In this document: positions 1 through 36,440 of the stretch, piece by piece | Position numbering within the stretch: position 1 is the stretch's first letter | How the letters are laid out: each line of letters begins with the position of its first letter | IMG/VR virus record: IMGVR_UViG_3300049825_000251 | Span: 1-36,440 of that record | Origin: a virus | Length of the DNA: 36,440 nt | Reading direction: 5' to 3' (one strand) | The notes under the pieces: generated by a model | Databases searched by the model: none | What the model was told of the DNA's origin: nothing | Seen by the model: only the letters and a program-made list of their open reading frames with translations | Translations under genes and position numbers: made by a program

Positions 1-146
1 CTGTAATTGGTCCAAAGTACATTAAGAGTAGTTTTACCAGCAGTGGACATGCATTCAATCTTGCTGAGAAGTTGAACATCAGATTCAACACTGAAGAATT
101 TTCAGTAATGATGATGTATCCTGGCAGGGTACTGAAAGAAGAATAA
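1..146 (+). CDS. 3' part of the 96-aa unknown gene (partial)
   Basis: These bases are the last 48 codons of the gene present in full at 36018-36308; the first whole codon begins at base 3 and the stop is TAA at 144-146. The only coding difference between copies is at base 128, an AGG here for AGA there, both arginine. It should be annotated once on the closed circle. Product of unknown function; see the complete copy. Confidence 0.85.
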   Translation, partial: VIGPKYIKSSFTSSGHAFNLAEKLNIRFNTEEFSVMMMYPGRVLKEE

Positions 147-151
147 ATTAC

Positions 152-225
152 TGGCTCATAGTGAAGTGGTATCACAACAGATTTTGATTCTGTCGTCCTT
201 GGTTCGATTCCAAGTGGGCCTGCCA
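152..225 (+). tRNA. tRNA-Gln (anticodon UUG)
   Basis: A cloverleaf can be drawn by hand: acceptor 5' strand TGGCTCA (152-158) against TGGGCCT, a short D arm, anticodon stem ACAGA/TCTGT with loop TTTTGAT giving anticodon TTG, and T arm CTTGG-TTCGATT-CCAAG. The 3' CCA is encoded (223-225). The first pair is U-U; GlnRS is known to favour a weak 1-72 pair (U-A in E. coli), so this is compatible with glutamine charging. It is followed at once by a terminator. Many late genes are glutamine-rich, a plausible reason to carry it (inference). An identical copy lies at 36314-36387. Confidence 0.93.
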
Positions 226-237
226 AATAAGTCGTTT

Positions 238-289
238 AAACGCCTGGTTTATCTACTTCGTGTACATGCGATAGTGATCAGGCGTTTTT
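238..289 (+). terminator. Intrinsic terminator after tRNA-Gln
   Basis: AAACGCCTG (238-246) pairs with CAGGCGTTT (279-287) and runs into TTTTT (285-289). The apical part is different in the right-hand copy, where ACTAT (36413-36417) and ATAGT (36432-36436) form an extra stem; here that stem is broken by the sequence difference. It probably ends the transcript carrying the 35.4-36.3 kb genes and the tRNA. Confidence 0.75.
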
Positions 290-338
290 GTGGCGGTTTA
301 GCAAAACTGGGTGGTTTTTCTTCAATGATATCAACAGG

Positions 339-367
339 TTAGCAAGCCTGGTTTAGAAAAATATAAG
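339..367 (+). promoter_or_regulatory. Candidate sigma70-type promoter for a structured RNA
   Basis: TTAGCA (339-344), a 17-base spacer, and TATAAG (362-367). Matches are 4 of 6 and 5 of 6 to the sigma70 consensus. A start near 374 would place the hairpin and paired segments of 377-570 inside the transcript. Moderate support only. Confidence 0.4.
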
Positions 368-373
368 AGTCCT

Positions 374-575
374 TTAGTGAGTTGCCTATTAATTCATCTC
401 ACGGTAAACAACTGATCAGGAAGTCCAGACTACAAATATCGGGTCAATGCACGAAGGAATACCACATGCTTATGGAGGCATCAAAATGGCTGTAAAGATG
501 CGTTAATTTCTGACCCTGACACTCAACATTGCATTGTGTGCTAATAGTAATTATGCCTTATTAGTCTGGAGAAGT
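374..575 (+). ncRNA. Candidate structured RNA of unknown class
   Basis: No open frame of note lies here, but complementary segments are nested. GTGAG 377-381 pairs with CTCAC 398-402. A 9-bp closing helix joins 424-432 (TCCAGACTA) to 562-570 (TAGTCTGGA). Inside it GGGTCA 441-446 pairs with TGACCC 511-516, and GCATC 478-482 pairs with GATGC 497-501. An alternative GGCAT 477-481 with ATGCC 553-557 would form a pseudoknot with the second helix. It is either a small RNA from the weak promoter at 339-367 or a long 5' leader. It does not match tmRNA; AGGAAGTCC (418-426) recalls RNase P P4, but the partner strand of that core was not found. The rest of the gap (290-373, 576-610) shows nothing I can name. 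Confidence 0.4.
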
Positions 576-610
576 CAAGAAAAATCTGCAATTATTTCGC
601 CATAAACCAC

Positions 611-639
611 TTGACTTTTCGTTATAAAATAAGTATAAT
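611..639 (+). promoter_or_regulatory. Strong sigma70-type promoter
   Basis: TTGACT (611-616), a 17-base spacer and a perfect TATAAT (634-639), predicting a start near 646. This is the best host-type promoter in the window and sits 46 bases before the 149-aa gene, so it probably drives the early genes. Its -10 context, TATAATACAA, is shared with the promoter at 1296-1324. Confidence 0.85.
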
Positions 640-684
640 ACAACAACAGCACATAGATCGTGTGCAGTTTAACAAAGGAATGAA

Positions 685-1134
685 ATGAAAGTAAAATTCA
701 AACTCAAAAAGACCACTGCTGGTACTCAGTATGTTCAAATAGATTCTGCTCTAAAAAACCGAATCTTAGATGATCTAACTAAAATGATTATTGATTGGTA
801 TGAAAACTATCACACAGCCCCCAATCCTTACGGCAACATTATCTTTAATCCAGATCCTAAAATGCCCAAGTTAGGCACAGGCAATGACCGAAGCAAAGGC
901 ACAGGCTACAACAGCATTTACACTTACATTGGTGGCATTGTAGAAAATCACAGGATTGGTAGCAAATTTAATGGCGGTAAAAAAACAAGTGATTTCACTG
1001 ATGAAAACATCCATTGGATTGGCATTGTAAGCACCATGATGCATGCACTTGATCCTGATACTTACACTGAATATGAATTTGTTAATGAGGACGACTGGAT
1101 TAATCCAGCAGCAGGTTTGTTTGGGAGATCATGA
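685..1134 (+). CDS. Unknown early protein, 149 aa
   Basis: First gene behind the strong promoter. Start ATG has AAAGGA (674-679) five bases upstream. The product is basic at its N-terminus (MKVKFKLKK) and has mixed polar composition with several Asn, Tyr and Gly residues; no signal peptide or membrane segment is visible and I recognise no domain. Its TGA overlaps the next ATG as ATGATG, so the two genes are translationally coupled. By position (first promoter-proximal gene) it is a candidate host-takeover or regulatory protein, which is inference only. Confidence 0.8.
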   Translation: MKVKFKLKKTTAGTQYVQIDSALKNRILDDLTKMIIDWYENYHTAPNPYGNIIFNPDPKMPKLGTGNDRSKGTGYNSIYTYIGGIVENHRIGSKFNGGKKTSDFTDENIHWIGIVSTMMHALDPDTYTEYEFVNEDDWINPAAGLFGRS

Positions 1135-1274
1135 TGTACTATGTAAATCATAACGCATGTGCCACACTCGAAGATGCTGAAGAAGTTGTAATGATATATC
1201 GTGCTGCTGGACAAGCAGTAGATATCATAACGGAATTAGAGTACTTTGAAGAGTTAGAACGGACAAATCAGTAG
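1131..1274 (+). CDS. Small unknown protein, 47 aa
   Basis: A short frame beginning MMYYVNHNACATLEDAEEVV and ending in TNQ before TAG at 1272-1274. The start overlaps the previous stop in an ATGA arrangement, the same coupling seen throughout this phage, which is the main evidence that it is real. The product is acidic and probably helical (alternating Glu, Ala, Ile, Leu in its second half). No family recognised. The following 156 bases hold the second promoter and a leader hairpin. Confidence 0.6.
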   Translation: MMYYVNHNACATLEDAEEVVMIYRAAGQAVDIITELEYFEELERTNQ

Positions 1275-1295
1275 TGGCTTTAGACAAGAAAAGAC

Positions 1296-1324
1296 TTGCT
1301 CAGTAGTGGCGATAATAATATAAT
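1296..1324 (+). promoter_or_regulatory. Sigma70-type promoter upstream of the polymerase gene
   Basis: TTGCTC (1296-1301), 17-base spacer, perfect TATAAT (1319-1324). Predicted start near 1331, just at the foot of the leader hairpin 1332-1349. It would give the polymerase gene its own early transcript. Confidence 0.75.
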
Positions 1325-1331
1325 ACAAGCA

Positions 1332-1349
1332 TAACATCTAAAGATGTTA
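1332..1349 (+). other. Leader hairpin at the 5' end of the polymerase mRNA
   Basis: TAACATC pairs with GATGTTA around a TAAA loop: a perfect 7-bp stem at the predicted transcript start, with no T-run after it, so not a terminator. 5' stem-loops of this kind often protect mRNA from 5'-end-dependent decay; that role is inferred. Confidence 0.5.
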
Positions 1350-1430
1350 GCATTAGCAACTACTTAGAACTATAACTTAGACATAGATCTTGAATTAGAT
1401 GCTACTTCGTGAACCGAAAAAGGAATAGAT

Positions 1431-3071
1431 ATGACTATAGATGAGATATTTGATGAGGCAGCAGTTGCTCTGGGCATTGAAGCACATCTGCGAACCAATA
1501 ACTTATGGACCAAACGCAGCCATCCGCTGCTGATTGCTCGGCGTTATAAACAGGCTTTATTGGAGCAACTTGGCAGCAAGCACCATATGCGAAATCCAAT
1601 GGATGAAAAATATAACCATTACATTGTAAGCACTAAAGAATTAGAAGTTGCTTGTGGACGATATGGATCACGCAGCAAACAGCAGTACTGGTGGCCAATC
1701 CTAAATAAACTATGCCCTCTGATCGCAGTAGTGACTCAAGGCAGCAATTTTAATGGACAATATACAAAGGTAAAGACAATGTTTGAATACGACTGGGAAG
1801 CACAATATGTTTACACTATTAAAGGACTGATAGAGTCAGATCCAGAATCAGATGAAAAGTATGAATGGGTTGATATTGATCTACAAAATCTTGGTCATTA
1901 CATGCTTAGTGCGTACAGCAAGACAGTGCAAGATAAAGCAGCAAAGATCTTTGCTATTGCAGAGCAATTCCCCACAGAAGAAAATTGGGGCAAACTACCA
2001 ATGCTTAAAAAGAAAGCCGCAAGTGGCCGTATGTATTATGGTGGTGTCAATTTACACAACACACCTTCAGCAGTTCGTCACGCTGCTCTGGGCAAGCATT
2101 TCAGTTATGATTTAAACACAAGTGTATTTGCTTGGCAGGTTAGCATGATGCGAGCATTATTTGGATACGATCGTAATACACATCCACCACATACCAGTTA
2201 TACAAGAGAATTGATGGCTGATAAGAAGCGTATCCGTGGGCAGTTTACAGATTGCTTTCGGGACACTTATTATGAGGCACCACAAATTGCCAGTATGATA
2301 AAGCAAGCAATTACTGCTATTAGTTTTGGTGCAAGAAGTTCAGCAACTTACATCAATGAACACAACGAATTAACAACTGAAGGCCTGGCCAGTATCATCA
2401 AACACAAAGAAAGCAGAGAAGCATTCTGCAATCATCCCTGGATGAAAGAGTTCCTTAAAGAACAAGATATGATTGTGTCTTTATTGTACGAAGCCACTCA
2501 TGATTTGTTTATCAATGAACCTGCTTGCTTAGGACCTAATAAACGAGTCAATAAGAAGAAATTACTTGCATTTCTGTATCAACGAGCAGAATCCAGAGCA
2601 ATGAAAGATCTAATTACTCGTTGTAAAGATAAGACAGTGTTGTTATGGGTGCATGATGGCTTTTGCACAAGACATCGTATACCACTTGCAGACATGCAGT
2701 TTATACTTCAGCAAGATCACTGCATAGATTGGACTATTGAAGAAACTTTCCATAAAGGATATGCTGATCCTGATGTAGTAAAAGTCACTTCAGATGCACA
2801 GCGTATTCTAAATGACGCTGAAGAAAAAGCAGAACGAGCAGAACGCATTCGTGTAGAAACTGAAATGTGGGCAACTCGTGGCGCAGATACAAGAAATTGG
2901 CATACTAATAATATTGTGCAGTTTAAACCTAAACACAACACAGAAGGACATTACAACAACAGCACAAGTGATTACGATTTAGGAAAGAATGATCCTGCAG
3001 TAACTTTAGCAGGTGCTCGTGGATTACTAAATGAACAGCAATTTATCGAAAGAATATATGGTAAGAAGTAA
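1431..3071 (+). CDS. Short single-subunit palm-domain polymerase (Pol A / T7-type RNAP superfamily)
   Basis: 546 aa, preceded by AAAGGA. Polymerase motifs appear in the right order. There is a Pol I-like entry segment, SGR...GGVNLHNTP, at about residues 198-212. Motif A is YDLNTSVFAWQ, with D227 as candidate metal ligand. Motif B is K291-QAITAIS-F299-G300-A-R302, with the K+8 aromatic spacing common to Pol I and T7 RNA polymerase. Motif C is WVHDGFCTR with H408-D409. Pol I enzymes usually have HDE in motif C, whereas T7-type RNA polymerases have HDSF-T, so motif C favours an RNA polymerase, while the short distance to motif A recalls Pol I. F299 lies where most family members have tyrosine. 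The first ~190 residues are unrecognised and no exonuclease domain is visible. At 546 aa it is far shorter than T7 RNAP (883 aa). DNA versus RNA synthesis cannot be settled from sequence alone; it is the only polymerase in the genome. Confidence 0.65.
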   Translation: MTIDEIFDEAAVALGIEAHLRTNNLWTKRSHPLLIARRYKQALLEQLGSKHHMRNPMDEKYNHYIVSTKELEVACGRYGSRSKQQYWWPILNKLCPLIAVVTQGSNFNGQYTKVKTMFEYDWEAQYVYTIKGLIESDPESDEKYEWVDIDLQNLGHYMLSAYSKTVQDKAAKIFAIAEQFPTEENWGKLPMLKKKAASGRMYYGGVNLHNTPSAVRHAALGKHFSYDLNTSVFAWQVSMMRALFGYDRNTHPPHTSYTRELMADKKRIRGQFTDCFRDTYYEAPQIASMIKQAITAISFGARSSATYINEHNELTTEGLASIIKHKESREAFCNHPWMKEFLKEQDMIVSLLYEATHDLFINEPACLGPNKRVNKKKLLAFLYQRAESRAMKDLITRCKDKTVLLWVHDGFCTRHRIPLADMQFILQQDHCIDWTIEETFHKGYADPDVVKVTSDAQRILNDAEEKAERAERIRVETEMWATRGADTRNWHTNNIVQFKPKHNTEGHYNNSTSDYDLGKNDPAVTLAGARGLLNEQQFIERIYGKK

Positions 3072-3234
3072 CATAGTAGTTTGGTGTAAAGAAGCAGAGT
3101 ATATGCATGACGAATCTGACAAGAAGATACAACGATTAATATCACCATGTGTGCGAGATTTGCATACAGAACCACCATGCAGCAAATCGCACTGTGACCC
3201 TATTAAAAACTATCTAAAGGACCATACAAAATGA
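3058..3234 (+). CDS. Small unknown protein, 58 aa
   Basis: The frame starts inside the end of the polymerase gene (14-base overlap) at ATG 3058; in-frame ATGs at 3031 and 3103 are alternatives, and none has a strong Shine-Dalgarno. The product, beginning MVRSNIVVWCKEAEYMHDES, has four cysteines and a C-terminal PPCSKSHCDP segment that could bind metal, though no finger family is evident. Its TGA overlaps the next ATG (ATGA at 3231-3234), so it belongs to a chain of coupled tiny genes behind the polymerase. Confidence 0.5.
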   Translation: MVRSNIVVWCKEAEYMHDESDKKIQRLISPCVRDLHTEPPCSKSHCDPIKNYLKDHTK

Positions 3235-3374
3235 AAACAATCAAACAACCAAAGAAATTGGGTCGCCCAAGAGTGTACAAAGAAGTAATGACCAATGCTG
3301 AACGCCAGCAAAGATGGCGTGACAAGATCAAAGCAGATGCTGTTTCGTTATTAAAACAATTGGATATCAAATGA
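3231..3374 (+). CDS. Small basic protein with AT-hook-like GRPR, 47 aa
   Basis: ATGA-coupled to the gene before (3231-3234) and after (3371-3374), with AAAGGA about 11 bases upstream. The product has KKLGRPR at residues 8-14 and a basic, probably helical segment AERQQRWRDKIKA. A GRP core flanked by basic residues is the AT-hook minor-groove binding motif, and many small phage proteins pair it with such a helix, so DNA binding is plausible. Target and role are unknown. Confidence 0.6.
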   Translation: MKTIKQPKKLGRPRVYKEVMTNAERQQRWRDKIKADAVSLLKQLDIK

Positions 3375-3574
3375 GCACTAAAGAATCGGCAGTGATAGCA
3401 GAACTACAACAGATGCAGCAACAAGGCTTTATCACAGCACATGAACTTGATTGGTGTGTGGGTGCAGTTCGTAATAGATCAGGATTGACCGCAGTGACAA
3501 GATCTAAACTTAGAGACTCAGTACATACAATTTTAAAGCAAGCAAGAACACGATTTGAGGCAAAATCCAAATGA
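3371..3574 (+). CDS. Small unknown protein, 67 aa
   Basis: Coupled at both ends by ATGA overlaps. It begins MSTKESAVIAELQQMQQQGF and ends with a basic stretch rich in Arg and Lys. It looks all-helical, with no membrane segment and no family recognised. Conserved spacing within the polymerase operon suggests co-expression with the polymerase. Confidence 0.6.
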   Translation: MSTKESAVIAELQQMQQQGFITAHELDWCVGAVRNRSGLTAVTRSKLRDSVHTILKQARTRFEAKSK

Positions 3575-3894
3575 ATTTAATAGATCACCTATTTGGATCA
3601 GGTGCTGCCAATAGTATGTTAGGCAGAACAGATGTACAGAATCAGATCAACGACCAGTTTGATAGTGCATATGGAAACTATGCTGCTCAATCTGGATCTG
3701 TTCAGGCAGCACAACAAGCAAGTGCATTCAATCAGAAACTTAACAATTGGAATAAGAATCCTTTTGCCCAAACAAGTCAATGGGTATTTGCTGGTAAGCA
3801 ATGCACACTACAAGAGTTTGCTGATCAGATTTGGCCCAACGATCACGAAGATAAAATGTTGTTTATACTGACACACAGCGGACCAGCAAAGTGA
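3571..3894 (+). CDS. Unknown protein, 107 aa, last gene of the polymerase operon
   Basis: ATGA overlap with the preceding gene. The N-terminal half (MNLIDHLFGSGAANSMLG and then a Gln/Ala/Ser/Asn-rich stretch) resembles N-termini of small phage virion proteins, whereas the C-terminal half (QWVFAGKQCTLQEFADQIW) looks like a compact globular domain. No family recognised. Followed by a 206-base gap with a terminator, so the early transcription unit probably ends here. Confidence 0.65.
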   Translation: MNLIDHLFGSGAANSMLGRTDVQNQINDQFDSAYGNYAAQSGSVQAAQQASAFNQKLNNWNKNPFAQTSQWVFAGKQCTLQEFADQIWPNDHEDKMLFILTHSGPAK

Positions 3895-3913
3895 AACTTT
3901 ACTATAGTATTAG

Positions 3914-3932
3914 TTCTACACAAGTAGTAGAA
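3914..3932 (+). other. Small hairpin in the early/late gap
   Basis: TTCTAC (3914-3919) pairs with GTAGAA (3927-3932) around a 7-base loop. There is no T-run, so it is not a terminator by itself; it may stabilise the 3' end of the polymerase operon mRNA. Confidence 0.3.
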
Positions 3933-3988
3933 TCGCAGAAGAAGAGTCTGACACACTCAATTTGAAATCTATCATATCTTTCTGACCA

Positions 3989-3994
3989 TAAATA
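3989..3994 (+). promoter_or_regulatory. TAAATA element 1, early/late gap
   Basis: CATAAATA sits upstream of the terminator at 4028-4059. One of ten gap-associated TAAATA hexamers; see the finding on candidate late promoters. No gene start follows closely. Confidence 0.3.
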
Positions 3995-4027
3995 GCACAC
4001 AAGACTACCTTAGGACTGTATTAGATC

Positions 4028-4059
4028 GCCCCTGGCTTGCACCGTAAAGGGGCTTTCTT
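4028..4059 (+). terminator. Intrinsic terminator ending the early unit
   Basis: GCCCC (4028-4032) pairs with GGGGC (4049-4053), followed by TTTCTT. It separates the polymerase operon from the tail genes and lies just before TAAATA element 2, as would be expected at a boundary between two transcription units. Confidence 0.75.
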
Positions 4060-4067
4060 CTGAATAC

Positions 4068-4073
4068 TAAATA
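4068..4073 (+). promoter_or_regulatory. TAAATA element 2, before the tail gene block
   Basis: Context ATACTAAATACTTC, nine bases after the terminator and 27 bases before the GTG start of the 1577-aa gene. No TTGACA-like -35 is present at 17 bases. The following leader carries AAGGAG, so this transcript would not be leaderless. Confidence 0.45.
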
Positions 4074-4100
4074 CTTCATATTACTAAGGAGCCTTTATCC

Positions 4101-7100
4101 GTGGCACAAACTAAAAAAGCATTTGACGAGGTCAGAGTACCGTTCCAGAAGATGACCTTCAGTCCAGATGTACCTTCTACAGCACTGGGACCAAACGAAT
4201 ACAACTCTGGAGAGAACATTGAAACAGATGTTCGTGGCGTACGCAGTGTAGCAGGTGATGAAACTGTGCTGCCAACGGTGCCTGGGACACCAACCTTTGT
4301 GTCAGGTGGATACCGTCAGCCTATGCCTGGTAGCCTGAATGACTTTTACTTTGTCACAGCCAACACAGAAGGTGAATGGTGGGCTGACAATGGTGAAGGC
4401 GATTATGTAGATATTACACCTGCTGGTGGTGTTGGAGTATACACTCAAGCACAGAACATCACAGAAGCCTGGAACGGCACAGTACCATTCTTCAATGATG
4501 AACAGAATCCTCCACTGTTCTGGCCTGACTTCACTGGCAATAGTTTTGAAATTCTAAGTGCTGACAGCAGCGCAGGTACAAGTACATTGACATTCATAAA
4601 CCAGGCTGATTCTTTAGAAGGTGTTCGCATTGCTGATCATACAGGCACATTCAGTTATACCAACTCAGCACCGCTAAAAGCAGGGCAGAAGGTCACCATC
4701 TCAGGTGTCAATACCAATACAGAACAACCAGTACTGCATGCAGTAACTATCGTAGGCACAGCCGGTGAGTTTAGTTGTGACAACTATCTGGGACCAGTTG
4801 AGTTCACAGGCAGCATTAGTGGCACAACGCTTACAGTAACAGCAGTTGCTTCAGGTGTAATCTATGGTGGTCAGGTCCTGACAGGATCAGGTGTCACCGC
4901 AGGCACTAAGATTACAGGCTTCTTAACAGGTAGTTCAACAGGTCCTGGTACATGGACAGTGGACACAAGTCAGACCACAGCCTCAACCACAATCACAGGT
5001 GTTAGAGAAACAGGCTTAACAATTGGACAAGGCATACAAGTAAGTGGCACAGGTACTCTCACAAGTCAGACTATCTCAGGAGTCACCGTTGCTGGTAACG
5101 CAGGCGAGTTCAGAGCAGTCACAACTACTTTAACTGCCCTGGCCATCACTGGCACTGCTGGACAATTCTCATGTGCTGCTACAACACTGGTCGTTGGACA
5201 GACTGTGACCATAAGCGGTATCAATACAGGCTCAGGCAGCATTACAGGATATACTAATCCTACAGCATACATCATCAGTGTAACAAACGGTACCACAACA
5301 TTCACATTAAGAACAACTAACAACATTGCCTTAGTGACCACAGCAGGAACCACAACAGGTTTAACTGCTAAGAAAGCAACAACGCTTACTCCAGGACAAA
5401 GTGTTACCATCTCTGGCACCATTACCAATACACCCACAGCAGTCAGCACAGTAAGCATTGTGGGCAATGCAGGTGAGTTTAGTTGTGCTGCTACCACAAT
5501 CTCTGTGGGACAACGACTAACCATCACTGGCAGCATTACCAATACACCCACAGTATTAACAGGTGTTGTTATCACAGGTACGGCTGGTGAGTTTAGTTGC
5601 ACAGCCAGTAGTCTACAAGTTGGTCAGACCTTAGTGATTGATGGAGTGTTGGGTGGAACTGGAACCATTGCAAACTATGTTGCTCCAACCAGTTATCTCA
5701 TTGGCGCAACCAATGGGTCAACAACATTTACTCTGACTTCATTGACAGGAGCAGCCATTGCGACCACAGCAGGAACACCAACTGGACTAACATACACAGT
5801 AAGCATTCCTGCCATACTGAACTACAACAATCCTTCAGAATACTTTATTAGTGCTACGGATGGTTCAACAACCTTTACGATACAGACAACAGATGGACTC
5901 ACAGTGACCACACAGGGTGGAACTCCAACTGGACTCGTATATACGCTACAGATTCCAAGTATCTCTGGATATACCAATCCCACAAATTATATCATTGCTG
6001 CCACCGACGGTACTACCAGTTTTACATTGATACAAGTTATTGCTGGCGTGCCCACAGCAGTCACAACCACAGGCGGCGTACCAACTGGTATTGTCTTTAC
6101 TGCGCTGACATCCAGCATTACAGGTTATGTGAGTCCAACTACCTATTACATCAGTGCAACCAATGGCGGCACAGCATTTACATTGGAAAAGGACTTTACG
6201 CTTACTTCAGTTGCCATTGCAGACTCAATGGGCAACTTTACTTGTACATTCTCACAGACACTTGAAGTAGATCAGATTGTAAACATGTCAGGCGTTATTG
6301 GTGGTACTGGTAGTATTGATGGTTATTCAAATCCATCCAATTATTACATTATAACCACAAACGGTACCACAGCGTTTCAACTCAGTGACAGCAAAGGTGG
6401 TACTCCATTAACAACCACAGCAGGCACACCAACTGGACTAACTTATAGAATAACTGCACCATTGGTCACAACAGGTGGCGCCACCTCAGGCTTAACATTT
6501 GCCATTAGACGACCTTCAATCTCAGGTTATGTTGATCCAACAACTTATTACATTCTACAGACTAACGGTGTTACCACATTCCAACTAAGTGCTACATTTG
6601 GTGGAGCACCTGTAACAACATCAGCAGGCATTATTAGTGGACTCAGTTTTGTCTACACACCATTTGCTGTGGGACAAGATATCTTAGTGCGTGGTATTGT
6701 ACCAACAGGCTTTCGTGGCACAAGAACAGTAACAGATGTTACACAGAGCAGCGTGAGTTATAGTGGTAGCACAGCGGGACCAATCACAGTGTCTGGTTGT
6801 GTTAGTGATACACTACCACTGTTACAAATGTACAGTAATCAACTGCCCTCAGACATTTATGACATTGCTTACCTTTCACCTAACCTACAACAAATTACTT
6901 TAAGTTCAACCCTGGCAGTACCACCTTATGCACCAGGTGACTTTATCGTTATCTCTGGAGTCAACAGTTACTTTAATGGTACCTTTAAAGTAGCAGACAG
7001 CACTGAAGACACAATTGATTACTATGCAGTACCTGGTGCTGGATATCCAGGTGGCGGTTCAGTTGCTCCCAAGTACGCCTGGAACTATAATCCAAATTGG

Positions 7101-8834
7101 AAAAGTTATTATGCCAAGTTTATGCGCTTGTATAGTACACCCAATGTGGGTAACATCTTAGTTGCTGGTGGGCTCACTGCCACAGACTTAGATGGTGTAG
7201 TAAGCGAGTATCCAGTAACTGTACAATGGAGCCAAGCGTTTGGACTTAATCAGGCACCGCTAACATGGCAACCAACAGTGACCAATGTGGCCAACCAATT
7301 AGAGATTCCGCTGCGTGGTGGTGTAGTAGATGCGTTCCCTTGTAATGGACAGTTGTTCTTGTGCAGTGTATGGGACACTGTGGTGTTCAGTCCAATCAAC
7401 TATGCAACTACCTCAACACCTATCCTGGGTGTGCGTCTTGCTAATCAGGGTCGTGGCATGCTTACTGCCAACTGCTGGGCCAACACTGACAAGTTAGTGT
7501 ACGGCATTGATGCTCGTGACATCTGGGTATTCAATGGACAAGACTTTCAAGGACTTGGCAACCAGCGTGTTAAGAATTGGTTCTTTGATCAATTGGATCA
7601 GAAGTTTGTTGATCGTGTGTTCATGGATACTAACACACAGAAGAATCAGATTGAGATTTACTATCCAACTCGACCTCCAGTCATAAGTGACATTAGTATT
7701 ACTTCTACTGCTGGTTTGTTTAAAAGCAGTTACGCTCCTGGTTACCCTGGTGGGCCAATGCACGACAACCTAAGCGTAGTGTTGTCAGGTACAGAATTAG
7801 GCACAGGTAGTATCTCTGGTTATACTGGTGGCCCCACAACTTATTATGTGGTTGACAGTTATATAGCGGATGGCTTTGTTTACTTTCAACTCAGCACAAC
7901 TCCAACAGGAGAAGGAGTCTCAACCACAGTGGGCACAGTAACAGGTGTTGCATTTGAATTTGTCAGCAGTGGTGTGCCCAACATGATGTTGAGTTATCGT
8001 TATGATTTGGATTGTTTCAATCCACCACGCCAGGTACAAGCCGCAACAATGAGTACAGAAAGTCCATACTGGAGCAGTAGTGAATGGCATTATGAAGTGT
8101 CAGGCACTAATATCATTGGCACAGGCACAGGTGCTCGCTTTAACATACAGAATCAGACTTCAGTGCAGTATGCTGGTAACCCAACTCCTAACAGTAGAGG
8201 CACAGGATATAGTGTAGGTGATACCATTCTGATACTGGGCAGTGACTTAGCAGGAGAGACACCTGTGAATGACGCAGTTGTCACAGTTGCAAGTATTGAT
8301 TCAGGTGGTAGAATAGCCACGGTTACCGTGTCAGGTACGCCATTAGCAGCCTGGGTTTACAATGACGGGGCTCGTGGCATTGTGTATGCTCGTGGCCTTA
8401 CTGATAGACAATTGGTTCAGAAGGATGACGGCTATAACTTCCTGGGCCCACAAACTCGTGAATATTCTATCAGCAGTTTCTTTCGTAGAGACAACTTAAA
8501 ACTATTGCCAGACTATAGTGGCAAGTTATTGGTGCATAGACTATTACCAGAAGTTGTGAACTTGAACAAAGCAGGTTTACCAATCAATGAAGAGTCAGCA
8601 CCAACGCGAGTAGGCAGTGTTGATATAAAAGTGCGTGGTGCCAACTCAGTAGGTCAAGCACCGCTACAAACAACTGCTGAAACAATGGCAACCAACACTG
8701 ACTATCCTTGGGTTCAGATTACACAGAATGCACATCGTGTCAACAGTTTAACTATCAGCAACAGTTCTACCACAAACATCTGGATGTGTTCAGCAACCAC
8801 ATGGCAGTATACACAAACAGAGGATGACAGATAA
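4101..8834 (+). CDS. Large modular tail protein, nozzle/stabilisation-like (1577 aa)
   Basis: Starts at GTG with AAGGAG ten bases upstream. Three regions are visible. The N-terminus (about 1-160) includes [16 protein letters not shown], the opening typical of podovirus tail stabilisation/nozzle proteins. Residues about 167-870 are an array of beta-sandwich-like modules, with a core of GY-x-x-PT-x-Y-x-I, then TNG, then TTF-x-L, seen seven times. From about 990 a propeller-like region resumes, with QWSQAF, LPLRGG-like turns and DIWVFNG; another copy of the module core lies near nt 7820. This order resembles P22 gp10/T7 gp12-type hubs with an inserted array of surface domains. It probably sits at the tail tip; receptor binding by the inserted modules is inferred. 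Stop TAA overlaps the next ATG as TAATG. Confidence 0.7.
4797..5006 (+). repeat. Type II virion module in the 1577-aa protein
   Basis: Encodes a ~68-aa segment whose core reads [12 protein letters not shown] and ends STTITG. A close relative is in the fibre at about 34150-34360 and a looser one in the head-tail adaptor at about 29752-29970. See the finding on shared modules. Confidence 0.65.
5140..6660 (+). repeat. Array of type I virion modules (coding)
   Basis: Tandem, diverged protein-level repeats of roughly 50-80 aa. The core is [15 protein letters not shown] then TTFTL, followed by a TTAGTPTGL-like turn; some copies are preceded by a GEFSC...GQ-V-ISG strand. Core copies lie near 5235, 5675, 5820, 5960, 6120, 6320 and 6525. 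Confidence 0.8.
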
Positions 8835-9754
8835 TGGCTAAGTTTCCAGTTGAAGTCAGTGACAAGGAAGGCATCGTTGATGCTGTCAACTATGTGCTTA
8901 GTGGACCAGCAGGCTTAGGACAAAACTTTGCTGGCTTCAGTAGTTTTACACCAGCCTGGTTAACGGGCAACTTCCGTGTGCCGTACAGTCTATCACTTTT
9001 TAGTGACACAGCAAAGACGCTGTTTAATACGCCAGCCAGACTGTATGTACCACCCATTGATCTAATAACAAGTGAGATGCTGGACGGTAGAACATTTAAG
9101 TTTACATTTGCCAAACCACAAGCCACAGCACCGTTTGCCTTAGGTAATGGTATTAGTATTGCAGGTGTCAACAGTTGGTACAATGATTCCTACGCCACAA
9201 TTGGCGTTACCAAATGTACCACAACTTATGTTATTGTTAGAACAGGCAGTTCATATACAGTACAGAATTCTGCCAGTGGTGGTACAGTAAGTTTAGTTAC
9301 TGGCACAAGTTTTAACTCAACTGATTGTAATGCTCGTGTCACTGTTACAGGTGGAACTGATAGAGTATTCATAAGTGCTCAGTTGGACAGCACTGTGAGT
9401 TATACTGCCAGTTCATTTCCAGCACTATTAAACTACACAGTGGCCGTGAACCGTTACAAAGGTACGCCCAACAATAATCCTACCAATCCAGACTTTGTGT
9501 TTGAGTTTGATGAAACAGTTGCAGCCAAGACTTATATCAGAGATGGACTAACTTATTCTGGCACGCTGCCTTTAATTGAAACAGTATTCACTTCAATATT
9601 AGACACGCCCGCCCCAGGATTTTATTGGTATATACTTGAAGTTAAGTTTCAATTTAACACGCACCTGACAGGTACTTCCAAAGTATCAAACGGACAAGCA
9701 ACAACTGACTTATTGGCATTGAGAAGTTTAAGCGCACAAGTGGTTAAACAATAA
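8834..9754 (+). CDS. Unknown virion-associated protein, 306 aa
   Basis: TAATG overlap with the large tail gene indicates coupled translation and a shared structure. The product begins [20 protein letters not shown] with a helix-like N-terminus, followed by a Thr/Ser/Val-rich, probably all-beta body and no membrane segment. A segment FALGNGISIAGVNSWYND resembles the [10 protein letters not shown] strand-turn of the neighbouring tail protein, hinting that the two share a beta-domain type. Position suggests a tail accessory or fibre-anchoring protein; the family is not recognised. Confidence 0.65.
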   Translation: MAKFPVEVSDKEGIVDAVNYVLSGPAGLGQNFAGFSSFTPAWLTGNFRVPYSLSLFSDTAKTLFNTPARLYVPPIDLITSEMLDGRTFKFTFAKPQATAPFALGNGISIAGVNSWYNDSYATIGVTKCTTTYVIVRTGSSYTVQNSASGGTVSLVTGTSFNSTDCNARVTVTGGTDRVFISAQLDSTVSYTASSFPALLNYTVAVNRYKGTPNNNPTNPDFVFEFDETVAAKTYIRDGLTYSGTLPLIETVFTSILDTPAPGFYWYILEVKFQFNTHLTGTSKVSNGQATTDLLALRSLSAQVVKQ

Positions 9755-9767
9755 TAAAGGAATAGCA

Positions 9768-10769
9768 ATGAACGGCATTAATCAACTAACACAAGTTTTC
9801 CCAGAACCCTTACTTAAAACTGTAAGCGATTACATTGACACAGTACCATGGAAGTATGGATGGGCAAGTAATCGTAGTTTTGAATTTACACATTGGAATC
9901 ATAGTTTCGCCAAGGGCTCACCAGAGAACGGTTTAGACATTAGCGATAACTTACCAGAACCTATATTGCGTGCCTGGAATCATCTTAAAGTAAACTACCT
10001 TGGCGACCAGACACTACTGCGCTGTTATACCAACAGTCACACTTATGGCGTAGAAGGTTATCCACACACTGACTCAAAGCGAGCAGAAGATAATACCATT
10101 GTTGTTTACATGAACAAAGAATGGCGTCGTGAGTGGGGCGGTGAAACCACAGTGTATGATGGTGATACTATTATTCATGCTGAGTTACCAAAGTATAATA
10201 AGGGACTTATCTTTCCAGGAGCAGCAGTGCATCAAGCAAGAAGCGTAACAAGAGTATGTCCAGCACAACGAATCACACTGATGTTTAAGTTTGCACCTCG
10301 TGGTTGTGATGTTCAGCGTGACAATATTCAGCGAGCACTTGAAGCAGTAGGTGCAGATAAGATTAAACACAGCGGTCGTCACTTACAAACACACCTACTT
10401 AATGTATACGATATATTAAAGGCAGCAGGTTATGGACCAGCCATATGTGGAGCAGGCGGCTTACACAGCATCTTTGGAACCAATGCGTTTACACAGCAAA
10501 CACTTGGTGCAGAGCATAGAGACATTGTGGTTAAAATCATTGGTGAATCAGCAACTGGTTTAGTAGAGTTGTTTAGAGATATCAAGCGTCCTGCTACATT
10601 AGAAGCAGCCTTAAAGGCAAACACAACAACAGTCGCTACCAATGATGGCAAGCAACTGACGCTGACTCAAGATGAACTAAATAGTTTATGCGCCATTGAA
10701 GCGGCAAATCTCAGCGACCAAAAGTGCTTGAAGAAATATCCCCTTCTAAAAGCCAAGTTCAAAGGATAA
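9768..10769 (+). CDS. 2OG-Fe(II) oxygenase fused to HD-like (DUF6817-like) domain, 333 aa
   Basis: Preceded by AAAGGA. The N-terminal half is a prolyl-4-hydroxylase-like dioxygenase: facial-triad residues H100 and D102 in GYPHTDS, H155 in PGAAVHQARS, and R168 (QRITLMF) as candidate 2-oxoglutarate anchor, with WGGETTVYDG between. These enzymes use Fe(II), O2 and 2-oxoglutarate to hydroxylate proteins or other substrates. The C-terminal half carries HSGRHLQTHLLNVYDIL and GLHSIFGTNAF (H201, H209, H233), the pattern of HD-hydrolase-like DUF6817 domains known in marine phages. Both domains look intact. The gene lies between tail genes and one base before a Gly/Asp/Ala-repeat gene, so a virion-protein substrate is possible (inference). 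Confidence 0.85.
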   Translation: MNGINQLTQVFPEPLLKTVSDYIDTVPWKYGWASNRSFEFTHWNHSFAKGSPENGLDISDNLPEPILRAWNHLKVNYLGDQTLLRCYTNSHTYGVEGYPHTDSKRAEDNTIVVYMNKEWRREWGGETTVYDGDTIIHAELPKYNKGLIFPGAAVHQARSVTRVCPAQRITLMFKFAPRGCDVQRDNIQRALEAVGADKIKHSGRHLQTHLLNVYDILKAAGYGPAICGAGGLHSIFGTNAFTQQTLGAEHRDIVVKIIGESATGLVELFRDIKRPATLEAALKANTTTVATNDGKQLTLTQDELNSLCAIEAANLSDQKCLKKYPLLKAKFKG

Positions 10770-10770
10770 C

Positions 10771-12096
10771 ATGAAAAAACAAAACTCCAAACACATAGAC
10801 TTCAGCAGCCTAAGCGATGCTGATCTCGCCAGATTAGCCCAGGCACTTGAATCTCGTGGGCATGGTACTGATACCATCTTAGCACACATTAACCCAGAAG
10901 AAGCCCAGGTCCTAAAAGCCCGTGGTGGTTCAGGTACTATCAATCCTGCTACAGGACTGCGTCAATTTGATGGCGATGGAGGTGGTGATGGAGGTGGTGG
11001 TGATGGAGGTGGTGGTGATGGAGGTGGTGGCGACGGCGGAGGTGGTGATGGCGGAGCAGGTGATGGCGGAGCAGGTGATGGCGGAGCAGGTGATGGAGCA
11101 GGTGGCGATGCTGGCGCAGGTGATGCTGGAGCAGGTGATGGCGGAGCAGGTGATGCTGGTGATGCTGGTGATGCTGGAGCAGGTGATGCTGGAGCAGGTG
11201 ATGCAGGTGATGCAGGTGATGCAGGTGATGCTGGTGATGCTGGTGATGCTGGTGATGCTGGTGATGCAGCAGATGCAGCAGATAGTGATGCAGCAGACGC
11301 AGCAGATAGTGATGCAGCAGACGCAGCAGATAGTGATGCAGCAGATAGTGATGCAGCAGACGCAGCAGATAGTGATGCAGCAGACGCAGCAGATAGTGAT
11401 GCAGCAGATAGTGATGCTGATAGTGACGCAGATGCTGATAGTGATGCTGATAGTGATGCTGACGCTGATGCTGACGCAGATGCCGACGCCGATGCTGACG
11501 CTGATGCTGATGCTGATGCTGATGCTGACGCTGATGATGGGGATGATGGGGATGATGGTGATGACGGGGATGATGGGGATGCCGGAGATGGCGGCGGAGA
11601 TGGCGGCGGAGATGGCGTAGTTACTCCAGTAGATCCAACCAAACCAGTATTGCCAATTAATGCACCTACACCCTGGGTTGGCAAAGGTCAAGGCCTAAAT
11701 CCTGGAATGATTGAATCAACTCCATTCTATCACAATGCTGGTCCAGGACAAGCCAAGTACTATTGGGGCTCACACCCTTTCCAGGAAGGTCCTACATTCA
11801 ATGCTGAAAGTTGGAACAATGTTCCTGGTGCACCAGCACAGGGTTTTGGGCAGGGACAAATGGCACAGCCAATGACCAGTCAGCAACTTATTAATTCATT
11901 AAGTCAGATGAGTCCATTCCAACCAGGTGTAACACCAGGCTTTAATCAACAGCAGCCAGCAATGCAACAACGGCCAGCCCCAATGCCAATGCCTGGCCCA
12001 CAACCAGTACAGGGTTTTAATCCAAGTCAACTACAAAGTATGACACAAGAACAATTAAATGCGTTGATACAAAACGCTCAACAGGGTGGTCAGTAA
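10771..12096 (+). CDS. Acidic Gly/Asp/Ala-repeat virion protein, 441 aa
   Basis: Starts one base after the oxygenase stop with AAAGGA upstream. Residues 1-65 form a short helical head ending GGSGTINPATGLRQF, a motif I know from small phage internal or tail proteins. Residues about 68-285 are low complexity in ordered blocks: GGGGD, then GGAGD, then collagen-like GDA triplets, then DAADS, then alternating DAD, then DDG. The remainder is Pro/Gln/Met-rich (QQQPAMQQRPAPMPMPGP). The middle is extremely acidic and probably disordered or calcium-binding. Function unknown; an internal or surface virion component is likely from context. The long open frames on the other strand here are by-products of the repeats. 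Confidence 0.75.
   Translation: MKKQNSKHIDFSSLSDADLARLAQALESRGHGTDTILAHINPEEAQVLKARGGSGTINPATGLRQFDGDGGGDGGGGDGGGGDGGGGDGGGGDGGAGDGGAGDGGAGDGAGGDAGAGDAGAGDGGAGDAGDAGDAGAGDAGAGDAGDAGDAGDAGDAGDAGDAGDAADAADSDAADAADSDAADAADSDAADSDAADAADSDAADAADSDAADSDADSDADADSDADSDADADADADADADADADADADADADADDGDDGDDGDDGDDGDAGDGGGDGGGDGVVTPVDPTKPVLPINAPTPWVGKGQGLNPGMIESTPFYHNAGPGQAKYYWGSHPFQEGPTFNAESWNNVPGAPAQGFGQGQMAQPMTSQQLINSLSQMSPFQPGVTPGFNQQQPAMQQRPAPMPMPGPQPVQGFNPSQLQSMTQEQLNALIQNAQQGGQ
10971..11620 (+). repeat. Coding simple-sequence repeat tract (GAT/GCN/GGN)
   Basis: Imperfect direct repeats: GGTGATGGAGGTGG units, then GGTGATGCT units, then GCAGATAGTGATGCAGCA units, then GATGCTGAC units, then GATGATGGG units. 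Synonymous drift among units (GAT/GAC, GCT/GCA/GCC) suggests old, selected repeats. The tract is prone to copy-number change and assembly collapse. Confidence 0.9.
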
Positions 12097-12104
12097 CCCT
12101 TAGG

Positions 12105-12110
12105 TAAATA
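12105..12110 (+). promoter_or_regulatory. TAAATA element 3, before the internal-protein genes
   Basis: Context TAGGTAAATAACCA, 23 bases before the ATG at 12134; AAGGAA lies between, so a normal leader is expected. Confidence 0.35.
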
Positions 12111-12133
12111 ACCAATGATAAGGAAACTATAAT

Positions 12134-12898
12134 ATGAGTTTATTCGGAGATTTATTTGGGGGTCCAACAACAGACACTTCAAGCACAGTCAACTATATGC
12201 CGCAACAGATAGAAGACATTAATAGAACCAATGAGTTCAGACACGGAACTGTATTGCCACAGTTTCAGAATGTGATGAACGAACTGGGCAATCAATATGC
12301 CGGCAGTAGACAAGGTGTATTACAAGCAGGACAAAATCTTGCTGGCGTTGCTGGACAAGCACAAGAGACACAGGGTGGGCTTGGTGAAGGTATGGCTCGA
12401 ATGGGTGCTCAAGGCTTATCAAGTTTGTTTAGTCCACAGTATGCACAAACACAATTACAAGCCGCACTTGCTCCAGGGCAAGCACAGTATCAACAAAACA
12501 TTGCTAACCAAGGTGCTAACTTTGGTGGCGCTGGACAGTTGGGTAGTGCTCGTCAAGCATTAGCAGGACAACAACTTGCTGGACAAAACGAAGCAAATCA
12601 ATTTAACACAGCAGCAAACCTAATGCAACAGATTGAAGGACAGCGTCAACAAGTTGGTCAATACATGACAGGCACAGGTCTTAACGCAATGGATCAATCA
12701 GTACGCAACGCACAAATGGGCGTTCAGGCTGCACAACTTCCATATCAAGGTGCAAGTATGTTTGCAAGAGATATGTATGGTATGCCTGCTGGCGCTTATA
12801 CTGCTCCTTATCCAAGTCAACAAAGTACTACTGGTTCGAGCCAACAGTCTCCAAGCATTGGTGGTATGATTGGTAGCGTGCTGCCATTCTTCTTATAA
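12134..12898 (+). CDS. Gln/Ala/Gly-rich internal virion (DNA ejection) protein, 254 aa
   Basis: SD AAGGAA. Begins MSLFGDLFGG, continues with long helical Gln/Ala-rich segments (for example GQLGSARQALAGQQLAGQ) and ends with a hydrophobic tail GGMIGSVLPFFL. Composition, length and order before the large transglycosylase-bearing protein fit the small ejection proteins of podoviruses (P22 gp7 or T7 gp14 class), which are packaged in the head and form the trans-envelope channel. No sequence-level homology can be claimed by eye. Confidence 0.65.
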   Translation: MSLFGDLFGGPTTDTSSTVNYMPQQIEDINRTNEFRHGTVLPQFQNVMNELGNQYAGSRQGVLQAGQNLAGVAGQAQETQGGLGEGMARMGAQGLSSLFSPQYAQTQLQAALAPGQAQYQQNIANQGANFGGAGQLGSARQALAGQQLAGQNEANQFNTAANLMQQIEGQRQQVGQYMTGTGLNAMDQSVRNAQMGVQAAQLPYQGASMFARDMYGMPAGAYTAPYPSQQSTTGSSQQSPSIGGMIGSVLPFFL

Positions 12899-12908
12899 GG
12901 ATTAAATT

Positions 12909-15653
12909 ATGGCATACGACGAAATGGGAAATTACACAGGGGGCGATGAACAATCGTATGCTCCAGTGGAACCAGTGGCACCTGAACAAAGTGCTGAACA
13001 AAGTCCAAACAGTTATGATCCGTTTGGCAATCCAGTTTATTCTGAATCAGAAGAAGAACGCAGAAAACGCGAAGAAGAAGCACGCCAAAAGGCTGCTGAC
13101 GAAGCAGACAATACAGTTGCGCAGAAACATGAAGTAACTACCTACGCTAATGGTAGCAAAACAGTTAAATCTACACAAGAGATACCTGCTGGACAAGTAG
13201 CGGGTCCAGTACGACCTGGTCAAGAGTCTGCTATCAATCGTGCGCCAATGGATCCTAATCAGGCATACACTGCACGGATGGAAAGTGGCAATAATCCTAA
13301 CATTGGATTACATCAACCAGGCAAAGGCACAGCATATGGTACCTATGGTATCACTGCTCCTGCTTATGCTGACATTCAGAAAGCAAATCCAAAATTTGCA
13401 GGGCGTGCTATTTCAGATTTAACACCTGCTGAACAAGGCGAAGCATTTCAAACGCTACAAGCAGTTAATCAACAACAACTAAGTCGACAGGGCATTGCTC
13501 CTACGCCTGAGAATTCAAGACTTGCACACTTCTTGGGTGCCACAGGTGCAGCAAACTATTTAAAGACAGGACAAATTAGTCCTCAAGCCGCAGCAGCAAA
13601 TGGCGGCTTACAAAAAGCATTACAAATTGCACAACAACGCTTGGCTGGCACAACTGGTCCAGGCTATGGTGAACGAGCAATGGCTGCTGTGGGTCGTGGT
13701 GTCAATGCAATGATGCCTTCAGCACAAGCAGGTGAAGTGCCACAGCAGCCAGCAGGTGCAGGGCGTGGAAATTATGGTATGCCACAAGCACAACCAGGTC
13801 CAGGTGTACAAGTAGCCACAGGTTACGGTGTTCAAGGTACACCAGGTCCAGTCAATCCAGAACAAGGCTATCCAGACGATAGCGTTATTAACGATCAGGC
13901 AGCACAAAATGAACAACGCCAACAAGCACCCAGCAAATATAGCCTGGCGACAGGCACCGGGGAGCCTGGACTTCGCGGTGGCAATGCATCTCCTATCACA
14001 ACTGATGAAGGCGGATACACACCTGTACAACAAGGAGTGCGTGCCTATCAGGATGCCCAGGATAATCCTCAGGCTCTCATGAAACTTGGGACCAGTGATG
14101 ATCCCACAGTTCCAGACTTTATTAAAGATCGTGCTCGCAATCGTGCTGCTGACCTGATTCAAGATCAGCGTGAAACAAAGAAAGCACAAGACGCATTACA
14201 AACAATGGGTCCTACTGAGATGGCCAAATATCTATCCAGTAAAAAGACAGATGAAACAAGTACTCGTGTTCGTGGTATGTTGTATGCAGTGTTTGGTAAT
14301 AAAGAAATGGCACAACGCGAACTTGATAAGTTGCCTGGCAATGCCAAAGACACTTACACAGTTGGTCCAGATGGTAAGACACCATTGTTACTACAACAAA
14401 ACTCACGCGGTGAGTATGTTAGTGGCTACAATGCAGAAACAGGTGCCAAACTAAGTGACAAAGAATTAATAGCAGCAGGCGCTGGCGTAACTGGTAAAGT
14501 TAATACCAGTATGACATTGGGCTTTGATAAGGAAGGCAATACTATTAGTCACAGCACAAATCCAAATGGACAAATGGTTTGGAAAAATGAATCAACAGGA
14601 CAGCGTTTGCCTGGTGCACCAGAAGGTTATCATACTGGCAAGGATCAGCGTGGGGCCTTAGGTGATCAAGCATTTAAACAAAGCATGACTGCTGATGAGT
14701 CAGAAAATAGAAAACAATTGGCTGCTGGTTTAAAGCCAATGTATACGCCTGAACAAGTACAAGCAAGAGCACAAGCCCGTCGTGATTCAGTAGTAGGCAT
14801 TGGCGCTACTCCTGGTGCTACTCCTGGTGCTACTCCTGGTGCTACAGCGCCATCTGCTCCTGTAGTTCCTGGGAAACAAGCAGCCCCTGAAAATGTTGCT
14901 GCTCCTGTAGTTCCTGAGAAACAAGGAACTCCATTATCTGCAGATTTAGAAACACAAGCACAATCTATTGCTCGCGGTGATGTTAAAATGCCAACAGGCA
15001 TGGGTGCAAGCAATAGACGCAACCAGGCTATTAATAATCGCGTGTTTGAAATCAATCCAAAATACGATCCTACAGTTTATGAGAATCGTGCCAAAACTGA
15101 AAACGCATTCACAACAGGCAAACAAGGCGATGTTGTGCGCAGTATGAATGTGAGTATTGACCACTTGGATAGTTTACAACAAGCCGCTAATGAATTAAAG
15201 AACGGTCAGACTCCATTGTTTAATGATATTGCACAACGCTATGCACAAGCAACTGGTCAGGCTGCTCCTAAGAACTTTGATGCTCTTAAGACCCTGGTAG
15301 GTAGTGAAGTTGCCAAAGCGATTCAAGGTGGCGCAACAGCACTTGGTGATCGTGAAGAAATTCGTCAAGAGATCAGTCGCACTGGTAGCCCACAACAGTT
15401 GGCAGGCGTCATGGACAAGTATCAACACTTGTTGGCTGGACAAATGAGTGGACTTAAAACACAGTACTCAAGTGGTGGTGGTACTCGTTGGGATAACAAA
15501 GTAAATCCAAGAACTAAAGAGATCATGGATAAGATTGAAGCAGAGAAAACTGCTGCTCGCCCAGCAGGAGGTTTACCAGCAGCCTATGAAGATAAGAATA
15601 AAGAGCAACGCTATCAAGACTACTTGAAAAAGCGTAGTCAAGGAATTCAATAA
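12909..15653 (+). CDS. Internal virion protein with lytic transglycosylase-like domain, 914 aa
   Basis: Residues about 45-70 are a charged helix. Residues about 116-235 carry the transglycosylase pattern: RMESGNNPNIG with E125 as candidate catalytic glutamate, followed by GTAYGTYGITAPAYADI (the usual AAGLYQIT position) and a C-terminal FLGATGAANYL helix. Lytic transglycosylases cut the MurNAc-GlcNAc bond; in short-tailed phages such domains sit in ejected proteins and open the cell wall during entry. A long Gln/Pro-rich linker and a GATPGATPGATP run (about 635-645) precede a helical C-terminal domain. No separate endolysin gene was found, so this may be the only murein-cutting enzyme. TAATG overlap with the next gene. 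Confidence 0.75.
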   Translation: MAYDEMGNYTGGDEQSYAPVEPVAPEQSAEQSPNSYDPFGNPVYSESEEERRKREEEARQKAADEADNTVAQKHEVTTYANGSKTVKSTQEIPAGQVAGPVRPGQESAINRAPMDPNQAYTARMESGNNPNIGLHQPGKGTAYGTYGITAPAYADIQKANPKFAGRAISDLTPAEQGEAFQTLQAVNQQQLSRQGIAPTPENSRLAHFLGATGAANYLKTGQISPQAAAANGGLQKALQIAQQRLAGTTGPGYGERAMAAVGRGVNAMMPSAQAGEVPQQPAGAGRGNYGMPQAQPGPGVQVATGYGVQGTPGPVNPEQGYPDDSVINDQAAQNEQRQQAPSKYSLATGTGEPGLRGGNASPITTDEGGYTPVQQGVRAYQDAQDNPQALMKLGTSDDPTVPDFIKDRARNRAADLIQDQRETKKAQDALQTMGPTEMAKYLSSKKTDETSTRVRGMLYAVFGNKEMAQRELDKLPGNAKDTYTVGPDGKTPLLLQQNSRGEYVSGYNAETGAKLSDKELIAAGAGVTGKVNTSMTLGFDKEGNTISHSTNPNGQMVWKNESTGQRLPGAPEGYHTGKDQRGALGDQAFKQSMTADESENRKQLAAGLKPMYTPEQVQARAQARRDSVVGIGATPGATPGATPGATAPSAPVVPGKQAAPENVAAPVVPEKQGTPLSADLETQAQSIARGDVKMPTGMGASNRRNQAINNRVFEINPKYDPTVYENRAKTENAFTTGKQGDVVRSMNVSIDHLDSLQQAANELKNGQTPLFNDIAQRYAQATGQAAPKNFDALKTLVGSEVAKAIQGGATALGDREEIRQEISRTGSPQQLAGVMDKYQHLLAGQMSGLKTQYSSGGGTRWDNKVNPRTKEIMDKIEAEKTAARPAGGLPAAYEDKNKEQRYQDYLKKRSQGIQ

Positions 15654-16510
15654 TGGCAGATCTAACTCCAGAACAAGAAGCAGAAGAATTTGAATTTAGA
15701 GCCCGGGCAGAGGAAGAGGCCAAGGCTCGCCAAACGGCTGCTAACAATACTTCAGCGAATCCAGCAGTAGCAGAAGACCCAAGCCTATTGACTAAAGCAG
15801 TTGGTGCAGGACAAGTTGCTTATAATTTAGCATCAGAACATCCAGTAGCAGCAGGTTTAGCAGCAACAGGTGCAGCAAGTGCTCTAAGTAAAGTTCCTTA
15901 TGTTGGTCCAGCCATACAAAAAATGGCAGGAGCAGTTGTGCCTACATCCATTAAAACTATTGCAGGTGCTATTCCAAATGCAATGTCTAATTGGGCAGGT
16001 AGTATTGCTGGGGCTGACGCACAGACTTTACAAAAATTACAATCTACTGCATTACAATATAGTAAACAAAATTTACCAGTGCCACAAGATGTTGCCAATG
16101 GCATTCAGAATTTATCACAAAAATTATATCCTCAATCTGCAGGTCCAGTAGCACCCACAGCAGCACCAGTAGGTCCAGCAGCAGGTCCAGTTAATCCAAT
16201 GGCTGCTGAACAAGGACTTGCAAGTAGAGTTAAACAAACAGCCGCACAACGCATTACTGGTTTAATGCCAAGTATGGGTGAAGCACTTGGCGCCGCAGGT
16301 AGAATGGCTGGCCGTGTTATGGGTCCAGCAAGTTTGGCATTACAAACAACAGACCTGGGCCCGCAAACTCCTCAGGTAGGACGCATGAGAGGCAGCGAGA
16401 TAAATCCTATGAGTGGCAAGCCTTGGACTCCAACAGAAATTCGAGCCTATTCAGCAAATCCCGGCATGTACGATCAAGCATATTTGCAACGCCCACAATT
16501 ACCAAGATAA
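15653..16510 (+). CDS. Ala-rich putative internal virion protein, 285 aa
   Basis: Coupled to the transglycosylase gene by TAATG. The N-terminus is a charged helix (EQEAEEFEFRARAEEEAKAR); the middle has long Ala/Gly/Val stretches around residues 60-115 that could be amphipathic or membrane-inserting; the C-terminus ends in a Pro-rich PYDQ-like tail. Third member of a gene trio whose order matches ejection-protein clusters. No family recognised. Confidence 0.6.
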   Translation: MADLTPEQEAEEFEFRARAEEEAKARQTAANNTSANPAVAEDPSLLTKAVGAGQVAYNLASEHPVAAGLAATGAASALSKVPYVGPAIQKMAGAVVPTSIKTIAGAIPNAMSNWAGSIAGADAQTLQKLQSTALQYSKQNLPVPQDVANGIQNLSQKLYPQSAGPVAPTAAPVGPAAGPVNPMAAEQGLASRVKQTAAQRITGLMPSMGEALGAAGRMAGRVMGPASLALQTTDLGPQTPQVGRMRGSEINPMSGKPWTPTEIRAYSANPGMYDQAYLQRPQLPR

Positions 16511-16519
16511 GGAACAGCA

Positions 16520-16954
16520 ATGACAACAGTAGAAGCATTACAACAAATTTTTAGAGACAACTTCGTAGCATACTTTCGTAGCCATGTGGCTCATGTAAAT
16601 ATTGTAGGAAGAAACTTTGCCAGTGACCACAAGTTACTACAAAAGACTTATGAAGACTTGCAAAATCAAATTGATACCTTGGGTGAACTGCTACGCACAC
16701 TTAAAGAATACATGCCATGCGATATGCAGGAAGTCTTAACACTAAGTCATCTTGAAACAGATGCCATTGAAGGCTCTTCAATTGAACTTATTGAATTAGT
16801 AACGGAAGACTTAGAACATCTTGTTGCAGAACATCGTGAACTAATTGGTATTGCAGAAGAAGAAGGCGAACAGCAGATCGCCAACTACGCACAAGATCGT
16901 GTACTTGCATTAGAGAAACACATCTGGATGCAAAGAGCAACATTAGAGGAGTAA
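16520..16954 (+). CDS. Dps-like ferritin (DNA-binding/iron-oxidising mini-ferritin), 144 aa
   Basis: SD AAGGAA. Four-helix pattern throughout. The Dps ferroxidase signature is present with exact family spacing: H25 and H37 (12 apart), then D52 (15 on) and E56 (4 on), within HVAHVNIVGRNF, SDH and QIDTLGELL. The further acidic ligand of Dps (E. coli D67) falls on Q41 here, so site chemistry may be altered. Dps proteins form 12-mers that oxidise Fe(II) with peroxide and protect or compact DNA. At 144 aa it lacks the lysine-rich N-terminal tail used by E. coli Dps for DNA binding. It sits between internal virion proteins and the small terminase, so packaging in virions or protection of DNA during infection are both possible. 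Confidence 0.85.
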   Translation: MTTVEALQQIFRDNFVAYFRSHVAHVNIVGRNFASDHKLLQKTYEDLQNQIDTLGELLRTLKEYMPCDMQEVLTLSHLETDAIEGSSIELIELVTEDLEHLVAEHRELIGIAEEEGEQQIANYAQDRVLALEKHIWMQRATLEE

Positions 16955-17066
16955 AGTTAAGTTCCCGAGAACACTATCAAGAACCAGGCGATTTTGGAAC
17001 TTTCTAACCTGGGTATCAACGAATTGGCAGGCGAGGCTTGTGTCGTGTTCACTTAATAAATACAAT
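16955..17066 (+). other. Gap with an orphan open frame after the Dps gene
   Basis: In the same frame as the Dps gene, after TAA-AGT-TAA, 31 codons stay open from 16961 to TAA at 17054-17056 (VPENTIKNQAILELS and onward to CVVFT). There is no ATG or GTG start near its beginning. It reads like protein and may be a remnant of a longer C-terminus or of a lost gene. Weak inverted repeats (GTTCC 16961-16965 with GGAAC 16996-17000; CCAGG 16984-16988 with CCTGG 17008-17012) are also present. Confidence 0.3.
17057..17062 (+). promoter_or_regulatory. TAAATA element 4, four bases before a start codon
   Basis: AATAAATACAATATG: the hexamer ends four bases before ATG 17067 and no Shine-Dalgarno is present. 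If it is a -10 element, transcription would begin at about the start codon. Confidence 0.5.
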
Positions 17067-17417
17067 ATGGAAAATACTAAAGCAAAGAGCAGCAAAGGCC
17101 ACGGAGGCATTCGCAAAGGTGCTGGACGGCCAAAAGGCAGTCGTGATCAAGTAAGCATTAAAAACTTATTAGAAGCACTTGACAAACATACTGGTGGCCA
17201 AGATTATGAAGAATTGTTAGTACAAGACTTCTTACAAGCCAGAAACAACAGCGATACTAATTTAACTCTGAAGTATCACAATTTAATTCTAAACAAGGTT
17301 ATGAGTAGCCTTGCTAAAATTGAAGTAACAGATAGCAAAGATGCTATTGAAGCCAAACAAGCAGCATTTGCAGAAGCACTTGCCAAACTTGTAGGTGTTA
17401 GCACAGAGACTAAATAA
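17067..17417 (+). CDS. Probable terminase small subunit, 116 aa
   Basis: Start set at ATG 17067 (MENTKAKSSK) rather than the upstream in-frame GTG 17040, because the intervening codons run through the TAAATA element. The N-terminus has GGIRKGAGRPKGS (residues 13-25), a basic segment common at the start of phage small terminases and related DNA-binding proteins; the rest is helical (ALDKHTGGQDYEELLVQDFL). Small terminases recognise phage DNA and present it to the large subunit; the large subunit lies 3 kb downstream. Family assignment is by motif and context only. Confidence 0.5.
   Translation: MENTKAKSSKGHGGIRKGAGRPKGSRDQVSIKNLLEALDKHTGGQDYEELLVQDFLQARNNSDTNLTLKYHNLILNKVMSSLAKIEVTDSKDAIEAKQAAFAEALAKLVGVSTETK
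17411..17416 (+). promoter_or_regulatory. TAAATA element 5, overlapping a stop and five bases before a start
   Basis: GACTAAATAACATTATG: the hexamer covers the final codons of the small-terminase-like gene and ends five bases before ATG 17422. No Shine-Dalgarno is seen. Confidence 0.5.
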
Positions 17418-17421
17418 CATT

Positions 17422-17571
17422 ATGCCACTAAGCAAATCACCAAGTAAGAAAGCATTCAAAAAGAATGTTGCCACTGAAGTAAAAGCAGGAAGACCTGTCA
17501 AACAAGCCGTGGCCATCGCCTATGCTACAAAAAGCGCAGCGGCCAAGAAATCAAAAGGAAATTCAAAATGA
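17422..17571 (+). CDS. DUF6496-like small basic protein, 49 aa
   Basis: Begins MPLSKSPSKKAFKKNV and contains EVKAGRPVKQAVAIAYA, the pattern of the DUF6496 family of very small basic phage/bacterial proteins (conserved SKKA near the start and KQAVAIA in the middle). Rich in Lys and Ala and probably helical; function of the family is unknown. Its TGA overlaps the next ATG (17568-17571). Confidence 0.75.
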   Translation: MPLSKSPSKKAFKKNVATEVKAGRPVKQAVAIAYATKSAAAKKSKGNSK

Positions 17572-17933
17572 AAGAATCAAACAGTCAGAAAGCAACTCCT
17601 GGATACAATGCGGCCACTGGCACAAGCAATCCTGGCTATGACAAACCCACAACAAAGTATTCTGGTAATCAGCACACTAAGACTAATCCAGATGCAATGA
17701 TCAACAAAGGCCGTGGCCCCACAGTTGGTAATAAGAGTGACAAAGATAGTACATATCCAAGTGCTCGTCCATTGGCAGCAGTTACTCCTGGTAAAGATAT
17801 GTTTAAAGGTGCTCCACAAGTTCGCACTCCAGGTGGTACTCGTGCTTGGGAACCAAAATGTGAACAAAATTACAAAGGCAACGCTGACAAAATGAATGTA
17901 GGCCGTGGACCAACTAAAGGGAACATGGAATAA
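17568..17933 (+). CDS. Unknown protein with two RGPTxGN motifs, 121 aa
   Basis: ATGA-coupled to the gene before and TAATG-coupled to the gene after. It is hydrophilic, Gly/Asn/Lys/Thr-rich and probably disordered. Two copies of a short motif occur, KGRGPTVGN near residue 47 and VGRGPTKGN at the C-terminus. A third copy (KRGPTTGN) is in the 93-aa gene at 18309. Such short repeated motifs can be docking peptides to a common partner, but the partner is unknown. Confidence 0.65.
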   Translation: MKESNSQKATPGYNAATGTSNPGYDKPTTKYSGNQHTKTNPDAMINKGRGPTVGNKSDKDSTYPSARPLAAVTPGKDMFKGAPQVRTPGGTRAWEPKCEQNYKGNADKMNVGRGPTKGNME

Positions 17934-18307
17934 TGCAAATCAGTAACACATTAGACAACTTAGCATTAGGTTGTTCTACCACACAAGCAGATCTAACTTG
18001 GGCCATTCAGCGTAATCCATTACCTGATGGTTCACAACCAAGATTTTTAAGAATTGACAATACCAGCAACAGCGCAGGTGTATATGTCAAGATTGCCAAA
18101 GCAGCAGGTACAATTACTGTTCCTGGTTCAAGCACAACTGGCAATTGTTTTTATATTGCACCAAATTGGTCAGTAACAGTTGAAATGATTACAACACAAG
18201 GTAATGTAGCAAGTTCAGCATTTAATGATGGCTCAGGTAACTGTGTCATTAGTGGTATCACTACAGATAGCACAGCAATCGTTGTAATAACCCCAGTAGG
18301 AGAATAA
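17933..18307 (+). CDS. Putative virion decoration or fibre protein, 124 aa
   Basis: Starts in a TAATG overlap. The sequence is almost purely beta-prone (MQISNTLDNLALGCSTTQ, later TITVPGSSTTGNCF and AIVVITPVGE) with a well-defined strand pattern and no charged helices, as in small head-decoration or tail-surface proteins. No family recognised; the flanking genes carry the RGPTxGN motif. Confidence 0.6.
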   Translation: MQISNTLDNLALGCSTTQADLTWAIQRNPLPDGSQPRFLRIDNTSNSAGVYVKIAKAAGTITVPGSSTTGNCFYIAPNWSVTVEMITTQGNVASSAFNDGSGNCVISGITTDSTAIVVITPVGE

Positions 18308-18308
18308 T

Positions 18309-18590
18309 ATGTCAACAAACCCACAAAGCAAGGCTATCAATCAAAAGCGTGGTCCTACTACAGGCAACGCAGGTAGCACAACTAAGCGTAATGCATTCAT
18401 GGCAGAAAAAAGCACAAGTTCAAGTGAGAAATCTAAGTTAGCCAGTATGGTAACAGATGCTCTTGAAATGCGTGGTCGCGGTCAAGCAGGTAAAACTAAT
18501 CCAGCATTAGAAGGTTTACATGAACGCACAGGTCCTAAAAAGAATTCTACTGCTGATGGCAGCAAGTTGCCTTCAAAATACAAAAAGTAA
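18309..18590 (+). CDS. Unknown basic protein with RGPTxGN motif, 93 aa
   Basis: ATG directly after the previous TAA (one base gap). Lys/Ser/Gly-rich, with QKRGPTTGN near residue 13 and a related ERTGPKKN near residue 73. A central segment SEKSKLASMVTDALEMRGRG looks helical. Shares its motif with the 121-aa protein two genes upstream, suggesting a common partner or origin. Confidence 0.6.
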   Translation: MSTNPQSKAINQKRGPTTGNAGSTTKRNAFMAEKSTSSSEKSKLASMVTDALEMRGRGQAGKTNPALEGLHERTGPKKNSTADGSKLPSKYKK

Positions 18591-18593
18591 GTA

Positions 18594-18995
18594 ATGCTGT
18601 TTAATCAGATGTTTGGTAACATTGCCACCCAGCCAGGTGGCCCACCATCATTTTTAACAGGTGATCAAACTTCTTATTCGCCACAGACTCCGCAGTCTGT
18701 AACTGGGCCAGCAAATCCTGCTGACTATGGCATGCAGCAACCTCAACAGCAACAACCGCAACAGGGATTTGGTATGCCACCTGGTGGACAATACATGCCA
18801 CAACTGGATGGACAAATGGGACCTGGCATGCCACCACAAGGGTATGCTCAGCAGCCACAACAGGGATTTGGTATGCCACCACAAGGGTATGCTCAGCAGC
18901 CACAACAGGGATTTGGTATGCCACCACAAGGCTATGGGCAACAACAAGTTGGCGGGCCAATCAATCCTAATAATCAATTACAGTCAAACTTTTAA
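18594..18995 (+). CDS. Gln/Pro/Gly/Met repeat protein, 133 aa
   Basis: Contains 32 glutamines by my count. The middle is built on a 15-residue unit, PQQGFGMPPQGYAQQ, present in full twice and in diverged form on either side. Expected to be disordered or to phase-separate; PQG-type repeats also occur in virion proteins. Starts three bases after the previous stop. No function can be assigned. Confidence 0.6.
   Translation: MLFNQMFGNIATQPGGPPSFLTGDQTSYSPQTPQSVTGPANPADYGMQQPQQQQPQQGFGMPPGGQYMPQLDGQMGPGMPPQGYAQQPQQGFGMPPQGYAQQPQQGFGMPPQGYGQQQVGGPINPNNQLQSNF
18739..18950 (+). repeat. 45-bp tandem coding repeat
   Basis: Units begin at 18841, 18886 and (diverged) 18931, exactly 45 bases apart, with a partial earlier unit from about 18739. 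The first two units are almost identical at DNA level, implying recent duplication. Confidence 0.8.
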
Positions 18996-18996
18996 C

Positions 18997-19002
18997 TAAA
19001 TA
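18997..19002 (+). promoter_or_regulatory. TAAATA element 6, at the foot of a 10-bp hairpin
   Basis: AACTAAATAAACATGG lies just after the previous stop and two bases before the hairpin 19004-19028. Transcription from here would start within the hairpin. Confidence 0.45.
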
Positions 19003-19003
19003 A

Positions 19004-19028
19004 ACATGGTGGACAGACTCCACCATGT
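19004..19028 (+). other. Perfect 10-bp leader hairpin
   Basis: ACATGGTGGA (19004-19013) pairs perfectly with TCCACCATGT (19019-19028) around CAGAC. No T-run follows, so it is not a terminator. It contains both a tiny 14-codon frame (ATG 19006, stop 19048-19050) and the false upstream start ATG 19025 of the next gene, and lies 23 bases before the real start at 19052. Confidence 0.7.
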
Positions 19029-19051
19029 ATCGCATAGAAAAGGAAAATGAA

Positions 19052-19843
19052 ATGCAACAACCTAATGACCAAGTCAACCCATGGGACACTTCAGCAGAAG
19101 CCGCTCCTGAAAAAACAACCAAATCTAAAAAAACCAAAGTAGAAGAAGTAGTTAAACCTGCTCCTCCTATTGCTGCCAATGCAGGCGACTTTGATATGGA
19201 CGGTCTTATGACCGACTTTCCCACTGCCAAAGAACTCGAGAGATTTGTATTTGATGAAACGGGGATTGTCTTAAACTTAAAAGGTCGTGCTAACAAACTA
19301 AAGTATCAAACTGCCATGGATGTACTTAATGGCGTTGAAGTTGATTTGAAGTTTATTGGCAGTGACAATCCTTACATTGATCGTACTGAATTAGTTCCAG
19401 TTGAAGAATTAAAAGAAGTACCAGCCAAAGACAAGACATTGCCAGATCGTAACGAAGTACAAAACTTGTTTGTAAGCAATAGTATTCCTCATCCTGATTT
19501 TGAAAGTCGTATGCAGGATAAGAAAGTCAGCGTTATCTTCCGCAAATATAAAACAGGTCAGATCAGTTATGAAATCTTAGGCCCAGTTGATCAACGCCCA
19601 CATGGTATGAAATTAGACAAGTATGGTCGTGAGCGTCCAGAGATTATCAAATGGGTTGATCCACGCACAGGCGAACAAGTTGTGATGCGTGAAGATGGCT
19701 CATTGAGTCCACAAGGTCGTAAATTGCGAGCCATGATGCAGACATTCCGTGTAAACAAATCAAACCATTGGGACACCTGGATTGATCGCGAGTTTGCAAG
19801 TCTTAGTGATGCAGTTGCTTCCAACCCATGGGAACTTTCATGA
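19052..19843 (+). CDS. Unknown protein, 263 aa, upstream of terminase
   Basis: Start chosen at ATG 19052 (MQQPNDQVNPWDT) because AAAAGGA lies seven bases upstream; the in-frame ATG 19025 is inside a hairpin. The first ~45 residues are Lys/Pro/Thr-rich and probably disordered. The rest looks globular with mixed strands and helices, including a notable GREHPE-like turn KYGRERPEIIKW and a C-terminal DTWIDREFASL. No family recognised. Stop overlaps the next ATG as ATGA. Position suggests a packaging or head accessory role. Confidence 0.6.
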   Translation: MQQPNDQVNPWDTSAEAAPEKTTKSKKTKVEEVVKPAPPIAANAGDFDMDGLMTDFPTAKELERFVFDETGIVLNLKGRANKLKYQTAMDVLNGVEVDLKFIGSDNPYIDRTELVPVEELKEVPAKDKTLPDRNEVQNLFVSNSIPHPDFESRMQDKKVSVIFRKYKTGQISYEILGPVDQRPHGMKLDKYGRERPEIIKWVDPRTGEQVVMREDGSLSPQGRKLRAMMQTFRVNKSNHWDTWIDREFASLSDAVASNPWELS

Positions 19844-20151
19844 GCAATGAAGTCCGTGATGGAATGATTCATCAAGCACAACAAGAGCGTATGAGTCGCG
19901 ACACAGTTATTATGCAAAAAGTAAACGCAGCACATAGGGAAGGGTTTAAAAGCCGTTTCCCAGGCCAAGTTGAACATTGTATGCGATTGACTGCTGAACG
20001 CTTACAAGCATTGCTGACTCGTAAGCCAACTGATCTTTCTGATCCTACAACATGGAATTGTACAGCAGAAGAAATAGTACATTTAAGCGAAGCATTATAT
20101 GTGCTTACTAAGATTAATAGAGAATATCCAACTCATGAGGACCAACTATGA
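19840..20151 (+). CDS. Unknown helical protein, 103 aa
   Basis: Start set at ATG 19840, which forms the usual ATGA overlap with the preceding stop; an in-frame ATG 12 bases upstream is less likely. The product (MSNEVRDGMIHQAQQERMSR onward) is charged and all-helical, with no recognised domain. ATGA overlap with the next gene too. Confidence 0.6.
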   Translation: MSNEVRDGMIHQAQQERMSRDTVIMQKVNAAHREGFKSRFPGQVEHCMRLTAERLQALLTRKPTDLSDPTTWNCTAEEIVHLSEALYVLTKINREYPTHEDQL

Positions 20152-20327
20152 ACTTAACAAAGCATGACAATTCTTTAGTGGACATTGATGGCACTTGGTT
20201 TAAAGATCAATTGTTTATTACATTAACACGAACTGATAATAATATTGAAGTAAGTAATTTTAAATTGGCTTTAGATGATATAGATCTTGAACACTTTATT
20301 TCTACCTTAATACTATTTCAGCGATAA
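20148..20327 (+). CDS. Small acidic unknown protein, 59 aa
   Basis: Begins MNLTKHDNSLVDIDGTWF and ends in LILFQR. Coupled to the gene before by ATGA; the terminase start follows its TAA by one base. Acidic (many Asp), with a two-strand/one-helix look. No family recognised; real by position and tight packing. Confidence 0.55.
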   Translation: MNLTKHDNSLVDIDGTWFKDQLFITLTRTDNNIEVSNFKLALDDIDLEHFISTLILFQR

Positions 20328-20328
20328 T

Positions 20329-21945
20329 ATGCTGGGCACAGAAACCATTATGGCTCGTGCCTTGCGTCATACCCTTGACACAAATGCAGTAGATCCAGCC
20401 ACATACGCAATGATGCCAACCAACATGCAATTACAATTGCAAGACTTAGTGATTGATGTTGCTGATGACATGAAGTATAATCAGATAAAATACTTTAGAC
20501 CATTTGATCACCAACTTACATTCTTTAAGACTGGTGATAGTCCGCGTCGTGGTATTCTTGCTGCAAACCGTATTGGCAAGACTGTAAGCACCTGCTATGA
20601 AACAGCATGTCACTTAACTGGATTGTATCCAGACTGGTGGGAAGGCTATCGTTTCAACACACCAATTACTTGTATGGTAGCAGGCGAGGGTTGGGCACAG
20701 GTCGCACTTGTATTACAGAATGAATTGTTGGGCACTCCAGATGTTAAGATGATAGAGAATCTTGGTACTGGTGCTATTCCACGCGAATGTATTGTAGTTG
20801 ACACAATGCGTAATGATGGTGCTAACTGTATTGGAGTCGAGATCAAACATGCCAAAGGTGGCAACAGTTATCTGCTGTTTGCAAACTATACACAGGAAGT
20901 TCGCCAACTTCAAGGTTTTAAACTTAACTTGGCAGTATTTGACGAGCAACCACCTGATGCGTTCTTTTCAGAAATCGTAACGCGAACTGCTACCACACAA
21001 GGTAAAGTGCTTTGCTCATTTACACCACTCAAAGGTCTAAATGGATTAGTTAGTAAGTTCTGGAACAAAGAAGAAGGCTACGAGTTCATTCGTGTAAGTT
21101 GGGATGACTGTCCTGAGTATGATCCATGGGGCCAACCATTCTTGTTAAAAGAGACTCGCCGTCAGTTAGAGCGTGACTACTTGCCACATGAACGAGAAGC
21201 CCGCATTGCTGGTAAACCAGTTATGGGTAAAGGCGCAGTGTTCCAAATTAGATCCTGGCCTACATACACTACAGGACAAATTGATTTTGCTCGTATACCA
21301 AACATACAACGAGTCATTGCACTTGACTTGGGTTTAGTCAATGACCAAACAGTTATTACATTGATGTATTGGGAACCTTATGAAAAAATTGCTTATCTAC
21401 ACAAACAAATTTGTGTGCAAGGTATTGAAGAAGCAGTCCCAAGTCAGTATATCAATCATTTACTTCGTCCTGAAGTGTTTGGCACGCCAATAGTTTTACC
21501 TGCTGACGCAAGCACTCCTGGCAGATACACTATGAGCAGTAATAGCATTCGTGAACTATTTGAAAGTTATGAACTTAATGTATATCACAAAGCAATTATG
21601 AATCCACCTGACCAAGAAGGGCGTGTAACTAATCACAAGAGTTATGGTATTAACCAAATGCGTCAGATGCTGGAAGTTGGATCATTAATGGTCAATGAAA
21701 ACTGCACACAGTTTCTAAGTGATGCACAAAACTATTATGTTGATGAGCGTGGACGCTTTAGTGATCCAGATGACACTATTGACAGTGCTCGTTATGCATT
21801 ACTTGCAGTACTACAAGGAATCGCGGAGCCTTGGGACAATCGCACACCACAACAACGCATGGCAGCACAACGAGACAGAGTCATGCGACCAAGAGACGAG
21901 TCAGGTAAAGCGGCAATTAAAAAGACTTACAATCCTGGCGGATAA
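20329..21945 (+). CDS. terL: Terminase large subunit (packaging ATPase/nuclease), 538 aa
   Basis: N-terminal ATPase: Walker A AANRIGKT (residues 78-85, K84), Walker B LNLAVFDE (D205, E206) and coupling motif CSFTPLKG (about 229-236). C-terminal RNase H-fold nuclease: D333 in ALDLG, D339, D393 in PADAS and the acidic DPDDTIDSARYAL (479-491) give candidate metal ligands. The enzyme pumps DNA into the prohead through the portal and cuts it. Length is normal for the family and all key motifs look intact. The packaging strategy cannot be told from sequence by eye. A homing-endonuclease-like gene follows in place of the usual direct junction with the portal gene. Confidence 0.95.
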   Translation: MLGTETIMARALRHTLDTNAVDPATYAMMPTNMQLQLQDLVIDVADDMKYNQIKYFRPFDHQLTFFKTGDSPRRGILAANRIGKTVSTCYETACHLTGLYPDWWEGYRFNTPITCMVAGEGWAQVALVLQNELLGTPDVKMIENLGTGAIPRECIVVDTMRNDGANCIGVEIKHAKGGNSYLLFANYTQEVRQLQGFKLNLAVFDEQPPDAFFSEIVTRTATTQGKVLCSFTPLKGLNGLVSKFWNKEEGYEFIRVSWDDCPEYDPWGQPFLLKETRRQLERDYLPHEREARIAGKPVMGKGAVFQIRSWPTYTTGQIDFARIPNIQRVIALDLGLVNDQTVITLMYWEPYEKIAYLHKQICVQGIEEAVPSQYINHLLRPEVFGTPIVLPADASTPGRYTMSSNSIRELFESYELNVYHKAIMNPPDQEGRVTNHKSYGINQMRQMLEVGSLMVNENCTQFLSDAQNYYVDERGRFSDPDDTIDSARYALLAVLQGIAEPWDNRTPQQRMAAQRDRVMRPRDESGKAAIKKTYNPGG

Positions 21946-21946
21946 T

Positions 21947-21956
21947 GTGTTATAAT
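21947..21956 (+). promoter_or_regulatory. TATAAT element before endonuclease-like gene A
   Basis: GTGTTATAAT, five bases before ATG 21962. The same decamer precedes the paralogue at 25456 (25425-25434). A weak TTACAA lies 18 bases upstream. Suggests the inserted gene carries its own -10 element. Confidence 0.4.
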
Positions 21957-21961
21957 AAGTT

Positions 21962-22387
21962 ATGAGAAACCAATTCAAACAAAAATACTATACGCAAAAA
22001 TGCGGAGCCAAATGCCGTGGGATTGAATGGCACTTTACCTTTGATTCTTGGATTGAATGGTGGGGAGAAGACTTTGCCAACAGAGGCAATAAGTCAGGTC
22101 AACTTGTAATGGCCCGCAGAGGCGATGTAGGACCTTATCATCCAGACAATGTTTATAAAATTACTTGCAATGAAAATCACAGTGAAGCACATGCTAATGG
22201 ATTGGCTGGAATGACAGGCAAAACTCATACTGCTGAATCCCGTGCTAAAATAAGTGCTGGTGGCAAAGGCAAAGTGCGTTCAGCAGAAATTCGTTCTAAA
22301 ATGAATATTAGTAAAAAAGGCATACCACGCACAGCAGAAGTCCGCGAAAAGATTCGTGCAACATTGCTTGCTAAACGACAAGGTTAA
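21962..22387 (+). CDS. Homing-endonuclease-like protein A with NUMOD3 repeats, 141 aa
   Basis: The N-terminal ~75 residues share a core with two other proteins of this phage (25456 and 29148): FTFDSWIEWWG, then NRG, then LVMARRGDVGPYHPDNV. The C-terminus has NUMOD3-type repeats (GKTHTAESRAKISAGGKGK and related), a DNA-binding module typical of phage homing endonucleases. No classical HNH triad is obvious, so nuclease class is uncertain. It separates terL from the genes leading to the portal, a usual place for mobile endonucleases. Confidence 0.7.
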   Translation: MRNQFKQKYYTQKCGAKCRGIEWHFTFDSWIEWWGEDFANRGNKSGQLVMARRGDVGPYHPDNVYKITCNENHSEAHANGLAGMTGKTHTAESRAKISAGGKGKVRSAEIRSKMNISKKGIPRTAEVREKIRATLLAKRQG

Positions 22388-22388
22388 T

Positions 22389-22646
22389 ATGAAACTACTA
22401 AAAAACGGAAAATTCTTGACAGCAATTGGTGAGCGTAGTCCTGTTATATTGTGCGAACGACACGCACAAGTATTTGAGATAGCAATGGTATCAAATGATG
22501 TGCCACATACAATCTATGAATTTGATGATGAAACTCCAAGTCAGCACTGTCAAGCATGTGATCTTCAAGTAGCAAAAGCATACGCAAAGCGACAAGCAGA
22601 AGAAGCAAGCCGGCCTAAGATCATTCTCCCAGGTGAATTTCATTAA
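22389..22646 (+). CDS. Small protein with CxxH...CxxC zinc-site pattern, 85 aa
   Basis: Start at ATG 22389 (MKLLKNGKFLTAIGER), just after the previous stop; an in-frame upstream start would overlap gene A. ILCERHAQVF and SQHCQACDLQ supply a CxxH and a CxxC, a plausible single zinc knuckle, followed by a basic helix KAYAKRQAEEASR. Possibly nucleic-acid binding. Family not recognised. Confidence 0.6.
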   Translation: MKLLKNGKFLTAIGERSPVILCERHAQVFEIAMVSNDVPHTIYEFDDETPSQHCQACDLQVAKAYAKRQAEEASRPKIILPGEFH

Positions 22647-22649
22647 CGC

Positions 22650-22655
22650 TAAATA
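22650..22655 (+). promoter_or_regulatory. TAAATA element 7, six bases before a start codon
   Basis: CGCTAAATAAAGCATATG: hexamer ends six bases before ATG 22662 in a 15-base gap that contains no Shine-Dalgarno. Confidence 0.5.
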
Positions 22656-22661
22656 AAGCAT

Positions 22662-23141
22662 ATGACAGTTTATCTTTATGCAAAACAACATCGCGTAACT
22701 GGATTAAGATATTTTGGTAAAACAAAACGCAATCCTCTAACTTATAAAGGTTCAGGAACTTATTGGCAGCGTCATTTAAAAGCACATGGTAATGATGTAG
22801 AAACTACCTGGTTCCATGCGTATGAAGATGAAAAAACTTTAGTAGAAGAAGCATTATTCTTTAGTAAAGTGTATAATATTGTTGAAAGTTCTGAATGGGC
22901 CAATTTAAATCCTGAAAATGGATTAGATGGTAAGTTTGACAATGCTGGAGTGAATAATCCAATGTATGGTCACAAACACTCAGATGAAGTTAAAAAAGCA
23001 CATAGCAAACGCATGACAGGTCGCAAGCAGTCTGCAGAGCAAATTGCTAAAAGAGTTGCCAAAACTAAGGGACAAGTTCGCCCAGGGCACAGTGAAAAAA
23101 TGAAAGCCTCTTGGGCAAAAAGGAAAAATATAAATGCTTGA
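22662..23141 (+). CDS. GIY-YIG homing endonuclease with NUMOD3, 159 aa
   Basis: N-terminal GIY-YIG fold: VYLYAKQHRVTGLRYFGKT (residues 3-21) supplies the two tyrosine/aromatic positions, followed by YKGSGTYWQRHLKAHG and a glutamate in VEEALFF. The C-terminal half has NUMOD3 (NNPMYGHKHSDEVKKAHSKR, then GRKQSAEQIAKRV). Such enzymes cut at unoccupied target sites so that the gene spreads between phages. It overlaps the portal gene start by eight bases, so it has been fitted tightly in front of an essential gene, a probable sign of long residence. Confidence 0.85.
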   Translation: MTVYLYAKQHRVTGLRYFGKTKRNPLTYKGSGTYWQRHLKAHGNDVETTWFHAYEDEKTLVEEALFFSKVYNIVESSEWANLNPENGLDGKFDNAGVNNPMYGHKHSDEVKKAHSKRMTGRKQSAEQIAKRVAKTKGQVRPGHSEKMKASWAKRKNINA

Positions 23142-25416
23142 AATCAAGAACACGCCTGTACAGGACATTAATCAGAATAAGAAGCAAAATGCCACATTTG
23201 TGCGTATGAAAAATATGATGGATGTGAAAATGGCATCTTATTTGCGTTATCTTGGTACAAAGAACGCAGTAAATCGTGCAACAGATTATCACTATCTATG
23301 TCTTGCAGTTACAGACAGTACAGCCCCTGTAAACGGCATTGATTATATTCACCCCAGTGTAAAGCCAGTAGTTGATTATGCTACAGCAGTTATTACAAAG
23401 GGTCTAATGCCCAATGGTGAAGTTAATTTTGAATTTGTGCCAGAAGAAGAAGGCGATAGTGACGCGGCAAGACAAGCAAGCCGTATGGTTAGCAAAGTTG
23501 TTAACCAAATGAATGACCCACACTTTATTATCAATCGTTGGGCAATGGATTCCAACATGCACAAAAATGGTATGATGATGATCAAACCAGTGCGTGAAAA
23601 GATTGATCGTTATATTGAAACTGAAGGTACTAACGAACAATTAAAAGCATTTGAATTACAAGCCGCTGATGCTGGCCTAACTGCATTTCGCCAAAGCAAG
23701 AGACAAATTAATGTTGACATGCAAAAAGTAATGGCAGAAAGCAAACAAGCATTTGGTGAAGAACAAAATAACTTTGCTGAAGGTATGATTGATCGGCAAG
23801 TTGAAGCAATGCGTATGCCATCAGATGATGTTGACTTAGATGCGTTTAATGCTGAACATGTGTCAGCAGATGAAGCAAAACTAAACAGTCAAGAACAATC
23901 AGTTCGTGATGCTATTAGTCGTAACACAACATACAGAGCAAAATATAAATTAACTGGTTATAACATCAACATCAAGTTCCATCCGATTGCACAGCACTAT
24001 TGGATTTGTGATCCTACAGTTCCTGAAATGAAAGATCAGCCATTCTGTGGCTACTACGATCCAATGACAATTCAGGAAGCAATGGACTTGTACCCAGGGA
24101 TGAACTTAGAAGACTTCCGTCAATATGCCGAATACAATATGAATGGCGCATATCAAGCAGGTTCAGTATTAAACAACTTGGCTATTCACGCTCGTGACTC
24201 AGTTCCAGTTATGGGTATTCCAGTTAGCAGTGCAGCCAGTGCAGATCCAGATAGTCGTCAAGTAAGTATCGTTACCGTATGGAACAAGTTTGACATTGAT
24301 GGCGATGGCGAATTAGAACTTGTTGAATTAATCTATAGTGGTTCATACATTATCAGTGCTCGTGAAGTAGAATTTATTCCTGTTGCTAACATGTGCCCAA
24401 AACCATTGCCAGGAAACTTTTATGGAATGAGTATTGGTGAATCAGTTATTCCAATGCAGGAATACAACACAAGTGCTGCTCGTGCAGAGATTCAATTGGG
24501 CTTGCTGACAGCAACACCACGCATTGGTGTCAAGCCAGATAGATTAGACTTTGAGATGTTACAAGATGGTGAAAGTGCTATCTTTGTATTGGACAGCAAG
24601 TTTAATCCAGCAACTGACATTTATCAAATCCCACCACCAAGTGGCAACTTGCAATTCTTAGAAGTTGCAATGAATCGTATCCAACAAGATACAATGGCCA
24701 TGGTTGGTATGACTACACCAAGTGATGTGTTCAACCCAGAAGTAATGGCTCCAGGTAACTCGGGTATTAAATTGCAAATGGCATTGAGTCCTAATCAGAT
24801 TATCCAAGACAACACAGTACGCAATGCTGCCGAAGGTCTTAAAGAAGCAATTTGGTTGGTATGGCGCACACTTATTCAATATGGTGATGACTATGGTGTT
24901 AAGAAGTTAGCACAAGATAGCCATCCAGAAAAGAAGCCACTATTCTTAGATTATCAATCATGGGATGACATGAACTTTTGCGATCGCAAACAAGTTCACT
25001 TAGAATTAGCGTTAGGCATGATGAGTGATGAAAACTCATTGAACCGTTTACAACTAATTCGTAAATGTCAGACTGAAGTGTTACAACTAATTGATGGACT
25101 TGCCAGTTCAGGTGCAGCCAGTATTGAACTTATTAAGAAAATGATCAAGCCATTTGAAGATACTTTGTATGCACTTGGTGTTAAAGATTGTGATGCTTAC
25201 TTGCCAAGTGATCAGGAACTACAAGTATTAGTACAAGCCGCACAGCAACAATCACAGAACAAACAGCCAGGTCCACAAGATAAGAAAGCATTGGCCAGTG
25301 CTAATTTGGATGACATTAAGGCCAAGCAAATTGAAATGGAAATTGCTGGTACAGATGCTGAAAGTCAATTAGACTTCATGAGCATGGCAGCAGGCGATCC
25401 AAAAGTTTATTCTTAA
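23134..25416 (+). CDS. Portal protein (P22-like), 760 aa
   Basis: Follows terL after the endonuclease insertions. Portal features: SVKPVVDYATAVITKGLMP near the N-terminus, GNFYGMSIGESVIPMQEYN in the middle (the clip/wing region pattern), and a long helical stem region GLKEAIWLVWRTLIQYGDD. Length is close to the P22 portal (about 725 aa). Twelve copies form the ring at one capsid vertex that serves as DNA channel and motor docking site. The C-terminus is Gln-rich and helical (QAAQQQSQNKQPGPQDKK). Start ATG 23134 overlaps the upstream gene. Confidence 0.9.
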   Translation: MLEIKNTPVQDINQNKKQNATFVRMKNMMDVKMASYLRYLGTKNAVNRATDYHYLCLAVTDSTAPVNGIDYIHPSVKPVVDYATAVITKGLMPNGEVNFEFVPEEEGDSDAARQASRMVSKVVNQMNDPHFIINRWAMDSNMHKNGMMMIKPVREKIDRYIETEGTNEQLKAFELQAADAGLTAFRQSKRQINVDMQKVMAESKQAFGEEQNNFAEGMIDRQVEAMRMPSDDVDLDAFNAEHVSADEAKLNSQEQSVRDAISRNTTYRAKYKLTGYNINIKFHPIAQHYWICDPTVPEMKDQPFCGYYDPMTIQEAMDLYPGMNLEDFRQYAEYNMNGAYQAGSVLNNLAIHARDSVPVMGIPVSSAASADPDSRQVSIVTVWNKFDIDGDGELELVELIYSGSYIISAREVEFIPVANMCPKPLPGNFYGMSIGESVIPMQEYNTSAARAEIQLGLLTATPRIGVKPDRLDFEMLQDGESAIFVLDSKFNPATDIYQIPPPSGNLQFLEVAMNRIQQDTMAMVGMTTPSDVFNPEVMAPGNSGIKLQMALSPNQIIQDNTVRNAAEGLKEAIWLVWRTLIQYGDDYGVKKLAQDSHPEKKPLFLDYQSWDDMNFCDRKQVHLELALGMMSDENSLNRLQLIRKCQTEVLQLIDGLASSGAASIELIKKMIKPFEDTLYALGVKDCDAYLPSDQELQVLVQAAQQQSQNKQPGPQDKKALASANLDDIKAKQIEMEIAGTDAESQLDFMSMAAGDPKVYS

Positions 25417-25419
25417 ATA
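25414..25419 (+). promoter_or_regulatory. TAAATA element 8, overlapping the portal stop
   Basis: TCTTAAATAAATTTG begins in the TAA stop and precedes the GTGTTATAAT of the next gene. Partly forced by the stop codon, so weaker than the others. Confidence 0.25.
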
Positions 25420-25424
25420 AATTT

Positions 25425-25434
25425 GTGTTATAAT
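25425..25434 (+). promoter_or_regulatory. TATAAT element before endonuclease-like gene B
   Basis: GTGTTATAAT, identical to 21947-21956, 21 bases before ATG 25456 and followed by AAAGGA as ribosome site. Confidence 0.4.
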
Positions 25435-25455
25435 TAGACTTTGAAAGGAATAGAA

Positions 25456-25728
25456 ATGTTGAAACCGTATAATCACGAGTATCATAGACAAAAAGATGGA
25501 GCCAAAAGAAGAAATATTGATTGGCAGTTTACATATGACACATGGATGGAATGGTGGGGAGATGATATTGTCAATAGAGGCAAAGGTGATAAACTTTGTA
25601 TGGCTCGTTATGGCGACATTGGTCCTTACAGCGTTGAAAATTGTAAAAAGATTACGCATAGTCAAAATTGTAGCGAAGGACAAAAGGGAATACTTAAACC
25701 AAGAAAAGCAAAGGAAATGACAATATGA
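25456..25728 (+). CDS. Homing-endonuclease-like protein B, 90 aa, no NUMOD3 tail
   Basis: Start chosen at ATG 25456 with AAAGGA about seven bases upstream; the longer TTG-start frame would run through that site. The product has the full core shared with A and C (FTYDTWMEWWGDDIVNRG, then LCMARYGDIGPY), but ends soon after at KAKEMTI, so it lacks the NUMOD3 DNA-binding repeats and may be a decayed or trimmed copy. ATGA overlap with the next gene. Confidence 0.65.
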   Translation: MLKPYNHEYHRQKDGAKRRNIDWQFTYDTWMEWWGDDIVNRGKGDKLCMARYGDIGPYSVENCKKITHSQNCSEGQKGILKPRKAKEMTI

Positions 25729-26078
25729 TATCAGAAGACGCAGTAGAAGCATACAATAGAAGATTAACGATTGACACAAGCAATCCTAAAAAACTTACGC
25801 CAAGTCAGCGAGACGCTGTTAAACAATACGGTTCAATTGCTGAATCACTTTTAACAAATCGCGACTTGGCTATGTTTATACATCATTTCAAATTTGAAGT
25901 GAACGATGTACTTGCAAATATTAGAACACATACTGAAGAAGCAAATTGCGAGCGTATTGCACTTGCCAATCAGTTGAGTGGTATAGATAGTTTTATAAAC
26001 ACTTTAAAAAGTGCTGTATATAAAAAGAATGTATTGGTCAGGGCAGAAACTACTGGTATTACGGATAGTCAGCCTTAA
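25725..26078 (+). CDS. Unknown helical protein between portal and scaffold, 117 aa
   Basis: Starts in an ATGA overlap. Charged, all-helical sequence (NPKKLTPSQRDAVKQYGSIA; RTHTEEANCERIALANQLSG). No family recognised; the position between portal and scaffold suggests a head-assembly helper. Confidence 0.6.
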   Translation: MISEDAVEAYNRRLTIDTSNPKKLTPSQRDAVKQYGSIAESLLTNRDLAMFIHHFKFEVNDVLANIRTHTEEANCERIALANQLSGIDSFINTLKSAVYKKNVLVRAETTGITDSQP

Positions 26079-26086
26079 CACGATAC

Positions 26087-26092
26087 TAAATA
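26087..26092 (+). promoter_or_regulatory. TAAATA element 9, before the scaffold gene
   Basis: GATACTAAATAGAAG, 43 bases before ATG 26136; the leader carries AAAAGGAAA, so a conventional ribosome site is used. Confidence 0.45.
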
Positions 26093-26135
26093 GAAGTGAA
26101 GGTAACCGCAAGGCCCTTAACAAAAGGAAAAATTA

Positions 26136-27299
26136 ATGGAAACAACGATCACCCCTAATGCTCCACAGAGCACGGGCACTGAACAAAGCGCAGTTCCAAG
26201 TTTGGATTTCATAGCCGCTAAAATGACCGCTATGCGTGAAGGCACACAGCGTAATCAAATTAGGCCTACTGAACAGACTGCAACAGGAGAAGATGATGCG
26301 GCAGCAGAATCAACCTCTGTGGCACCCAGCAATTATGCTGATGCTGAAGTTGCTGACACCAGTGACAATGAATATGCAAGCGACAATCAAGACTCAGATG
26401 CCCATGAAGATGTAAGCACTGAAAGTAATGATTCTTCAGCAGATGAATTAATTGACTTCTTAGAATTTGCGGATTCAAATCCAAAAGCAAAATTCAGGTT
26501 CATGAAAAATGGAAAAGAAGTTGTAATTGATGCTAAGAAAGCCGCAGCAATTCTGGGTCAAGGAAGCGCAATACACGAAGAAGCACGCCAACTGAAAGTT
26601 GATAGAGCAGAGTTTGATGAATATAAAACTCAGGCCAAGCAACAACAAGATGGTTTACTTTTAGCAATGGAATTTACCGTCCAACCTAAGTTGCAAAAAG
26701 CGTACTCTGAAATTGTGAAAACACAAAATTACCAGACTACATTTCAGCAACAATTAGCACGGACACAGGATCCAGCACAAGTTGCAAGGATTCATGCAGG
26801 GATGGCGCAGAATGAACAATACATTCGTCAGCAACAACAGACCATTGGTAAGTTGAAGCCGCAAGTGGATCAGTTTAGACAAGCCCGTGCTCAGCAGGTA
26901 GCGGAACAAGTACAAACTTCGCGCAAAGGATTTACTGACAAAGAGTTGAAAAACGATTATGTCTTTAATGAGATTCGTGAGAAGATTGCAAAAGTTTGGC
27001 CTTTATCAAAAGGTGAGATGGTTCCAGGGATTCCAAACATTGACTTGATTTCAAGCGATGAACAATTGCTAAGTTTGATCCGTGATGGATTGAAATATAG
27101 AGATAAACCTGCTACAAAATCAGCAGGGGCAAGTATGGCAGCGTTAACATCACGCAAAGGTTCAAGTAGCCAGCGTAATAATAACGATAGCGATATTAGC
27201 AAACTTCGTGAACAAGCCAAGGGCGGCGATAAAAAAGCCGCTGACAACCTATTAGTTCAACGACTACAGAGTATTCGTTCTGGTAGGGGTGGACGATAA
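26136..27299 (+). CDS. Capsid scaffolding protein, 387 aa
   Basis: Directly upstream of the capsid gene with SD AAAAGGA. The N-terminal ~110 residues are acidic and disordered-looking (EDDAAAES, DNQDSDAHEDV). A short strand segment FRFMKNGKEVVIDAKKA follows, then a long coiled-coil region rich in Gln and Glu (QQQDGLLLAMEF to QQVAEQVQTS), and a basic C-terminus ending RSGRGGR, the part that usually contacts coat protein. Scaffold directs prohead assembly and leaves before or during packaging. Assignment rests on position and composition. Confidence 0.8.
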   Translation: METTITPNAPQSTGTEQSAVPSLDFIAAKMTAMREGTQRNQIRPTEQTATGEDDAAAESTSVAPSNYADAEVADTSDNEYASDNQDSDAHEDVSTESNDSSADELIDFLEFADSNPKAKFRFMKNGKEVVIDAKKAAAILGQGSAIHEEARQLKVDRAEFDEYKTQAKQQQDGLLLAMEFTVQPKLQKAYSEIVKTQNYQTTFQQQLARTQDPAQVARIHAGMAQNEQYIRQQQQTIGKLKPQVDQFRQARAQQVAEQVQTSRKGFTDKELKNDYVFNEIREKIAKVWPLSKGEMVPGIPNIDLISSDEQLLSLIRDGLKYRDKPATKSAGASMAALTSRKGSSSQRNNNDSDISKLREQAKGGDKKAADNLLVQRLQSIRSGRGGR

Positions 27300-27325
27300 T
27301 AACCATAATTTAAGGAAAATATATC

Positions 27326-28498
27326 ATGGCAGAAATTACAACCAGTCAAATTGGTAACGGTACTACATCTTACGGATCAGATATTGTTGTTAAAGACTTA
27401 GACTTAGATGTCTCAAACCGTGTCAAAGATGACACTCCAGTGCTCAACATGGCGATGAGCAAAAAGCGTAAAGTTAACAGCACACTACCATTGTGGACTG
27501 ATGACATTTACCGCGCTCCAGCAGTGCAAGCACAAGTTGAAGGCGCTACAGTTGCTACATCTCAAGCAGAGAGCAATCAGCGTTACAACTTAGGTAACTA
27601 CACACAGATTTTCAGTACAGTTATTGCTGCTTCTGGAACTGCTCGTGCTGTTATGCAATCTGGTGGTGACCCACAAGCATACCAAGAGGTTAAGCAGTTG
27701 ATCGAATTGATGTTCGATGTGGAATTACAATTAGTTCGTAACGACCAAATCGGTACAAAGTATGCTGGTCAAACAGGTACAGCGTCTGGTCTACCATCAG
27801 GCCAAACTGGTCGTCGTATGGGTTCATTGGCTTCTTTCGCTGGTACTCAATCTTTCAATACAACATCTGGCACATTGTCAGGCTTAGATACTTTCACTAA
27901 CAACGAGTCTACTGACTCTGCGTCACAAGGTTCTAATGTATTGAACATCAATGCTAACGGTAGCAACTTCTACTCTGGCACATTTACTAACCAGTTCTTC
28001 AGCCCAGCGTTATACAAGCAATTGGTTACTGTTGCTGAAACTCGTTACAATGCAAAAATCCGCACAGTAGTTGCGCCAACTTCTTTACGCACAAGTCTTA
28101 GTGACAACATGCCACAAAGTCGTGGTATCAACCGTGTTGATTCTGCTCGTGGTGACACTATCCAGACTTATGAAGGTGACTTCAATTACACATACGAAAT
28201 CTTTGATTCTTGGATCATGGATCAAGTTAACGCCAATGCAATTTACTTCTTGAATGAAGATGTTATTCAGTGGGGTTCATTGCGTGACTTAGGTCCTAAC
28301 AACGAAGTATTCAGTAATGCTGATGCTTCATTGGATCAATTTATTTTAGAAGGATCACTTATTGTGCGTAACCCAGCAGGTGTTGGTATTCTAAACAACA
28401 TCACTGCAGGTACAACTGCTCAAGCCTCTTTACCAGGTGCTCGTCCAGCAGCCTTGGTACAGCGTGTAAACAGCGGTGCAGGCGATGTTACTCCTTAA
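27326..28498 (+). CDS. Major capsid protein, DUF5309/SU10-like, 390 aa
   Basis: Preceded by TTAAGGAA. The N-terminus has DTPVLNMAMSKKRKVNST and LPLWTDDIYRAPAVQAQVEG, followed by NYTQIFSTVIAASGTARAV and a YQEVKQLIELMFDVELQLV helix, the order typical of DUF5309-type HK97-fold coat proteins (the SU10-like group of podoviruses). Length is normal. Highly regular codon use compared with neighbours (GGT, CGT, GCT frequent), as expected for the most abundant virion protein. Followed by a strong terminator. Confidence 0.85.
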   Translation: MAEITTSQIGNGTTSYGSDIVVKDLDLDVSNRVKDDTPVLNMAMSKKRKVNSTLPLWTDDIYRAPAVQAQVEGATVATSQAESNQRYNLGNYTQIFSTVIAASGTARAVMQSGGDPQAYQEVKQLIELMFDVELQLVRNDQIGTKYAGQTGTASGLPSGQTGRRMGSLASFAGTQSFNTTSGTLSGLDTFTNNESTDSASQGSNVLNINANGSNFYSGTFTNQFFSPALYKQLVTVAETRYNAKIRTVVAPTSLRTSLSDNMPQSRGINRVDSARGDTIQTYEGDFNYTYEIFDSWIMDQVNANAIYFLNEDVIQWGSLRDLGPNNEVFSNADASLDQFILEGSLIVRNPAGVGILNNITAGTTAQASLPGARPAALVQRVNSGAGDVTP

Positions 28499-28523
28499 TT
28501 CTTAATAGAGTTAAGTTAACACA

Positions 28524-28550
28524 GAAAAGACCCTCCGGGGTCTTTTCTTA
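28524..28550 (+). terminator. Strong intrinsic terminator after the capsid gene
   Basis: Perfect 10-bp stem GAAAAGACCC (28524-28533) / GGGTCTTTTC (28538-28547) with a TCCG loop of the stable UNCG type, then TTA. The uracil tract is inside the 3' arm. TAAATA element 10 follows seven bases later, again pairing a terminator with a candidate new start. Confidence 0.9.
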
Positions 28551-28556
28551 TGACAC

Positions 28557-28562
28557 TAAATA
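28557..28562 (+). promoter_or_regulatory. TAAATA element 10, five bases before a start codon
   Basis: CACTAAATAACACTATG: lies between the capsid terminator and ATG 28568, with no Shine-Dalgarno between. Because the terminator should stop upstream transcription, something here must restart it, which makes this the most persuasive copy. Confidence 0.6.
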
Positions 28563-28567
28563 ACACT

Positions 28568-29146
28568 ATGAGCAACCAACCAGAATATTTAGATGATACA
28601 GACCCTGAAAAGAATTGGGACTATTACCGCCAAGATCATGGAGGTATGATTACAAGCCACAATGGCATAGCAGATAAACTGCTTCAAAATGATGACCTTT
28701 ATCGTAGCATGAAGGGTGACTGGATAAGAACCAGTAACAATCAAAGTGGTAATATTGCTATTACTACTGGTCGTGAAGATGGTAAATTTTACATCAAACG
28801 CGAACAAAAAAATACTGAAGCCATTAAGGCTGGCGTAAGAGAATACAGAAAAACTGCTGAAGCAGGTATGATAGATCCAATGGCACCTATTGGTGATGAT
28901 GGAAAACTAACTTACAAGTGGATGGATCTTCCTTCTGTAATTGCTATTCGCATCAGTGATCAATACTTTGATGGCATTCCTTGGTCAGCATTAAAGAATG
29001 ACAGAACACTCAAAGCACAATTCTACAGAGTAGTGGAGTCTGAGTATCCTGACTATATTTGTTACCCTGGCGGTAAGTTGCCCATCCCAGTTGCGGTTCC
29101 ATACCCAACTAAAAAGGGTGAAAAGAAATATTTCAAAGGAAGATAA
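28568..29146 (+). CDS. Unknown protein downstream of capsid, 192 aa
   Basis: Start set at ATG 28568 (MSNQPEYLDDTDPEKNWDYY) because the earlier in-frame ATG 28550 lies at the terminator and upstream of TAAATA element 10. The protein is hydrophilic, with a TGREDGKFYIKRE beta-hairpin-like stretch and a compact C-terminal part (SVIAIRISDQYFDGIPWSAL and a YPGGKLPIPV turn). Many phages place a head-completion or neck protein here. No family recognised. Confidence 0.6.
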   Translation: MSNQPEYLDDTDPEKNWDYYRQDHGGMITSHNGIADKLLQNDDLYRSMKGDWIRTSNNQSGNIAITTGREDGKFYIKREQKNTEAIKAGVREYRKTAEAGMIDPMAPIGDDGKLTYKWMDLPSVIAIRISDQYFDGIPWSALKNDRTLKAQFYRVVESEYPDYICYPGGKLPIPVAVPYPTKKGEKKYFKGR

Positions 29147-29147
29147 C

Positions 29148-29513
29148 ATGGGAAGACCTTTTAGAGAACATTATATTGTGTTTAATAACCAGCGCCAAAA
29201 TGCAATCAAGCGAGGTATTACTTTTGAATTTACATATGACTCCTGGGTTGATTGGTGGGGGTCTGATATTGTAAATCGTGGTAAGGGCAAAGGCAAGTTA
29301 TGCATGGCTCGCAAAGGAGATACAGGTCCATATCATCCAGACAATGTTTTCAAACTGGAGTTTGAACTAAATGTAAGTCAAGCACAAAAAGGCAGACCTT
29401 CGCATAAAAAAGGTGTCCCACAAAGTCTTGAATCAAGATTAAAAAATAGCATTGCTCAAAAGGCCATACATGCTGAAAGAAAATTAAAAAAGGAAATTGA
29501 ATTATGTTTGTAA
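29148..29513 (+). CDS. Homing-endonuclease-like protein C with partial NUMOD3-like tail, 121 aa
   Basis: Start at ATG 29148 with AAAGGAAG upstream; a longer TTG-start frame would overlap the previous gene. The core is shared with A and B (FTYDSWVDWWGSDIVNRG, then LCMARKGDTGPYHPDNV). The tail GRPSHKKGVPQSLESRLKNS is a single NUMOD3-like unit. At DNA level the PYHPDN region is close to gene A. It overlaps the adaptor start by ten bases. Confidence 0.7.
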   Translation: MGRPFREHYIVFNNQRQNAIKRGITFEFTYDSWVDWWGSDIVNRGKGKGKLCMARKGDTGPYHPDNVFKLEFELNVSQAQKGRPSHKKGVPQSLESRLKNSIAQKAIHAERKLKKEIELCL

Positions 29514-30709
29514 TTCCAACTGGCGATGCCTTAGTAGAGTTTATTAAAGACTTTACTGGCTCAACTAATGATGCGGAGATTAAGCAGTGCGTGTTCATGG
29601 CAGAAATGTCAATGAGAAACATTGAATTACCAGCGTTACGCAGTGATCCATATGCTCCAGAAAACATTGGTGTTGCTGATGCTCAGGGTCGTATCCCTAT
29701 TCCAGGTGATATGAACAAACCAATCTTGTTTTTTAAACAAGGTCAACAAGTTACTACCACAGCAACAGCAACTGGCACAAGCGGTCAGTTTACTATTTTG
29801 CTTACAAGTACACCATCACGCACAATATCAAATAACATGAGTGTTACAGGTACAGGGATTGGTGCAGGTGCTACAATTAGTAATGTCAGCACAGGTATTA
29901 GTGGTGCAACTATTACATTAAATGTAGCCAACACAGGTACAGTATCAGGAACCTTAGTATTCAGCACAACTGGTAATCAAGCAAGTCAAGTAGGTCCTTG
30001 GATTGTGTATGATCGTGTTGGTGATCGTGACATTATTACACAAGGAATGATTGCACAATTGTATTTGCAACCAGTGAATGTGCCAGCAGTTATCCGTGGT
30101 AAGTTCTCTGAAGTATATAACAAATATCAATTCTTGCCATATGTTGCTCAAGGTGACTTGATCAACATGTATTACTACAAAGCATGGCCTTTGTTGTTTG
30201 CTCCAGTCACAGATGAAGTTATCAGTGCTACTGGCACAGTAGGCACTATTACAGGCACTGGTCCTTGGACTGCTCTAATTACAGGCATGACTGGTGTAGG
30301 TGACTTAGAAGCAGGCGATCAAATTTATGCATTAGCAGGCACTGGTAGTTTAGGCACTGGTGGTATCTACACTGTAGTAAGTGTTGATAGTCCAACCAGT
30401 ATTACTTTTAGAGCCACTGGTGGAACAATTCCCACAGCAGGCACAGTTACTGGTGTTACACAAACTGGACAAACTGTTCAGAATAACGCAGTGTTACAAA
30501 CATGGCCAGAAGGTTATGTGTATAGTACTCTGCGTGAGTATTACATTAAACGACACAACGATACAGATGCCGCAGTATATCAACAAAAGTTTGAATTGGC
30601 AATGAACACAGTCGAAGATCAAAACAACTTGGGTAAATGGTCTGGTGGTCACACACGATTAACCTCAGTATGGCAACCAAGACAGTATCGTCAATACAAT
30701 ATCAAATAA
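29504..30709 (+). CDS. Head-tail adaptor with inserted beta modules, 401 aa
   Basis: Residues 1-80 (IPTGDALVEFIKDFTGS, AEMSMRNIELPALRSDPY, GRIPIPGDMNKPILFF) and later segments (IVYDRVGDRDIITQGMIA, YNKYQFLPYVAQGDLINMYY, YVYSTLREYYIKRHNDTD, WSGGHTRLTSVWQPRQYR) look like a podovirus adaptor/tail-tube-A type protein that joins portal to nozzle. Two foreign-looking Thr/Gly-rich inserts interrupt it: about residues 84-155 (core SVTGTGIGAGATISNVS) and about 240-317 (TGTVGTITGTGPWTALITG). The first resembles modules of the tail proteins. Uninterrupted adaptors are shorter. Assigned from context and composition. Confidence 0.6.
   Translation: MFVIPTGDALVEFIKDFTGSTNDAEIKQCVFMAEMSMRNIELPALRSDPYAPENIGVADAQGRIPIPGDMNKPILFFKQGQQVTTTATATGTSGQFTILLTSTPSRTISNNMSVTGTGIGAGATISNVSTGISGATITLNVANTGTVSGTLVFSTTGNQASQVGPWIVYDRVGDRDIITQGMIAQLYLQPVNVPAVIRGKFSEVYNKYQFLPYVAQGDLINMYYYKAWPLLFAPVTDEVISATGTVGTITGTGPWTALITGMTGVGDLEAGDQIYALAGTGSLGTGGIYTVVSVDSPTSITFRATGGTIPTAGTVTGVTQTGQTVQNNAVLQTWPEGYVYSTLREYYIKRHNDTDAAVYQQKFELAMNTVEDQNNLGKWSGGHTRLTSVWQPRQYRQYNIK
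29752..29970 (+). repeat. Type II-like module inserted in the adaptor
   Basis: Encodes TGTSGQFTILLTS, then MSVTGTGIGAGATI, then an STGIS...NTGTVSGTLVF end. Compare the modules at 4797-5006 and 34150-34360. The match is looser than between those two. Confidence 0.45.
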
Positions 30710-30718
30710 GGATCGCAC

Positions 30719-33700
30719 ATGACAAGTTCTTCAAGTTTATACGGCACAGTTACTACACAAAATTCGAGTTCAACCAACTCAACAAGTTTGTATGGTGAGG
30801 CTGGCACACCTATTCCAGACAGTAGTGGCAATGTAGTTGTTCGCGGTGACTTAATTGTATTAAGTGGCAACATTCTAACTACTGCTGCAACTGGCAATAT
30901 CTTTCCCGCAAATGCAACCACTATTAATTTAGGTCTTGCTGCCACGGCTGTTAACATTGGTGCAGCCTCAGGCACTACAATCATCAACAACTCACTTGGT
31001 GTAAATGGCACAATCAATGGCAATGAAGCCAACTTTGGTAATGTGCGTATCAATCCAGGTGACACCACATACCAATCTACTATTACTACTGTAGCAGATG
31101 ATTTAAATTTAACTTCTGCCACTGGCAATATTAAATTAAATCCAGCCACAGGATTATTATACAGCGAAAATAACAATCGTTTGCTTCGTCCATACATTCA
31201 GAGCACAACTGGTAATTCAAGTGGCTTGCGTATTAGTGGACCAAATACAGGAACAAGTGCAACTGCACTTGTTAGTGTTAATACTTCAAGTGATGCATTA
31301 AACACAGAATTTCTAAGTATGCAAAGTCGCGGTTCTGCATTAACTAATGCATTGCGTTTCTTCACTGGCAAATATACTGCAGGTGTATTAGGTGCTGTAA
31401 ATAAAAGTATAGCATTTGTTGATAACACAAATACATACGCAACTATTAATCCTGCTGGAACTACAATTGCTACTGACTTGGCAACTAAAACTTATGTTGA
31501 TGCGCAAGTTGATGCAAATACAACTTACACAATTGATGCAAGTACAACAACTGGCGGTGCTAACTTTAACTTGCGTGGTAGCGATGCATCAGTTGATACA
31601 ATCAAGTTTGCTGGAACTGGTGGAACACTGATTACACGAACTGATGCAAATACCATTACTATAAATACAGCAGTTCCTGCTGATCCAAGTCAACTTACTA
31701 ATGGTTTATACACATTATCTTTAAATGCTGATGGCACAGTAAGTTTCCCAAATTATACTTTCCCAACTGCTGATGGCACATTTGATTTTATAACAGGTAC
31801 TGGACAAGTATTAGAAACCAATGGCGCTGGTGGATTACAATGGGCTTATGCAAGTGATTTAGTTCCTACATATACCACAGCAGTATCTGCTGCAACTGGC
31901 GGCGTTGATGTTAAACTTGAAGCAGTTCAAAATGCTACCGTTGCTATAGTTGGCACAACCACAATTAAAGGTGGCACAAATGTAAGCGTTACTAATGCCG
32001 GTAATGTTATTACTGTTGCTGCAACTGATACAAACACAACTTATGCAATTGATGCCAGTACAACCACTGGTGGTGCTAACTTAAATCTAACTGGAAGTGA
32101 TAGTTCTACAGATAGTGTTGCGTACAAAGGAGCAGGTGCTACTACTGTTGCAAGAACAGATGCTAACACAATTACAATTACATCTGTTGACACCAATACA
32201 ACTTACACCCAAGATGTAAGTTCTACAACTGGTGGTGCCAATGTTAATTTGGTTGGTAGCGATAGCACAACTGATAGTGTTGCGTACAAAGGAGCAGGTT
32301 CAGTAGTTGTTACAGCAACAGATGCAAGCACAGTTACTATTACTGGTACAGATACAAACACAACTTACACAATTGCAAGTGGTGCAGTCACTGGTGGAGC
32401 AAACTTAACTCTGTCAGGTAGTGATAGTTCTACAGATAGTGTTGCTTACAAAGGTGCTGGCGCTACTACTGTTACATCTACAGATGTTAATACAATCACT
32501 ATTACTTCTACAGATACAAACACAACTTACACTCAAAATGCAAGCACAACAACAGGTGGCGCAAACTTTAACTTGGTAGGCAGTGATGCTACAACAGATA
32601 GTATCGCATTAAAGGGTGCTGGCGCTACTACAGTTACAAGAACTGATGCTGACACGGTTACAGTTACTTCAACTGATACAAACACAACTTACACTCAAAA
32701 TGCAAGCAGCGTTACAGGTGGTGCTGGATTGAATTTGGTTGGTAGCGATAGCACAACTGATACAGTATCATTTAAAGGTGCTGGCGCTACTACAATTACA
32801 AGAACTGATGCCGACACAGTTACAGTTACTTCAACTGATACAAACACAACTTATGCAATTGATGCAAGTGCAACCACTGGTGGTGCAAACTTAAATCTAA
32901 CTGGCAGTGATAGTTCAACTGACACAGTTAAGATCGCTTCTGGCACTGGTATTACAGTAAGTCAAACTGATGTGAATACTATATCTGTTGCCAGCACAAT
33001 CACACAATATACAGATACACAGGCTCGTGCAGCAGTATCCAATGGTGTTGATCTTGCAGTTAGCGGCACAGATGTTTATGTAAAATCATTGCGTGATGGA
33101 ACTCCAGTATATGGTGCTCTAAATGCAATGTATAATCAAGTAGGTTATACATTCCAGCCACCAGCATTGAGTAGTGTTAGTGGTAATGCTGGATTTGATA
33201 TTGTATCAAGTTCAGGTGGTGCAGCAGGTTATACTGCTTCATGTTCAATCACTGGCTATTTTGCAGACACACAAGCAGGCAGCAATGCCAGCCCTGCAAT
33301 TCAAATGCGAAGTGGTAACGGAACAGGCACTACTCCAACTGCTTCAACTCTGAATAATGTAATAGGCACAACTAACTATGGTGCATATAGCACAACTGAT
33401 TGGGCATCAACCATTGCTACTCAGGGCCAGGGTGGTGGAATAAATGCATTGCATCCATTACAAGCACAAGCATATAGTCTTGGAACAGTCACTGATGCAG
33501 CAGCAACGCTAACTCCAACTGCTGTGGCAAGAACTCAAGTAACAGTTGCATCAGTTGCAATCACTGGAACCAATGGATTCTTCAGTTGCACTGCTGCCAC
33601 AATTGGTATTGGTAATTCAGTTGTTATTACTGGCACTAACTCTGGTAGTGGCACTATTACTGGATATGTCAGCGGCAACATTTATTATGTGATTGGTGGA

Positions 33701-34852
33701 AATAGTTCAACCACATTCCAATTGAGTGCAACTCCAGGTGGTGTTCCAATTGCCACAACTGCTGGAACCACTACTGGATTAACATTTGTTCGTTATATTA
33801 TTACTGTGACTTATGCAGCACAAACAGTTGCTCCATATGGCACAAATGCCAAGGTTGCAGTGTCAGGTATCACTGGTGTTACTGATGGCACTTATATGTC
33901 CATTGGCGCATCAACTACTACACAGGTATTGCTGGGAACATATACCACTGCTGTGTCATTGGGTGCTACTCCTCTGCTGAGTATTCGTAATGTGACTGCT
34001 GCTGCAACTGGCTTTCGTATTCGTGGCTTTGCTGCAAATACTATAATGGCCACTACAAACCGCATCAACTTCTTAGATCATACTGCTGCTATAGCAACTT
34101 ATAAGAGTGATATTATTGCGCAGCAAAGTGTTACTCCAGCAACATTCGTAATAGGCACAAGTTCAATCGCTGGTTTTGTATTAACAGTTGGAACATTGAC
34201 ATCAGGCACAGTTGCAGTAGGATCATTTATAACTGGCACAGGTGTAACTGCTAACACTTATATTATCAGCAACATTGCTGGTTCAGGTGCTGGCTCTACT
34301 TGGTTGGTTAGTGCAACACAAACAGTGGCATCTACTACAATCACTGGTAGCAAACAAAACTTAATCACCAGCAGCGTTGGTTTAAGTTATGATCGCACAT
34401 TGGGTAATTTTTACAGCACTGTGACACAGACCAATCCAGTTGCCAATGCTGAAAACTTAATGGTGTTTGGCACTACTGATATTGCATCAGGTGTCAGCAT
34501 AGTCAGCAATGGCTCTGGATTGACTCGTATTACAATTGCGCGAGCAGGCACTTATAACATCCAGTTCTCAGCACAGATTGCCAAAACTGGTGCAGGTAAT
34601 GATAACTGTTATATCTGGTTAAAGAAAAACGGCACCACAGTGACACAAACTGCTGGTATTACTCGTGTATCAGGCAACGGAGATCGTATTATGGCAAGTT
34701 GGAACTATTTGGTAACAGCAGCAATCGGCGATTATTATGAACTTGCTTGGGCTGCAACAGACACAGATGTAATATTACAAGCCAGTTCACCTGGTGGCGT
34801 AGTTCCATCAGTGCCAAGTGTTATTTTAACAGTAGTGCCAGTGGGAGCATAA
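30719..34852 (+). CDS. Tail fibre with 54-aa repeats and C-terminal C1q-like domain, 1377 aa
   Basis: Residues 1-60 are Ser/Thr-rich (MTSSSSLYGTVTTQNSSSTN), probably the virion anchor. A fibre linker motif LATKTYVDAQVDANTTY lies near 254-270. Residues about 437-760 are six tandem 54-aa repeats built on DTNTTYTIDASTTTGGANLN then SDSSTDSVAYKGAGATT. Residues about 944-1025 and 1148-1215 are type I and type II beta modules shared with other virion proteins. The last ~100 residues (ARAGTYNIQFSAQI, NCYIWLKKNGT, IGDYYELAWAATDTD) are a C1q/TNF-like jelly roll, the usual trimeric receptor-binding tip of marine phage fibres. SD AAGGATCG. Four-base spacing to the next gene. Confidence 0.85.
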   Translation: MTSSSSLYGTVTTQNSSSTNSTSLYGEAGTPIPDSSGNVVVRGDLIVLSGNILTTAATGNIFPANATTINLGLAATAVNIGAASGTTIINNSLGVNGTINGNEANFGNVRINPGDTTYQSTITTVADDLNLTSATGNIKLNPATGLLYSENNNRLLRPYIQSTTGNSSGLRISGPNTGTSATALVSVNTSSDALNTEFLSMQSRGSALTNALRFFTGKYTAGVLGAVNKSIAFVDNTNTYATINPAGTTIATDLATKTYVDAQVDANTTYTIDASTTTGGANFNLRGSDASVDTIKFAGTGGTLITRTDANTITINTAVPADPSQLTNGLYTLSLNADGTVSFPNYTFPTADGTFDFITGTGQVLETNGAGGLQWAYASDLVPTYTTAVSAATGGVDVKLEAVQNATVAIVGTTTIKGGTNVSVTNAGNVITVAATDTNTTYAIDASTTTGGANLNLTGSDSSTDSVAYKGAGATTVARTDANTITITSVDTNTTYTQDVSSTTGGANVNLVGSDSTTDSVAYKGAGSVVVTATDASTVTITGTDTNTTYTIASGAVTGGANLTLSGSDSSTDSVAYKGAGATTVTSTDVNTITITSTDTNTTYTQNASTTTGGANFNLVGSDATTDSIALKGAGATTVTRTDADTVTVTSTDTNTTYTQNASSVTGGAGLNLVGSDSTTDTVSFKGAGATTITRTDADTVTVTSTDTNTTYAIDASATTGGANLNLTGSDSSTDTVKIASGTGITVSQTDVNTISVASTITQYTDTQARAAVSNGVDLAVSGTDVYVKSLRDGTPVYGALNAMYNQVGYTFQPPALSSVSGNAGFDIVSSSGGAAGYTASCSITGYFADTQAGSNASPAIQMRSGNGTGTTPTASTLNNVIGTTNYGAYSTTDWASTIATQGQGGGINALHPLQAQAYSLGTVTDAAATLTPTAVARTQVTVASVAITGTNGFFSCTAATIGIGNSVVITGTNSGSGTITGYVSGNIYYVIGGNSSTTFQLSATPGGVPIATTAGTTTGLTFVRYIITVTYAAQTVAPYGTNAKVAVSGITGVTDGTYMSIGASTTTQVLLGTYTTAVSLGATPLLSIRNVTAAATGFRIRGFAANTIMATTNRINFLDHTAAIATYKSDIIAQQSVTPATFVIGTSSIAGFVLTVGTLTSGTVAVGSFITGTGVTANTYIISNIAGSGAGSTWLVSATQTVASTTITGSKQNLITSSVGLSYDRTLGNFYSTVTQTNPVANAENLMVFGTTDIASGVSIVSNGSGLTRITIARAGTYNIQFSAQIAKTGAGNDNCYIWLKKNGTTVTQTAGITRVSGNGDRIMASWNYLVTAAIGDYYELAWAATDTDVILQASSPGGVVPSVPSVILTVVPVGA
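32027..32998 (+). repeat. Six tandem 162-bp coding repeats in the fibre
   Basis: Units begin at 32027, 32189, 32351, 32513, 32675 and 32837, exactly 162 bases (54 codons) apart, each starting with a GAYACMAAYAC-type segment. A seventh, diverged unit begins near 31519. Perfect periodicity with many synonymous differences suggests selection on repeat length and prior expansion by recombination. Confidence 0.9.
33550..33790 (+). repeat. Type I module in the fibre
   Basis: Encodes VAITGTNGFFSCTAA, then ITGTNSGSGTITGYVSG, then NSSTTFQLSA and [11 protein letters not shown]: the complete type I unit as found in the 1577-aa tail protein, 28 kb away. Confidence 0.8.
34150..34360 (+). repeat. Type II module in the fibre
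   Basis: Encodes GFVLTVGTLTSGTVAVGSFI then TGTGVTANTYI and TQTVASTTITGS, aligning without gaps in its core with 4797-5006. Confidence 0.7.
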
Positions 34853-34853
34853 C

Positions 34854-35141
34854 ATGACAACAATTGATACAACAGACGCACGCTTGAATACGCATGAATT
34901 ATTGTGCTATGAACGCTACAAAGGTATTGAAGTACGCATGGATAATATTGAAACTCGTGTAGATGCTATCAGTTTAGATCTTAAAGAACTAAAACAAACT
35001 AATGATCGTCAGTTCAATGAAATCAAAAGCATGTTGACAGCAGCCAAAGATGAAAAGTTTAAAACTATGGTCACAGTGGCAGGAACTATTATTGTTGCAT
35101 TGCTTGGTACCATGGGTTATCTGATCACACATCTAAAATGA
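34854..35141 (+). CDS. Coiled-coil protein with C-terminal membrane anchor (XhlA-like), 95 aa
   Basis: One base after the fibre stop. Residues about 22-65 form a charged coiled coil (RMDNIETRVDAISLDLKELK), followed by a single hydrophobic segment VTVAGTIIVALLGTMGYLIT (about 73-92) and a short basic end. This layout (cytoplasmic coiled coil, C-terminal anchor) is that of XhlA-type lysis accessory proteins, which sit in the inner membrane next to holins. ATGA overlap with the holin-like gene supports a lysis cassette. Confidence 0.65.
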   Translation: MTTIDTTDARLNTHELLCYERYKGIEVRMDNIETRVDAISLDLKELKQTNDRQFNEIKSMLTAAKDEKFKTMVTVAGTIIVALLGTMGYLITHLK

Positions 35142-35374
35142 AATCATGGTTTAATTGCAAGTGGAGACCAGCCAGCGCCTGGCTCTACTTATTGATATGC
35201 TTGTTTGATTTTATCATTGCTCCTATCCTATGGAGTATTATGCATAGTACTGAATTGGTGCAATGGCAACCACTAACTCTTATGGGTGGTGGTTTACTAC
35301 ATGTATCATTTGGTGCTATTATGGGCATTACAAGTTTTGGTAGAACACAAGAGAAACTTGCTGGCAAAGATTAA
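35138..35374 (+). CDS. Holin-like membrane protein, 78 aa
   Basis: Two or three hydrophobic segments: WLYLLICLFDFIIAPILWSI (about 15-34), a weaker PLTLMGGGLLHVSFGAIMGI (about 46-65). The pattern FDFIIAPILW, then QWQPLTLMGGGLLHVSFGAI resembles the 3TM/GTA-type holin family (PF11351-like). Holins permeabilise the inner membrane at a set time. No endolysin gene follows, so partner murein hydrolase is unclear. Confidence 0.7.
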   Translation: MKSWFNCKWRPASAWLYLLICLFDFIIAPILWSIMHSTELVQWQPLTLMGGGLLHVSFGAIMGITSFGRTQEKLAGKD

Positions 35375-35404
35375 ACGCCCATTATTATATTGCATACATA
35401 GAGT

Positions 35405-36031
35405 ATGCAAGACAAAACAATCAACAAGTGGTATCAAAGCGATAAGAAATTAAAACCATCTTATCCAAGCCCACAATCAATCATGCGAAAAGCAGTGGGC
35501 GCAGAAGAATACAAATTTCTGTGTAAGACAACTAACACTGATCATATCAGGGCCGCTGCAATTATGCCTGCCCATCTTTCTTATGCGCATCTGCTCACGG
35601 CTCCGTGGTCAATGATCTACAAGAATAAAGACTGGGTTATGATTATCGTTAGCATTTCTGAACCAACAAAATGGCTGGACATAGCAAAAAGTTCTGGTGC
35701 AATTGCATGGCAAAAAGGATCAAATCAAACACAGTTATACCAATGGGAAAAGCCTGACCTTGATGAGCATGGGCTCGAAGTACGGCCAAACAACACTGGA
35801 TTAGTCACTGAAGAAATTGCAAAATCATTTCAGTTAAAAAATCCTAATAAACCACGACGCCAAAGCAAAGATTACGACTACGAAGAAATGATGAAGGACA
35901 TTAAGGCCAATAAACTAACTTATGTGGCAATGGCTGAGAAGTACAACATCAGTCGTATCACTGTTATGACCAATGCACATAGAGCAGGTTATAAATCACT
36001 AAGAGCAGGGAAGCCACATGTCAAGACCTAA
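35405..36031 (+). CDS. HTH-containing protein, possible regulator, 208 aa
   Basis: Start ATG 35405 has no strong Shine-Dalgarno. The N-terminal ~150 residues look globular (IMRKAVGAEEYKFLCKT; LLTAPWSMIYKNKDWVMIIV) with no recognised family. The C-terminus has a homeodomain-like helix-turn-helix: YEEMMKDIKANKLTYVAMAE then KYNISRITVMTNAHRAGYKS, as in site-specific DNA-binding proteins. A 30-base AT-rich gap precedes it (weak TTAAAC ... TACATA with 18-base spacer). Could be an early transcription regulator. It overlaps the next gene by 14 bases. Confidence 0.65.
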   Translation: MQDKTINKWYQSDKKLKPSYPSPQSIMRKAVGAEEYKFLCKTTNTDHIRAAAIMPAHLSYAHLLTAPWSMIYKNKDWVMIIVSISEPTKWLDIAKSSGAIAWQKGSNQTQLYQWEKPDLDEHGLEVRPNNTGLVTEEIAKSFQLKNPNKPRRQSKDYDYEEMMKDIKANKLTYVAMAEKYNISRITVMTNAHRAGYKSLRAGKPHVKT

Positions 36032-36308
36032 GCCCACAATACTGCTGCAAGACATAGATGAAGATTACCGAGCATATGAAGTATGCGAAGCAGATCACAT
36101 CTATGCAGTGTGCTATCAAGGCCGACCATTTACACTTCGTATGCATCCTAACATTGAGGTTCCTGTAATTGGTCCAAAGTACATTAAGAGTAGTTTTACC
36201 AGCAGTGGACATGCATTCAATCTTGCTGAGAAGTTGAACATCAGATTCAACACTGAAGAATTTTCAGTAATGATGATGTATCCTGGCAGAGTACTGAAAG
36301 AAGAATAA
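36018..36308 (+). CDS. Unknown protein, 96 aa (complete copy)
   Basis: ATG 36018 lies inside the HTH gene end (14-base overlap). The product, MSRPKPTILLQDIDEDYRAY onward, looks globular with mixed helix and strand and two Cys residues; family not recognised. The last 48 codons reappear at bases 1-146 because of circular closure. Followed in five bases by tRNA-Gln. Confidence 0.7.
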   Translation: MSRPKPTILLQDIDEDYRAYEVCEADHIYAVCYQGRPFTLRMHPNIEVPVIGPKYIKSSFTSSGHAFNLAEKLNIRFNTEEFSVMMMYPGRVLKEE

Positions 36309-36440
36309 ATTATTGGCTCATAGTGAAGTGGTATCACAACAGATTTTGATTCTGTCGTCCTTGGTTCGATTCCAAGTGGGCCTGCCAAATAAGTCGTTTA
36401 AACGCCTGGTTTACTATTTCGTGTACATGCGATAGTGATC
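36163..36440. repeat. Right copy of terminal overlap
   Basis: Matches bases 1-279 with A36290 for G128, T36313 for C151 and a short indel near 36413-36418. The apical hairpin of the terminator is intact in this copy (ACTAT 36413-36417 with ATAGT 36432-36436), unlike the left copy; the outer 3' arm lies beyond the window. Closing at this overlap gives a circle of about 36,162 bases. Confidence 0.9.
36314..36387 (+). tRNA. tRNA-Gln (UUG), right-hand copy of the overlap
   Basis: Identical in sequence to the copy at 152-225; one gene on the closed circle. Anticodon loop TTTTGAT, encoded CCA at 36385-36387. Confidence 0.93.

Follow-up and report, generated by a model that had tools for sequence, protein, structure and literature searches.

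Late promoters in the closest described systems

The late promoters of T4-type phages consist of a single A+T box at −10, have no conserved −35 element and stand before virion genes (PMC1524935, PMC2988020, PMC2984593). The box reads NATAAATA in S-PM2 and TATAAATA in T4, where it occupies positions −13 to −6 (PMC1524935), and the late promoter predicted for the T4-like phage Aeh1 is CTAAATA, beginning at −12 (PMC1524935). In phiEco32 and SU10, the late promoters are likewise made of a single element, located 6 to 8 bp before the start, and the early promoters are of the sigma-70 type; the box, tAATGTAtA, goes together with the phage sigma factor gp36. The promoters of T7-like single-subunit RNA polymerases, and the yeast mitochondrial ATATAAGTA, are also short start elements specific to the phage or the organelle.

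Here we describe a TAAATA box found in a virus record 36,440 bases long (referred to as the window, that is, the whole stretch of DNA analyzed) and in its relatives. Judged by its sequence and by the surrounding architecture, this box is best read as working like the late promoter of T4 and Aeh1, since it is a single box without a conserved −35 element in front of virion genes and the predicted Aeh1 consensus is identical to it. In contrast with the T4-type systems, the phages studied here are unrelated to T4, measure ~36 to 40 kb and have an SU10-like portal; their boxes are strictly TAAATA preceded by C or A, and many of the starts are predicted to be leaderless. We leave the promoter outside the T4 system, given that gp55, the factor that defines that system, was searched for and no homologue was found. 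With phiEco32 and SU10 the window shares the single element at a comparable distance, the sigma-70 early promoters and a distantly related portal, but the enriched box is CTAAATA instead of tAATGTAtA. Unlike the T7-like and yeast mitochondrial systems, the family has no conserved single-subunit RNA polymerase.

The viral genome and its relatives

The window carries virion genes that include those for the terminase, an SU10-like portal and the major capsid protein. No named phage gave a near DNA match to it, and the closest named portal, at 46%, was that of an uncultured podovirus of Manatee Spring. Hundreds of relatives were present in IMG/VR, and 27 near-complete ones (30 to 40 kb) were compared with the window, giving a set of 28 genomes from a large, uncultured family of ~36- to 40-kb phages. 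Counts across this set refer to related and hence non-independent genomes, with start codons assigned by a simple rule. The order of the core genes was the same across the near-complete relatives, the start points of the contigs being different. For its part, the replication module appeared to be swappable, with Prim-Pol, VapE-like or DUF5906 proteins in the relatives and a 546-amino-acid protein in the window. A host search through relatives of the capsid and terminase in genome contigs yielded none.

Two further features of the window were observed. A 251-bp repeat, 99% identical and with a tRNA-Gln gene in each copy, occupies positions 1 to 251 and 36163 to 36413; the copies are probably the ends of a single genome, permuted or circular, that differ between strains, or else they arose by duplication. 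Besides, three related HNH homing-endonuclease-like genes lie between late genes (21962 to 22387, 25456 to 25728 and 29149 to 29513), one beside the terminase gene, one after the portal gene and one after the gene starting at 28568.

TAAATA boxes in the late gaps of the window

The ten copies of TAAATA reported in the preliminary description were all found in place on the + (coding) strand. The + strand carries five others, inside open reading frames (1702, 10678, 16596, 31398 and 31662), and the − strand carries two (13557 and 28586). The resulting 17 copies, compared with 27.4 expected, indicate that the hexamer is not abundant in the window and that it is its placement that stands out. Thus, the 15 late gaps, which add up to 715 bp, contain 10 copies on the + strand and 0 on the − strand. 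A first-order simulation of these gaps (2,000 runs) gave a mean of 1.5 copies and a maximum of 6, and 10 copies were reached in 0 runs, which bears out the claim of an enrichment over chance. Six of the ten copies read CTAAATA (those with the T at 4068, 17411, 18997, 22650, 26087 and 28557).

The box at 4067 to 4073 (+) precedes a virion-protein gene (4101 to 8834) with a spacer of 27 bases that includes AAGGAG, and the box at 28556 to 28562 (+) lies 5 bases before the ATG at 28568. Both had been said to follow terminators and, by eye, GC-rich hairpins with T-rich tails resembling intrinsic terminators are indeed located just 5′ of them, one at 4027 to 4060 (+; GCCCC...GGGGC) and the other at 28525 to 28549 (+), after the major capsid gene. 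The copy at 3989 to 3994 (+), preceded by A, is situated upstream of the former hairpin with no gene directly downstream and is the weakest candidate. Long spacers were found after the boxes at 12105 to 12110, 25414 to 25419 and 26086 to 26092 (all +), which precede the gene at 12134 to 12898 (23 bases, with AAGGAA), the ATG at 25456 (36 bases, with AAAGGAA) and the gene at 26136 to 27299 (43 bases, with AAAGGAA), respectively. The protein encoded before the first of these boxes (10771 to 12096) contains a long low-complexity Gly/Asp/Ala repeat (GDAGDAG...DADADAD), and repeats of this type were also observed at the same place in several relatives.

The boxes at 17057 to 17062, 17410 to 17416 and 22649 to 22655 (all +) lie 4, 5 and 6 bases from the ATGs at 17067, 17422 and 22662, respectively, the last one belonging to a homing-endonuclease-like gene; these three genes, together with that at 28568, are predicted to be leaderless in the window. 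The box at 18996 to 19002 (+) precedes a gene with a probable start at 19052 (19025 in the open reading frame call). The assignment of the copies to gaps needs some refinement: while the coordinates were right, the copies at 17411 and 25414 overlap the stop codons of the preceding genes (17067 to 17417 and the portal gene, respectively), and the copies at 17057 and 28557 fall within open reading frame calls that were over-extended, the real starts by homology being ATG 17067 and ATG 28568.

Enrichment and conservation in related genomes

The enrichment was also observed in related viral contigs, across 118 loci that supplied 616 distinct gaps. TAAATA ranked first of all 6-mers, with 294 copies versus 95 under a second-order gap model and 7 on the other strand. 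CTAAATA ranked first of all 7-mers: the coding strand had 127 copies and the other strand 0, the expectation being 16.6 from the second-order gap model and 0.4 from the coding frequency. One-base variants of CTAAATA were mostly near background; CTAAAAA, CTAAAGA and CTAAACA were modestly above it, possibly as a result of overlap with AAAGGA-type sites. In 22 of the 28 genomes, taken singly, TAAATA ranked third or higher among the gap 6-mers. In agreement with the reported lack of a −35 element, no −35 conservation was detected across the 294 aligned family sites. The named relative MW202484 (portal 46% identical) was discarded as a carrier of the box, given that it has 9 copies of TAAATA on the + strand and 8 on the − strand and that the hexamer is absent from its top gap 6-mers.

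Conservation differed from gene to gene. TAAATA was present upstream of the orthologues of the 12134 gene in 28 of 28 genomes (spacer of 17 to 25) and of the 4101 gene in 24 of 24, and the portal orthologues had the box in 26 of 27. In the relatives the box directly precedes the portal gene, whereas in the window it is followed instead by the homing-endonuclease-like gene at 22662. For the orthologues of the 19025 gene, a box was found within 80 nucleotides upstream in 23 of 28; those of the 28568 gene had one in 22 of 26, with a spacer of 5 to 7. The orthologues of the 26136 gene had TAAATA in 9 of 25 cases (spacer of 43 to 48), those of the 17067 gene that have the box showed mostly a spacer of 4 to 6, and in the cluster of the 17422 gene (c26) the spacer was 5 in five of six boxes. 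No box was found before the terminase (TerL) gene or several other operon-internal genes across the genomes. The flanks were less conserved than the box, and the conservation of the box is therefore not simply due to shared descent of the gap.

The late block of most relatives includes one minus-strand gene (cluster c12), lost in the window. Its start carries a minus-strand TAAATA in 21 of 24 genomes, and this copy stands back to back with the box that the neighboring gene has on the plus strand. At the position of window 16955 to 17066, a gene for a protein of ~171 amino acids, divergent from its neighbor, was present in 25 of 29 genomes compared (minus strand in 24), and it gave no Pfam or PHROG match; this gene is lost in the window. 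The orientation of the box tracks the gene and not the direction of replication or packaging.

These data bear on the proposal that TAAATA is just a side effect of the TAA stop codons and of the A+T richness of the gaps. Of the 294 copies, 58 do overlap a stop codon, and the gaps are A-rich, but both TAAATA and CTAAATA exceed the second-order gap model, the one-base variants mostly fail to rise above background, and the motif flips strand with the gene. Moreover, an ATG was located at exactly 5 bases in 16.7% of the sites, compared with ~3% for control hexamers from these gaps that match TAAATA in composition and lack this peak. We thus consider an origin as a by-product extremely improbable. 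The strand- and gene-specific conservation, the orientation with the gene and the spacing to the ATG strongly support the late-promoter role proposed in the preliminary description, and (C)TAAATA is very likely the core element of the late promoters in this family of phages.

Spacing to the start codon and predicted leaderless transcripts

The distance between the box and the start codon was bimodal, with one class at 4 to 6 bases (mode 5) and another at about 18 to 28. In the short class, 51 of 51 starts were ATG, and a Shine-Dalgarno-like word was present within the 25 bases before the start in only 4 of them; such a site was found in 118 of 160 members of the long-spacer class and in 67% of the genes without a box. 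In the short class the box is roughly at the position of a ribosome site, as would be expected if TAAATA were a translation or RNA-processing signal (a Shine-Dalgarno replacement or a cleavage site) rather than a promoter. However, the larger class has the box 14 to 50 bases upstream, and a normal AAGGA site separates it from the start; besides, the box marks the heads of operons and genes that follow terminators instead of preceding each gene, so that a signal of this kind is a quite improbable explanation.

As a late promoter, the element would be a single −10-like box without a −35, with transcription predicted to start ~5 to 7 bases past its last A, and the boxes would initiate late operons as well as single genes placed after terminators. 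Given that the T4 box ends at −6 and the CTAAATA of Aeh1 begins at −12, a spacer of 5 bases places +1 on the A of the ATG. TAAATA at −11 to −6 fits a T4-type single TATA-like box, its position with respect to +1 being deduced from the peak of ATGs at 5 bases. Genes with this spacing would give an mRNA starting on the A of the ATG, and on the grounds of the sequence pattern we find it probable that they are expressed from leaderless mRNAs; elsewhere, a short leader with an AAGGA site would be produced. T4-type late promoters have an A+T-rich segment immediately 3′ of the box; here, the A+T content was 72% in the stretch from +1 to +7 beyond the box versus 67% before it, in gaps that are A+T-rich anyway.

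A hairpin is located immediately 3′ of the 18996 box (19004 to 19028, +), and its shape is kept in the relatives while its sequence varies. Hairpins of this type were found 1 to 8 bases after TAAATA in the 19025/19052 leader in most of 25 genomes, with a median z of −4.6, compared with values of about 0 for the leaders of four other genes. Because it overlaps the predicted start site, the hairpin may have its role in read-through RNA or may stabilize the 5′ end.

Recognition of the box

The early module contains a near-perfect sigma-70 promoter (TTGACT-17-TATAAT, 11 of 12 matches) at 611 to 639 (+), and the early genes would be transcribed from near-consensus sigma-70 promoters of the host. 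The early module had a higher density of sigma-70-type sites (67 in 147 kb versus 132 in 753 kb), which, together with the lack of a −35 at the boxes, makes a T4-like late switch likely. The early module also has TAAATA (120 on the + strand and 11 on the −), and a "late only" rule is therefore not strict.

Two readers had been put forward for the box, namely, host polymerase assisted by a phage factor and the polymerase encoded at 1431. The latter (1431 to 3071, +; 546 amino acids) shows by eye motifs A (YDLNTSVF), B (K..I..ISFGA) and C (WVHDGF), which resemble those of polymerase A and single-subunit RNA polymerases, and a protein of this sort could read TAAATA directly, as occurs in T7-like phages and yeast mitochondria. 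However, it lies in a swappable module and gave no protein-family or PDB sequence match. Viral_contigs contained a single close relative of it, and it was missing from all 27 near-complete genomes with the same promoters; therefore, it cannot be the general reader. Direct reading by a phage single-subunit RNA polymerase is accordingly a highly improbable explanation for the family. The structure model of the protein (pLDDT of 33, from two sequences) was useless. A shorter protein resembling it (cluster c59) was observed in three relatives.

Regarding a phage factor, gp55 was searched for in the 28 genomes with phrog_234 (0 of 28 at an E value of ≤1) and with T4 gp55 by hhalign and phmmer, with nothing significant. 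The T4 system also comprises the co-activator gp33 and the sliding clamp gp45; the annotated genes showed no clamp. A protein with sigma-70 region 2 was rejected as the reader (Sigma70_r2 in 0 of 28 genomes), as was a sigma of the phiEco32 type (gp36, ECF-like), with no homologue in the 28 genomes, and there was no obvious transcription factor common to all members. The 208-amino-acid protein with a C-terminal helix-turn-helix encoded at 35405 to 36031 (+), related to family c35, was discarded as a sigma because there was no sigma fold in the model, no PDB match below an E value of 0.001 and presence in only 8 of 28 genomes. The model of a c35 relative (pLDDT of 81.5) comprises an alpha/beta domain and two helix-turn-helix units, and the protein at 35405 to 36031 may be, at most, a regulator. 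This helix-turn-helix family is fast-evolving and is situated at the late/early boundary.

The lack of a phage sigma among the 28 genomes, and of an obvious transcription factor in all members, would suit recognition of the box by host RNA polymerase carrying a host alternative sigma, the phage having no factor of its own. Nevertheless, no common bacterial sigma is known to recognize CTAAATA in the absence of a −35, which counts against this possibility, and phage sigma factors diverge quickly and are easily missed. Those of phiEco32 and 7-11 share 15% identity (PMC8948821), so a missing match does not prove absence, and we regard a host sigma as an unlikely reader. Host polymerase with a phage factor stays the best of the options considered, even though no such factor was recognizable in the 28 genomes. 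It seems reasonably likely that the box is recognized by the polymerase of the host, redirected by a phage factor that would be too diverged to be identified.

Implications for the phage family

A bolder proposal, which we hold as possible but somewhat doubtful, is that these phages arrived independently at the T4/Aeh1 box without gp55 or a recognizable sigma, with a new kind of specificity factor and with leaderless late mRNAs as a regular class. In its extreme form, the boxes could be read by a late sigma that a T4-like phage supplies during co-infection.

From sequence alone, the analysis yields a transcription map, open to testing, for uncultured phages of a widespread family. Leaderless late genes are predicted to form a regular class, with exact start sites, and a T4-like late box without the T4 factor points to a new promoter-specificity factor.
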